Source of the DNA: Dysidea avara
Lineage: Eukaryota > Porifera > Demospongiae > Dictyoceratida > Dysideidae
DNA length: 64,000 bases
Direction of reading: 5' to 3'
NCBI RefSeq assembly: GCF_963678975.1
Contig: NC_089273.1
Coordinates: forward strand, 34,713,630-34,777,629
The notes under the pieces were generated by a model. That model made no database searches. It was given only the letters and a program-made list of their open reading frames with translations, and was not told the origin of the DNA. Both the position numbers and the translations under genes were made by a program. Below are positions 1 to 64,000 of this stretch, piece by piece. Numbering within the stretch: the first letter of the stretch is position 1; each line of letters starts with the position of its first letter.

Positions 1-32
1 TAAGGCAGGCAGGCGGGCGGTCAGGCAGAATA
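1..32. repeat. degenerate GGCA tetranucleotide tract
   Basis: The window opens with imperfect repeats of GGCA/GGCG. This matches the CTGC tetranucleotide arrays at 32025-32215 and 56970-56993, which sit at a fixed place inside a dispersed repeat, so the edge probably cuts such a copy. Confidence 0.5.
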
Positions 33-102
33 TTTGGAGGTGTACGTCATTTCGGGTGATCTCTACTTAAACAATACTAACGTACTGTGTGATAGAACAA
101 AT

Positions 103-607
103 TGTGACTCAATTTGGAAAAACAATCCAAATCGCACATAAGATGAATGGTTTTAATGAATTCAAGTCAGCACACCTTGCCAAGGATAGCAAGCACATGT
201 ATGAAATTCACACGAAAGATGCATCAGTCTATTAGCTTTCAGACCACTTCCAGTACTTGTACAGAGCTTCCTGTAGAGTTTCCTGCGAAATAAGATAGAA
301 AACTGAGCAGTTGGACGAGCGAAGCAGTATGTATCATGAGTGCTGGCTTCTTAGTGGCTGGTATGTAGCAAAATCAACAGAAAAATGTCTGGCCAACATT
401 ATTGCCATCCCCCAGTATATCACTGATTCTTGCCAGCCAGGCCCAGAAACCACTATTCAAGCTCTCCACATCATCCAGAAGAGACATCTGTTAAAACCAT
501 CCACAAGTAGTTTGAGGGTCAAAACTAGTAGTACAATAGCATAGCTATCCACTGATGGTGTTAGTTTGATTTTGCCAGATGTGTGATTTAGTAAAATCTG
601 GTCACCA
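103..607. repeat. non-autonomous element with TGTGAC termini, copy 1
   Basis: The left end reads TGTGACTCAATTTGG and the right end contains the inverse of TGGTGACCAGATTTTAC. A second copy lies at 39412-40059 and shares most of the interior, including segments such as CAAGGATAGCAAGCAC and GAGCAGTTGGACGAG. Short ORFs inside are not conserved in reading frame between the copies. No transposase is seen. Confidence 0.65.
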
Positions 608-959
608 CATGAAATATCACTCAACACGGCTGAGAAATAATCCTTGACTGTATCCTCTTCATTAACTTGTAACATACTGTAGTCCAACTACCTCAAGCAC
701 ACTTGCTTACACGATACAGTCCCTCGTGTCTAATGGAACATTTCAAAAGTTACAGCACTTTGTTTACAGTTATACGTAAAAATCCTAGAGTGTATATACA
801 AAATTTCATGTCTTTTTTTGCTCCAGGCCTTAGAATGTTTCTTGGTACCCTTGACTACTGTTACATCACTCAAAAACTAGACTTTGTTTTTGTTTTTTTC
901 CAATAATGTACACTCAATGTAATGTTCTCTACTGTAAAATTTAGTCTTACATTATTTGT
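608..959. other. no gene recognised
   Basis: AT-rich sequence with short ORFs that lack coding character. No repeat partner was noticed elsewhere in the window. Confidence 0.4.
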
Positions 960-1150
960 CAAAACCAGTCACATATAATATTAATAATATACGTGACTAC
1001 CCAAAAATTCCTTTACACGATGCTGTTGAAGAAGATGATCATCACCTCTTCATCCTGGATAACAGTCAAATCCTGGATAACAGTCACTTATATAGAGTCT
1101 CTTATCACAATGCATTATGGGTTTTGGTTTTAAACATAATATTGTTGTGT
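960..1150. repeat. dispersed repeat ending in an ATGCATTATGGGTTTTGG block
   Basis: Runs from a GTGACTACCCAAAAATTCC block to CACAATGCATTATGGGTTTT. Related copies are at 1985-2175 and 53335-53620, with a partial copy at 59280-59500. Contains a small direct duplication of TCCTGGATAACAGTCA. Confidence 0.55.
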
Positions 1151-1984
1151 AAGCCAAAGAGATTGCAGTACAGTATGTCGAAATCTTGATGTTAACCTGA
1201 TCATTGTCACATGTAACCTGCTGAGCAAAACTCTAACCATAGTTTGCAAAACTCTGTTTTAGAGATAAATCATACAAGTTTATGAGATAAACCACATTGA
1301 AATGCACTGGGTAAAAATGCATACTATAAAATATATATTTACATTCTTTGGTAAACAGTGAAGCAATACTTGAATTGATACCAGTACATTTGCCTTTTCA
1401 TGGAGGTACAAATGTGAGTTATGTGTGTTTGTTTATGTTACAGTAAAATCTAATGTTATTGTCACAGTTTGTAAGCTTGAACAGCTTTCTTACTTAATGG
1501 CATGGGAGGATAAGGCCATAAACTGTACCTTAATGAATTCCTCAGTTCATTGTGAACACAGTGAGACACGTCCTAACCACATAGCCTACTGCACAACTGA
1601 TTAAATGAGCACCTGTAAACAGTCACTGTACAAAAAAATTGTTTTGCTCTTCCTGCTGTCTATTGCTATATATAACTCCAAAAGTTTCACTACTGAAACT
1701 CTAACAGCCCATTATTTTTCCCTCTAGACAACAATGAAGTTATAAAATAAATAAAGGTTAGGGAAAATTCAAACTAGTCGGGTTGCTGAGATTTTGTTCA
1801 GTGGGTTACAAATGGCACCAAACAATAATACCACTTTAGTATGCCTACGCAGTTATGGTCCTAGCTATGAGACTTTATAAAATCATTCATGTTGTACTGT
1901 TTAATGAAAACACAGTTCTTTCATTACAAAATTATTAACACACTTTTACATTTTATTTTACTGGCTTTTGAAGGAGCTCAGGTG

Positions 1985-2175
1985 AAGGTCAGACTAAATC
2001 AAGTCACATATATTTAAAATATATACATGACTGTCTAAAAATTACAATTTCATACACATAGCCAGTTTGAACGGACTACTCCACATCATCATCCAACACA
2101 CATGTAGTACACTTATATAATGTCACTTGTTACAATGCATTGTGGGTTTTGGTTTATACAAAATAATGTTTTTCA
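1985..2175. repeat. dispersed repeat, second copy
   Basis: Shares ATGACTGTCTAAAAATT and the AATGCATTGTGGGTTTTGG block with the copies at 960-1150 and 53335-53620, in the same orientation. Non-coding. Confidence 0.55.
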
Positions 2176-3170
2176 TCTATTAAGTAGGGCTAAAACGAAT
2201 ATGTGACCCCATTTTGGAAAACCATACATCTGGGCACATGCAAAATTTGTGGGAATTAAATTTCAGTGATTTTTTTTTTAATAATTTTTTTTTTTTTTGC
2301 ATATTCTGATAAAGCAACTATTAAGCCTTCTTGCTGTGAAATTTCACACACATAGCTTCTTTTATCTAGGAGATATACTGAATTATATCAGACCATGTAG
2401 TAGTTTCACAACGTGTGGGACAACAATTAACTTACAAATTGGGTGATTTGTTCATTCCCAAAATCAAACATTTTCTTGTCTTTAGACAATAATACAAGTG
2501 CTTTAATTGAGAAAAAGCACAAAGAACAAATGATTAAACTCTCAAGAATCTCTTTTCATTAATATTAAATTGTAAGAATGGTGATCTTTATCAACAAAGC
2601 GATTTGTCCTCACAAAAGAGTTCTCATTTTAGCTGTTTAACTAAAGACAACTCATGTGTCATAATTGAGAAGCCATCAACATCGCTGCATATTAACTTCA
2701 TTAGAGGTCACAGCACTATTTAACAAGGATCAATTAATAGAGTGATTCCAGAAACTTCTGAAAATCCATGTTACTACGTAATTGCTACACCATAATATGA
2801 GATCAACAGCTAATCAAAAGTGATGTCAAAATACATTGGAGCCTATGGAAAACAGACTTTTGTGGTTAATTTAAGGCACCCCAGTAAAGCCATACAAGAA
2901 GCCAAAAAGTGCACTGCATACTTTAGCCTTATTGAAATATGGACTATTGAAATTTGCATTTACACCGATGGAACCAAAAATTTCTTTGAATTGGACTTCT
3001 TCTAGCATCAGTGTTTGAAGAGAATTGTTCTTCACGTATCTCACCCTGAAAGTTGCCCAAGCAATCACTATGAACTCTTGTTATAAACATGCATAACCCT
3101 CTCTCCCACCCCCGCCCACGACCACATGTCAAGTGCTACATGTACAGCGGGCACATCTATGTGTAGCTAC
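2176..3170. other. no gene recognised
   Basis: AT-rich. A TGTGACC-type terminus like that of the 103-607 element starts at 2202, but no matching right end was found. Short T-runs lie near 2270-2300. The ORFs around 2820-3130 overlap on both strands and look like noise. Confidence 0.4.
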
Positions 3171-3172
3171 AA

Positions 3173-3192
3173 CACGTACGTACGTACGTACC
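3173..3192. repeat. ACGT microsatellite
   Basis: Four to five perfect ACGT units, self-complementary. A similar short run occurs near 28403-28420. Confidence 0.9.
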
Positions 3193-3333
3193 AGTCATCA
3201 TACATAGTAGCATTGTTTGTTAAAATATCAAAATCAACAGCTTCTCTCGCTCGCTCTTGCTCGTCTAAGTTGTCTTCTTGTACGGTTCTCTGCCAGGTGG
3301 CGCTTACCGCAAGATTTTAAGAGGCGCTCTGCG

Positions 3334-3484
3334 ATGTACTTTTTTAGTGATGTAATCATAGATAATATACCCACCGATGTAATCCATCGGATGGCTGTCA
3401 GGATGGCCGAGGAAGACGCAGATTTGTTTCAGACTCTAGATGGAGAGTTTAGTCGATCCAGAGGTGGAACTACCATCAGACTTG
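3334..3484 (+). CDS. putative first coding exon of an unrecognised gene
   Basis: Fifty codons plus one base open from ATG at 3334 and end at a plausible splice donor (G, then GTAATT at 3485), so phase 1. The peptide begins MYFFSDVIID and is acidic in the middle (AEEDADLFQTLDGEF). The upstream 120 bases are richer in CpG than the surroundings, as at a promoter. The same frame is open upstream to 3217, so the start is uncertain. No next exon could be joined with certainty. Function unknown; no family recognised. Confidence 0.3.
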
Positions 3485-4200
3485 GTAATTCGTGATGTTT
3501 GTTTGTTGCACGTGCTTGCGGCAATTTGTAACCTTGTGTATTTGTTGTGAAGGCTGTAAGCAGTACGATTGCTTCATTCGCGTTTTAGCACCGTTGGGGT
3601 TCTTAGAAGCGGAACAGTTGTCTGTTTTGTTCGCGGCATTTAACTTGGCGCGTTTGTGTTACAGCTTTCACAGATTTATTTATAGTGGTTTACTTACTGT
3701 AGAAGAGAAAACATTTTAAATGTCAATTTACAGCTATGTTAGTACATCCTGGTCAGCAGAAGCTGTTTGGTGTTGATGAGGGGTCTGCAACGTAGCCAAA
3801 AATTGCTTACAGATTTAGGGATTCAACTATTAAAAGATTTAGTGGCTGCCAGTAAACTAATGTTTAGTATCCTGAAGAATCTGAAGTTGTACCAGAATCT
3901 GACTAAGATGTGATAAAAGCTGTATGAGATTCAGAGACCTCAACCAGAAAGTGCACTTGGAAGTGACACCTGAGGTTAACATGAGTGAGATTTGATTATG
4001 CGTGAGGTCTCGTCTTATAGAAAAATTCTTGTAAAATTGCAAAATTCACAACTTTCTTAGGCTTTAGACTCTATTTCACATTACACTCAGATTACTTACC
4101 TCATCCACAGCTGTTTCTGCTGTAGGTTCGGAAATACCAGCTGGTTTTCTTGTGATAATACTAGCGCCATGGCAATTATGCGGCTTCAAGTGACAAAATA
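3485..4200. other. no gene recognised
   Basis: Possible intron of the preceding exon. A short inverted pair (TTTAGACTCTATTT near 4064 and its inverse near 4228) surrounds the poly-C tract and may mark a small MITE. Confidence 0.3.
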
Positions 4201-4201
4201 A

Positions 4202-4222
4202 CCCCCCCCCCCCCCCCCCCCC
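4202..4222. repeat. poly-C tract (21 C)
   Basis: Uninterrupted homopolymer. A second one of 25 C lies at 46467-46491. Confidence 0.95.
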
Positions 4223-4739
4223 TGCCTAAATAGAGTCTAATTTCAGTTATACCTCTCCATTTTTAGCCATTAGGGCACTGTTTTGTGCTTTGCCAAGAAG
4301 TCTGAAGGAAATTAACTTACATGGTAGCTTAGGAATTGCAATGTGTGAGATGGAAAACATGCATAAGACAACAATCTGATGCATGTGTCTCACATGTAAT
4401 GTGTGAGAGTTGAGGTGTCTGGAATTAGCTGTGTTGTGGACCCCTCGGGTATTGAAGGTGTATTATAATTTGTGTATTGTATATCAAATGTTTAGCTGCT
4501 TTTGTATACCTCTAGTAATGTGGATTAGTAAAGTATATAATGTTTGTTGCTAAGTTGTAATGCACACAAATGGTATTAGACATTCAGTAAATGTGACCTG
4601 ATATGCAAGAATCCAATAATGTTAGTGTGAGCCTAATTTTATAGTAGAATGCAATAAACGCAATGGGTGGAGTATTTATGAAATTGTAAAAAAAAAATCT
4701 GTATTTTAAAAAACACTTCTTTCACAGTGAAGGTAGGTG

Positions 4740-5545
4740 ATAAAAGTTGGTAGCATTGTGATACCCAAAACAGGAAGAGTTCCAAAACATTGTTACATGT
4801 TAGTACTCCTAAAGAGACATGATATGAGCATTAGTCTGCCTTGTGTTGGATAAATGATTCATGATCATTATTTTTTCACATTTTTGTCTTTGCCCTGATC
4901 GTAGGAAAGGCCTGGAAGACAAAACTTATCCAGCAATGAATTCACCTGTTCATGGAGAATCCGATGGTGTAAGCTGCATCTTACTAGAGCAGAGGTGATT
5001 ATAATTTAATGATCAGACAATGGTCAGACCAGCTTGGTGGTTGATCTCACATGGCTGCCAGCCAATCAGCCACAACACTATTTACCTCAAAAATATTTGG
5101 TGTACAGTGGCCTCACCTAGTTAGTTTAATCTCCTAGCAACAGAACATTGTTATTGTGTCAACAAGAGTAAGAATACAGGTGAGAACCACAGCCTACACC
5201 CAACCTTGACAAATGTCAGACCAAACAAGGAAATGGATGGCAATCTTGCTAATTGGTCAGTAAACAGTTGGGGACTGTTACAATCACTCCTGGTAGAGGA
5301 CTGGGTTTGTAATTTATGATTGTTAAATTAAGCTCCTGTAGTTTATATCTATACTGTCACTACTAATCATTTTTTCTATTGTTGCCACTTTGTAGCACTG
5401 TAACTTCAAAACTTCAAGGCTTCTAGAGCCGAAACTTTGGTTGACCATCTCTTTGGCTATCTAGATAAAGAAAATGTCCTAAAATGGAATTCAAAAAATG
5501 TGCTAACTTATGGGGTTCTTGCAGATCCAGTCACACATGATAGTT
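4740..5545 (+). repeat. duplicated block X, copy A, with an exon-like core
   Basis: Aligns with 14820-15315 by shared blocks: ATTAGTCTGCCTTG, the exon-like core at 4905-4968, GCTCCTGTAGTTTAT, and a right end GCAGATCCAGTCACA that resembles the TGTGACC terminal family. Copy A has an extra ~300 bases (about 4985-5290). The core can be read KGLEDKTYPAMNSPVHGE in both copies with mostly conservative changes. It is bordered by GTAG on the left and GTAAGC on the right, so it looks like a duplicated exon. Confidence 0.6.
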
Positions 5546-5843
5546 GTTTTTGAACATGTTTGTGTTGTTTGTGTGACACATGTTAGTTTGTTTGTCGACT
5601 CTGTTTAGCTAATGGTTTTGTAAACTTGTTAGTGTAGTTAGACTGGTAGTCTTTCAAGGTTACTCAGTCTAACTGATTATAGAGTAGTATTGGATTATGT
5701 GTTAGCTGTATGATACTGTTATAGACATAATCGCATTTGATTAGGAATCAAACCTTTTAAGTTGTGCAGTTGTTTATGTACACATCTGTTGCTAGTAGCA
5801 ACTATTATAGCCTTAAGCATTTTGTCAGCTACTTAAGTGTATA
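5546..5843. other. no gene recognised
   Basis: AT-rich with GTTTGT-rich stretches. No repeat partner noticed. Confidence 0.35.
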
Positions 5844-5980
5844 CAGTAGGTACTCAATTATCCAGACACTCAATTATCCAGAACAGTACAAATGACAGTT
5901 CTATTAGGGTATTTTGACAAATTCACTTGTCTGAACACATTTGAACTGGTATACAGGTGTTCAGATAATGGAGAACCCAA
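5844..5980. mobile_element. small pogo/Tigger-like MITE
   Basis: The left end has CTCAATTATCCAGA twice and the right end has TTCAGATAATGGAG, an inverted arrangement. A related copy lies at 16340-16537. Family assignment is by resemblance of the ATTATCC termini only. No transposase. Confidence 0.4.
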
Positions 5981-6729
5981 TGTATCTATATTGAACTATG
6001 TTGTGTATACAGGAAATGTTGGATGTACTCAACTCCCACTTGAATAGATTTTCAGTTTGTTTTGCCATTCATCAAGTCTTAATATTCATTTGTTATATAT
6101 TGAGATCAAGCTTCACACATAATCTACAATGTAATGTATCACTTTGTACATCATGTATTGTTTCCTTCAGTGTTAGCAAGTTTATATTTTAGTGGCACTT
6201 CAAACTTTGTTTAAAAGTTGTAGCCTTGTAAAGTATGAAATGTTTTTATTTGTTTTGTTTAACTTAACAAAATGTTTATTTATATCCTTTACTAAAGTAA
6301 TTATTTAGTGGAAAAGGAAACAAGGTATAATTCTTTTTAAACATCTCCTCTGCTTGAAAAGTTTTGTTATGTTTAAGCTAATAGGTAGAACCAACCATGC
6401 TTTTATTCATTTGACCCCTAAACCTGCAGAGAACTTTGGTGAATGCATGTTTACACAATATAGGCAGGCATGGTGACACTAGGTGGGGTAACTTAATTCT
6501 TACAGCCTACAAATATACATCGATTACAAGTGTGTTCACTTGGCTACTTGGAGAAGGTTAACTTTACACTGTAGCTACAGTGGCTTACTTGTTATGAAGT
6601 GATGGAACAGCAACAAGTCACGTCTTTGTGTTTCAAAATTCTTGCCACGTGTTTAATTTTGATTGTGGGTTTACTACCATACCACATAAAACAATTAGAA
6701 GTCATACCAGAATATAGTGTTGTAGTGTA
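5981..6729. other. no gene recognised
   Basis: AT-rich and non-coding by inspection. The 64-codon ORF at 5998-6192 has no recognisable features. Confidence 0.35.
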
Positions 6730-6992
6730 CTGAGGATTTCCAAATCTTTGCAACATGTTTGAAATGCAAAGTGGAAAACGTGACCCAGTACATCACTTCT
6801 TGCCTTTTACTCATGTGATGGAATAGACCACACCAACGGTTGTGATTCAATTAGTTGCTTGTTGATTGATTTCATGCTTGTGTGTCAGTGTTTCACTTGT
6901 CTCATGACAATTGTAAATTACATGTCATAGGCAGGCATGTGAACGCAGTGCACTTAGGGGCTAAGTCGTTGCAAAGATTTGGAAATCCTCAG
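6730..6992. mobile_element. 263-bp MITE with perfect 25-bp terminal inverted repeats
   Basis: The first and last 25 bases (6730-6754 and 6968-6992) are exact inverse copies beginning CTGAGGATTTCCAAATCTTT. A related right half lies at about 28660-28755. No coding capacity and no clear target-site duplication. Confidence 0.75.
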
Positions 6993-7225
6993 CAATAATT
7001 TGTTTTTGATTTTTTCACTGTTTGATGTTGCTTCAGCACAACAGATACATTTTGTCATACCACAGTATGTGCTTCATGTTGTGTTATGGCTTCCTTTAGT
7101 TTGTAATGAGAATCATCGCAAGTTTTCTGTTGTGACTAAATTGATTACAGAGGTCCTTCTCGTAATGAAACAGGCTAAACAGGCTGAACAAGGCAACTTC
7201 ACTATTTCACTAATTGATAGTTAGG
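6993..7225. repeat. degenerate fragment of the WDTKED repeat family
   Basis: Contains a decayed version of the block TTTTTTCACTGTTTGA...GCATACCGCAGTACG found at 33770-33840, 54600-54680 and 57570-57630. Reading frames are broken. Confidence 0.45.
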
Positions 7226-7356
7226 GAACATGTTCAGATGATGACATTCTTTTTTTTTCTAATGTCAGGTAAAATGAACTGAACAAACAACAACAACAAC
7301 AGACCAAATGTTAGAATCCCAATGGTGCTAAAACACGAATGAAGCAATCGGATATT

Positions 7357-9268
7357 AGAACAATATTTCTGTGATATGTTGATCAGTTTTTGTAACTTGG
7401 GTCTTGTTACTATTTACCACCTGTGTTAGAGAGGTAAACAATTATAAGTTTACTGTACTGATTTAGGATATTATAACCAAAACCCACAATCAGTTGTAGA
7501 ATATACATGTATATAATGAATTCAGTAATCTTGACAAACAGTTCTTAATCATTATTCTGTTGTACTATACTTGTATAATTTTTGGCAAGACTTTTTGCTG
7601 AGCATCAAGTCTTTGAAATCATTACAAAGGACAGGCTCTATTGGTTCATTGTCCACTAGTATAGCAGCAGGTAAATAACCTCTGTTAATGATCTATAATA
7701 TTCCACTCTGTGTGGGCAGTTCAAAAGTACTGCCACTGTCATAACTTGTATATGGCACTAATGCAGACTGCATTGAGTGCATTTTATCTTATAATGAACT
7801 GGTTCTGGCTTTGCAGACCGTAACAATACATTATACCCCCTGTAAGTTATAATGTACTAATCACAGTGCAATATATTGCACTGACCATGGTTTTGTACAG
7901 CATTGCACAATTGCTGGCAGCCGAGACCACCATCGAATGAGTGGGAAGACACTTCACAATTCACTTAAATTCTTTTTTAGCCTAACATGTAAAAGTCTAT
8001 TGTGGGTCCATAATCTCACTAAACATCACCAGATCAAAGGTCAACCAAGCAGCTTATGGCAATCAAAAAAGCCAACATGGTAGCCACAGCTCTAGTCTAC
8101 ATATATATAATCATACTTATATACCTTATTAGTCTGATTGTATCTGAGTCTAGGTTAACCCATTAACGGCTACTGCCACCATATAGCGGCATGGCATCAT
8201 AACTCACTCATAGAATAAACTTTAGCCTTGCTGTAACTTGTAAAACGCGTTTCATAGCAAGATGCTCTAGTACTGAAACGGACACGCCCATAGAGGTCCC
8301 ATTTCTGAGATAACCAGATCTTTCCCAGACTAGTGTGCATTTGTTATGTAATAGCGTAAAGTGTAACCTGTTATAATAGGAGAATTAAATCGTTCTTCAA
8401 CTTAAAATCTAGTAGCTGATAACAAAGAATGTGTTATAACATTGATGGAGACAAGTAAAGTCGACAGTCAGCTGCTTTATCCCAGACATGGCATGGTGGA
8501 CACGATTGCAGATACGCATGCGCAATAGCAGAAATGGGACAAATCACAAAAAACCAGCTGTGGAATAGATCACACATTAAGTAAACTGTATAGAATAGTT
8601 CTTTGGAGTGTAATACACCATAGTAAATACCTAGTAGGGATTCTGTTGTTTGTTCGGGCCGGTTTTTACCGAAGTTTAGACTTTGTTGTCTAATAACTTC
8701 GTTGCGGTTACTGTTATGTAAACAAAAATAACACAGTCGACCTCCTTAGTTTATAGCGAGCATTTAGATATATGGTTACTAAGTAGTTCTGTGTACTGGA
8801 CGGTTAGTATGGTTCGATTCGGCAGTTTGGCCAGGGGTCCTGGCAAATTTGGCCGTCAATGGGTTAAACCATCTTCAACATGAGTCAACAAAACAATTGT
8901 ACTTTAAATATTATTCACTGTTACATTTGATTGTGGCAGCCAGTTTTGTCTTGCCACTCGATATTAGTTAGGTTTGTTTACTTAGACCATTTTTAGTTGT
9001 ATTTCTTTGAGTGAACTATCACAGGTGGTCAAATTGATCATTTATGCTGAGTGCCACATGATGATTGTGAGCCAAACAGTGAATTCAGGTTAGTGCTATA
9101 GTCCATAGCATTAGTGTTGGTCAGCGCAATATCTCAGGTGGCTGCAGTAATGTAGAGGGAACATCACCGCAACGTTCAACTTGGTAATCCACGATCAATT
9201 TTAGCGATCTGGTCTTTATAAGAGGTGCAGCTACCTTGTGATGCTATCCTGGTCCTGGTCAGTAATAC
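7357..9268. repeat. duplicated block Y, copy A (interrupted by a piggyBac-like MITE)
   Basis: Collinear with 13529-14725. Shared blocks include TCTGTGATATGTTGATCAGT, an exon-like stretch at about 7575-7670 reading FWQDFLLSIKSLKSLQRTGS and ending at a GTAAAT donor, a TATGGCACT block, and GTGGCAGCCAGTTTTGTCTT. Copy A is longer only because of the 705-bp insertion at 8159-8863. Its right end abuts the truncated reverse transcriptase at 9265. Confidence 0.8.
8159..8863. mobile_element. piggyBac-like non-autonomous transposon
   Basis: A 705-bp element begins CCCATTAACGGC and ends GCCGTCAATGGG, giving imperfect inverted termini that start CCC and end GGG. It is flanked by TTAA at 8155-8158 and 8864-8867. 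The paralogous block Y copy B has the empty site, a single TTAA at about 14333-14338. TTAA duplication with CCC/GGG ends is the piggyBac hallmark. No ORF longer than 60 codons lies inside, so it would depend on a transposase elsewhere. Confidence 0.85.
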
Positions 9269-10934
9269 ATAACAGTTGTGCAATGACCAAAAGGCAGGCA
9301 CTGAAATTCGTACATTTGCTCTTGCCACTGGAACCATAGCCACTGACGATGTTTCTGATGGATTTAGTTGGAGAAATGGGCATTCTTGAGATCCATCTTT
9401 ATCATCCAGTCTCCCTCCTGAATTAAATTCTGCACTAGTTAGATGGATACTTTCCATCTTGAAATGTTCCCAAATAACATAATAGTTTAGTTGCCTGAGG
9501 TTTATTATGGGCCTTTGGGAGCCATCTTTTTTTGGTACCAGAAACATTCTGGACAGAATCCTTGGGTTTGTGGATTGGATATAACAGAGATTGCTCTCTT
9601 CTCCAGGAGTTTGTGAATTTCTACATTCATAAGTTTAGTCTCCTTCTCTGAGAGGTAAAGTGAAGTTGGAGGACTCAACTACCTGAGCTGTTCCCAGAAT
9701 TCTATTTTGTAGCCCTGAATAGTGTTTATGACCCAGGGATCTAATGTCACTTTCATCTAATTTGCCACTGCCAGGTGTAAACGACCTGATCGATGCAAGC
9801 TGTGACTTAATGATGGCTGAGCTGGGAAATTCTGTTGCACCCACTGAAGGGCTGTAGCTGTAGAGGTATTGTGTGTACTGTGTACACCGTTTCTTATTAA
9901 GTTTGCTACATGTGATACATTTGTACAATTTGTATGAATTGCAGAAACAATGCCCCATTTTGGGGGAGTCTAGAACTGAATTGTCTATGGCTATTCTCGC
10001 CCTCTGGAGGCTGGCTTCTGGAAGATCCTTTTTGGATCATCAAAAGTTTTGGGTGTTGGTACGACTGGTATCTGAACTGCAGCTGGTATCTGCCTCTCCT
10101 GGAGCCGCTTCCGTAAGAGGAGCTCCCTTGGAAAAAACTGCTTCGATATAAACTTGGTGGTTGTATGCCTCAACACTTGAACAGCTTCAGCCCAGTCTTT
10201 GATCTTTTGCTCAATGCCTTCTCCGAATAGGCAGGGGACTGACTTCAAAGAGTCTATGTCCTTGGATAGTCCTTTAACATCTCGGTTCATCCGGTTTAAA
10301 ATTTTTGTGTGTTGCACATGGCTTACATGGGCATTGCATTGCCCAAAAACAGCAGTGCTTGCTGCATGGCGGCGCCCACCAAGTCAGGGTCTGGTTCATC
10401 TTTGCCTAGCTTTTCAAATGCTGCCACAAGGGGTCCAACGGTGTCCAGATAAAAGTTCTGGAAGTGGGAGAGCTGGCTGTCTTCATCCGTGCACGGCATC
10501 CTTCTTGATGACGTCTTCACTTATGGAGTCGAGCTTGGGGCATCTCGTAGCATCACACTCTGGTACTCGGAATTTCTCTTCCCACACCTTGCAGGTTTTG
10601 TTTTCTATTGGCTTTTTTAGCCTGAAGGCCAGATTAAGGAAGGCAGTAGTTGACTCTTGGATAGGATAGGTACCGATATCCGATTGTGAAATTTCAGCCC
10701 CACTTCTTGTGATTCTAGTAAGGCCCTTTGTGGGTCTGGGGCAGCTGAATGGACCGTTTTTGGGTCCTCAACACTGTTTACGTTGCTTTCTGCGGTAGTG
10801 TTCTTCAGAGTGATGGCCTTCGCCAGCGTGGTGATTGTCTCCGTCATTTCTCTCACTTACCTGGATAATCTGTCAATTTGGGTTTGTACATCAGGCTGGG
10901 TTGCGGGCGTCGGTGGAATTTGCTCCTCAGACAT
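9265..10934 (-). pseudogene. truncated DIRS-like retrotransposon (gag-like and 5' reverse transcriptase)
   Basis: Reading on the - strand, a gag-like ORF starts with MSEEQIPPTP at 10934 and is soon broken by a stop. Gag-like pieces follow, with ALLFLGNA at about 10330, then KIKDWAEAVQVLR at about 10180. The reverse transcriptase N-terminus follows with FLVPKKDGSQRPIINLRQL (about 9540) and EHFKMESIHL. A frameshift occurs after this; the next frame reads WMIKMDLKNAHFS and LPFG. The FKMEGI-type context is typical of DIRS/Ngaro elements, known for tyrosine recombinases. The recombinase, RNase H and the catalytic YLDD region are missing because homology stops near 9265 at the edge of block Y. Several stops and frameshifts mark it as dead. 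A Ty3/gypsy origin is a weaker alternative. Confidence 0.75.
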
Positions 10935-12011
10935 CGTTGACGGAACTACTAGAGTCGGTAGAGTACACTTGCAGAGCTGTCACTTAGTTTCAAGCTAGAA
11001 GAAAAAGCTGATGAGTTCACCTTTAGAAGCATTATATAGGGACTCTGTTTAACACCTTTTTCATGTTTAAATGTGACTCATCCACATTATAAACACCTTG
11101 TATGCTTATAAGAGCTGTTTTATGTCAGTGGAAAAAGAGCAATACAAAGTTGATTATGTGAATGAATTCTTCGAAATATAATCGTTGTAATTATTCTACG
11201 TATACTGAAGTGTGGAATTCTTAAATTTTCCTTACAATTGCTGTTGTCCATAAAATGAAAACTTTTTATGTTCTTGATATGCAAAGGCAACTAAAATTGT
11301 GTGGCCTATTTCCTAGGCTTAATTGTCAAAGAAGTGGTCACTAATGTATTATTTTATAAGTGTACTTACAACTTCTGATTATGGTTTTAGTTGTTGAGGA
11401 TTTGTGTATGAATCAGAGAAGGTTGGTCACTCATCTAAAAAAGTTGAAGCCATTCAATCCCGTCACCTCAGTGTTGATATAAAGTATTCTAATGTACTAA
11501 TTGATATCAATAAATTATGACTCTTTTCAATTACCCAACACTGTGTGTGGCATTTGTACCTATCTAATAAACACTATATTAGGTGTACTTCTCATCATGT
11601 TTTAGAAACAGACAAAAATCTTTCAAACGCAGATTTACCTTATGTTATACTACAATGCTTGGATAAAGCTTACGATAGTATCTGTTAGCCACAGTGTATC
11701 ATGGTCCAAACCATATATTCATAGGATATTTTGTTCATGAGTTATATGTGTTTGAATGCATTCGTGTAACGAGTGCTGTGTTCATGTTTAATAAAACATT
11801 TTTTATTAACTTTGCAGCCAAAGGGTTAATTAAGCCTAAAACTTTGTACAATTATTTATTTGACTATTTAAAACTTTATTTTCAGGTAACCTCTAAAGTT
11901 AGTTTCCATTGTATTACAGAGCAAACCAACATCATTTAGCTTATCAAGCAACTTTTTCATTTGAAGTAGCTCAACAATTTGTATTTTTTTCACTGTTTCT
12001 ATTCCTGTAAG
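10935..12011. other. no gene recognised
   Basis: The 5' flank of the DIRS-like element, then AT-rich sequence. The 81-codon ORF at 11694-11939 has no coding features that I recognise. Confidence 0.35.
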
Positions 12012-12133
12012 ATTTATGGAGACAGTCAATAACCAGATGACCAATGATGAAGAAGATGTTCAAGTATGCACATTGCTTGCATCACTACCAGAGGAGAGAT
12101 GTCGGTCATTACAAAGAGGATTGTCTTTTACTG
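12012..12133 (+). CDS. putative exon A of a spliced gene of unknown function
   Basis: After a TTTCTATTCCTGTAAG acceptor the frame contains ATG at 12016. It reads METVNNQMTNDEEDVQV and ends LQRGLSFTG at a consensus donor (GTACGTAG from 12134), phase 1. The one carried G joins exactly with the exon at 12587 to keep the frame open. The peptide is acidic at its start and has one CTLLASLPEERC stretch. I do not recognise the family. The ATG could be the initiator or internal. Confidence 0.5.
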
Positions 12134-12265
12134 GTACGTAGTCCATGAAATCAGGAGGAATCCAAAGGAAGATGGAGGGATTTTGTGGAGTAGTTACACG
12201 ATAAATGGTGGATGGTTACGACATTGTAAATTAACTTCATGACCAGAGATTGTCTGAGCAACAAA

Positions 12266-12266
<1 letters not shown>

Positions 12267-12312
<46 letters not shown>

Positions 12313-12317
12313 TGTGT

Positions 12318-12373
<56 letters not shown>
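12267..12373. repeat. GT dinucleotide microsatellite
   Basis: About 107 bases of GT with two GTAT interruptions, lying in the intron between putative exons A and B. It produces spurious cysteine/valine and histidine/threonine ORFs. Confidence 0.97.
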
Positions 12374-12374
<1 letters not shown>

Positions 12375-12586
12375 GCATGTGCTTGCTTGTGAGTCTGTGT
12401 GCCTCCTGTGTGGTCATGTGCATGTACATTAAAGATGATATAATTTTTCTTGTGTAGTAATTGTGTATTTATCTGTCACACTATACATATCTGTAATAGA
12501 AGGGTTACTTGTGACAACAGTAAATGAGATTTAATGATAAAAGAGTTCTTACTGTAATTGTTTAAAATATTTTGTCACATATAAAG

Positions 12587-12668
12587 GTGTAGAATTATAT
12601 GTGAAAGACAACAAGAGGAAGGAGGGGTATTCATTGTCAAGCATGACCCAGATTGACACACACTGCTG
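12587..12668 (+). CDS. putative exon B of the same gene
   Basis: Bounded by ATAAAG (acceptor) and a strong GTAAGG donor at 12669. With the G carried from exon A it reads GVELYVKDNKRKEGYSLSSM and continues TQIDTHC with no stop, ending in phase 2. The two bases carried forward (TG) complete a tryptophan codon with the first base of the exon at 14997. Both junction phases fit, which argues for a real transcript. Product unknown. Confidence 0.5.
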
Positions 12669-13528
12669 GTAAGGTGGTTTGGTACAACTAATTTTGAATT
12701 ATTCAATGAACTACATCACAACTATTCAATAAGAACAGCTAGTTAACTTGTAGTATTGTCAAGTGCTGGATCCAGACATAAGATCATCATTTAACTTTGT
12801 GATTGACGCACATGTAATATGTGACTGATGTACATGTGTGATTGAGTATTGTATAATTGTAATTCATAAACATTGTAACATGTACTAGTAATTGTGAACA
12901 TATTACAAAAGTATATTATTATAATGAAACTATTATTGTCTTCCCAGTATCAACTATTCTCAATTACCATCAATATTTAGTGTATTAATGTTACACAGAG
13001 CATTCTCTCCTAGTGTAAGTCATTCTATCATCAGATTTCTGGCTTTGGCCATTTTCCAGTCCATGTTATTCTGTGTATCTGTTTACTATAATATCATCAT
13101 CTTCTGTACTGGTTTTATCTCAAGGGAACTCAACCCATAGTATGATTGTCAACTTTCCTTCATGATGTCTAACATCTTCAAATGGAGTAGTAGCAAATGT
13201 GAAAGCCTGTTTCTATTTTGTTAAACCTTTTCTACCCCAAAAGCTTGAAATGCCATGTACCATATGCAGTGGAGCCGTCACTACCTTTAACTTAGTGTCA
13301 CGACTCTATAGAAAACCTTGATTTTGGAGAACTTGTCAAAGCATGCACAGTACTAGTGCTTCAGTATATAAACATTTTATGTTGTGAAGTTGATGAGAAA
13401 CAAGCTAAAAAAATGGATTATTAGCCTTAATGGCTCTGGTTGAAGTACCTGCACTAAAAATGTGAAACAAAAAATGGACAAAATGGATTTTTAAACGTTT
13501 ATAATGGATGTACAGTGTCAATGATATT
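12669..13528. other. putative intron, no feature recognised
   Basis: AT-rich and non-coding; lies between putative exons B and C, upstream of block Y copy B. Confidence 0.35.
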
Positions 13529-14725
13529 CGGACAATATTTCTGTGATATGTTGATCAGTTTCTGTAACTTGGTCTTGTTACTATTTACCACCTATGTTAG
13601 AGAGGTAACCAGTTATAAGTTTATTGTACTGATTTGATGTGATAACCAAAACCCATGATCAGTTGTGGATGTACATGTATATAAGAAACTCAGTAATGTT
13701 AATAAACAGCTGCTCGCTGCACCGAAAAATAAAAGTATAGTAAAATACAATTTTTGGCAAGACGTTTTGCTGAGCGTTAAGTCTTTGAAATCATTACAAA
13801 GGACAGGCTCTATTGGTTCATTGTCCACTAGTATAGCAGCAGGTAAATAACCTCTGTTATTGATCTATAATGTATCACTCTGTGTGGGCAGTTCAAAGGC
13901 ACTGCAACTGTCATAACTTGTATATGGCACTGCTGCAGATTGCAGTGAGTGCATTATAACTGACAACGAACTGGTCCTGGCTTTGCAGACCACAACAAGT
14001 GCATTATACCTCCTGTAAGTTATAATGCACTAATTGCAGTGCAATATACAGATATTGCACTGGCTGTGGCTTTGTGCAACATTGCACAATTGTTGACTGT
14101 TGAGACCACCATCTAATAGGTGGAAAGATACTTCACAATTCACATGAATTCTTTTATAGCCTAACATGTAAAAGTCAATTGTGGGTCCATAACCTCACTA
14201 AACATCACCAGATCAAAGGTTAACCAAGCAGCTAATGGTGATCAAAAAAGCCAACATGGTGGCCACAACTCTAGTCTACATACATATAAACATACTTATA
14301 TACCTTATTAGTCTGATGGCATCCGACTCTAGATTAAACCATCTTCAACAATGAGCCATCAAAATGATTGTATTTTAAATATTATTCACTATTACATTTG
14401 ATTGTGGCAGCCAGTTTTGTCTTGCCACTCGATTGTAGTTAGGTTTGTTTGCTTATACCATTTTTAGTTGCATTTCTTTGAGTGAACAATCACAGGTGGT
14501 CAAATTGATGAGCAGTACATGATGATCGAGAGCCAAACAGCGAATTCAGATTAGTGCTATGCATACTAGTGTTGGTCAACGCAATATCTCAGGTGGCTTC
14601 AGTACTGTAGAGGGAACATTACCGCAACATTCAGCTCGGTCACCCACAATCAATTTTAGCAACCTGTCCTTTATGAGAAGTGTAGCTGCCTTGTGACGCT
14701 ATCCTGATCCTGGTTAGTGGTACAC
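13529..14725. repeat. duplicated block Y, copy B (empty piggyBac site)
   Basis: About 1.2 kb collinear with 7357-9268. The exon-like stretch at 13728-13842 reads IVKYNFWQDVLLSVKSLKSL and ends STSIAAG at a GTAAAT donor in both copies, with two conservative changes. The single TTAA near 14334 is the unoccupied target of the piggyBac-like MITE in copy A. Confidence 0.8.
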
Positions 14726-14819
14726 TTCTGATGGGATCAGCTGTTGAAGTATGTGCGTGTGTGCGTGCGTGTGTGTAAAATAATCCATAAATTTTTTAAG
14801 CTCTTGTTTAACAATAAAG

Positions 14820-15315
14820 GAAGATTATAACACTGACAACCTTGGCAGCATCATGATCATGTTCCAAATACTTTGTTTCATGTCAGTACTCTCTAGGAGG
14901 TGGAAGATATAAGCATTAGTCTGCCTTGCATCAGATGTCAAGCGGTTTCACTATCATTTAAATTTTCTCACATGTTTGCCTTCGCCCTGGTTGTAGGAAA
15001 GGCCTGGAAGACAAAACTTACCCAGCAATGGATCCTCCTGTTCATGGAGAACTTGATGGTGTGACTGGTAGAGTACTGCATTTGTAAGTTATGACTGTTT
15101 AATTAAGCGCCTGTAGTTTATTTCTGTATTGTCACTATACAAATCAATTTTTCTGTTGTTGATACTTTGTAGTTCTGTAGCTTAGAATGTTCTTTGCTTC
15201 TAGAGCTGAAAGTTCAGTTTACCATCTCCATTAACGTTCTAGATAAAAGAAAATGTAATAAAATGGAAATTGAAAAATGTGCTGACATGTGGAGCTCTTG
15301 CAGATCCGATCACAT
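14820..15315 (+). repeat. duplicated block X, copy B
   Basis: Collinear with 4740-5545 but without that copy's ~300-bp insertion. Its right end GCAGATCCGATCACA resembles the inverse of TGTGACCGGATCTGC termini found elsewhere. Contains putative exon C (14997-15067). Confidence 0.6.
14997..15067 (+). CDS. putative exon C of the spliced gene
   Basis: Follows a pyrimidine-rich acceptor (CCCTGGTTGTAG). Joined to exon B it reads HCW then KGLEDKTYPAMDPPVHGE and LDGVTG before GTAGAG. A copy at 4905-4968 is also open in the same frame and is followed by GTAAGC. A later exon could start after CTACAG at about 15868, but that segment is itself repeated at 61580, so it is doubtful. Function unknown. Confidence 0.45.
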
Positions 15316-15589
15316 TTATTATTAAGCGTTTTATAAAAAAAAGTAAAAAGTAACCTTTTTCCAAACTATGTACAGTGTATACATGATTGTAATATTAGGA
15401 GTTTATTTTTGCAGTGACTGTTCTATTAAAGTATGTTGATTGTTTATACAAGCTCGGTCCTTCTGAGCAGTTTGGTAGCAATTTCAGCTTTGTAGCCCCT
15501 AGAAAAAAAGAGTTATGGCTCCGTTTATAAAGGGAACGTGTTGTGGCAATATATTAGCCATTCGATAATAAAGGGTTAATGGCAAGAAT

Positions 15590-15875
15590 TTTTTTTAATA
15601 ACGACAAGTCAGGTGAATTTGTGTTACCTCCTCCAAGGATTTGGCACCAAATTCACCTGAATTGTTGTTATTAAAAGTAACCTACCATCACAGCCATTTC
15701 TTGGTTGCCACCTTTGTTTTCATATCTTCTTCACCCTGGTTGTTTTGGAGGCCTTTTTTTACAGCTTGGCTGTTTTTGATTAGAGAGCGTTTTTTTTTGT
15801 AGTTTCATAACTAAAGCTTATGGCCAGCTTTGCATATTTTTTCAACTTTTCTTGTTTCTTTACTACAGGAATGAA
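15590..15875. repeat. decayed copy of the palindromic element of 61175-61491
   Basis: The right arm (CCTACCATCACAGCCATTTC, CAGCTTGGCTG and the following TATGGCCAGCTTTG block) matches 61378-61580. The inner AATTCACCTGA inverted core is present, but the left arm is mostly lost. Confidence 0.65.
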
Positions 15876-15904
15876 GATTAAAATGGAGAAGATATTTACC
15901 ATTT

Positions 15905-17330
15905 GCTTAAACCTGCATACGCTGATAAATCGGCATTGACGCATGGCTGTAAACAAAGCACTGTAACTTACTAATCATTTTCCTAACGCTACGTAATCAA
16001 TACCATTTGATTTGTCATTAAACAAGGATTAAAATGGTACCAGGGGTTTACCCTAACATAAAAGCATGGTGCCACAACTTGCCATTAAACTAGCATTATG
16101 CAAAATAAGCGCATGCAAACTCCTTACATACCTTTTAGTAGAGCGGCTAAGCAACAAATTTTGATGAAATCATTCACTATGTGATAAAAGCACCAAAAAG
16201 TAGACTAAATTGTTTGAGATACAGTGCCATGTCAAACTCATTGCCTTAGGGCATGTTTATAAACATTTACACTGGGTTATATGCCTCTTTCTAGCTGGTC
16301 AGGAAACCATACAAGTGGATTAAAATCTTTGTTTTTTTGCTCGATTATCCAAACCCTCAATTATCCAAACAGTAGCAGTGACTGTTCTATTAGGGTATTT
16401 AGTCACAGGTGTATGTTCTATTAGAGTAATTCAACAATTCTGTATATAAATCAATGGGCTTCATTTATCCAAACAGATTCACATATCTGAACACTTTTGT
16501 GATTTAACTGGCACACAGGTGTTCAGATAATGGAGGTCAATCAAAAAAACTTCTAAATGTGGTAAAATAAGCAGTTTTTAATACTGTTAATGGAGCCAAT
16601 ATTTCAGTGTTAAAAGTACAGGCACAACCGAATAGAAATAGTACATTGCACATCAATGGCTTCATATACCATGACCCTCCACACTTCTTAACATGGTAAG
16701 CTAATGACCTGCATGGACACTCCTTTGATCAACTTTTGGATATGATCTTTGCTCGTCTATGCGGATGTAAAGTTTCAGTATAATTTCCTATGGAGCACTT
16801 TTATGGCTTTTAAAATACATTTTCTATTGATTTTATTTTCAGGTTCTCTGAGTGTGATATTGTAATTTTAATGGCATTGTATCTAATATGAAATAGTATG
16901 AATTAAGCAACTGTTGTACCAAGTTTGGTGCTTTTATCAAAATGAATGATTTTTTTTGCTTGGCCAAAAATGATTAATACCTCCTTCCTATTTCACAGAT
17001 TCATGTGAATAAACACCAGGTGATTCCCCATTCAATTACGAGTCACGCCATGTATAGCTGACATGATTTAATTAATTGTCTACATGGTTGCCATCACGAA
17101 TATTGAGAAATAATGGAAAATTGAGCCACCGTATTCCATTGCTCCATAACAAGTAAGCCTCTGTCATTACAGTGGTTACTTAGACTTCCTCATCTAGCCC
17201 AATGAATAAACTTTCTGTTGGTATATAGCTTTAGGCTAAGAGAGTTAAGCTAGTCTGGCTAGACAGGCCATTTTAAATGGTTTTCTGTAATGATGTATTA
17301 CGTGTGGGTTCAAGGGTAAACTACATGTAC
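15905..17330. repeat. duplicated block Z, copy A
   Basis: Matches 18050-18620 in order: CTAACGCTACGTAATCAATA, GATTAAAATGGTACC, the GAGAAATAAT block and GTTGGTATATAGCTTTAGGC. Copy A has ~840 extra bases (about 16135-16975) bordered by imperfect inverted segments sharing TGATAAAAGCACCAAA, so a transposon probably inserted there. Confidence 0.7.
16340..16537. mobile_element. pogo/Tigger-like MITE, second copy
   Basis: CTCGATTATCCAAAC and CTCAATTATCCAAACAG at the left and GTTCAGATAATGGAGG at the right mirror the copy at 5844-5980. Carries a version of the GACTGTTCTATTAG motif. Nested within the insertion of block Z copy A. Confidence 0.4.
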
Positions 17331-18049
17331 ATTTAGGCTATATTGTTTAGTAATTTACAATTGTGTTGATTGATGATAAAAATTAAGTCACCATAGCTAT
17401 ATAGATTGGATTGTTTGCAGCTTAATACTTTACAGGGAAATGTGTATGTAGCTAAAATTTCTACCGAAAGATTTGTAACGTAGCTGTACCTTAGACTACG
17501 TGGTGAATGGTTTGACCTCACCACAGAGGGACTTGTAACCTAACTAAACTCTCTACAGAAAGAATTGTGACATAGTTGAGCTTTCTACAGGATACATGTA
17601 GGTGAACTCTTTACAGGGTGACTTTAAATCGAGGGGAGGGGTAGGTAACGAGATGAAATTTTGTAGATCATTTCTGAAATTATTTCTGAAAGATGAAACA
17701 TTGCCTGAAATGATGCAGTTTGAAAGATGAAATTTGATGATCAGGAAAATGGAATGAAAATTTATGGAATTTTGCAGAGTCTAAAATTTACGGATTCACT
17801 AATTGTGAGTGTACTGAATTTATGGAGATATTTAGCTGAAATTTGTCTTGAAAGATGAAATATGGATAGTCATATTTCTGAAGGATGAAATATGGGCAGC
17901 CATCTTTGAAATTTCATAGATGATTTTGGCTCGTTACCTACGCCTTGCTTAAAATGTTTAGAACTCTCTGTGATTTGTGTCTGGTTGATTGCTCTGGATG
18001 CATCGTAACTTGTTTCTAGCTGATGTTGCCATGGTAACCCTAAAACCCA
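17331..18049. other. degenerate minisatellite units and GAAATTT/GATGAAAT-rich sequence
   Basis: At 17500-17620 a few diverged ~30-bp units of the CTCTCTACAG type occur. From 17640 to 17900 there are short repeated phrases such as TGAAAGATGAAAT. No gene. Confidence 0.5.
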
Positions 18050-18620
18050 CAAGCGCCATTAAATCAGTTTTGATACATGGCTGTAACAAAGTGCTGTAAC
18101 TAACGAATCGTTTTTCCTAACGCTACGTAATCAATACCATTTTATTGCTAATTAAACAAGGATTAAAATGGTACCTAGGGGTTTACCCTAGCACGAAAGC
18201 AAAGGACCAAAACTTGCCCTGAAACTATTGTTACACAAAATAAACATGCAAACCCCTTACATATCTTTATATGATGGTTACTATCTCCTTCTACTTCATC
18301 AGATTTATGCGAAATAAACACGAGGCGATTCCACATTCTATGGCGAGTCACACTATATAGCTGACATGATTTATTTAATTGTTAATATGGCTGCCATCAC
18401 AAGTATTGAGAAATAATGAAAAATTGAGCCACCGTTTTCCATTGCTTTATAGCAAGTAAGCCTCTGTCATTACAGTGGTTATTTAGACTTCCTCATGTAG
18501 CCCAATGAATACACTTTCTGTTGGTATATAGCTTTAGGCTAATAGTCTGACTAGACAGGCCATTTTAAATGAATTTGTGTAATCACGTATTCCTTAAAAT
18601 AATGTGCGGGTTTAAGGGTT
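18050..18620. repeat. duplicated block Z, copy B
   Basis: Uninterrupted copy of block Z, directly upstream of the minisatellite array. Confidence 0.7.
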
Positions 18621-18624
18621 AACA

Positions 18625-20440
18625 GGGTGACTTGTTTCCAGCTGAACCCTTTCCTGGTGACTAGGCCTAATTAAAATTCTCTCTGGGTGAACTCTCTACA
18701 GGGTGATTTGTTTGTATCAAAACTCTCTACAGGGTGATCTGATCTCTCTACAGTGGGTGATTTGTTTATAACTGAAACCTCTACAGGTTGATTTGTTTGT
18801 AGCTGAAGTCTCTACAAGGTGTTTTGTTTGTAGCTGATCTCTCTACAGGGTAATTTGTTTGTTGCTGAACTCACTACAAGGTGATTTGTTTATAGCTGAT
18901 CTCTCTACAGGGTAATTTGTTTGTTGCTGAACTCACTACAAGGTGATTTGTTTATAGCTGATCTCTCTACTGGTTAATTTGTTTGTAGCTGAAGTCTCTA
19001 CAGGGTGATTTGCTTGTAACTGAATTCCCTGTATTGTGTCTAGTTTCTAGCTGATCTCTCTACACGATGATTTGTTTCTAGCTGATCTCTCTACAGGGTG
19101 GTTTCTTTGTCACTGAACTCTCTACAAGGTGATTTGTTTCTAACTGATCTCTCTACAGGGTGATTTGTTTCTAGCTGTTATCTCTACGGGATGATTTTTT
19201 TGTCACTGAACTCTGTACAAGGTGATTTGTTTCTAACTGATCTCTCTACAAGGTGACTTCCTCTAGCTAGTCTCTCTATAGGGTAACTTGTTTCTAGCTG
19301 AACTCTACAGAGTGGGTTCTTTGTAGCTGATCTCTCCACAAGGTGACTTCTTCTAGCTGATCTCTCTATAAGGTGACCTGATCTCTCTGTAGGGTGACTT
19401 TTATCTAGCTGAACTCTCTACAGAATGATTTGTTTGTAGCTGAACTCTACAGGATGGTTTCTTTGTAGCTGAACTCTCTACAAGGTGACTTGCTTCTAGC
19501 TGATCTCTTTATATGGTGACTTCTTCTAGCTGATCTCTCTACAGGATGACTTGTATAGCTGAACTCTCTACAGGGTGATCTGTTCATAGCTGAACTCTCT
19601 ACAGGGTGATTTGTTTGTAGCTGAAATCTCTTGTTTCAAACTGATCTCACTGTATAGGGTGATTTGTTTGTAGCTGTACTCTGTACAGGATAGTTTCTTT
19701 GTAGCTGAACTCTCTACAGAGTGATTTTGTTTTGTAGCTGAACTCAATATAGGGTGATTTGTTTGTACTGTACCTGAACTTTCTATCTATAGGGTGATTT
19801 GTTTATAGCTGGCTGAACACTCTGCAGAGTGATTTGTTTGTAGTTGATCTCTCTACAGGGTTTCTTTGCAGCTGAGATCTCTACAGGGTGGTTTATTCTA
19901 GCTGAGCTCTCTTTTGTTTCTAGCCGATCTCTCTACAGAGTAACTTGTTTGTATAGCTGAACTCTTTACAGGGTGGTTTTTTTTGGTTGCTGAACTCTCT
20001 ACACGATGACTTGTTTGTAGCAAACGTCTCTACAGAGTGACTTGTTTGTAGCTGAATTCTCTTCAGAGTGACTTATTTGTAGCTGAACATTGTATAAACT
20101 ATAAAGTGACTTGTTTGTAACTGAACTCTCTACAGGATTACTCGTTTGCAGCTGATCTCTATAGGGTAACCTGTTTGTATAGATGAACTCTCTACAGGGT
20201 AGTATCTTTGTAGCTGAACTCTTTCCACAGTGACTTGTTTGTAGCTGAATTCTCTAGAGAGTGTAGCCGAACTCTCTACAGGATGCATGACTTGTTTATA
20301 GCTGAACTCTCTTCAGTGAGACGTATAATGTTCTGAATCACTACAGTGATATATTTGTAGCTGAACTATCTATAGGGTGACTTGCTTCTTGCTGAACTGT
20401 CTATAAGATTAACTGTTTGCCCTACAGAATAACTTGTAAT
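18625..20440. repeat. minisatellite array 1 (~30-31-bp units)
   Basis: Dozens of diverged units close to GGTGATTTGTTTGTAGCTGA plus ACTCTCTACAG, alternating with a GATCTCTCTACAG variant. Spacing varies and there are small deletions. No conserved ORF. The same unit builds the array at 61745-63850. Confidence 0.95.
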
Positions 20441-21260
20441 GTAATCGAATTCTATAATGGAGTAAATAAATTAGCTGAATGCTCTATTAGGGTGACTGTT
20501 CTATTAGAATATCTCGATCGCGCATTTGCTACACGGAGTTGATTTTCGGACCATAACTCAGTGGTTTGTAATCCGATTCTTCTGTACTACTGCAATGACT
20601 TTCTATGAAGATTATTCAAGCTATACAGTGATTTTCAGCTCATTGCTCTAAGCGGTTTGCCTAGTAGGCGTAAAAATTAATACTTTTTTATTCATAAAAA
20701 TTGATGGCGTAATTTTGACACAGGTTGGGTTTTGTGTCATATCTCCATGGTCTTTATCTCGATTCCTTTCAAACCACCGAAAAGGCACTCCTACGATGGT
20801 TACTCCATCTACATAGAAATTTTCAACTCATTCCATGAAGCGGTTTACCCTGTAGGCGTGACAACAAATCAATCTTGTTTTACATGAATAATCGGTCATA
20901 AATCCTGAAACATTCATTGGAGTTGCACCACATTTGATACTAGGATTTGCCTTTGGACTCCCTTTTTGTGTGCCAAATTTCAAGGCGATCAGAGTACGCA
21001 TTTGCATTTTGTAGCAATTTTTGCAAGTGTGCAAAAACACAAAGAAGAAAAATAACGAAAAAAAATTTTAAACTTTGGCAGCTCATATCTCAGAAATGGC
21101 TAGAGTGATTTCCTTCAAATTTGGAATGTAGACTCCCCTAGCTAGCGGGCAACTCTGTAGCAAATTTGGTTCCAATCAGATAAGGGATCACCGAGATACA
21201 AAGGTATGAAAATGACATTTTCTTTCTTCCTGTTAATATGTCCACGGTGTGGCGCGCTGG
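20441..21260. repeat. downstream unit shared by both minisatellite arrays
   Basis: Begins with the CTGTTCTATTAG motif (20496), then AATATCTCGATCGCGCATTT. A TAACTCAGTGGTTTGTAATC block follows. The sequence after array 2 (63862-64000) is homologous. Further on lies low-complexity-free sequence ending near GTGTGGCGCGCTGGCTTCTT. No coding function seen. Confidence 0.6.
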
Positions 21261-21500
21261 CTTCTTGGCTTGCACAACACACTATTGTGTGTCTTGATTA
21301 TTATTGCAGCTTTACAGTGGCCAGCACTGAAGGTCTACCAGCAACACGTTCTACAGTCTTTGTAATCTAACAAATAATAAACTAGAGACTTAAACATTAC
21401 TTAATGGTTGAATGCTACACTAGACAATGCTATCACCACAAAACACTGTGTTGAAGTAATAGAGAGTAAACTAGAGGAACATAAAGTGATTATGTATGAT

Positions 21501-21545
21501 AGTAGTAGTAGCAGTAGCAGTAGCAGTAGCAGTAGTAGTAGCAGT
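21501..21545. repeat. AGT/AGC trinucleotide microsatellite
   Basis: About 15 units mixing AGT and AGC. Confidence 0.95.
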
Positions 21546-22009
21546 GTAGTGTGTGTATTTGTGTATGTACAGTATACTGTCTGATGAGCCTAAGGTGTGA
21601 ATTTATTTGCCCACACTCCATCAATCTGCCTACGGGTTACTAGTACCAAGAGTTCATAATGTTAAGAGTGGGTATTATGAACTCTTGCTAGTACTGCACT
21701 AGCAGGATTGTCCACACTATGGTAGTCTAGTATTCTACTGGGTAAACATAGCCATTTACATGACGTCAAATGCTTTTGTTTTTCGTGTGTTTTGACTGTA
21801 GTGTAGTGTAAAGTGTGTAGTTACCATATCTGTTTGTTTTGTTTTGTTCTTTTGTTAAACCAGGTGCATGTGTGGACGCACTCCTGGTTTACTGAAATTG
21901 TTTTCGTAAAAACTTGTGTGTGTATGTGTGTGTACCTACTGTACCAACCTATGTTTGTTTGTTTGCACACAGCCATGTGAGCAAAATTGTTATTATTATT
22001 TAATTACTA

Positions 22010-23070
22010 GGACTGTGTCACATACAACCAAGTACATATACCAACGTGACAGCCCAGCCCCCTGGTGAGGCTATTAGGTGGCGAAGGCACAATCCCCAAA
22101 TCATCTCAATATGTCACAGTAGTGACAGATATAACACAATAGTGGCATCGTAACTAAAGGCCACCAGTAGCTAAGTGCCAGTACATCACTTTTGTGGTAA
22201 TGGCACAGTGATGTGTACACCGTATATGTATACAAAACATACAGGAGAGAACTATACATTATTGCAGTATTGTGTGCAGCAATACATTATAGGCAACATC
22301 ACCAGATAAAAATTATTAGCCAATATACAGCACAGTATCAACATCAACTAGAGCTAAATAAGGTTCATCAGTGGTGTAGCAATGGCACAGTGATGGGTGA
22401 CACACTATAATTATGCATACACAACTTGTAGAAGATAACTACACAATGCTGTAGGATTATGCAAGCCAGATGAACCAGATAAAGGAAGACAGCCAAGCCA
22501 GCCAGAGCCTAGTAGGCTAATTTGCCAGGTGAAAGAAAAAGATTAAGCACGTATTGAATTGCCTGACACCAACACAAAGGAAGTTCACCATGCCAGCTGC
22601 ACAAGACAAGATTGTTTACTTGTATTTTATATGCAACTGTATTGTAAAGAGCATGGCATATGTTTTAATGTTTTCTTTTATTGTTAATTTACATGAATGA
22701 ATCCACTGGCAACTGGCATGGAGACTGAAAAAGGTTACAAACATAAAAACTTACTTATAATCTTCTTGTTTACGTGTAAAGTGGCCTCTGGCTCTCCTCC
22801 ATGGACATTCGCTAATCTTCTCCTTTGTACAATCTGTAATTAAGCAAGGGTGTGGTACTGGGCATTATATAGAATTACATATATGGTCAAGTCTCAGCAG
22901 GAACAGGTGCAACTATTATATGTTTGTACCTCCGTTTGCAGGCGAATCTATCCCCAGTTAGTTCTTGTCTCTAGGCCTCGTAGTTTTGAAGAACATTAAT
23001 TATTAATTAATTATTTATTTATGACATAATTTTAACCGCATTTCTTATTATTCTTAGTACTTGTTTGTAT
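22010..23070. repeat. direct repeat B, copy A
   Basis: About 1.06 kb. Starts near CTAGGACTGTGTCACATA and ends near CTTGTTTGTATAATTATTA. Highly similar to 29005-30540 in the same orientation. No protein product. The termini lack the TG/CA and primer-site features of LTRs. Confidence 0.8.
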
Positions 23071-23239
23071 AATTATTAACACTTCACAATACACTAAATG
23101 TATCGATGGTCAACCAACAACCTGTGTTGGCAGCCAGAATAAGTTAGTTAAATCCAATACTTAATTACTAAATTACAAAACTGAAATACTGAGATAAATT
23201 GCTAAATAAATCTATGTTATAACAATTGCTACATCTGCA

Positions 23240-25990
23240 ATAAAAAATGATATGTACAGGGATGGGAAAAATGGAGTACGTATGAAGTGTTGGTGTAGAT
23301 ACTTGTAGATGTTGTCTTTTATGACTGATAATGACTAGCTCAGATTGATGGACGGTAATTTATTCTACAGTCTTGATATTCTATTGAAATAGAAGTTCCT
23401 AGTGTAATTGTTGGAAGTATAGACATGATTAGTTCATTATTAGAGGAAGATCTGGTGTTTACAGTGCTAAAAAATACATGGTCATATACATATTAAAATG
23501 GTTGGATGGCTGCTTTAAAACTTTAATGAAAAACATGATGTCATAGAAATCCAGTGTATGCATTAAAGGTAATAGATCTAGTTTGAGCAGATGAGTCCGA
23601 TAGTCAGTGTCATAGTCTTTAAGAATGAATTTTAGTTGCTTGTCGGATGATAGTGTCCTTGGTCAAGTATGGATTCCACAGCTGAGAACAGTAAGTTAAC
23701 TGGAAGAGTTATATATAGAATTTTTTTAGCTTTGACAGGGTGACAGCTACTAAAAGCATGCCTTAGCAGGCCGAAGTATTTATAAGCCTTGGAAGTTATA
23801 TGTTTGTAATGACAGGTTGTCAGAAATTTGTATACTCAAGTCACGATAACTGTGCAGCTGTGGAAGTGTATTGCCATCAACTGAGTTGGAGGTTGGTGAT
23901 TTGTTATCAAAACTCAAGTGGATACACTTGTTGATGCCTAAATGTAAGTCAGAGTCAATGCTCCAGACATATAGCTGATTTAGATCTTGTTGTAAATCAG
24001 GATGATCAGGGGGGTAAAGGATTATTTTACAAAGCTTGGTATCGTCGGCAAACAGAAAGAGATCAGAGAATTGTGTTACTAGTGATAGAACATTTGTGTA
24101 CATTAAAACAGCTGGGGATTGAGGATGATGCTGCCTCGGGGCACACCAGACGACACTGGCAATGGATCAGAGGTAGCACTGCAGACTTTAACACAGTGAG
24201 AGTGATTATGTAGATAGTTGTAAAACCAATTTCAAAGATTTCCAGTTATTCCATAATTTGTTGGTTTAACTAAGAGCTTGTTGTGGGATACTATCAAAAG
24301 CCTTTCAAAAATCAAGAAAGATAGAATCAGTTTGGTGACCTTGAGAGGTAGCTTTGTAAATACTGTTTAAGTATGCCAAAAGTTGTTAGGTAGTGGACCT
24401 ACCAGGTGGGAATCCAAAGTGGCATGTAGTGATGTTATTAAGTACATGAGCAATGATTTTGTTGTAGATAAGAGTTTCTAAACCTTTTGATGTGTTACAT
24501 ACGTAGAAGGGAAATAGGTCTGTAACTCTTTACAGATGATCGATCAGCTGATTACAGGTATACACTGGTACAACTAGATGAAGTTTCCATTCCTGAAGGA
24601 TAACACCACATGCCAAACTTAAGTTGAACAAGTGGTAAAATGGATGGCTGAGTGAGGAAGCACGATATTTAAGAATTTTGGGACTAATAGAGTCAATTCC
24701 TATGACTTTATTAGGATCAAGTAGGCTGATTAAGTATACTTCTTCACTAAAGACCAGTGAGTTCATTTCATTAGGGTGTGAGGTTACATTTGCGCGATGT
24801 GGAGTTGTAGAAGGTAAAAACTGAATAGAAATATTAATTGAAGAGATATGCTCTATAAATGTTGTTGTTGGCTGAAATGGCATCAAGATGGATGGTGGGT
24901 GAGATTGTGGCTGACTTTGTAAAGCTTCTTATGTAACGGTATATTGAAGAATTAGCATAGTTGGTGATGAGTGTAGTTTCATAGTCAGACTTATAGCTGC
25001 AGCCGCACTTTGTTGGAACATGTCTTCAGCATGATTTAATCAGCTTACATCGTGTTCAGAAGGTGAACACTTGTTCTTTCTTCTCAGGGTGTGCAAACAC
25101 TTCGGTAGATGTTCTAGATCTCTGTTAAACCACTTGGGGTATTGTTTATAGCAGATTTGTATTTTAGGAATAAGTAACATTATGGCTTTGTAAATAATAG
25201 ACTTATTCATATACCATGTAACTTCAACATCAGATAAGAACAGATGGTTTACAAAAATGGAGTTGGATATGTAGGCATTCATTCCAAGAAAATCAGCTTT
25301 AAAGAAACCGTAAACATATTGAGAAATACTTTCTGTTGGCTGAGGTCTGACTAGTGATAACTCAAATGTGATAGCATAGTGATCGGATTTGATAGGTAGG
25401 TTATCAGTAGGGCTTACCGAAATACTGTCTATTAGGTTGTCATTGTTAGTAAGGATGAGGTCCAAAGTGTTGCCATGAATATGAGTTGAGTAGGATATTA
25501 ACTGTGATAAATTATGTTCAAAACATGTGTTCAAACCTGCAATGACGTTGCCACAGAGAGTATCCCAGTCAATGTCGGGCAAGTTGTAGTCACCTAATAG
25601 CACAATGTTATATGATTGTTGAAACTGGTAGGGGTGACTTGATAGATTGGATCAGTGGTACAGTAGGATTAGGAGGTATATACACAATACATAGGATTAG
25701 TGCTTGTGAGAGTTCTACTTCAGTGGTGGAGTAGTGGAGGATTTTGCTGACAGTATTATCCCGTACTGCAAGAAGAACCCCACCACCTCTTGAGCCACGA
25801 TAATTACGATGTATAGTATAGTGTGTAGGTAAAATTTTGTTCTCATTATATTGTTGGATAGCCAAGTCTCAGTTACTGCTGTAATGTCAAAATCACAGGA
25901 ATAAATCATAGTATGAAACAAGGATAATTTGTTAACAATACTTCTTATGTTCATATAATAACAGTTAAGTAGTTATAGATTTGCTGCAGG
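23240..25990 (-). pseudogene. LINE ORF2 remnant: endonuclease and reverse transcriptase
   Basis: Read from right to left. An apurinic-type endonuclease starts with NIRSIVNKL and TETWLSNN (about 25950-25860), then RGSRGGGVLLAVRD, GDYNLPDIDWDTLC (25600), HGNTLDLILTNN and SDHYAIT. The reverse transcriptase follows with NKVIGIDSISPKILK (about 24710), SSGVPRGSI (about 24150) and FADDTKL (about 24040), the catalytic aspartates being in FADD. A C-terminal tail in several frames ends near 23245. The order and motifs fit the CR1/L2 group of non-LTR elements, which nick DNA and reverse-transcribe their RNA at the nick. Frames shift repeatedly, so the copy is dead. Confidence 0.88.
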
Positions 25991-26049
25991 TGCTGCAGAA
26001 GAAGATGGCTGATAGGTAGATGTCATTATAAGGAGGGGAGGATCATAAT

Positions 26050-26949
26050 CAGAACGACACAATTCAGAATTTTGGTACTGTCCATAAAGTTTGATCAATG
26101 AAAATGCTTTTTTTTTGGTCAAAGCCTAATTGCATCAATATCCATCTCTCTTTAAGTAGTGCAGATTCAGCTTTCCTTTCTTCGGGTGTCATCAGGTTTG
26201 ATTCGCACTGAAGCTTGGAATGACACAGTGGCTTCTGTGGATCAAAGGAACTTGATGAGAATTAGTGTGGGATGGGAGGCATCAAATTTGTATTTACCCA
26301 ATCAGAAGCAATCTTTGGCTGAATTGGCCTGGATGGGAAGCTCAACTTTGGCAAATTCATTGGTTATTGATTGTAAGTCATTTTCCAGATGATCGGATTT
26401 GGATTTTTTCGGTGGGCTTTCTTTAATACCATACATCACAACGATGTACTTCTTGTCCTTGTAAATAGTAACTAAGAATGTAGGTTTATTGGTAGGGACG
26501 ATGTTGGCAAGTTTAGGTTGAATATTTATAGAGGTTGATCCATCAGGTATCGACACAGTCTCAGTAGTAGGCTCCAATGACTTGACTGAGGTCTGGAGAG
26601 CTGTGATATCACAGTTTCGGTGAGTGAAGGAATTGTGACTTTCAGATCTGAGATGGTTGTGGCATGTTGCTTTAGTTGACAATGTGGACAGTAAAAGGAT
26701 CAAACGGACCTTGTAAACTAGTATACACAGATTTGGGAAGACCTGCTGCATAACCTCTATGCAACCCAGAGGTGCTCTGGCCTTCACAGAAAATAGCATC
26801 ATTACCCTTCTTAGTCTTACTGGAGTCTTGTATAGCTTCTAAACAAATCAGACAAGTACACCCCCTTTCTTCTTAGTTTTCTTTGGCCGAGACAAGTTTT
26901 GTGGTGAATCACCCAGTGTATTATGCTTTAAGCTGGAGGTGGTGTCCAT
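26050..26949 (-). pseudogene. LINE ORF1 remnant with a PHD-like finger
   Basis: ATG at 26949 opens MDTTSSLKHNTLGD, then a basic RPKKTKKKGG stretch. After frameshifts come CLEAIQ, AIFCEG, a GLH stretch and PFYCPHC. This cysteine/histidine spacing resembles the PHD-finger found in some CR1/L2 ORF1 proteins. Downstream at about 26400-26300 is MYGIKESPPKKSKSDH and ANSAKDCF, the usual ORF1 C-terminal region, then IKPD. ORF1 proteins bind the element's RNA. Multiple stops and shifts show decay. It lies just upstream of ORF2, as expected for one element of about 3.7 kb. Confidence 0.75.
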
Positions 26950-29004
<2,055 letters not shown>

Positions 29005-30540
29005 CTAGGACCGCGTCACATACACCAACGTGACAGCCCCCGGTGAGACTATTAGGTGGTGAAGGAACGATCCCCAAATCATCTCAATATGTCATAGTAG
29101 TGACAGATATAACACAATAGTGGCATCGTAACTAAAGGCCACCAGTAGCTAAGTGCCAGTACATCATCGGTGTGGTAATGGCACAGTGATGTGTACAAAG
29201 TTCATACTGTATTTCTATAAATATAAGCTGCGAGAAATTTTCACGAGTTAAATTTTCGTGTTAAAATTTTTCACCTGTGTCCTCAAGCGCCGAAAAATTT
29301 TTAGCTGTGAATTACATAACTTTATTAATTCTATACGGCCTTTTTCGAGACCTTTTTGTATACAGGAGATGCAGAATGACAAGCAGCAAAACTGAATTGT
29401 GGCGTCTCCGTTCCACGGCCATGGAGGCTGCACCCCAGATTCAGAAGTTGTCTGTCACAAGTCAAGCAATGGACTGGAGTGAAATGGCTGTAGCTAGAAG
29501 CTCATTTCATCAACTTGCATATTTGTGCATATATACTCCATTTAATGTGTGCTGTAGTAGTTTTCTATCACGGAATCAGATGGCATCATTACCAATGTGC
29601 GGCGAAATAGATCGGCAGCTCCCTTCTCTCCTAGGATGAGGGAGGCCTTTGTTTTTAAAAGACCGCAGCAACCTCGATCCAGGTGGCTAGAAAGCAGTCA
29701 TTCAACTTCTCGAATATTACGTTGGTAAAAAATTTTTGAGTAATAAATTTTCGTCGGATGCTAGCTTCGACAAAATATTTTTAACGGTTTATAAATATAG
29801 AATTGCGTTATTTGTATACAAAACATACAGGAGAGAACTATACATTATTGCAGTATTGTATGCAGCAATACATTATAGGCAACACCACCAGATAAAAATT
29901 ATTAGCCAATACACAGCACAGTATCAACATCAACTAGAGCTACATAGGGTTCTTCAGTGGTGTAGCAATGGCACAGTGATGGGTGACACACTATAATTAT
30001 GCATACACAACTTACAGGAGATAGCTACACAATACTGTAGGAGTATGCAAGTCAGGCGAACCAGATAAAGGAAGACAGCCAAGCCAGCCAGAGCCTAGTA
30101 GCTACGCCAGGTGAAGGAAAAAAATATTAAGCACGTATTGAATTGCCTGACACCAACACAAAGGAAGTTCGCCATGCCAGCTGCACAAGACAAAATTTTT
30201 TACTTGTATTTTATATGTAACTGTATTGTAAAGAGCATGGCCTATGTTTTAATGTTTTCTTGTATAATTGTTTATTTACGTGAATGAATCCACTAGCAGC
30301 TGGCATGGAGACTTGAGATGTTACAAACATAAAAACTTACTTGTAATCTTCTTGTTCATCAGCACGAACAGGAACGACGATTATACGTTTGTGCCTTCAT
30401 TCACAGGCGAATCTATCCCCGGTTAGTTCATGTCTTTAAACCTCGTAGTTTTCGAGAACATTATTTATTAATTATTTATTTATTTATGATGTAATTTTAA
30501 CCGCATTTCGTATTATCTTTACTACTTGGTTGTATAATTG
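29005..30540. repeat. direct repeat B, copy B (interrupted)
   Basis: Collinear with 22010-23070. It carries an insertion at about 29200-29805 and lacks about 130 bases present in copy A near 22770-22900. With copy A it flanks a region holding an opposite-strand LINE, but the pair does not behave like LTRs. Confidence 0.8.
29200..29805. mobile_element. insertion in repeat B with imperfect inverted ends
   Basis: Absent from copy A. The left side has CTGTATTTCTATAAATATAA and the right side TTTATAAATATAGAATTGCG, roughly inverted. Inner sides carry CGAAAATTTTT-type blocks. A 120-codon ORF (29277-29639, +) spans much of it but matches no family I know. Superfamily undetermined. Confidence 0.6.
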
Positions 30541-30630
30541 TATGAGAACATAAATATTATTATTTATATTAAGACTTACAAACACACTTTCAGGTCACGC
30601 TTGTCCAAACGCCTTTGCTATGGAGGATCA

Positions 30631-30852
30631 TCATCTATGTCCACACCACGTATATTTTACAAGACACAACTTTGTATCTTGAAGGACTGAAAGTATACCC
30701 CCACAGTGAACATTGTCAATATCAACACGTGGCCAGATCCAATAATAAGCGCCCTGCGGGAAAATGAGGTCTAAGAATGTTCTGTGTGAAAAACCACAAT
30801 CGCATATTACATGAATATGCCCTTGAACAAGTAGAAGAGGATACGCGGACAC
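30631..30852 (-). CDS. unrecognised short ORF, possible exon or decayed transposon fragment
   Basis: Seventy-three codons with balanced composition and several cysteines and tryptophans (HIHVICDCGF, FPQGAYYWIWPRVDID, LVKYTWCGH). It looks more protein-like than neighbouring ORFs. No family recognised, no partner exon found, and it could be chance. Confidence 0.2.
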   Translation of the reverse strand: MSAYPLLLVQGHIHVICDCGFSHRTFLDLIFPQGAYYWIWPRVDIDNVHCGGILSVLQDTKLCLVKYTWCGHR

Positions 30853-31799
30853 TATTTAGCAAAGTGCTCAGTGCTAAAGCAAAGTAAGTGTGTTTACTGT
30901 TACAGCAGGAGTTATATAGCTACCAAGCACAGTTATTGCTGTTTTGTACGGCATACAAAGGGCTGAGTTTCACGAATAGCTAATCACTTCAAACAAGCTT
31001 GCATCATAGAAATTAGACTACGTACCACCATCATAGTAACAGTGTATGAACTCCACTCCACTTCGTGATAATAGTCATGTGAGCATTGATTTATTCCATA
31101 ATTGATTTCAGTCTGAGCATTTATATACAAACCAGGACAGTACCACCAAACCTTATCCACATCAAGGCCATGCTTGCCTTGATAAAACCCAAGTTGTTCA
31201 CACCACTTCTGATAATTATTTTCTTAGCAGTCCAAGGAATGGATCACCAAAGTTTTAGTAGACAGTAGGAAGAGCACTAAAATTGATTTGTACAGTGACT
31301 ATACTGAAAATAAACTACAGGTGCTTATATTTGCAGTCATAACTTCCGTTTACATTAATCTATAATGTTGGAATTTGGCTTAAAATGTTCACCATGGATT
31401 AGCAATCAAACAGAGATATAGTTTTATCCCTGTGGTCACTTACACATATTATAGGTATGAAGACTGTTTAGTTGAAGAAATGATGACAATCTTACCTACA
31501 TGTAGATAAACACACGTGACACGCATAACATTTACATCAATGCAATTGAAGTCTTCACATTTAAGTTGCCTTGGAAATAGTTATTGTATTCTGTGTCATA
31601 TGAAGTCTATGCGTACACTGGTAGAAGTATGTTGTGCTTATGTATTTTGTATATCTCGATCCCACAATCAGTTTCTCCTAGGACTCCTATAAAAACAGTA
31701 GACTGACTTGTGATTCGTTGTTGACGCTTAACACATCACAGATGTATATCACATGTTTTACTTAATTTTTGGAAAGGGAGTGCTGCAAATGACAGCAAC
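30853..31799. other. no gene recognised
   Basis: AT-rich sequence with no repeat partner noticed in the window. Confidence 0.35.
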
Positions 31800-32290
<491 letters not shown>

Positions 32291-32450
32291 CATGGAGATG
32301 AAACTTTTAGTATTTTAAATATCCTACAATGTATGCGTTATTGCTTACTGATTTTCCTTTGATCCTTCTTTATTGTGGCCATTGCTCATCAGTAGGGCTT
32401 CCATATCAATAGGGCTTCCATATCAATAGGGCTTCCATAATCATTGTGAA

Positions 32451-32830
32451 TAGGCACCGGCCAATTATGCCAGCATAATTTAAAGCATAGTAGGTGACCA
32501 AAAGCATCAAGCATAATGCCAGCATAATAGGGACGATGTTTGAAAAATTAATTAAATGCGTAATACGCGTGCCTGAAAGAAAGCAAACATTTACTGCCAA
32601 TAGTATTATTAGTGCATTTCATATTTAAAAACATGTAATATAACTTATTAAACCGTTTCTTTGTTGGTTATTTACACTTTGCTGAAATAAGATCGAGATA
32701 CTCTAATAGAGCAGTCAGGAAAGGCTGATATACTCTAATAAAACAGCCAGTTCTAGAGCATAATCTTGATTTTGAAAGCATAATTTTGAGCATAATAGGT
32801 AAAAAATTTGGCATAATTGGCCGGTGCCTA
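32451..32830. mobile_element. hAT-like MITE, family M, copy 1
   Basis: 380 bp. The ends are exact inverse copies, TAGGCACCGGCCAATTATGC, and are flanked by an identical 8-bp duplication ATTGTGAA (32443-32450 and 32831-32838). The interior has several GCATAAT phrases and a reverse-oriented CTGTTCTATTAG-type motif at 32691-32714. Eight-bp duplications are typical of hAT transposons. No transposase encoded. Confidence 0.9.
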
Positions 32831-32838
32831 ATTGTGAA

Positions 32839-33479
32839 TACACGTGTTATCGCACCAAACTTTCAGAATATGTTTGTGATTTGACGTTTAGTTTATATAG
32901 GATCTATCTGGGGACCTATCGTACATTGTCGACAAAATACACACGTAGGAGATCTTGTTTAGTATTAGTGTGTTTGTTGTTTAATGGCTAGGTTTAACTG
33001 CTTGCGTTTCTAAATACATTTCTTTGCGACTAACACATTCTTCGCTATTACAATATTAACACTTCTTTATGTATCCTTGCATGTACTTACTATTGTCTAC
33101 ACAGTCAGCAAAACCAAATACATACATGATTGGAATAGTCAAGTAACTATCTAAAGCTGTTAACACTATTAAGTGTAAAAATGCATATACAAAACTTCTA
33201 ATTAAATGCATGAATAATAATGTATTAAATGCATAATCTCACAGAAACTCTGCATATTATGTTTTGTCACAATTGCCTGTCAGTTGTCAGTCGCTCCAGT
33301 AGCATCGTCCTTATGTGCAGCAATTACGTATTGTTTTCCACAATATTCCCACTACAATGATCAATGTGTACTGTATAGCTAACCTATGACAGGTACTAAG
33401 ACAGCATAGTTTATTTGGTAACATCATTGTTAACAAAGTTATAGCTAACGAATGTGTAAAAGGTAGAGTAGGGCTTATC
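32839..33479. other. no gene recognised
   Basis: AT-rich, no partner noticed. Confidence 0.35.
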
Positions 33480-34333
33480 ATACAGTACGATGGTAACTGT
33501 ATAGTAGGAATCACAAAGGAGTAGGCGTGGCCCACAAAATAATATTGCCCAAAAATCAGTCTCAATTTTCCCTTACGATGATGAGGCAGTATTGGTGAGG
33601 TAAAACTAAGCCCAAACAAGCTTTCAGATCGACCCGAAACGCTTTCAATAAGTTGCTACAGAATTTTAATTTTTTTATTCAATGGAATTTTCTACTGACT
33701 GACTGAGTAAGTAACTGACTGACTGATGCCTTCAGACAAGCGTAACTCAATAACAGCTAAGGCTAAGGGCTTGATTTTTTCACTGTTCGACGTCGCTTCA
33801 GCCTGACAGGTGCCTTTTGGCATACCGCAGTACGCACAATGCATTCTTCATGGACTTACCAGTGTCCTCCTTTGTGTCCCATTCACCTTTGCTGACAGGG
33901 AAAGGTGTCGATTTGGCGTGCGCAGGTGATGGCTTCCCTTGGAAACGAAAATTGTCCGTATTTTTCATCGTGGCTATTTTGATATGCAGAGGTGCTTTTT
34001 AAACAGTTCTTGATTCGTACTGCTGTGTAACGGGTTGTACATAGCCTACAACAAAGCGTAATGGATACTTCACTTTTCAGGCGATAATTAATATGATTGG
34101 GGCGCGTGGCACGATTTCTTTCTTTTGGTATGCGTGGATTGTAGAGGTGTTTTCGACAGTTCTTGATTCGAAATGCTGTGTAACGGGTTGAACATAGCTG
34201 ACAACGAAGTGTAATGGATACTTCACTTTTCACACGATAATTGATATAGCTGGGGCATGCGCTGCCTTTTCAGATGTGGTATGCATGGGTTCACCAGTCA
34301 TAATGAAATTATTTACAAAAAAAAGTTAACAAA
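33480..34333. repeat. WDTKED repeat family, most complete copy
   Basis: Order: TACAGTACGATGGTAACTGT, GAGGCAGTATTGGT, a GACT tetranucleotide site at about 33698-33725, TTCAGACAAGCGTAACTC, an exon-like segment (33790-33910, - strand) with VSKGEWDTKEDTGKSM, then two ~170-bp tandem units containing CTGTGTAACGGGTTG, then ATGCATGGGTTCACCAGTCA. Other copies: 48130-48900 (inverted), 54600-54860, 56957-58440 and fragments. Function unknown. The - strand ORF 33883-34233 only reflects the tandem units. Confidence 0.75.
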
Positions 34334-34628
34334 CAAGTACACGAAAAAATTTGAAATTTTCAACTAGAGTAGGGACCATAGCACATCGATAAAAAGTACT
34401 GAAACAAGTTGGAGTAGTCTATGATATTAAATCACTGTAAAACAAAAGGAAGTGATATATCCCTACTGTGCATTTCCGTTATGGTGTCTTGAGCACAGTA
34501 GGGATATAACACTTCTTATTGTTTTACAGTGATTTAATATCACGGACTACTCCGACTTATTTCAGTACTTTTTACCGATGTGCTATGGTCCCTACTCTAG
34601 TTGAAATTCCAAATTTTTCATGTACTTG
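34334..34628. repeat. 295-bp palindrome ending the WDTKED repeat
   Basis: Near-identical inverted arms of about 130 bp around a ~25-bp loop. Arms contain CAACTAGAGTAGGGACCATA and CAGTAGGGATAT. Single arms recur at 48120-48185 and about 46815-46870, and a related palindrome at 58440-58652. Confidence 0.9.
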
Positions 34629-35517
34629 TAGCTATTAAATATTTTTAATGGTGCTTGTTGTACTGAATTCCTACATATGTGATGGTAGTGTTTGGTAGGG
34701 ACCTCCAAACAAAGTGGCACCTCTCATAATGTTTCCTTCGAAAATGACAAGAACTCCTATCACTAAAGAGTCTTATATATCAAGTATGTTGTTTAAAATA
34801 TACTGACTTACAGAAACACTTAGTATTATTATTATTAACACTTTACAGTGACCAGTACTGAAGATCTGACAGCAACATGTACTGCAGCCTTAGGATTACC
34901 TAACCTAATTTCAATGACTTAGACTTAATGACTTGACTTATTAAGCATTAGCAAGGCATTGGTTAAAAACTACTCAATGACATAAACTTCTTGCAGGCTC
35001 CTCTAAAGTAATTCAAGATTAAAGTTCTCTTTGTATTAGAGATAGGCTACATATGTTATTCTGTTCATTTTACAAATGAATCTCTCCATTACTGTCTCAT
35101 TCTCACTTGAGCCTACTCATCTAAAACCTAAATGCTAATTTACTTGGTTAAACGCTGAACCTTCAAAAGTAGCTGTACTTGAGTGGTGCAATGATTGATT
35201 TTGAAAATAAGGACTTCAACATCATTTTTGAGCATCAAGTGGTGGTCAATTTTGACTAGTTGCCACATCAATTTTTAGAACTAAGGTAATAATTGCTGCA
35301 GTGTTTAACCAATTAAATACAGTATCACATTTGTTGTAAATTTGTTCTAAGCTAGTAAATATTTTAACAACCCATAAAACAAAAGTTCCGGGGGAAGGGC
35401 AAATTGGAGACATGTTTCTCCTGTTTGTTTCTGCATTCAGCAAAGTTTAGAGATCAAGACACTTGATGTCCTGTATAGTGGCCCAGAGCAAGATGTGTAT
35501 ATCACATTTATTGGGTC
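34629..35517. other. no gene recognised
   Basis: AT-rich. A TACAGTGACCAGTACTGAAG phrase near 34847 resembles CAGTGGCCAGCACTGAAG at 21316, which suggests another low-copy repeat. Confidence 0.35.
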
Positions 35518-35525
35518 ATATTAAC

Positions 35526-36141
35526 TAGAGTTGCACCGATATGCATTTTTTCACATTTGCCGATACCGATTATTTGCCTATTCCTGTAACCGATACGCCG
35601 ATATTTACCGATATTCTTCATTTCTTCAGAACAGAGGAGGAGGAGCAGAAAATCATCTAAAGTTTATGCGTATAAACTGCATTTGTAATGATAATGTAAT
35701 CAATGTAATTAATTACGTGGGCGGCCGACTTTTACAATGTTTTACACAGTTTTGCTACTATCTCCTTTCATGGAAAAGGAAGCCAAGTAGTTATAAAACA
35801 GCTAATCAAACAGTGTTTTAGTGGGACTACAGACCCTTTGTGAAGAGTGATCAACTAATTGCGTGGGCGGCCGATAAATATACACAGCCTACTATAGCCT
35901 TGCAACCACATTTGTGCAAACAAACAAACTCAAATAGTTACAAAACAGTTACAACAAACCACTTACTGCTACATTCACCACCTTCTTTACTTTCACCTGT
36001 TCATTGTCGTCAACTTAACGATTGATTGTGGGTTTCGGTTAACCGGCAAGTTATTTCCGCTTCGTAGCCGATACCGATACTTGTAAAATTAGCTAATATC
36101 GGTTGTTACCGATAATTCAACTGATTATCGGTGCAACTCTA
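35526..36141. mobile_element. hAT-like MITE with TAGAGTTGCACCGATA termini
   Basis: 616 bp. The ends TAGAGTTGCACCGATA and TATCGGTGCAACTCTA are inverted, flanked by the identical 8-bp duplication ATATTAAC (35518-35525 and 36142-36149). Subterminal GCCGATACCGAT phrases occur on both sides. It encodes no transposase; the ORFs inside (35531-35821, 35840-36025) have no domain I recognise. Confidence 0.92.
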
Positions 36142-36296
36142 ATATTAACTGCATAGTTCTGTAGTTAACTTTCGTAGTGAACTGCTCGTGTGCTTTATAC
36201 CTTATTGTTTATTCACACATAGTTGTGATGAACAAGGACTCAGTCAGCTTCATAGTGATACACAACAACTACAGTTAGAGAGAATCATAATAAAGG

Positions 36297-36799
36297 TACC
36301 GTATATGACCGTATTAAAGCCGGGCTCAAATACACGCAGGGGCTCAAATATACGCCGGGTACAGCTAGGAGACTGTCATAATAAACGCCGGGGCTCATTT
36401 AAATGCCGGGGTGCTAATGATATGTACTGAAAGGGGTTCTAAACTCGTGTCAGCTGCTAACTATACAGTGATGTCTCGTCACCAGTCTTATGATGTCTTG
36501 TCTTGTTCGACTATGCCTTCTCTTCTGGTGATGGCCATAGCGTATTTATCGTGGTCATTGTCATCTTTCCACCCGACTTCCATGTTTCACCCAGCAGAGG
36601 AGTCCAAATGGTTTTATGTACGTGATGGGCTATGGATTTCGTATTTCGTAGGTACTTGTACTGACACCTGTCATTCTCAACGAGTGGCTAGTAAGAAATA
36701 AATTCCCGGGTTCAAATTAAGGCCGGTCTCGTTTAAACGCCGGGTAAAAATGATTTATAGGAAATAAATGCCCGGGCTTCTATACGGTCATATACGGTA
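36297..36799. mobile_element. MITE with TACCGTATATGACCGTAT termini
   Basis: 503 bp. The left end TACCGTATATGACCGTAT is exactly inverted at the right end. Inner sides are rich in GCCGGG and AAACGCCGGG phrases on both sides, also roughly inverted. It could be bounded by a TA duplication. The ORF at 36411-36701 matches nothing I know. Confidence 0.8.
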
Positions 36800-37316
36800 G
36801 ATATTTAGTGTCATTGCAACTTCTGTAAGAGACTAGCATAATTTATATGCTAAAGTAATTGATATTAAAATAAATTGTTGTGGCCTTAAAACTGCAAATG
36901 TGTGTGCATGCGTGTGTATGTGTGGGTGTGTGTGTGTAACATCAATAGGTACCTGGTGTTTACTGGGGGAGCAATGCCCAACTGTTCTTGTCTCGCTTAG
37001 CAATATTGGTGTTGTTGTGGAAATTCTGGGTTCTGCCACCTCTCTCCATGAGACTTTGACAGTCCTCCTGCGAGTTACTACAGCAGTCCTGTCCCAGGAG
37101 GATTTGCGTGCACAAACCTCAAGCACCTGAGTGGTGCACAGGCATCCCAGTGCCAGTTCGCTTGGTGGCATTGTGTTTCATGGCTACCGTAGGCTCTTCT
37201 CTAGTTAGACCTCTAAGGCTGAGAAACTAAATTCAGGCACCAAATGCACAGATGACACAATTAGACAATTGTGGCAGATACAACTCAGTTCCACTACTAT
37301 ATAGGAATGTGGAATT

Positions 37317-37617
37317 CAGGGTCGGTGGAGCAGGCCAAAGAGTGAGGGGGCCAGGCCAGCTGTAGGTTGAAGACCAAAAAAAAACAAACAAAAAGGTCAC
37401 AGCCTGTTGACAATAGCTGCTTTTCACCAATTACATCTCCTTATTTATAACTACACATACGTAGCTAAGGAATTTGCTACACTGCTTCTCTGAATACTGT
37501 GACTGCTCTATTAGAGTATCCAGATCCTGACTGTTCTATTAGAGTATCTCGATCTTTTCTTGCAAACAGTGTCCCAAAAAGTGGGGGGGCCATGGCCCCC
37601 CGTCTCCACCGCCTATG
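37317..37617. mobile_element. hAT-like MITE with CAGGGTCGGTGGAG terminus
   Basis: 301 bp. Left end CAGGGTCGGTGGAGCAGGCC; the right end is the inverse of CATAGGCGGTGGAGACGG. Flanked by identical 8-bp GTGGAATT (37309-37316 and 37618-37625). Contains two CTGYTCTATTAGAGTATC motifs in tandem at 37503 and 37531. Confidence 0.85.
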
Positions 37618-37625
37618 GTGGAATT

Positions 37626-38101
37626 TAATTATGACATGCACTTATGCAACCAGATGACAGCAAAATCCAATTGTTTGAACAAATGTACACTACATTTTAA
37701 ATATACGGGTGGAAACATCACTACTCTATAATACCACTGACCAATTTTTAACCCATTTTTGAACATACGTACATGCTTACGTATGTACAAGTGAAGTATA
37801 GTAAATTATATGGTTTCATTTCATCCATGGTCTTTTTACAGGTATCAGCTATGTACGTAAGGAAACAGTTGTTGACAAAGCAGCACCTGAAAGAAAAGAT
37901 ACAAAGTTACACATAACACAAATTACTCTCTGTAGTAACTTTTGTACATCTATTAATCTATTTTGAATAGTTCGCTAACACTTCAGGATATAATAGAAAT
38001 TGCAGCTACTACATAAATGTGATAAATTATGTTGCACAACAAACATACTTGTGTGTATACATGCACATATTGACATATAGACACTGCAAACAGATCACCA
38101 A
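37626..38101. other. no gene recognised
   Basis: AT-rich with an ACGTATGT/ACATACGT phrase near 37770. No repeat partner noticed. Confidence 0.35.
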
Positions 38102-38362
38102 TGTGATTGGGCCTGCGAAAACAGGGAATGTGGGCACAAACTACACCTTATCACTCTATAGGTCATATCTCAGTACTAGAAAAGTATATTTCCATTCTGT
38201 AACTTGCATCATGATGCCAATTAAATGCTTACAAAGAGCCAAAAATTGCAATGCCATTACATAATAATATTGCACAGAAAGTTATCAGTATATATAATGA
38301 AAGTGTGAAAAAGTAGGCAAAAATCATGTGCCCACATGCCTATTATCACAGGCCCGGTCACA
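38102..38362. mobile_element. TGTGAC-terminus MITE, 261 bp
   Basis: The left TGTGATTGGGCCTGCGAAAA matches the inverse of the right end (TGTGACCGGGCCTGTGATAA). Both continue with AATGTGGGCACA-type sequence. No clear target-site duplication and no coding content. Confidence 0.7.
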
Positions 38363-38493
38363 TATGTGGAATCATTTACAAAACTCAACCTCACAATTAT
38401 TTACAGCATGTGCACTTATAAAAACACTGTCCACAACTCTATGTACTAACTTCTAATGTCATTCAAGTAGTCATAATTTTTGGAAAAGGTCAT

Positions 38494-38996
38494 CTGATTG
38501 AGTGTTGGGACAATTACTTTTTAAAAGTAACTAATTACATATTACTTGCAACTGAACTGTTTAGTTACAGTTACATATTACCCATAAAATAATTACATAT
38601 TAATAATTATATTACTTTGTGTCCACAGCCTTAAGGTGTCACATGTGCAACTACCACCTTATCACATGACATGATTGTGTTGTTGAGAAATGTGTAAATC
38701 TTGGTTATAACTGTAAGAAACTGGTGAATAAGCTTCATTCATTAATTCAAGGTGGCTTTGTTGTGGCTAAGCATTACTCAGTGGACTACTAACAAGATTG
38801 GAAACTTGTTACTTGTAGTAATAAAATTATTTAATAATTATGAGGCTCGTTACAGTAACTTCATTACTTAGGTAAGTGTTACATTTCTAAGTGAAGTAAC
38901 TTGAGTTATATTACCAGTTTTTATAGCATATTTCATTACATTACTTGGTTACCACAAAAGTAATAATTATTACATAACGCATTACCCCCAACGCTG
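38494..38996. mobile_element. hAT-like MITE with GTTGGG...AATTACTTTT termini
   Basis: 503 bp flanked by the 8-bp duplication AAGGTCAT (38486-38493 and 38997-39004). The left side reads AGTGTTGGGACAATTACTTT and the right end is the inverse of CAGCGTTGGGGGTAATG. Interior is rich in TAATTACATATTAC/GTAATTA. The left tip has about 6 extra bases relative to the right, so it may be slightly altered. Confidence 0.8.
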
Positions 38997-39004
38997 AAGG
39001 TCAT

Positions 39005-39411
39005 ACACTTTTAGAAGCCTTTGTGACAACATTATAATATATTCAACTATCTCTGTTAAGTTATCTTAGAAGTTTAATTTTTATGCAGCATCTCAGGTTT
39101 GTAATTGTAAAATTCAACACTAATAAATTTTACCTATCACAAGTTTCCTGCACCCTATATACTGAATGTTAGTTATTCCTGATCTAGTTTCGAACAGCTT
39201 CCAGTTTGTAGATAGTTTGGTGTGAATTATGTATCAAGAGTTTGAAAAGCCCTATTCCAGCCTGATCACAAGTCATGCTTAAATAAAGTGCCATTAAATG
39301 ATATTATATTGCAAAGGAAATGTCAAAAATATTTAAAGCAAGTGTGTAGATGCTGTGCTGAAAAACATCAGCCACCTGGTTAACCCTATTTGGACCCGGT
39401 AAGCCTATATT
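39005..39411. other. no gene recognised
   Basis: AT-rich, no partner noticed. Confidence 0.35.
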
Positions 39412-40059
39412 TGTGACTGGATTTTGGAAAAACCATCCAAATCGCACATTAGAAGTTTCGAGATAAACGGTTTTAAAGAATTGAAGCCAGCATAACTCTC
39501 CAAGGATAGCAAGCACGCGTATGAAATTTACACAAGAGATGCATCAATCTGTTACCTTTCAAACCACTTCCAGTACTTGTAGCTGCTTGTACAGTTTCCC
39601 GCCAAATAAGATAGAAAATCTGAGCAGTTGGACGAGTGAAGTAGTATCACGAGTGCTCACAAAGGGGTGAAGGCTGGGGGGTGGCGGGGAGGGCAAAAGA
39701 TAGGCCTCAAAATGGAGGCAGACCACGATTGGAGTCCAGACACGAGATTACAGGGCTGTGCTGGCTCCTTAGTGGCTGATATGTAGCAAAATCTACAGAG
39801 AACATGTCTGGCCAACATTATAAGGCTGTCCACCAGTAAACCACTGATTTTTGCCAAGCCAGGTCCTTCACAAGGCCTGAAACCGCCATTTGGGCACTCC
39901 ACACCACCCAGAAAAGACGTCTATTAAAACCAGCCTCGTGTAGTTTGAGTAGTGCTGAGGGTCAAAACTTGTAGTACGATAGTGTAGCTATCCACTGGTG
40001 GTGTTAGTTTGATTTTGCCTGATGTGCGATTTGGTTCGGTTCTGTAAAATCTGGTCACA
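39412..40059. mobile_element. TGTGAC-terminus element, copy 2
   Basis: The left TGTGACTGGATTTTGG and the right inverse of TGTGACCAGATTTTAC, both followed by CCAAATCGCACAT, define the ends. It is collinear with 103-607 except for an extra GC-rich ~105-bp segment at about 39657-39762. No transposase. Confidence 0.75.
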
Positions 40060-40510
40060 TTTAAGCTTTGACGCAAGTCTTTATACAAACTAAAATAACT
40101 TCACAAGTATTAATGATACCACAGCCACTACATTACTTACTGTGAACTCCACAATTAAATGGCACCAAGCATCGATGCAGTTGGGTACAACGCCTTTCAG
40201 CACACCACTTAGAAAACAGCCTTCTTCATCAAATGTTCACCATGATTGTACACTGCTTCAATAAACAAGGAATACCGTCGCCATACTTAGTGCTATGGCT
40301 TTAAACTAAGCGCCATTAGAATCCTAATGTGCTACAGAATCCAGTAGTATACAGATCACGTGATCTCATAATGGACCCTTAAAAGTGCTGTCAAGTTCCA
40401 CTGAAGACAACGTTTACCATTCATTGTTTTCATTTCAAAAGTACTCTGTAGTGTTGTATAACACTGTTAACATGTTATTATGACGCATGCATAATTATGT
40501 AGGTGACCTA
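40060..40510. other. no gene recognised
   Basis: Flanking sequence of the CACTA-like element. The left 3-bp duplication CTA is at 40508-40510. Confidence 0.35.
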
Positions 40511-41029
40511 CACTGTGAAAAAAGAGGAATATAAGATGGTATATCTAATGGCTTAAATTATACAAATAATCTCAGTATAGTCTTGCATTATACTAACTAT
40601 CTTATACTTTAGTATAAACCCCATCTTATATTATGGGAAACAGATTATACTTTAGTTTAATACACATTCTTTTGCTATGGCTTTGTTTACTTAACTAAAT
40701 GTGATAACTCAGAGACTTTTTATCTTCACCATCTCATTATTCATGGACTTTTGTTTATACAGACAGCATGTGACTTAAAATTTTTTACTGTATCAAACAA
40801 AGTCATGATGATTTTACAATAAGTACACTTCTGTTAATCACTATAGCTGGCTTTGTTGTGATAGCTAATTTCATATGCACATGGACATTTTCATATGGCA
40901 AAGCATATAATACCAGAAAAATTTATTATTCAATCAATTCTTTCTAAGAGTCATACAAATCCAGATTTTCTTGCACAGTTAGCACACCTGCAAAAGTTGG
41001 TAGTAAAGCTTGTTTAAAATTGAAGGAGT

Positions 41030-41300
41030 CAGTGGTGTGCGCATGCGTAGCAGATGCAATTAAGTCGCCATCTTTGTTGCTATTGTTGTATCAGAGCCTG
41101 AGAGGTTGTAAATGTGAGACGGTGTATCTCGCGGAGAGAGTGTGCGCGATCGGCGCCATCGGCGCCATCGTCCAATGACCCATGCTCCGCACGATGATAG
41201 TTATGGACCACACTGACATCCCTGCTGGCTGTAGTGGTGAAGTGGCGGTGTGGTGGCCCAATTGCTACGATGGCAGTGATCAAAAACAGCTCTAGATGAG
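41030..41300 (+). promoter_or_regulatory. CpG-rich promoter-like segment inside the CACTA-like element
   Basis: Locally GC/CpG-rich (CGCGGAGAGAGTGTGCGCGA, tandem TCGGCGCCA) against an AT-rich background. GTGCGCATGCGTA at about 41036-41048 matches the core of the NRF-1 site. A GTAAGT donor lies at about 41300. This resembles a housekeeping-type start region with a first intron. Orientation and transcript are inferred. Confidence 0.4.
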
Positions 41301-41836
41301 TAAGTATTAGACTAAAATGATAGCTTGTACGATAGGTTTAGTCGTATTAAATTGTTTATTGTGTATTGTATGACAACGGCCTGCAAATGATTGAACTTTG
41401 GTCACAGTGCAGTTACATATTTTATCTCAGCTTATGGCGGATGATGAGTGGATACAGTTCATCAGCCATCAATGTTAAGAGTTTGCATGGTCTGCTCTTA
41501 TGATTTTGTATATTATCTCTTCAGAGGTACAGTTTCTTGTCGGACCTCTAGGTTGTTAGTGTACAACATCTGCAGTGTTAGTTTCCTTCAATGGCAGCTG
41601 CTTCCTTTAAAGAATCTGGTAGCGACCATATGTGGACAGTTTTTGTTCTTTTTTTGCGGAGTTGTTCAACCTCATCTTCTAATTACTTACAGCTGTAAGT
41701 GCATTAAGCCTGATTGTGTTTTTATTTATTTTCTTTTCAATAGGGTAGGAATTACAGACTTAGCCTCAGTTCTAGGAGATTCTTCTTATTGCTAACATCT
41801 GTAAGTAAGTACACTGAGAGTGCCCAGTATACAATT

Positions 41837-42073
41837 TGTGACCCGGTCTGCAAAAAGGGCTCTTATAGCCTTTCCAATTGCATATATATGGTAACCCATA
41901 ACTTGACTGGTGAATATGGTACAAGCCTACAATTTTGTCACTCAACAACCCTAACCTGGCAGTAGCTGTGGGTGTAATTACATGATGATAGCTTTAGTAG
42001 ATTAGGAGTTATGATTAGCCAAACATGGATAATTGGAAAGGCTATAAGAGCCCTTTTCGCAGACCGGGTCACA
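41837..42073. mobile_element. TGTGACCC-terminus MITE, 237 bp
   Basis: Near-identical inverted ends about 44 bp long start TGTGACCCGGTCTGCAAAAA and continue GGGCTCTTATAGCC. Nested in the CACTA-like element. No coding content. Confidence 0.85.
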
Positions 42074-42287
42074 TTTATATTTACCTTCGTTTAGGTTTGT
42101 GAAAACTGGTCTCATTTCTTTTGGGAACCGGTCTCATTTCTTCATGTTTTCCACTACTTGTTATCAACAACTGACGACTGCTATCTCATGTACGTCTGGC
42201 ACTGTAAATGTGTTGAGTGCTTTCAAGAACCCGTTTCATCTTGTTTGTCCTTATTTCACTGACCATGCTCGTATTGCTAAGTAATAG

Positions 42288-42424
42288 TTAGACACTCGCA
42301 ATAGGTGTCTTCGAGGATTTAAAAACCTGAGGTGACGTCAATAATTACCGAGGCGCAGCCGAGGTAATTATTTACGTCACCGATGGTTTTTAAATCCTCG
42401 AAGACGTCTATTGTGAGTGTCTAA
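42288..42424. repeat. 137-bp near-perfect palindrome
   Basis: Arms of about 60 bp (TTAGACACTCGCAATAGGTG on the left; the inverse with few changes on the right) enclose GAGGCGCAGCCGAG. Both arms contain TGACGT and CTTCGAGGATTTAAAAACC. It should form a stable hairpin. Confidence 0.92.
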
Positions 42425-43173
42425 GTGTTTTAGACAATGGCGTAGAAGCAGTGAGTTAGTATAGAGAGTTCCCATTGTAAACACCTAGGGTGTTTCAGCA
42501 AACAAAAGATGTGAGGTCGCGCAAGCTCGCGCGCAAGCCATGAAGCGCAAACTAACTGAAGGTTTGTAAAGTCGATAAAAAGTATGTTTGAGGCATTATA
42601 GATACGTGTGAATGGCAGCAAATGGGAATAGCCAGTGCCAACATGGCTGTCTTGCATGGTCTACAGAGCGTGCTTTAATATGGCGAAGGCCACAAACTGA
42701 ATTAATGGCTTGTAGCTACCACGATGGTCTATAAATCCGCTGAGCTACCCACGATAACAGCGTACCTGAGTGTAATATCTTTGTAATAATCTGCTCGCAA
42801 TCGCTTGGTGTTTACTGATGTGCGAAATACTAATTGTCCACAAAAGGCTAATTGCATTACTGTAGGCCACATTGTGGTTGTAAAAAACTGTCGGGTGTCT
42901 TACCAGTAAGACACCTGATATCAGGTTTCTTCGCGAATAAGAGACCTCCACACATTAAACGAAACGCTGCATGCCATTGTCTAACAAAAGTAAGTCCACA
43001 CAAAGTATGCAAATTATATTATATTATTTTAGTCTTGTTTCAATTGTACTTAGTGATTACAAGATTCTTGGACTTGGTTATCAGTGTATCAGATGCTTCT
43101 TGTGAGCTTACGTAGCACATAAAAATGGCCATGTGATAGGAGTATTTTTGTGAGTTTTGGGTATGAGCAAGTG

Positions 43174-43390
43174 TCAGACGAAGATTTTTGAACGGTTATA
43201 TCTCAGCCAAGAGTGAATATATCAAACTCTAACTAGCAGGTATGCTTATACATTAGCCAAAACAATAGGGATTTAACATAAATCAATGCTTGAATGTACT
43301 TATTTTAACACTTTATAACCATACCTGCTAGTTACAGCTTGATATCATTGTTCTTGGCTGAGATATGACCGTTCAAAAATCTTCGTCTGA
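43174..43390. repeat. 217-bp foldback element
   Basis: Arms of about 70 bp starting TCAGACGAAGATTTTTGAAC and ending CTAACTAGCAGGTATG are inverted around a ~75-bp AT-rich spacer. Confidence 0.88.
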
Positions 43391-43479
43391 TATTAGCCCA
43401 ACAAAGTCACATACTAAATGGCCGTTTTATGTGTGGTTACACTCACTGATAACAACTGTAAGTAATCCAGAATATGAAT

Positions 43480-43830
43480 TATTTTTGCCTCCATTTAGGG
43501 TTGTGAGACCTGGTCTTATCACACTTGTCTTAGTTCCATGGATTGTCAGTCTCAGACTCGGTCTCAGTTTTACAAGATTGTTACAAACTGTAAGTACAGT
43601 GATTGTTCAGTATACGCATTATATTTACCATCTTTAATAGAATTGTGGGACCTAGCCGCCGTTCTACATGGTAATACTAGGTTTCCAGACAAGGTCTAGG
43701 TTTTATGAGATTTTTATTGTTACAAACTGTAAGTCCAACGATTGTCCAGAATACACATTATATTTACCATCTTTGTATTAGAGCTGTGGGACAGTTCTAC
43801 CAGACGACTAACAGATTGTCACAGAGTTCT
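43480..43830 (+). repeat. tandem exon-like units of about 130-145 bp
   Basis: Three units each hold TATTTACCATCTTT-type pyrimidine sequence, then a TTGTGRGACC start, then GTTACAAACTGTAAGT, a splice-donor-like end. Related but diverged segments may lie near 41750-41820 and 42085-42150. The frame is not conserved, so a coding role is unproven. Confidence 0.5.
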
Positions 43831-44313
43831 ACATAGTGATGATAATACAGGTAATTAGTAATGGAACTTGTGAATTGTATTTACTGTCTTACCTGCTACA
43901 GTTGGATAAAGACTGATAAATGACGAAATTGAGTTGATACTGTCATGGTCAGCCAAGGAAGACGTCGATTTTACTAGCTGTACCTATTGTGGTTTTAACA
44001 TATTTACAGAATTAAATTATTACAAATATAATTATAGAAATTATTTATTTAAGGTAGCCACAGATTATGGGAAAGTAAAAAAGTACAGTAGTATAGTAAC
44101 CAATATATGGTTGAAATAGGCTTAGTATAGTCTGATAATACACTGCACTATACTAGTGATTTAATCTCTAATATATGACTGTCTTAAATGTATTCAATAA
44201 GCTTGTTATTGTAAAGTCTTAATCTAATAATATATGCTGTACTATTTCATTCTAATACTAACATAATAAGACTGTTATAGACCTTATTATTCTGAGCTTT
44301 TTTCACAGTGCTA

Positions 44314-45045
44314 GTATATGTAGGCAACCCCTACTTTTTTCTGTGATCCCTAATTGAACTTAAAATTCCTATTTTGGTATTAGGCTTGTTGTCTTTTTTG
44401 TAACATTATTATGAATGGTGAACCTGGGCATACTGCATCAAAAGAAAGAATAGTGCCAGAGTTATATACATAATGTTTTTGTCTGAACACGTTGTCCAAC
44501 TATCAACTACTGACTCAAAAGTGAAGTGGCCATTATGCTTTGCTTTTAGCTATGTTCAGCCCATTACACAGTGTTACAAACAAAGCTCTCTGCAGCATTG
44601 GTTTGGGTAGGTTCAGACAACCAAGCACATGATGCACCCTCTCACAATTGCAAAACAATAGGTGCATGTTAAAATGATAATGTTGAAAGTGGAAAATTTT
44701 GAAATTTGAATGATATGAGATTGACTCAGAGGATATTCTGTGGAAATTATGTATCTGAATTAAGCATTGCCATGCATAATAACTACACAAGTAGATGAAT
44801 CAAGCCTTTTAAATAGACCAATGCACTTCATTGTATGTAATAGGTGCAGACAGATATGGATAAATTCCATAGCAGAACCAACTATAATGTATATATCTGC
44901 TGAATGTTCTATTAGAGTAGTTAGGTAACTGCTATTAGAGCATCTCAATCTTGTACACCTCAAATGCTGATCCGGGTACTTGTTGCTGATCCGGATCCTT
45001 AGTCCTCAAATGCTGATCTGGGTCCTTGTTGCTGATCCGGGTTGT
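44314..45045. repeat. fragment of the WDTKED family plus tandem CTGATCCGGGT units
   Basis: 44320-44600 matches the 3' half of the WDTKED repeat in inverted orientation (GTGATCCCTAATTGAACTTA, AAGTGAAGTGGCCATTATGC). At 44965-45045 four GCTGATCCGGGTCCTTGTT-like units occur in tandem. Confidence 0.55.
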
Positions 45046-45236
45046 TGATACAAATATCCATAAACCCACGTGCACCTTATAAACATCTTTCCAAGACATT
45101 ATCACTGGATTTATGCTAAAGATTTAGCATAAATCCAGTGATAATGTCTTGGAAAGATGTTTAGCATAAATCCAGTGATAATGTCTTGGAAAGATGTTTA
45201 TAAGGTGCACGTGGGTTTATGGGTATTTGTATCATT
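45046..45236. repeat. inverted repeat with an internal extra copy
   Basis: The left arm 45047-45118 (ATACAAATATCCATAAACCC through AAATCCAG) is repeated in inverse at about 45165-45236. A second inverse copy of the inner ~45 bp (CAGTGATAATGTCTTGGAAA) lies between. Some of it is repeated again in diverged form to about 45300. Confidence 0.92.
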
Positions 45237-45328
45237 GCTGTGCTAAGACTATAAGGTGCAAGTAGGTTTATGAGTATTTGTATCATTGTTATGCTAAGAC
45301 AAATAAATTTTCATTATAATCCTCAGAC

Positions 45329-46412
45329 TAGGGACCAGTCTATTTTGCTTTTTTTTCACCTATTTTTCTTTCCAGCAATTCTTTTATTTTTCACCTATTA
45401 TGCTCCATATTTTGTTCAAGAATTATAAATTTTGCTCAGCACTGATCTTTGTTAATTGAATATTTCCAAGTGCAAAGCTACAGTTTTGCCTTAAAGTGAC
45501 TGTTCTATTAGACTATCTCGATCAACAATTACTTCTAACATGTAAAGCAAGAAGCTAGCTAATATTGCTTAACATAATTATGTGACCGGATTTCACATAA
45601 CAAGGCTTCCACACACACAAAATCAAACTTACGATTTTACCAGAAATGGATTGCTGGTCTAATGCACTATCATATTTCACACTGTACTTCCTTCAGCACT
45701 GACAAATCATATTTCACACTGTACTTCCTTCAGCACTGACAAGTCTGGTTTCTGTAGCAGCTTTCTTCCGACCCTGTCAAAGCCACGAGTGTGAGATTGG
45801 CACCATTAAATGGCCATGGCTTTGTGATAATGGTGTGTACTGAGCTGGGACTTCACGGAGAGCTCGCCAATAGTGTTCTCAGTCAATTTGGAGTAATTTG
45901 AGGGCCATGGAGGGCCATGGAGAGCCCAAACTTGGCCTCTGGATTCCAATCGTCTTCTTACTTCATTTTATACTCGTATATTAAGACCACCGTCCAACAG
46001 GGCAAATTTTGGGTGTCAGAAATGTATACACCCACTCAGTGATAGCTAGTGAATAGATGAACAATTGGTGCAAATTTTGCTTGCACAGCTGTAGGCACTG
46101 GGAAGTTATTACACAATGATTCCTTAAAATCGCCATATCTCCTAACAAAGCTTTGTGCGTCGAATCCTTGATTTGTCAAATTCAGTCACTGTTTTATTAG
46201 GGTATCTCGATTGTCACTTGTTGTTCCTGTAACAATTAGCTATGCATTTTCGATGTTTTAGCGCGTCTGACTGTTCTATTAGAGTATCTCGATCTTTTGT
46301 GAAATTTTTATGTCCACTTCACAAAAATTACACCTATTATGCCATCATTTTGCTCATTGCTTTTACCCACCCGTTATGCCAAAATTTTGCCGGCAAAATC
46401 GACGGTGCCCTA
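45329..46412. mobile_element. hAT-like MITE, family M, copy 2 (1084 bp)
   Basis: Starts TAGGGACCAGTCTATTTTGC and ends with the inverse of TAGGGCACCGTCGATTTTGC. Flanked by identical 8-bp CCTCAGAC (45321-45328 and 46413-46420). Contains three direct motifs at 45500, 46189 and 46271, and CACCTATTATGC phrases shared with the other family M members. Coding capacity absent. Confidence 0.9.
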
Positions 46413-46466
46413 CCTCAGACCTCAGCGTATTGATCAAGTAAAGCCAAAAGTGAAGGGGGACTTCAG

Positions 46467-46491
46467 CCCCCCCCCCCCCCCCCCCCCCCCC
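46467..46491. repeat. poly-C tract (25 C)
   Basis: Uninterrupted homopolymer within GGGGGACTTCAG...TGGATCTGCCTC. It causes the proline/glycine runs in overlapping ORFs. Confidence 0.97.
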
Positions 46492-47436
46492 TGGATCTGC
46501 CTCTCAGCATTATCCACATGGTCAAGTCATTCTTATATGAAAATGGAAGATCTAAAATGGCACATGTCCCCTTTTTTCCACTGACCTCTTCAATTGGAAA
46601 CAGAAGAAGTATAATATTATATAAAATCATGCAATGGGTATTAAAAATTCGAAATAATATTACACAGTGTAATATGCTATATTTACACACCAGACTGAAC
46701 CAGATGATGATTGTAAATAATAAGATTTACAATGCACCTAGCATTGTTAATTAATTATAGTAAATATAATCCAGTGTAGTCAATCACACACATTCTCCAT
46801 ACAAGTACACAATATATGCACAGTAGGGATATAATGCTTCTTTTTGTTTTACTGTGATTTGATTCCGTGCACTGCTCCAGCTTCGGTATGCAAAGTAACG
46901 GTTGGTCACTGGACAATTTCCGGTCAATTACACCAGGTGTCAGCCTATAATTGAATTTGTCCAGAAATACTGTCCTCTCAACAATGTTTATAGTGTTAGG
47001 ATTGGGCTAGGAGGGAGGCCAGACATGATGGTATTGACATGTAATTAATTTGTGTTGTTGGCTTGTACTTACCACAAAGGCATTCCCAAGCAGAGGTCAA
47101 CAGTTTACTATGTTGTGCCAGCCTACTGTATCAGTCTCATGTACTGCAGTAGTAAAAAGCATTTATAATCTGATTGCCATTAGTACTTTTACTTGTGGTA
47201 TTTATGATATCAGCACAACCAGAGTTTAAGCTAGAATGAACAATGCATCTGTTCATATTAGATATAGAGCCACTATATTTTCTAAGCCTAAGCTAAGTTT
47301 GACCATATACAGGGTAGCTATATTATTATAAGGCAAGCAGAAGGCCTTGACTGAATTCCTTATGACTCTTTTCCTACAAAGGCCCAATTGATTCCTTAGA
47401 AGCCCTTTCATGTGGCCAGTAGCTACTCTTTAAAAT
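46492..47436. other. mostly unexplained non-coding sequence
   Basis: A stray arm of the 34334-34628 palindrome lies at about 46815-46870. Otherwise AT-rich with no gene recognised. Confidence 0.4.
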
Positions 47437-47444
47437 GCTGTAGT

Positions 47445-47901
47445 TAGGGACCCGCCGATTATGCGCATTATTTTACCTATTATGCTATGCAGCACCGCTC
47501 AAAAATTTACCTATTAAGCTTAAATTAATGCTCAATATTTACCTATTATGCTCAAATTATGCTCAATATTTTTACCTCAGTTCCCATGTTTTTCTAATAA
47601 CTTTGCATTTTATGGAAAAGCAGTAAGTGGTTGAAGCACAGACTGTAAATCCTTGCTTGTCAAAATACATGTCACAGAAAAGATCGATATACTCTAATAG
47701 AACAGTCAGCTACCTGATAATTTTATTAGAGTTACTGACTGTTCTATTAGAGTATATTGATCTTTTTGTTGGTTATGTATTTTGATAAGCAAGGATTTAT
47801 AGCATTGCACAAGTTTTCTGCCTATTATGCTAGCATTATGCTCAATGCTTTCAGGCACCTATTATGCTTATTATTATGCCAGCATAATCAGCGGGTCCCT
47901 A
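47445..47901. mobile_element. hAT-like MITE, family M, copy 3
   Basis: 457 bp. TAGGGACCCGCCGATTATGC at the left is matched by the inverse of TAGGGACCCGCTGATTATGC at the right. Flanked by identical 8-bp GCTGTAGT (47437-47444 and 47902-47909). The motif occurs twice, inverted at 47682-47705 and direct at 47739-47762, so the two copies face each other. GCTCAATATTTACC phrases are repeated near the left end. Confidence 0.92.
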
Positions 47902-48119
47902 GCTGTAGTATCAGTATCAGTGGGTGTTTGACAAGTAATCAGCTCTACAGTACATTGATACAGGCCTCAATGTTTGAAACATACAAGTGGTAAAAACACA
48001 GGAAAGGAGAAACAATATAAGTTAAAATGTCCGGTCAAATTGCTTGATGTCCACTCAAATTTTACGATGTCCTGACAGTATGACAGGACATGTCTGAAAA
48101 GTTATTTCGCACACTGAGC

Positions 48120-48900
48120 TTGTTTCAGTACTTTTTATCGATGTGCTATGGTCCCTACTCTAGTTGAAATTCCAAATTTTTCTGTGTATATACTTGTTTG
48201 TTAACTTTTTTTGTAAATAATTATTATGACTGGTGAACCCACGCATGCCCTATATATATATATATATATATATCAATTAATGTCTGAAAAGTGAAGTAGC
48301 CATTATGCTTCACAGCTAGCTGTGTTCAACCTGCACCACAGCATTTCGAATCAAGAATTGTTCAAAAAGCACCTCTGCAATCCATGCATACCAAAACAAA
48401 GAAATGAAGCCGAGCACCCCAGTTATATCGTCTTAAAAGTGACGTATCCATTACGCTTCGCTTCATTGTCGGCTATGTTCAACCCGTTATACATGCAGCA
48501 GTACAAATCAAGAACTGTTCGAAAAGCACCTCTGTAACAAAATAGTCACTATGAAAAATATGGACGATTTCCATTACAAAGGGAAGCCATCACATACTAC
48601 CACCAAATCAACACTTTTCACTGTCAGCAAAGATGAATGGGATACAAAGGAGGACACTGGTAAGTCCATGAAGAATGCATTGTACATGCTGCGGCGGTAT
48701 GCCAAAAGGCACCTCTCGAGCCAAAGCGACATTGAACAATGAAAAAATCAAGCCTGTAGTCTTAACCATTATCGAGTTACACTTGTCTGAAGGTATCAGT
48801 AAATTACTCAGTCAGTAGAAAATTCTGTTAAATATATATATTTTTAAAATTCTGTAGCAATGTGTTGAAAGCTTTTCAGGTTGATCTGAAAGCTTGTTTG
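48120..48900. repeat. WDTKED repeat family, inverted copy
   Basis: Runs from one palindrome arm (CTATGGTCCCTACTCTAGTT) through TGGTGAACCCACGCATGCC, an AT microsatellite (48251-48273), the tandem units, and an exon-like segment 48600-48665 reading TVSKDEWDTKEDTGKSM on the + strand. It then continues through the GTCTGAAGGTATCAGT and AGTCAGTAG sites to 48900. The 63-codon ORF 48551-48742 covers the exon-like part. Confidence 0.7.
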
Positions 48901-49263
48901 GGCTTAGTTTTACCAAACCAATACTGCCTCATCATCACCAGGAAAATTAAGGTTGGTTTTTGGGTGAAGTTATTTCATGGGCCATGTCTACTTCTTTGCA
49001 TGTGGTCCCAATTATACATTATATTGCACTCTGTACATTCAGTGAACATTATGATGTCTACGATGCTCATCTAAAGTATATGCATTATCACACTATGCAT
49101 TGAAATAACATCAAATTAACTAAAAGGTTTGGGTGTGCAGTTTATGTATTTTAACTGTTGCTTTTCACTGCTGGATCAAGAAATGAGTCTTGAAATCTAG
49201 CAGAATTGCTTAAATCAAACTGATGATTCCTAAGATAAACATAAAAGTAATCAAATGCCTTAA
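48901..49263. other. 3' flank of the main gene
   Basis: The first ~130 bases continue the repeat. In the gene's orientation I see no canonical AATAAA within about 200 bases after the stop, so the polyadenylation site is undefined. Confidence 0.4.
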
Positions 49264-52200
49264 TTAGAGACCAATAAGGTTACTGTACCTCATTGCATCA
49301 TCATCATCATCATCACTGCTATCATTAATAGCAAAATATTGATGCCTCTTGTAATGGAGTACCTTCTTGATAACAGCAGCAACACATAACACAATTAGTG
49401 GAAATATCACCAACACTAGTGCTAACTCAGTAGTGGCAAACTGTAGGAAGTCAAAACTACTAATAATGACTGCTATTAACATCAACTGTAGGAGTAGCCC
49501 ATCAAATATATTTAAGAATTTATTTTTGTATGGTTGAAGCCACAAGTGAACTGTAGCAATTACAACACAAGTCAGTAGTAGGTAAAACAACATGCTTTCA
49601 TAGATATTATGACCAAGGAGCACAATAAACATGATTACTTGCCGACAAATCAGATAATATGAAGCAAACCAACTATATTTGACCTTGTAGCAACCTTGAA
49701 ATTGATCTAGTATTGGCTTCAATCTGATAAAGTTAATCTTTCTTTTAAGAAATGGCTCCAGCAACAAAAGCAATGGCAGACCAATTCCTATCACCAGCTC
49801 ACAGATGATTGCGACACTACCATACACCACATGTCTACCTTGAAAATACTTGATGTTAGGAGATGAGTATGTATATAGATTATCTGCATCAGTAAATTTT
49901 AGAGGCCTCAGCAACTGTAGGGAAGTGGAGGCTAATGATGTATACGCTAACAACAGAAGAAGGCAAAAAACACGAATGATACATCGACTAATCAATTTAG
50001 ACACTTTTCTGGAGCATTTTGCAGCTACCACAAAACCATATAATAAAACTGAAACAGCACCAGCATGTGAGTAATGGATAAATAATTGATCAATTCCATT
50101 CATTTCTCTTGTCAAACAAAGATTCCCAAGAAATTGAGGATTTAATTGTGCAATTCCTGATAATATATTTATGAACTGAGCTGCACCACTAGATATGTAG
50201 GGATTATTACTCAGCAATATATTCACCATACTGTAGTAGTAGATTAATCCATATAAGTATCCTGAGGACAGTTTAAAGTCGGAGTACATCAATGTAAACA
50301 CACCAACTATCATAACAATCCAATAGAAACCTGTCAACACTACCACTAACACTGTCATAGCAGCACTACAGTGGTCTTCACTGATACAGTCATTAGAGTC
50401 ATATGCTAGAGTGAATCCTGGACTGCATTGTCCACAAGCAGGACCAGACCTGCCATGTTCACATTGATCATTTATCCTTTCAGGCAGTTTAAAGTAACCT
50501 TCTCTGGTCGTCTTATGATCAACAAACCCACAATACTCACTGGGGCACAATGATGTAGTTGCTCTTCCATTGACTCTACCAAACCAGTAACCTCTTTTTA
50601 TCTCATTATAGTCATCATAACACTCCACCACATCATGATAGTAACAAACACAACCTTTAGATGTTGTACTGTAAACATATCCAGGATGATCAGAACATGG
50701 GACAAACTCTATTACAAGTGTCACCTCTACTTGATGGTAATAAAAATTTAAGTTAGACAATAATTGTATTGTGACATTTGTATCGTTAGTCACTGTTTCT
50801 CCAATGAAAATTACATTAAGTGGTGATGCATTATCAATTACTAGTTCTGTGCTGATCAATGTCAAAATACCACAATCAACACATTGCAAATAAAATTTTG
50901 TAGTATCTGCAGGCTTTTCAAAGTAATCTAAAACAACGCCAAAAAATCTTACTACTCTACCTAGAATTTTGTTATCAATAAAATACACACCATTTGAAAA
51001 GGTAGTGCTACCACCAAACAATTTCAATTGTTTTGGAGAAGTGACCACTGGAAAATGTGTTATGTTTAACTGAGTGTAATTGTAGTCAATGGGAATATGA
51101 ACATAAGAACCATTGATGAATTGTATGTAGTTGAATTGATATGGCACATACATGAGCGATGAGGAGTTTCTATAATTTAAATTTAAGATGCAATAATTTG
51201 GTACACTGAAATATACAGAATTATCACCATATCCCAATTTAGAGTTTATAAACTGAACACTTGCATTACCAATATGGATATTTAAGACTTGATAATTTCC
51301 CTCACAACCTATGCTGAAGTCCACGTATATTGCACCACCATAATAGACAGCTGAATTGTCAATAAACTGTATCACTGCTCCATCACTAATACTAATGCTA
51401 CTGGTTTGATCGATGTATAAAGCTCCTCCCTTGTCAGCACTATTTTCTTTGAAAAATGTATTTCCAGAGAGTGTAATACGAGAGTTTGTAGAAATGAAGC
51501 ATGTACCAATATTGTTAGTGAAATTTGATGTAGCAATACTGATTTGTGCTGGAAAGTCTGCATTTACATTAACGTAAACAATACTATAGACAGCTTTGTT
51601 TAAATGAAACACACTAAACATAATAGAAATAACAAACCATCAATATAAATAGCTGCACCATGAACAGATGTATTGTTGAGGAATAAGCATTCTCTTAATG
51701 TTATCACACTTGGAGCAGGATTCTTAATATACACTGTACCTGCACTATTGTAGTGGCATACATTTGAGGTTACGTTAACTTTATTCATAGTTACATTAGT
51801 AATAATACAAGGTGACCGAATTGATATAATTGATGCTATTGGAGAATTGTATTTACCACTCAACAAGCTATTATTTGAAATAACGACATCATTAAAATAC
51901 AAAGAGCCCCGAAAGCAATAGTCTACAGAGTAACGAATAAAAGTTAAATCTATTATGGGAGAATGATAATTTGTATTGCTAGTAAACACTGTGTCTTTGA
52001 CTACAACTGCTATATCACCCCTTGTGTGGAATTTTGCACTTAGTACAGTACCAGTATTGCTACTGAAAACCGAAGATAAAATCATTAGATCCATATTTCC
52101 ATTTTCTGAATCAAGACCAATGTCAAACAATGTTCCACCTTCAACCAAGACATGGTTATTATAAGCAATAAGTTCATAAAGTGTTAATGATGATTCATAA

Positions 52201-52973
52201 AAGTTGGTTAAATCAATGTTTGCTACCTGTGCATTATTGAAGAATTGTGTTTTTGATATTGTAATATTCACGGATATTTGGAAAGATGAACATAGTATCA
52301 ACAAAGCATATCCATCAAAATCGTCATCATACTGGAGCTCTCCATAATATCCATTATCATAGAAATGACATTGATGAATCGTTACATTTGCAGTTGTATT
52401 ATCAAAGCAATCAAGAGTTAATCCACCAACATCTCCATATGGAAATTGTTTATTTCGTTTGTTAGATAAAAACTTACATTGATCAACTATTACATTTCCG
52501 CTTATACCAAATAAGTTAACTGCCATAATCCGAGAATGCTGAAACACACAATCTGCTATCATAATATTGCTGATATATCTAAATGATATAATTGGTAGGG
52601 TTTCCTTATGATCAGGGCCACTTTTGTCCCATGTGATCCCCTTTATTATGACACCACTGCACTGGTAACACTCCACACTTCCTCTATTGTTACACATGAT
52701 GGTAGCACCATTACCAACTATTGCAATGTTTGTAAGGTGACCTGACCCCATTGTGACTTTGCTGTGCAGTGTAACTGACTGTGATGTGATGTTGATTACA
52801 GTGTTACTGGTCATACTGTGTAAAGCAGTGGATAGTGAAGAACATGGACATTCTCCCTTCACACAACATTTAATACTATCACTACCAGTAGTGTTGATGG
52901 TAATCACTTTATTGTTGACATGTTGACTGGTGAGGATTATCAGATATATCAAACCATAGGTAATGATGTTCAT
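49264..52973 (-). CDS. secreted-type beta-helix, cysteine-rich, multi-pass membrane protein (two coding exons)
   Basis: Exon 1 is 52973-51638 and exon 2 is 51593-49264, joined over a 44-base GT-AG intron. Together they give 1221 residues from ATG at 52973 to TAA. Residues 1-20 (MNIITYGLIYLIILTS) look like a signal peptide. From about 25 to 640 short hydrophobic/Asn-rich turns recur (GNGATIMC, NNTSVHGAAIYID, ENSADKGGALYID), typical of a right-handed beta-helix with many N-glycosylation sites. A cysteine-rich stalk (about 745-855) holds GYWFGRV, CPSEYCG and GPACGQCSPGF. About nine membrane segments span 857-1190, including RPLKF and LQPYKNKFLNIFDG loops, and an acidic cytosolic tail has SSDDDDDD. 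The architecture suggests a cell-surface receptor or transporter-like protein of an expanded sponge family; ligand and activity are unknown. The membrane region somewhat recalls TRP-like proteins. It is the only convincing intact gene here. Confidence 0.87.
51594..51637 (-). other. 44-base intron
   Basis: Starts GTTTGT after GATG and ends AAAG before CTGTC. Removal keeps the beta-helix frame open (IYID then AVYSIV), while two other nearby AG sites would give immediate stops. The very short length and the weak pyrimidine tract are notable. Confidence 0.75.
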
Positions 52974-53334
52974 TCTACAGTGGGTAAACTAGATGTTTAC
53001 TATTAGTACAAATAATGTTACTATAGTGTACATATAGTATGAGTGCAAAAATGACTATCTAAATGAGTGCACTCTATTGTTCCTCTGGTCCTGATTGGTG
53101 TCTATTAATTGTGGAATATAGGAAAAAGCAATACATACAAATTAAGAGTGTTTTATCTAAATGTGCAAGGGATTTGGTATTAGGCGGTTGGCATCAGTAT
53201 TTGTTTTTGGTTAATTATTAATTTTGATGATGTTACCACTTCAGGGAGAAAGGATGAATACTAGTAATTCCTATGGATAGAATTCTAATCTACTTACACC
53301 CCTGGCTAGTATAGTTAAAAACTCTATACAATGG
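52974..53334. other. upstream region of the main gene
   Basis: AT-rich. A TATA-like ACTATATG lies roughly 60 bases upstream of the ATG on the - strand, which is weak promoter evidence. No repeat noticed until 53335. Confidence 0.3.
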
Positions 53335-53620
53335 AACCTGAAACTTAAAAATAGAGGACATTCCATATACTGGATACTTAGTAATAACCTCAAAGTATCT
53401 CATAGCACGTGGATAATCTAATCTGGCCACCTTGATGATCCTTTAACACACAGGTTTCACTATACACAGTGGTTCAAATCATATGATTATGACTGTCCAA
53501 AAATTTTAAACCTCTGCACAATGCTGCAAGTAGTGGAAATGATGATGTCTATGTACTGACTAGCTAGAAGTATATATAAAGCCACTTATCACAATGTATT
53601 GTGGGTTTGAGTTTTGTTAC
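53335..53620. repeat. dispersed repeat, longest copy
   Basis: Shares GAGGACATTCCATATACTGG-type start, ACACAGTGGTTCAA, ATGATTATGACTGTCCAAAA and the CACAATGTATTGTGGGTTT end with 59280-59500, 960-1150 and 1985-2175. Confidence 0.65.
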
Positions 53621-54599
53621 CACTAATCCAACATGTAATACTCACTCGGAACATGGCAGATAAATAGACAAAGTATCGATGACTGGAGTGTTCTTTTAGC
53701 TAATACGTAGCCTAGACAGGAATGTATGATGTGCAAATGCAATATTTTCTAGATATGAACCCTCAGTTGATTGTCAAAGCACCTCTCACTCCTATACAAT
53801 GGATGGAATATAGTTGATACTGAAGTGAAATGACCATTTCACATTTCAGCAATCAATAAATATTTGTGGAGTGCATTTAGTTGTGCAATCAATTTCTAAT
53901 GGGTCTGGTGACATTCTTTCTTTTGACATGGCATGTGATGGTTCATGAGTAAAAAATTATGCCATTACGAAAAAGGTAAACACACATGTCAAGAAAACTA
54001 GAAATTTTAGAAATATAAGGCAATAAAACATGGGAGTCCCTACACATGCAGTTACTTATACTAGTGGATATGTAATTCATGTGTTAGTCACATACACCTG
54101 TACAGCCTGTCAATTATACGTGATGACTGAAGTAGATGACCTCCCTTGTTTCATTGCTTTTTATAAAATTTCTAATTTTCCTTACACTTGTATGGTATGG
54201 ATTATGAAAGTGTTGATATTTTTACCAAAATACTGACCGCAAAATTATATAAAACTAAAAAGTTATCTTATTCAACAACACTGTAGCACTAAGATACCAA
54301 TATGGCCCAAAAGTTATCTACAACAAGGCGGTACTGCGATTGCAATCAGTATTGAAGAAAATTTCTACTAAATAACTCAAGTATTCAGCCAAATATGGCT
54401 TTCATTTTATATGTCATTTGTAGCCATTACACATACGACAGAGTTAGACACTTGAGATATTACTTGCTGTACAAAATGAAACAGTGTAGGCATGTACATA
54501 TGCACATATCTGCATCACTTCAGTGACAAATATACATTGGAAAAATACAAATGCCCTGACATTATGGCACAATCCAGAATGCTGTGATTTCAGGGGTCT
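53621..54599. other. no gene recognised
   Basis: AT-rich. A decayed piece of the WDTKED 3' region may be present near 53825-54010 (GTGAAATGACCATTTCACAT, CTTTTGACATGGCATG). No coding features. Confidence 0.4.
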
Positions 54600-54860
54600 T
54601 TAAAGTACGTATGATTTTTTCACTGTTTGACATTGCTTCATCCCGAGACATGCCATTTTGCCAACCAAAGTACGTACAATGGACTTACCTTTGTCCTCCT
54701 TTGTGTCCCAGTTCTTTTTGCTAACAACAAAGGATGTTGATTTGTAGTACGTAGCACAAGATATGGCTTTCCTGTAGCTGTGGCAGTCACTATTATGCAG
54801 GAGTTCATAAAATGTGGAATATGGAATAACAGAATTGCAAAATAACGGAATAAGCAAAAC
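54600..54860. repeat. WDTKED repeat family, partial copy
   Basis: Contains ATGATTTTTTCACTGTTTGA and, on the - strand, SKKNWDTKEDKGKS, followed by unrelated sequence. The segment continues for 85 codons from 54857, but only the WDTKED core is shared. Confidence 0.65.
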
Positions 54861-54883
54861 TCATCTTTTGCAGATTATACAAA

Positions 54884-55517
54884 TGTGACCGGATCTATAA
54901 AAACAGGACATAATTGCATTTTTTCAAATATTTGTGTTTGTTAAATATTTATAATCTACTTAGCCAAGTGTACCCACTGGCAAAGTTTCAGCTTCATATG
55001 CCAATAACTTTTGGAGTTATAGCCCTACAAAGTAGTAGCAACAGAAAAATCAATTTGTACAGCAAGTATAGGGATAATAAATTACAGGTGTTTACAAAAA
55101 TGGTTGTAACTCACCAACGAATTGAGGTAAGGAGGTAAACGTTTCACCATCGCATGAACAGGGGAATCAATTACTGGGTGCGTTTTTCTTTTATTTGCCC
55201 TTCATCACTGTATACAAAGGCAAAATTCAGAAAGAAAATCAATTGCGTACGATCGCTTCAACATGACGTAAACAAACGCTCATAACTTACGTATCCTTGG
55301 GTGCACTGCAACACAACCAAGCTTGTCCAACTCCTCATGAGCAGGTGGATAAGATGGTATCCAGGTTTTTGTTTTTAGACCCTTCCTTCACTAAGAAAGA
55401 GAGGTTAAAAAAATTATCAATAATACGCAAGCATTTAGCTCAATGTATTCAATGTTTTATACTGTAAATTTAGGCTTGTGCGATTAGCTATGCCTCTTTT
55501 TCGCAGATCCAGTCACA
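54884..55517. mobile_element. TGTGAC-terminus element, 634 bp
   Basis: TGTGACCGGATCTATAAAAA at the left and the inverse of TGTGACTGGATCTGCGAAAA at the right. No clear duplication. Short ORFs only. Confidence 0.65.
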
Positions 55518-56454
55518 AACAGTTATATACTTTATACTTTATTTACCTTGTAGCAGCTCTGCATGTCATGCCACAGTGGTGGATAAACAACAGCTGCACA
55601 AGCATTAAACAGGATGAGCATGTACCCATTCAACCTGGAATGATCTACGTACCTTCACTAAACTTATAACCTACACTCCTGACTCAGACATCATGAATTT
55701 TGAAATCCACTTTAAAGACAAACACAACCACTGGACTCCACTAATTCAATTATGTGACTCTAATACGTAGATTCGGTTGGATGCACATGAAGGCCAGATA
55801 AGAATAGACTTAGTGTTTTGTAACACTATCAACTAAGTAGTATATATAGATCAGCACGTCTAGATCGATCTAGGATGATTGGTTGTGTGTTCATCCTATT
55901 TAATGCTTGCCAAGGTGCTGTTATTCATCACTATGCTGTGCCATGCAGAGCTGTTACAAGGTAAATAAAATGTAATTACTATTGAGTATCATAGAGCACA
56001 GTAGTACTGTACAATCCTGCATATTAGGGATCACAGAGATTTGGGTTTTCCCACACAAAATTTCACCCAAAAAACCAGCTTCATAACTCCATCCTGGCAC
56101 CTTGGCAGCATTGGACTGAAAATGCATAATCCAGTAAACTGGATCATATGCATTCCTTGTAAAGCTAAACTCCATAACACAAAAACTGTTAAAGCTATCT
56201 AAAAATGGGAAACATCATCTTACTCACCATTAAATTTTGATTTGAATGGTCTCATACTTCATTTCGTCCATCTAACCCAGAGATACTCATTTCACTTTGA
56301 AAGAGTGAAAGAACTATCCTTCTGTCTTCCTTCTTCACATAATCATGTACAAAGGGCCATAACACAGCCGTACTTCATCATATCAACTTGTGCTTGGTGT
56401 CCTGGTACTCCTCACATGATGGCGATTCGGTTGGTACATAGATAACACGTGATA
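55518..56454. other. no gene recognised
   Basis: AT-rich sequence. Near 55995-56140 a block resembling TACTGTACAATCCTGCATAT...TAGGGATCACAGAG may be a distant relative of the 31800-31860 block. Confidence 0.35.
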
Positions 56455-56527
56455 ATGTCACTGTCGGATGAGCACAGTGGCAATACGAATGTGGAAGGAC
56501 TGAAAATGATTCAGCGCATCGTAGTGG
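56455..56527 (+). CDS. putative short first exon
   Basis: ATG at 56455 opens MSLSDEHSGNTNVEGLKMIQ, then RIVVG, and stops at a consensus donor GTGAGT (56528), phase 1. CpG content is locally raised. No downstream partner exon was identified before the repeats begin. Unknown product. Confidence 0.3.
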
Positions 56528-56917
56528 GTGAGTTCCTTGTTTGTATGTTGAAAGCTTATATACTGGCAGATAGCTTACTCATTGCCAATTACTAAAATCT
56601 GTTTTCCGAAGCGATCAGATAAACGCTTCATGAGATATGCTTGTTTGTAACCGCCTATGAAAATTGGCAAAAGTATTGTGCATTTTCAATTGGTTTTTTT
56701 AAATCAAATCCAGTTTTCTGGATTATGCGGGTTTAAGGGTTGAAGAAATTCTATGACATTCCTAGACATTTTGGTGCAAAAATCCCACAAGTTTGGATTC
56801 AATCTGCACCCAAATGTACATACATATAATGCAGTGACTATACACATCATGAATGATTATATGCAAAAGTGCCTTCAGTACAATCCTAAAAGCTTCTAAT
56901 AAATTGTTACAAAATTA

Positions 56918-56920
<3 letters not shown>
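56528..56920. other. no gene recognised
   Basis: AT-rich sequence with no repeat partner noticed. Confidence 0.3.

Positions 56921-56956
<36 letters not shown>
56921..56956. repeat. AT microsatellite
   Basis: Eighteen AT units, immediately left of a WDTKED-family copy. Confidence 0.95.
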
Positions 56957-56961
<5 letters not shown>

Positions 56962-57030
56962 GGGATTTTCTACTGCCTGCTTGCCTGCCTGCCTGATATC
57001 TTCAGGCAGGCGTAGCTCAGTAACAGCTAA

Positions 57031-57556
57031 TAGTGCGTTTACACTAGCAGTTGGGCATGGTACGGCACAGTACAGCACGGCACGGTATGCTTAATTTTGC
57101 TAGTGTAAACAGGTATCGATCCGAGCCAAACAGTTACGTGCCGGGCTCGGCTGGCCCTGCTACTTCAACCATGCTGGCTCGATATGGTACGGCACGGTAG
57201 ACAAATTGAAACAAACCTAGCTATATCCTTGGCTGCTGTATGTAAATACGATGGTTGGCCAAACGTGAAACAACATCCAGTTACCACGTTCGACTTGAAA
57301 TGAGCTGTCCACCGAGCGGTAGCCGCTGATATTGTCCCTCAAACGGATTGCTGATAACTTGTACGACATCAACAGCTTGAAACGAGCTTTAAAATGGCAA
57401 GGGCATCTCGTAGGACGATACTTTAGCCATCACATGCTTATGTATAAACTTTCCAAGCATAGTTATTTCCTTACCAATCTAAATGAGCACTTAAAACGTA
57501 GCGTACCGTACCATGCTGTACCGTACCGAGCTGGAGCTACTAGTGTAAACGCACTA
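57031..57556. mobile_element. PIF/Harbinger-like MITE with TAA duplication
   Basis: 526 bp. Left TAGTGCGTTTACACTAGCAG, right end inverse with one change. Flanked by TAA (57028-57030, 57557-57559). The homologous site at about 33760 has a single copy of the target (AACAGCTAAGGCT). Inner sides hold GGTACGGCAC / GTACCGTACC phrases. The 3-bp TAA duplication suits PIF/Harbinger. No transposase. Confidence 0.82.
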
Positions 57557-58006
57557 TAAGGCTATGGGCTTGATATTTTCACTGTTTGAAGTTGCTTTGT
57601 CCTGAGACGTGCATACCACAGTACGTACAATGCATGCATCATGGACTTACCTTTGTCCTCCTTTGTGTCCCATTTCTTTTTGCTGACAGTTCAATGTGTC
57701 GATTCACGGTAACATGATGCATGGCTTTCCTACAGTACATTTATAAACGGGAATTATCCATATTTTCTGTGATAACTGGATTGATTGCAGAGGCAATTCT
57801 AGCACTGCTCTTCATTTGTAACGATGTGTAACGAGTTGGACATACGTGTAGCTGAAAGCGAAGCATAATGGCCACTACACCTTTGAGGCAGTAATTGATA
57901 GTTTATATTTTTGATAGCTGGGGGCACGCAAATTGTCATATTTTTGTGGTGAATGAATTGTTGTAGAGGCACTTCTTCTACTGTTTTTCATCTGTAGCAC
58001 TGTGTA

Positions 58007-58261
58007 CAGGGAATTTAAGACTTCTTGCAATTTCATGCGAAATGCGCAGTGTGGTTGCGCATGTATGTCTGTCGTATTTTGCTAATCTCAAAGTGAAATA
58101 ACCTATGCTACGACCCTGTTAAAGAAATTTGTCACATGTGCAACAGTATGAGGCACGATATGAGAATTCACCATCATTGTGGCACCAGATAAATTGCTTA
58201 TAAAAACATGGATGCATACGCATTCACACTTACAAAATTGCAAGAAGTGTTAAATTCCCTG
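58007..58261. mobile_element. Tc1/mariner-like MITE with TA duplication
   Basis: 255 bp. CAGGGAATTTAAGACTTCTT at the left and its near-inverse at the right, continuing GCAATTT on both sides, flanked by TA. The related tandem units without the insertion read CTGTGTAACGGG across the site. Confidence 0.85.
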
Positions 58262-58439
58262 TAACTGGCAGAACATAACTGAAACTAAAGCATAATGGCC
58301 ACTGTACTTTCGAAGCACAGTATTTGATAGATGGGGTGTGTGTTCAGACGAAAACATTAATTCTGGTGCCATCCTTTCTTTTGATGCGGTATGCATGGGT
58401 TCACCGGTCATAATAGTGTTACAAAAAAAAGGAAACAAA

Positions 58440-58652
58440 CAAGTTTAAGGAAAAATTTGGAATTTTAAGTTCGATTAGAGATCACAGAAAGAAAATACGG
58501 AAACAAGGGAGGTCGCCTGTACCTGCAGATATACTAGTGAACGTTTAATCCCTAATTCAGTCTACACTAGTATATCTGAACTCCCTTGTTTCTCTACTTT
58601 TTTTCAATGATCCTTAATCAAACTTAAAATTCCCAAGTTTCCCTTATACTTG
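58440..58652. repeat. 213-bp imperfect palindrome
   Basis: Arms share AAGTTTAAGGAAAAATTTGG-type, TTAGAGATCA and GGAAACAAGGGAG blocks in inverse, and the inner AGATATACTAGTG/CACTAGTATATCT pair. Equivalent in position to 34334-34628. Confidence 0.82.
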
Positions 58653-59279
58653 TAATAAAGTTTTACACATAGCTATAAAAACTATTAAACAGAGAAACTA
58701 TGTAGCCTTCACCAGGAATTTTGTGATTCCAACACCTACAGTATGAGACACAGGTAAGTTCCTTTGTTACACTACATATGTGCAGATATTCAATATTAGG
58801 TTATTATAAAACGAAACACTACAATGAAGAAGATTTTGACATGGTGTTATTCACTAAAAGAATATATGTACGTACATAGCTATCGAATTCTAAGTAAAAT
58901 TCGTTGCTTTTGCAATCAATAGAATTTGCCACCTCATTTCAGCTACTTTGCACAGTGTTCCTATTTAGCAAAGTGCTAACTAAATAGTGATCACAAATTT
59001 TCCTGCAAACTTGAAAAACTCTATTGTAATACAGTGCCTAATTCTATTGCAAGCATGCCAAATCCAATTGCCAAGGCAATGCTGTTTCAAAAACAACTAA
59101 TTCTATTGCAAAAATGGACAAAGATGATTGCAAAGCTGATGAGTTTAATGGAGAAAATTTGTAAGAATTCCAGTCTTTAAACATTGAAAATATGTAAGCC
59201 TTAATTGCAATTTGAAAATGTATAAACAGACTACATATATCCTCATTACACGTACTTACATACATTATCTACACTTGAA
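58653..59279. other. mostly unexplained; possible small MITE
   Basis: TTTTGCAATCAATAGAATTT near 58909 and AATTCTATTGCAAAAA near 59099 are roughly inverted and may bound a ~200-bp MITE. A strong donor-like GTAAGT lies at 58754. No gene established. Confidence 0.35.
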
Positions 59280-59500
59280 TGTGTACCTTAAACTAGAGGA
59301 CATCTCCATAATCTGGAAACTTAGTAATAGTCCAAAAGTATCTCTTAGCACACAACCGACCTGGACAAAATCAAGACACCTTGATAATCAGTAATTTAGG
59401 ATAGTACTGAGGTGTCCTTAATACACAGGTTTCACTGCACACAGTGGTTCAAGGTATATGATTATGACTGTCCAAAAATTTACATTATGCAGCAAACCCA
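59280..59500. repeat. dispersed repeat, partial copy
   Basis: GAGGACATCTCCATAATCTG through ATGATTATGACTGTCCAAAA matches 53335-53505. Confidence 0.65.
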
Positions 59501-59519
59501 CTAATAGCTGCTACTCTAC

Positions 59520-59955
59520 TTACACTCAAACCTCTCTAATCCGATGCTCAATGGGAGCTATAAATTTTGCTGGATTGAGGTTGTTGGATTATCAAGTCAC
59601 CTCTGTAATCCAACATTGTACAATATCTAGAAGTATGTCGATTATACAGCAAATTACAGTTAAAACAGATCACACGGTGTTTTTAACATGAATTAACTTG
59701 CAAGTATTACAGTTTTTTTTTTCTGTTACTATAAACCAATTAAATACTTCAGTTGCTTAATGCTGCTATTAATCTCTGTCGGATTACAAAAGTCAAAAAC
59801 AATGACAAGTTTAGGGAATCAGGATTGAGAGTACAGAGGTACCAGATTACAGAGGTATTTGTTCTATACAAGAGTGTTGTTAAATGCCATTATGGTCAGG
59901 ATTCCGGATTACACAGGTATCTGTTCAACTGTACTACTGTTGAGGGGTACGTATA
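59520..59955. repeat. AATCC-rich repeat with pogo-like ends
   Basis: The left CTCTCTAATCCGATGCTC and a right part with GGATTCCGGATTACACAGGT are roughly inverted; inner TCTGTAATCC phrases recur. Resembles the ATTATCC MITEs at 5844 and 16340. Weak. Confidence 0.35.
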
Positions 59956-61172
59956 ATGAACCAAAATCATTCACAAAATTTCAAATTTTAAAATATGGGT
60001 GCCCATATTTCATCTTTCAAAGAACATTTCACTTTGTAAAATCCCAGATTTTAAGTCTGTAAAATTTTGTAAATAAATTTACAAAATTTGTAATTTTAGA
60101 TGTCCATAAACTCCCATTACATCTGTTCGATTGTCAACTCAGTTCGAAAATCTTTCAAATGTACAGAATTTCAGGCAATATTTTACCGTTCAGAAATAAA
60201 TTCAGATGTGACCTACGAAATTTCAGGTCGTCACCTGCCCCTCAACTATTGTTTTACCATAGACATGCCCATACATGGGTTGGTTACGTCACATTTTAAT
60301 ACTACACAATTAACTCGACAAATAAACAGTCATGTCGACAGTGCAATGTAAATCTACAGGCTTCTTTGTATGTCTCACCAACTCTTCAAGGGTAGTGAAA
60401 TTCCTCGATGTGTTTTCAGTAAATAATCACCCTCTCACTGTTGGAGTCTATTGAACTTTCCTAGGACCTCGCCAACCCAGATTTCGTAGGATTTATCCTG
60501 GTACCTCCTACACTCGCTAATTCTGAAATCCGTCACAAGTGTGAGTAGGGGTGAGTGACAGTAGTATGCGAAGTGGGTGAGTAATGTCCGAGGTAATATC
60601 TGATTAATTATTTTATATAAGCGCTTAATTATAGACTCAACAAAACGATAGGACCAACCGACCCGAGATCCGACCAACTGATGTGCCATACTGCTACTGT
60701 GATTCTACCACCGAGAAGCAACTGAATTGATATCATCTCCTTAACGGTGAGCCACTGTTTTGGAGTAGAATCGAGTCGTTTATCAGTTGAGTTGTTGCAA
60801 TGATCAGGCGTATAAAGTCATCAGTTGGGTGTAAAATAGAGTTGTTTCTTGCGTTTCCTTTTAGATTTCCCTTTAGAAGTAGGTTTTTCTCACCTAGATG
60901 CACTAATTTTACTGTACGTGCCGAGGTACGTGCTCGATCTCACTCTTAAACAAAATTTTATGATTTGTTTCATGTACATACCTCATAATCGAGTGTTGTG
61001 TGCATGTGAAAAGATGTAAACTTAAAATTACTGTTGTCTATAAAGATGAAGTGCATGTCAAAATGTGTTTAAGTCAGGTGAATTAGTTGAACATTCCGCT
61101 TTTGTCGCTTTGTGTTGACATATCAAAACTCGTGTCAAATTAACCCATACATTACAATCTTCCGTAAAATAT
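59956..61172. other. no gene recognised
   Basis: Short phrases of AAATTTTGTAAA occur at 59970-60100. The ORF 60435-60689 on the - strand (SECRRYQDKSYEIWVGEVLG) looks somewhat protein-like, but it is not recognised and has no partner exon. Confidence 0.35.
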
Positions 61173-61174
61173 TA

Positions 61175-61491
61175 TCTAATCCAAAACAGCCAAGCTGTAA
61201 AAAAAGTGTGCGGCCCTCAGAAAGGCTATGGTGAAAAAAGATGTGAAATCCAAGGTGGCGGCCAAGAAATGGCTGTGATGGTAGGTTAATGGTAAAAATT
61301 TTAATAATGACAATTCAGGTAAATTTTGTGAAGCGGCACAAAAATTCACCTGAATTGTTATTAAATTTTTTACCATTAACCTACCATCACAGCCATTTCT
61401 TGGCCGCCACCTTGGATTTCACATCTTTTTTCACCATAGCCTTTCTGAGGGCCGCACACTTTTTTTACAGCTTGGCTGTTTTGGATTAGAT
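61175..61491. repeat. 317-bp near-perfect palindrome (foldback MITE)
   Basis: Arms of about 150 bp are nearly identical inverses. Each holds CCAAAACAGCCAAGCTGTAA, a GGCCCTCAGAAAGG block and AAATGGCTGTGATGG, and closes on an AATTCAGGTGAATTT-type core. The two overlapping 66-codon ORFs on opposite strands are mirror copies of each other, not genes. A decayed copy is at 15590-15875. Confidence 0.95.
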
Positions 61492-61642
61492 TTCATTTCT
61501 TTTTGTATTTGTATACCCCAAAGACGGCCTATGGCCAGCTTTGGGACTTTTTTAACCTATGTTTTTTTTCTTTACTACAGGAAGAAGTAGATGCACTTTA
61601 ATATTTTATCAGTAAATGTACAAATTATATATATAATACATA

Positions 61643-61744
61643 TGTGACCGGATTTGCGAAAAGGGGCCTTCCACACACATCCAATTTTCCAACTTTGACA
61701 ATTGATAACTTCAGATTGGAAAGAGCTATAATTGCCTTGAAATT
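61643..61744. mobile_element. left terminus of a TGTGACC-type element leading into array 2
   Basis: TGTGACCGGATTTGCGAAAA then GGGGCCTTCCACACACA. A close relative is at about 45585-45620 within the MITE 45329-46412. The right end lies beyond the window or was lost. Confidence 0.5.
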
Positions 61745-63850
61745 TGGGCAGTGGTGATTTCTTTGCAGCTAAACTCTTTACAAGGTAATTTCTTCTAGCT
61801 GATCTCTCTACAGGGAGATTTGTTTGTAGCTGAACTATCTACAAGGTAACTTCTTCTAGCTGATCTCTCTACAGGGTGATTTGCTTGTAGCTGAATTCTG
61901 TACCGGTGATTTGTTTGCAGCTGAGCTCTTTACAGAATGGTTTCGTAGCTAAACTCTCTAAAAGGTAACTTCTTCTAACTGATCTTTCTACAGGGCAATT
62001 CTTTGTGGCTGAATTTTCTACAGGGTGATTTCTTTGCAGCTGAACTCTCTACTTGGTGGTTTCTTTGTAGCTGAACTATGTACAAGGTAATTTCTTCTAG
62101 CTGACCTCTCTACAGGGTGATTTGTTTGTAGCTGAATTCTGTACAGGTGATTTGTTTGCAGCTGAGCTCTAAACAGAATAGTTTGTTTGTAGCTGAACTG
62201 TCTACAAGGTACCTTTTCTAGCTGATGTCTCTACAAGGTCACTAGTTTGTAGCTGAACTCTCTACATGGTGGTTTCTTTGTAGCCTAACTCTCTACAAGG
62301 TAACTTCTTCTAACTGATCTTTCTACAGGGCAATTTGTTCGTGGCTGCATTTTCTACAGGGTGATTTCTTTGCAGCTGAACTCTCTACATGGTGGTTTCT
62401 TTGTAGCTGAAATCTCTACAAGGTAACTTCTTCTAGCTGATCTCTCTACAGGGTGATTTGTTTGTGGCTGAACGATCTACAAGGTAACTTCTTCTAGCTG
62501 ATCTCTCTACAGGGTGATTTGTTTGTAGCTGAATTCTGTACAGGTGATTTGTTTGCAGCTGAGCTCTTTACAGAATGGTTTTGTAGCTGAACTCTCTAAA
62601 AGGTAACTTCTTCTAACTGATCTTTCTACAGGGAAATTTCTTTGTGGCTGAATTTTCTACAGGGTGATTTCTTTGCAGCTGAACTCTCTACTTGGTGGTT
62701 TCTTTGTAGCTGAACTATGTACAAGGTAATTTCTTCTAGCTGACCTCTCTACAGGGTGATTTATTTGTAGCTGAATTCTGTACAGGTGATTTGTTTGCAG
62801 CTGAGCTCTTTAAAGAATGGTTTCTTTGTAGCTGAACTCTCTACAAGGTAACTTTTCTAGCTGATGTCTCTACAAGGTCACTAATTTGTAGCTGAACTCT
62901 CAACATGGTGGTTTCTTTGTAACTGAACTTTCTACAAGGTGACTTCTTCTAGCTGATCTAACACAGGGTGATTTGTTTGTAGCTGAACTCTCTACAAGGT
63001 AACTTCTTCTAGCTGAACTCTCTACAAGGTAACTTCTTCTAGCTGATCTCTCTACAGGGAGATTTGTTTGTAGCTGAACTCTCTAAATGATGGTTTCTTT
63101 GGAGCTGAACTCTCTACAAATTAACTTCTTCTAACTGATCTCTCTACATGGTGATTTGTTTGTAACTTAATTCTGTATACAGTAGGTGATTTGTTTGCAG
63201 CTGAGAGCTTTAAATAATGGTTTCTTTGTAGCTGAACTCTCTCAAGGTAACTTCTTCTAGCTGATGTCTTTACAGGGTCACTAGTCTGTAGCTGAATTCT
63301 CTACATGGTGGTTTCTTTGTAACTAAACTCTCTACAAGGTAACTTTCTAGCTCATCTTTCTACAGGGTGATTTATTTGTAGCAGCTGAATTCTGTACAGG
63401 TGATTTGTTTGCAGCTGAGCTCTTTAAAGAATGGTTTCTTTGTAGCTGAACTCTCTACAAGGTGACCTCTTCTAACTGATCTTTCTACAGGGTGATTTGT
63501 TTGAAGCTGAACTCTCTACAAGGTAACTTCTTCTAGCTGATCTCTCTACAGGGAGATTTGTTTGTAGCTGAACTCTCTACATGATGGTTTCTTTGTAGCT
63601 GAACTCTCTGCAAGGTAACTTCTTCTATTGATCTCTCCACAGGGCGATTTGTTTGTAGCTGAACTCTCTACATGGTGGTTTCTTTGTAGCTGAACTGTAC
63701 AAGGTGATTTTTTCTAGTTGAACTATCTCTTTCCACAGTTGCATGAACTCCCTACAAGGTAGCTTCTTCTAGCTGATCTCTCTATAGGGTGACTTGTGTG
63801 TAGCTGATCTCTATACAGGTTTCTTATTTCTAGCTGATCTCTTGAATTTT
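61745..63850. repeat. minisatellite array 2 with higher-order repeat
   Basis: Units of about 30 bp near GGTGATTTGTTTGTAGCTGA plus ACTCTCTACAA alternate with GGTAACTTCTTCTAGCTGAT plus CTCTCTACAG. A longer block starting CTTTGTGGCTGAATTTTCTA recurs at 62001 and 62640, a period of 639 bp. GTACAGGTGATTTGTTTGCA recurs about six times. No coding frame is maintained. Confidence 0.95.
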
Positions 63851-64000
63851 CTTCAGGGTGACTGCTCTATTAGGATGACTGCTCTATTAGAGTATCTCGA
63901 TCTCGCACTTGCTGCACCAAGTTGGATTTCGTGTTATAACTCCGTGGCTTTAAGTCTGATTCTTCTACACCATTGATGAGCCTTTCTAAGATGATTACTC
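63851..64000. repeat. downstream unit shared with array 1
   Basis: Two CTGCTCTATTAG motifs (63862, 63879) then AGTATCTCGATCTCGCA and a TAACTCCGTGGCTTTAAGTC block, collinear with 20480-20640. Cut by the window edge. Confidence 0.7.

Follow-up and report, generated by a model that had tools for sequence, protein, structure and literature searches.

The window analyzed here, a 64,000-nucleotide stretch of the Dysidea avara genome (contig NC_089273.1, positions 34,713,630 to 34,777,629), contains hAT-type and Tigger/pogo-like MITEs, two 31-bp minisatellite arrays, and, within or beside many of these, copies of one conserved 27-bp word, TGACTGYTCTATTAGRGTATCTCGATC (Table 1). The word begins with TGA, 3 bp ahead of the one given in an earlier sequence-only reading of this DNA, ends with GATC, and has sharp edges, as information drops steeply on either side in profiles of 7 and of 10 copies. 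Allowing up to 3 mismatches, the window holds 14 matches where 0.03 are expected, a number reached by none of 100 dinucleotide shuffles. All ten strong sites of the sequence-only reading were recovered, and its weaker sites at 5893, 15418, 16382, and about 44900 were found as well. A 27-column profile made from 15 of the window's own copies identifies 16 full copies, all with at least 25.9 bits, and three partial copies with 7.6 to 10.7 bits, the next best place being at −1.1. With both minisatellite arrays masked, no unrelated 24-mer of the window is dispersed as widely as that of the motif, which is present at 11 loci compared with 6 for the next such word. An RNA gene or tRNA origin was rejected, as nothing in the window matched Rfam at the gathering score and it contains no tRNA.

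Table 1. Motif copies and the elements that carry or adjoin them, in window coordinates (TIR, terminal inverted repeat; TSD, target-site duplication).
Feature	Position	Strand	Basis
Motif in Tigger/pogo-like MITE	5893..5919	+	profile, 33.9 bits
Motif, unclassified element	15415..15441	+	profile, 33.7 bits
Motif in Tigger/pogo-like MITE, first of tandem pair, spacing 31	16379..16405	+	profile
Motif, second of tandem pair with 16379 copy	16410..16436	+	profile
31-bp minisatellite array 1	18688..20403	+	
Half motif copy, 17 bp upstream of full copy (array 1)	20476..20492	+	profile
Full motif, downstream edge of array 1	20493..20519	+	profile
Element A (minisatellite-bearing), 3′ part, ends in hairpin and TTGAT	20520..21298	+	
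hAT MITE E1, TIR TAGGCACCGGCCAATTATGC, TSD ATTGTGAA	32451..32830		
Full motif in E1	32691..32717	-	profile
Second motif in E1, spacing 32	32723..32749	-	profile
hAT MITE E4, ends CAGGGTCGGTGGAG / CATAGGCGGTGGAG, TSD GTGGAATT	37317..37617		
Motif in E4, first of pair, spacing 28	37500..37526	+	profile
Full motif in E4, second of pair	37528..37554	+	profile
Degenerate tandem pair, repeat family X	44901..44950	+	profile, flank grouping
hAT-type element E2, TSD CCTCAGAC, three motif copies	45329..46412		
Full motif in E2	45497..45523	+	profile
Motif copy in E2	46186..46212	+	profile
Full motif in E2	46268..46294	+	profile
hAT MITE E3, TIR TAGGGACCCGCCGATTATGC, TSD GCTGTAGT	47445..47901		
Full motif in E3, left arm of divergent pair	47682..47708	-	profile
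Full motif in E3, right arm of divergent pair; degenerate core at 47715	47736..47762	+	profile
31-bp minisatellite array 2	61753..63842	+	
Half motif copy, 17 bp upstream of full copy (array 2)	63859..63875	+	profile
Full motif, downstream edge of array 2	63876..63902	+	profile

Many otherwise dissimilar repeats carry the motif, several kinds of transposon among them. The three "family M" elements and the one different element that had been read as hAT-like are indeed of hAT type, and all have exact 8-bp TSDs. The ends of motif-bearing hAT MITEs are of three or more plainly distinct types, their TIRs begin with (C/T)A, as is typical of hAT elements, and the distance from motif to element end varies. 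Elsewhere in the genome, two scans, one of them run without a random control, gave exact 8-bp TSDs CTGTATGA, TGCCAATA, GTGTACAA, CCCCATTG, TCAGTGAT, TAGAGGGG, GGGAGTAA, CTGCCAGT, and ATTGCTCA; the first three belong to three copies with ends TAGGGCTGGGCGG, so that motif-containing elements differ in TSD by site. The other, a loose scan, was positive at 11 of 56 clusters, among them a doubtful case and an element that entered twice, compared with 14 of 188 random positions, and the wrong sizes of 7, 9, and 10 bp were positive at 4, 1, and 1 clusters.

The carriers at 5893 and 16379 are tentatively assigned as Tigger/pogo-like from a TA duplication and CAG...TTATCC-type inverted ends, hallmarks of that group, as read by eye on an aligned relative in L038 rather than on the right ends of the window copies themselves. 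At both minisatellite arrays the placement of the motif at the downstream edge was borne out. This position, together with the half copies upstream, would fit a motif that is simply a degenerate unit of the adjacent arrays, a reading that we regard as extremely improbable. In alignments with the array consensus or with the arrays themselves, the motif does not outscore dinucleotide shuffles of itself, and the window's classified hAT and Tigger/pogo-like carriers have no such array; with similarity to the array unit not above chance, a minisatellite origin was rejected.

Across the 551-Mb genome, 59,121 copies with up to 3 mismatches were counted, dispersed on both strands, compared with 0 for the reversed pattern. 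The listed places have gaps and such counts may be low, because an exact copy in L022 sits in a C1 stretch without any listed place. An independent check of 200 kb, in 20 stretches placed by hand, found 29 copies at the same threshold, whereas in a single shuffle of that sequence the best match had 8 mismatches. At the threshold used, grouping by flanks divided 96 sampled motif-copy clusters into 34 groups, a number that is somewhat too high since some known relatives were split, E1 being parted from its M relatives and the Tigger/pogo-like copies being spread over three groups; a smaller sample gave 29 groups among 56 clusters. The flanks thus do not align among all copies, as they would in one ordinary repeat, and the motif is not confined to family M, whose elements fall in groups 2 and 8 and make up 10 of the 96 clusters.

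The motif also recurs in a characteristic layout. In each module a 19-bp core, TGACTGYTCTATTAGRGTA, is present once, twice, or three times in direct orientation, commonly at a 21-bp spacing, and the last copy usually continues into TATCTCGATC. A tandem partner is present in 20 of the 34 flank groups, and exact 21-bp core spacing with variable linkers in 11 of them, two of these 11 (groups 2 and 8) being related M-type elements. The match of the tail to TCTCGATC averages 5.9 of 8 positions in last or only copies (n = 70) compared with 2.6 of 8 in upstream copies (n = 42), in a comparison for which 8 of the loci had been picked for an exact 20-mer. Exact pairs across the whole genome number 8,379 in tandem, a figure to which a three-unit array contributes more than once, and 1,062 in divergent orientation, every one of the latter being reported on both strands. 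Within the window, polar tandem pairs at 20476+20493, 63859+63876, 16379+16410, and 32723+32691 add to the pair at 37503/37531 that had already been listed.

These features suggest a small functional site common to dissimilar repeats, and such a site would probably be a protein-binding one. The reading that we favor, with roughly even confidence, is that the motif is a cis-acting protein-binding module retained by many non-autonomous transposons of different kinds. If a sequence-specific host protein, or some other trans-acting factor common to the carriers, were to bind the motif, then elements bearing it might multiply better, for example via open chromatin in the germ line, and transposition of the carriers would then have raised its number to some 60,000 or more. 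The putative shared functional site of the sequence-only reading draws support from identity across families, recurring architecture, and lower divergence than the flanks in one old family, but a young subfamily does not have this contrast.

The divergence comparison was made in element A. Six diverged copies from two subfamilies, those that a flank-only search also returns, have the motif as their least divergent stretch, at 3.5%, compared with a median of 23.8% and a lowest value of 7.4% over 761 overlapping 27-column flank windows; with about 28 non-overlapping windows this amounts, on a rough reckoning by rank, to about 1 in 29. All 6 of these copies have retained the CpG of the motif, compared with retention in 145 of 251 flank CpG cells. 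Among 38 flank-recruited copies of the young subfamily the contrast is absent: motif divergence (1.9%) lies within the flank range of 1.0% to 4.4% (median 2.9%, 37 rows), and the motif CpG, present in 38 of 38, is hardly more often preserved than those of the flanks (169 of 185).

The young copies, lacking any motif-specific constraint, would suit an inert module, one that arose once, was passed from one MITE family to another through recombination, template switching, or terminus capture, and is now a functionless passenger. We consider this possible, if somewhat doubtful. In the M group, element ends and motif are preserved although the interior is in large part unalignable, and relatives of E4 have gained or lost tandem units, with one in L028_3874 and two in the window and L014. 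The shared 21-bp spacing could likewise reflect common descent of the module instead of constraint, since the same spacing across groups suits descent equally with function. An inert passenger is, however, harder to reconcile with old A copies, whose motif has diverged far less than its flanks and retains its CpG, with sharp and identical edges in dissimilar contexts, and with carriers of both hAT and Tigger/pogo-like type.

A block of 27 to 48 bp that inserted by itself into other repeats, in line with the tiny mobile unit of the sequence-only reading, might also be expected to have constant, sharp edges and to lie dispersed on either strand. Apart from those edges we found nothing positive in its favor, and we judge it very unlikely: neither inverted termini nor a target-site duplication was seen by eye at the motif edges, all 39 flank-recruited A copies in the sample hold the motif at the same place, with 0 empty sites, and we know of no mechanism by which a block of this size would insert alone.

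A further alternative makes the motif a transposase-binding or transposition-enhancing site, subterminal or internal, for hAT transposases that cross-mobilize these MITEs. The different end types of the hAT MITEs that bear it would fit such a role, as would the abundance of hAT transposases in this genome (150 scored matches among 1,875 candidates, many in open frames of 600 to 700 aa); the internal region of coral CMITEs, more conserved than their TIRs, has been proposed to aid transposition (PMC2872659). Several results weaken this reading, which had also been put forward from the sequence, and leave it unlikely in our estimation. The motif is found in 0 of 12 hAT transposase 5′ regions, the ends covered here, although some of these frames could be host genes and they need not be the partners of these MITEs. 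It is absent from one hAT-type MITE of the window (35526-36141) that has an 8-bp TSD, it is present in Tigger/pogo-like and minisatellite-bearing elements, and its distance from the element ends is not constant. With the same 0 of 12 upstream regions, a role as a hAT transposase promoter was rejected.

Transposons spread regulatory sites, usually with one family or two related ones per site, as do CERP2 and CELE2 (below); here a single exact word is common to many repeat families, two DNA-transposon superfamilies among them, and is both abundant and repeatedly arranged in the same internal layout. The CENP-B box, a short protein-binding word common to satellites and pogo-type transposons, offers a parallel as a short word in otherwise unrelated repeats, but has another sequence. 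hAT MITEs account for several carriers, with hAT-type ends and 8-bp duplications, but the motif is no hAT hallmark, being found in non-hAT carriers and missing from a hAT-type element of the window.

Two described systems serve as precedents. The CMITEs of Acropora are MITE families with different TIRs that share an internal sequence more conserved than the ends, of unknown origin and function; they are about 100 bp long, with TTAA duplications, a 75-bp common interior, piggyBac-type ends throughout, and about 1,600 copies in A. millepora (PMC2872659). The likeness to such CMITEs lies in an internal sequence common to MITE families with different ends; here, by contrast, it is a 27-bp word, counted 59,121 times, whose carriers are hAT, Tigger/pogo-like, and other elements ranging from about 300 bp to several kb. 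Among the classified hAT carriers, duplications are 8 bp long and ends are of TAGG or CAG type, with no TTAA duplication or piggyBac-type CC(C/T)T ends. In Caenorhabditis, the MITEs CERP2 and CELE2 carry pairs of the HIM-17 motifs m1 and m2, divergent in one family and tandem in the other, in thousands of copies (PMC9757741). Transposon-borne short motifs paired in tandem or divergently are thus common to both cases, but CERP2 and CELE2 are two related MITEs whose paired motifs differ from each other, whose binding protein is known, and whose promoter activity was tested, whereas here there is one motif, in tandem or divergent copies, in many flank groups.

Should a host protein read the motif, this genome would allow a direct test of whether survival leads transposons to converge on host factors, and its tens of thousands of binding sites, set in dissimilar sequence contexts, would form a natural library. 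A bolder extension of the protein-binding reading, which we put forward tentatively and think rather improbable, is that a single DNA-binding protein of this lineage, perhaps one acting in chromatin architecture or in the germ line, has had its 27-bp site carried by many unrelated transposon families that it recruited. Its binding sites, 60,000 or more, would then form a genome-wide network in which different superfamilies would be under selection to keep the same host-recognized word. An inert motif would instead show that unrelated MITE families can exchange short modules on a large scale, itself a finding of interest.

Outside this genome, exact-pattern scans, which can miss diverged copies, did not find the motif in bacterial and archaeal genomes, nor the minisatellite unit and an element end in viral sequences, and a BLAST of 2,590 bases against plasmids gave no match. 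Neither ATTAGAGTATCTC nor its complement was found as text in the literature, a search of running text in freely available papers rather than figures, supplements, or subscription papers, and the motif is not among the sponge promoter motifs described in the passages of PMC4773876 that were consulted. Viral exact-pattern scans for the motif itself matched 3 and 8 contigs; the 3 contigs have none of the window's flanks and share one common sequence around the match.

Although it was first noticed as a 20-base word, CTGTTCTATTAGAGTATCTC, the dispersed motif is somewhat longer: information is high from TGA, 3 bases 5' of this word, through GATC, the 4 bases 3' of it, and falls on both sides in profiles of 7 and 10 copies. 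The word itself has 14 matches in the 64-kb window at up to 3 mismatches, compared with 0.03 expected, which bears out the sequence-only reading of a short motif scattered through this DNA. When the two minisatellite arrays are masked, it is the most dispersed 24-mer of the window, at 11 loci versus 6 for the next unrelated word. Fifteen of the window's own copies were used to build a 27-column profile, which finds 16 full and 3 partial copies, then a clean gap before background, and places none between 20519 and 32691, a stretch that includes a non-LTR endonuclease domain.

This dispersal extends to the whole 550,814,596-bp assembly (108 contigs), where the 20-mer matches 58,196 times with up to 2 mismatches allowed, compared with 11 for the reversed pattern, and a degenerate 27-mer 59,121 times with up to 3 allowed, compared with 0 when reversed. 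The latter count may be somewhat low, since an independent sample of twenty 10-kb stretches, hand-placed across five contigs, holds 29 copies with no more than 3 mismatches, a density that extrapolates to approximately 80,000; the best match in one shuffle of these stretches has 8 mismatches.

If the motif were simply part of one ordinary repeat, its flanks should align among copies. Allowing up to 6 mismatches and joining copies no more than 150 bp apart gave 96 clusters, of which the twenty stretches contributed 32, the window 11, and 48 loci picked for an exact match the remaining 53. We grouped their 150-bp flanks by single linkage, with the motif and half copies masked (alignments of at least 40 bp, E <1e-6). 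The 34 resulting groups are too many, because E1 (group 8) is split from the other family M elements (group 2) despite related ends, Tigger/pogo-like copies are spread over groups 2, 13, and 14, and larger families may have old members among the other singleton groups. Twenty-three of the 34 are represented in the window or in the twenty unselected stretches, the largest, the minisatellite-bearing element A, accounts for 23 of the 96 clusters, and the window copies alone fall into six groups by flank comparison. With this many flank groups, a single repeat family does not account for the motif.

The carriers themselves are correspondingly varied. At least 3 clearly different end types with inverted ends and exact 8-bp duplications surround the motif, TAGG(G/C)ACC(C/G)GCCNATTATGC, TAGGGCTGGGCGGTATTGG, and CAGGG(G/T)CGGTGGAG, with variants among them. 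A loose duplication test was positive for 11 of 56 clusters and for 14 of 188 random positions as well, and the later version used for the end types was run without a random control, so lone weak cases are untrustworthy; the evidence lies in the existence of repeated families with differing duplications. Four such carriers lie in the window, as the sequence-only reading had it (see the table). E1, E2, and E3 have related ends and mostly unalignable interiors, and all nevertheless contain the motif. Relatives of E4 differ in unit number, with one unit at position 3874 of locus L028 and two at 1470-1498 of locus L014 and at 37500-37554 of the window, from which we conclude that this family gains or loses units in tandem. 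The carriers at 5893 and 16379 can be aligned to a copy at locus L038 whose TA-flanked CAG...TTATCC ends, read by eye, we take to be Tigger/pogo-like hallmarks. The downstream edges of both minisatellite arrays, where the motif had likewise been placed, are two further carriers and belong to element A, which runs approximately 780 bp beyond the motif to a terminus consisting of a hairpin and then TTGAT (8 copies compared). The motif has no detectable relation to the array unit, and we reject its origin as a unit of the adjacent minisatellite.

Motif carriers and other features of the window
Feature	Position	Strand	Description
E1	32451-32830		hAT-type element, exact 8-bp duplication; two full motif copies
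E2	45329-46412		hAT-type element, exact 8-bp duplication; three full motif copies
E3	47445-47901		hAT-type element, exact 8-bp duplication; two full motif copies
E4	37317-37617		hAT-type element, exact 8-bp duplication; carries motif
Arrays of element A	18688-20403; 61753-63842		31-bp minisatellites
hAT-type MITE	35526-36141		616 bp; TAGAGTTGCACCGAT-type ends, TSD ATATTAAC
Endonuclease domain	25040-25651	minus	non-LTR retrotransposon, Exo_endo_phos_2
CTGC array	32017-32215		tetranucleotide, 199 bp, 97% match
Open frames	49264-52988	minus	two, 791 and 462 aa
Foldback hairpin	61167-61498		141-nt arms, 97% complementary
TGTGACYGGATTT matches	961, 1996, 5523, 39412, 40047, 45581, 54884, 55505, 61643		up to 1 mismatch

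Element A allows the motif to be compared with its own surroundings. A search of the twenty stretches and the window by downstream flank only, with the motif left out, recruited 7 copies, in each of which the motif has at most 1 mismatch. In the six alignable over the full flank, motif divergence is 3.5% versus a flank median of 23.8%, and none of 761 sliding 27-column flank windows is as low. Given overlapping windows and two subfamilies among the six copies, this amounts by rank to about 1 in 29. All 6 copies retain the CpG of the motif, versus 145 of 251 CpG cells in the flank. The best 40 of 936 flank-match candidates genome-wide make up a larger set, which yielded 39 copies from outside the window, every one with the motif (38 within two substitutions, one with a small deletion). 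These are young copies, with motif divergence of 1.9% (38 rows), a flank median of 2.9% (range 1.0 to 4.4%, 37 rows), and the motif CpG kept in 38 of 38 versus 169 of 185 in the flank, and they neither back nor contradict constraint on the motif.

Head-to-tail repetition of a 19-bp core, TGACTGYTCTATTAGRGTA, is common, with a tandem partner in 20 of the 34 sampled groups. Core spacing is exactly 21 bp in 11 groups, with differing linkers, and 17 in 5, 32 in 4, and 27 in 2, the remaining values occurring in one group each. Agreement with the tail TCTCGATC is 5.9 of 8 positions where the copy is the last or the only one and 2.6 of 8 where it lies upstream of another, in a comparison where 8 of the loci had been picked for an exact 20-mer. 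Exact tandem pairs number 8,379 genome-wide, three-unit arrays being counted more than once, and exact divergent pairs 1,062, each reported on both strands.

A fixed core, direct repeats, a spacing preference of two helical turns, and a polar tail, together with identity across dissimilar carriers, suggest that the motif is most likely a protein-binding module; binding, the identity of the putative binder, and the advantage it would bring to carriers are matters of inference. The main rival is that an inert module has been handed between MITE families. Another rival, that hAT transposases use the motif to enhance transposition, would suit the hAT-type carriers, but is weaker because non-hAT elements also carry the motif, and the hAT-type MITE in the table lacks it. 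Sampled density predicts approximately 2 copies in the 1.25 kb or so upstream of 12 reading frames of 606 to 691 aa with a hAT domain, but none was found there. These regions were placed by open-frame length and cover 5' sides alone, and some of the frames may be host genes; the absence argues against a promoter or 5' subterminal site of hAT transposases.

The nearest known systems are coral CMITEs, whose common internal region is better conserved than their ends (PMC2872659), and nematode CERP2/CELE2 MITEs, which contain divergent or tandem HIM-17 motif pairs and serve as germ-line promoters (PMC9757741); the sponge motif differs in copy number, shortness of the common word, and carrier breadth. 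Passages from studies of sponge promoter motifs (PMC4773876), sponge chromatin (PMC5429095), small RNAs (PMC6211395), and loops, the last with transposon-associated architecture in placozoans and in ctenophores (PMC12221973), do not describe it, and the core letters were not found as text in the literature searched.

Among the other features of the window, the two long open frames have a weak, below-cut-off Chlam_PMP hit as their sole Pfam match, and the foldback hairpin has relatives in 10 of the 20 sampled stretches. A second common word, TGTGACYGGATTT, has 9 matches compared with 0.21 expected, some of them at element ends.

What the first reader, a model, noticed from the sequence alone, without database searches (positions are those of the whole stretch)
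20496..63902. A short motif dispersed in both orientations across unrelated repeats
CTGTTCTATTAGAGTATCTC followed by GATC, or a version with a few changes, is at 20496, 32691 (inverted), 37503, 37531, 45500, 46189, 46271, 47682 (inverted), 47739 and 63879. Weaker versions are at 5893, 15418, 16382 and 44900. It lies inside three family M MITEs and a different hAT-like MITE, and at the downstream edge of both minisatellite arrays. One short conserved sequence in otherwise unrelated repeats suggests a shared functional site, for example a transposase-binding or recombination site, a regulatory element, or a tiny mobile unit of its own. Function is inference.
Basis: partly seen in the sequence, partly recalled or inferred. 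Interest (0 to 1): 0.8.

Follow-up and report, generated by a model that had tools for sequence, protein, structure and literature searches.

The report
Sponge motif shared by unrelated transposons
A 29-letter DNA motif occurs in about 58,000 near-copies in a sponge genome, inside several different kinds of jumping gene, and is likely a docking site for an unidentified DNA-binding protein that would help those elements multiply.

Summary
All 14 reported sites are there, plus three more. One representative of each of 32 flank contexts shows a conserved block TGACTGYTCTATTAGAGTATCTCGATCTT, 29 bp, with sharp edges. Hosts include hAT-type miniature transposons with exact 8-bp target duplications and at least four kinds of terminal repeat, and a Helitron-like element that carries the 31-bp minisatellite. 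The motif has a polar grammar: 17-bp half-copies stand upstream of the full copy (18,605 tight pairs genome-wide), and units close behind a full tail are rare (352). In Helitron-like copies found by their flanks, 11 of 11 with the junction carry the motif, and it diverges about 4 to 5 times less than neighbouring DNA. It is unrelated to the minisatellite unit and shows no target duplication of its own. I read it as a multi-site protein-docking module kept by DNA transposons of several superfamilies. The protein, and any effect on transposition or chromatin, are inferred. Exchange of the module between elements by recombination, without function, remains the main rival.

The parts
20476..20492 (+). 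half-unit directly upstream (offset -17)
20493..20519 (+). full motif, 1 mismatch; end of minisatellite array 1 of the Helitron-like element
18688..20403 (+). 31-bp minisatellite array 1
18677..21298 (+). Helitron-like element copy 1; right end hairpin ACACACTATTGTGTGT then CTTGA|T; left end not resolved (18677 is where the alignment to copy 2 begins)
61753..63728 (+). 31-bp minisatellite array 2
61175..64000 (+). Helitron-like element copy 2, cut by the window end; 5' end A|TCTAATC
63876..63902 (+). full motif (C variant), preceded by a half-unit
32451..32830 (.). hAT-type MITE, family M, exact TSD ATTGTGAA
32691..32717 (-). full motif inside that MITE
37317..37617 (.). hAT-type MITE, CAGGGTCGGTGG termini, exact TSD GTGGAATT
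37500..37526 (+). upstream copy (offset -28)
37528..37554 (+). full motif, 0 mismatches
45329..46412 (.). hAT-type element, family M, exact TSD CCTCAGAC; longer than its 479-bp relative L030 by an interior insertion
45497..45523 (+). full motif, 1 mismatch
46186..46212 (+). degenerate motif copy
46268..46294 (+). full motif, 0 mismatches
47445..47901 (.). hAT-type MITE, family M, exact TSD GCTGTAGT
47682..47708 (-). full motif, left arm of an inverted pair
47736..47762 (+). full motif, right arm of the inverted pair
44901..44950 (+). half-unit (44901) and degraded full motif (44924) in a copy of the CAGGGGCAGATC hAT family
5893..5919 (+). diverged copy without the tail, in a MITE that looks pogo-like by eye
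16379..16436 (+). two diverged copies without the tail, same pogo-like family
15415..15441 (+). motif copy, 4 mismatches, host unclassified

Best explanation
The 29-bp motif is likely a docking site for a sequence-specific DNA-binding protein, carried in tens of thousands of copies by DNA transposons of different superfamilies. Shown: a sharply bounded core TGACTGYTCTATTAGAGTATCTCGATCTT; 17-bp half-copies in the same orientation upstream and very few units close behind the full tail; in a listed sample, spacers mostly of 0, 4 or 8 bp with varied letters; presence in several hAT-type MITE families and in a Helitron-like element; stronger conservation than its surroundings. Inferred: a protein binds the half-copies and the full copy together as a platform; elements that keep the platform would leave more copies (through germline activation, replication timing or recruitment of a host factor), so selection among source copies keeps the motif; the module would have been passed between element families by recombination inside nested or neighbouring copies. 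Which protein, and which of these advantages, is not known.
For: 58,480 matches to the 27-mer (<=3 mismatches), control 0; 53,249 matches to the 19-mer (<=2 mismatches), control 11. In 32 contexts, one representative each, the 29 columns carry 0.6-2.1 bits and most columns outside are below 0.2; the last two columns (TT) were not part of the match criterion. 51 of 71 strong copies have an upstream half-unit at 14-45 bp (0.8% expected each), 0 have one downstream within 80 bp; by context, 16 of 27 with a strong copy. Genome-wide 18,605 half-unit-then-unit pairs against 352 tail-then-unit pairs, controls 0. Spacers in the 100 places listed of 18,605: 0 bp 32, 4 bp 41 (10 sequences), 8 bp 16 (9 sequences), all others 11. 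Pairwise divergence of the motif 0.049 against a mean of 0.188, 0 of 101 windows as low (11 copies); 0.054 against 0.281, 0 of 250 windows as low (9 copies). In one hAT family the half-unit, which was not part of the search pattern, diverges 0.029 against 0.173, 6 of 395 windows as low. Precedent: MITEs CERP2 and CELE2 carry an m1m2 motif pair tied to HIM-17 (PMC9757741, abstract and passages).
Against: No binding, chromatin or expression data were available. The half-unit next to the Helitron-like motif is not unusually conserved (0.23 against a window mean of 0.28). Four-bp spacing could be inherited from few ancestral pairs, and the 100 spacers come from one end of one contig. The 71 strong copies are not independent (20 of 78 clusters are one family), and downstream counts were made from the best copy of each cluster. 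Conservation could also come from gene conversion. 11 of 27 contexts have no upstream half-unit. No reason is shown why hAT and Helitron-like elements would need the same site.
Confidence: 0.45

Rival explanations
1. The module is a passive junction: recombination or template switching during repair of transposon excision gaps uses it as homology and so copies it between elements, without any protein recognising it.
For: One-sided homology that stops at the motif in some pairs: 9 upstream-only and 52 downstream-only of 2775 pairs, for example L027 and L057, two elements that look like family M by eye, with alike left and different right interiors. Another interior block is shared with elements that lack the motif.
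Against: The downstream-only pairs listed (25 of 52) are all Helitron-like copies, whose upstream side is the changing minisatellite. Right interiors of one hAT group are short and G-rich and may be homologous but not alignable. It does not predict the fixed polarity or a tail only on the last copy.
Confidence: 0.25
2. The 29-50 bp module is a tiny mobile element of its own that inserts into other repeats.
For: At one locus (L038) the 38 bp next to the motif were matched by none of the 39 other scored copies of the neighbouring repeat, which begin 39-49 bp into the query (40 of 283 candidates scored). Very many contexts.
Against: No target-duplication signal: mean best match 1.9 against 2.04 for shuffled pairs in 32 contexts. 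11 of 11 flank-ascertained Helitron-like copies with the junction carry it, so it is ancestral there. No empty site was seen, but none was searched for genome-wide; the downstream flank of L038 was never searched (tool busy).
Confidence: 0.13
3. All hosts descend from one ancient element; only the motif is still recognisable.
For: Three hAT groups have related termini (CAGGGGCGGATC type, by eye), and one group shares its left interior. Old diverged copies can inflate the count of contexts.
Against: At least four hAT terminal-repeat types and a Helitron-like element with different ends and no matching flanks at the sensitivity used. Helitrons and hATs are not held to share a cut-and-paste ancestor (general knowledge).
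Confidence: 0.1

Closest known systems
HIM-17-bound m1m2 motif pairs in Caenorhabditis MITEs CERP2 and CELE2 (PMC9757741; abstract and passages seen)
   Same: Paired short motifs in fixed orientations and spacings, spread in thousands by MITEs, with a host binding protein.
   Different: There the motifs lie in the inverted repeats of two MITEs the paper calls related; here one longer polar module lies in several hAT types and a Helitron-like element, in far more copies, binder unknown.
Loop-anchor motif within Mutator terminal repeats in placozoans (PMC12221973; passages seen)
   Same: A motif carried by a DNA transposon in an early-branching animal, tied to genome architecture.
   Different: One transposon type and a motif in its terminal repeat; I saw no loop data for this sponge.
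CENP-B box (consensus recalled, no call)
   Same: A 17-bp protein site found in otherwise unrelated repeats.
   Different: The letters do not match.
Minisatellite-bearing Helitron-like elements such as DINE-1 (recalled; PMC2374699 seen in a search listing only, where it is called a MITE)
   Same: Non-autonomous element with internal tandem repeats, like one host here.
   Different: The shared motif itself is not part of that definition.

Membership tests
hAT-type MITE (hosts in the window) | 8-bp target site duplication | tested here: met
   Exact in four window elements. Among all motif loci 11 of 78 (10 elements) against 11 of 234 control points; but lengths 5 and 6 are also raised (9 and 7 of 78 against 11 and 8 of 234), so the bulk test alone is weak
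hAT-type MITE (hosts in the window) | short terminal inverted repeats starting YAGGG or similar (recalled) | tested here: met
hAT-type MITE (hosts in the window) | mobilised by a hAT transposase | not tested
   no transposase search was made
Helitron (array-bearing host) | 5' TC end after an A | tested here: met
   14 of 15 TCTAATC ends among 16 pattern hits are preceded by A; some are inner inverted copies
Helitron (array-bearing host) | 3' hairpin near a CTRR end, followed by T | tested here: inconclusive
   16 of 16 copies shown end in a hairpin-like stretch then CTTGA and T, not CTRR; 3 of 9 flank-ascertained copies do not align at that end
Helitron (array-bearing host) | RepHel protein in an autonomous relative | not tested
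   not searched
HIM-17-like motif spread by MITEs | motif carried by two or more MITE families | tested here: met
HIM-17-like motif spread by MITEs | bound by a host factor at promoters | not testable with these tools
   no ChIP or accessibility data
CENP-B box | NTTCGNNNNANNCGGGN (recalled) | tested here: not met
   by inspection of the consensus
Self-mobile mini-element | target duplication at the motif edges | tested here: not met
   no signal in 32 contexts; decay of old copies could hide one
Self-mobile mini-element | empty sites | not tested
   no genome-wide empty-site search was made
Part of the 31-bp minisatellite | sequence homology to the repeat unit | tested here: not met
   p 0.26 to 0.96 in 12 comparisons

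The most novel reading that the evidence does not exclude
A sponge has a genome-wide protein-docking code, one polar module repeated about every 9 kb and amplified independently by cut-and-paste and rolling-circle-type transposons: a non-CTCF architectural or replication landmark written by mobile DNA.
Probability: 0.25. Interest if true: 0.92.

Novelty: new variant of a known kind. Interest (0 to 1): 0.74.

Why it matters
Transposons are known to spread binding sites, but normally one family or related families spread a site. Here one long module is shared by elements with different ends and, if the Helitron-like label holds, different transposition chemistry, at about one copy per 9.4 kb. 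If a protein reads it, it would be a defined, testable regulatory or architectural element in an early-branching animal. If none does, it would show that short DNA can pass between transposon superfamilies.

Tried and rejected
Homology of motif and minisatellite unit: looked plausible by eye, rejected. Known RNA family or tRNA: none in the window. A conserved hairpin: only the inverted pair at 47670-47775 folds unusually well (z -12); the six other stretches folded do not. Matches in viral and bacterial contigs: L001-L012 were judged chance, with 4 or more mismatches to the 27-mer or none in reach and no sponge-like surroundings; searches returned no locus. The motif in print: literal searches found 0 papers and 3 papers whose titles are unrelated, not opened; topic searches listed nothing that by title and abstract start describes it. 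Minisatellite letters: 0 papers. Dysidea avara with genome, repeat and transposable: 0 papers. Rows dropped: L022 and L024 (overlap L021, L023) and L001-L012; copies with more than 5 mismatches left out and neighbours within 120 bp merged before the 78 clusters; 3 of 78 left out. In one search, of 18 rows, 4 are internal repeats 184-186 bp into the same elements and lack the motif, and 3 begin beyond the junction; neither kind is in the 11.
Full report
What was claimed.

Check. All 14 are there, with three more. The 20-mer has 14 matches at <=3 mismatches against 0.03 in shuffles; the 27-mer has 17 at <=8 mismatches against 0.15. With motif copies masked, 200-bp flanks in the window fall into seven groups (best 60 rows seen): the two array edges; the family M hAT-type elements; a second hAT-type MITE (37317-37617); a MITE family that looks pogo-like by eye (5893, 16379, 16410; its ends were not tested); and 44901/44924, 15415 and 46186. 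The fetched relative L030 carries a copy at the place of 46186 and aligns to both halves of the window element, so 46186 is a third, degenerate copy inside family M and six groups remain; 44901/44924 lies in a copy of another hAT family. In the whole-window self-comparison, alignments between groups cover the motif and its half-units and stop there (E <= 1e-4).

Organism. The protein at 49264-51621 has 344 hits; the named ones among the best 120 are from Dysidea avara, at up to 71% identity. I infer D. avara.

Genome-wide. The 19-mer CTATTAGAGTATCTCGATC with <=2 mismatches occurs 53,249 times (control pattern 11), the 27-mer with <=3 mismatches 58,480 times (control 0), about one per 9.4 kb, equally on both strands (29,356 and 29,124). 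Twenty 10-kb stretches from contigs C1 and C2, taken at 3-Mb steps without regard to the motif, hold 49 copies at <=7 mismatches and 31 clusters at <=5 mismatches in 18 contexts.

Anatomy. The window and L013-L062 (without two overlapping loci), 348,532 bp, hold 78 clusters that fall into 32 flank contexts after masking motif and half-units. This count is by single linkage on 150-bp flanks; old copies of one family can split, so 32 is an upper estimate. With one representative per context, 29 columns carry 0.6-2.1 bits: TGACTGYTCTATTAGAGTATCTCGATCTT. The first 27 were the match criterion; the final TT was not, and the drop on both sides is the finding. Outside, most columns shown are below 0.2 bits; the exceptions, -16 (0.54), -11 (0.27) and -8 (0.22), fit the half-unit at -17. 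The motif is polar: 51 of 71 strong copies have a same-strand 17-bp half-unit (TGACTGYTYTATTAGRG) 14-45 bp upstream and none has one downstream within 80 bp, counted from the best copy of each cluster; by context, 16 of 27. Genome-wide, a half-unit core followed within 8 bp by a unit occurs 18,605 times, a full tail followed within 8 bp by a unit 352 times (the 100 listed use a few recurring spacers). The two patterns are not matched letter for letter. Of the first 100 listed of the 18,605 pairs, spacers are 0 bp in 32, 4 bp in 41, 8 bp in 16 and other lengths in 11; the 4-bp class has 10 sequences and the 8-bp class 9. These 100 lie in the first 3 Mb of one contig, so the preference is a lead.

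Hosts. Four window elements have termini and exact 8-bp duplications of the hAT kind. Fetched loci add others: CAGGGGCGGTGG (L016), TAGGGCTGGGCGG (L020, L032), CAGGGCCGCCCA (L029, 191 bp), TAGGCACC and TAGGGACC (L027, L030), all with exact duplications; L014 (duplication in a C-rich run) and L036 (one mismatch) are weaker. Such ends with an 8-bp duplication were found at 11 of 78 motif clusters (10 elements) against 11 of 234 control points, but duplications of 5 and 6 bp were raised as well (9 and 7 against 11 and 8), so the bulk test alone does not prove hAT hosts; the individual termini do. For most of the 78 the host was not delimited. The largest context (20 of 78) is the element with the 31-bp minisatellite. 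Its 5' end reads TCTAATC after A in 14 of 15 such ends; its 3' end is a hairpin-like stretch followed by CTTGA and T in the 16 copies shown; the two ends do not look like inverted repeats of each other. I call it Helitron-like; its end is not CTRR and no RepHel protein was sought.

Conservation. Searching the window and the 20 stretches with the Helitron-like downstream flank, without the motif, gave 18 rows: 11 copies whose junction is present, 4 internal repeats of the flank and 3 that begin later. All 11 carry the motif with 0-3 mismatches. Mean pairwise divergence is 0.049 in the motif against 0.188 in downstream 27-bp windows, none of 101 as low. With nine copies over 779 bp it is 0.054 against 0.281, none of 250 as low; there three copies are truncated or displaced at the far end, which inflates the mean (lowest window 0.116). 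The half-unit beside it is not conserved in this way (0.230). In the CAGGGGCAGATC hAT family, the half-unit, which was not part of the search pattern, diverges 0.029 against 0.173, with 6 of 395 windows as low; six of those eight copies come from loci fetched by the motif.

What it is not. It is not related to the minisatellite unit, not a known RNA, and shows no target duplication of its own. One-sided homology at the motif exists but is limited: 143 pairs share both flanks, 52 only the downstream, 9 only the upstream, 2571 neither. At L038 the 38 bp next to the motif were not matched by 39 other scored copies of the neighbouring repeat (40 of 283 candidates scored); the other flank could not be searched because the machine stayed busy.

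Reading. Sharp edges, polarity, spacer preference, retention in different transposon kinds and low divergence fit a multi-site docking platform for a DNA-binding protein, kept because it helps the elements that carry it. Binding, the protein and the benefit are inferred. The nearest precedent is HIM-17 and the m1m2 pairs of CERP2 and CELE2 (PMC9757741, abstract and passages); a placozoan loop-anchor motif lies in Mutator terminal repeats (PMC12221973, passages). Passive spread by recombination is the strongest rival.

Noticed in passing
window 49264-52973 (-): Two adjoining long frames; the first belongs to a large protein family (344 hits, best 120 listed; the named ones are Dysidea avara).
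   Followed up: partly
L016, L042 (2213-2246), L045 (4531-4609), L015, L034: A second interior block (about TAGCTGTAAGTTGAAGACC, A-run, GGTCACA) recurs in elements with different termini, with or without the motif; the L042 element looks hAT-like by eye.
   Followed up: partly
window 45583, 54886, 61645; L036 interior: TGTGACCGG-type ends recur; in L036 they form an inverted pair of about 250 bp nested in a hAT-type element.
   Followed up: no
window 61187/61467; L019, L025, L048: The 5' part of the Helitron-like element is itself an inverted pair of TCTAATC..CAGCCAAGCTGT ends about 280-290 bp apart.
   Followed up: no
window 47670-47775: Inverted motif pair in the middle of a MITE forms a near-perfect 32-bp stem (z -12).
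   Followed up: partly
L030 1329, 1411, 1493: Three motif copies (1, 7 and 0 mismatches) spaced exactly 82 bp apart in a family M element.
   Followed up: no
window 32017-32215: CTGC tetranucleotide run of about 50 copies.
   Followed up: no
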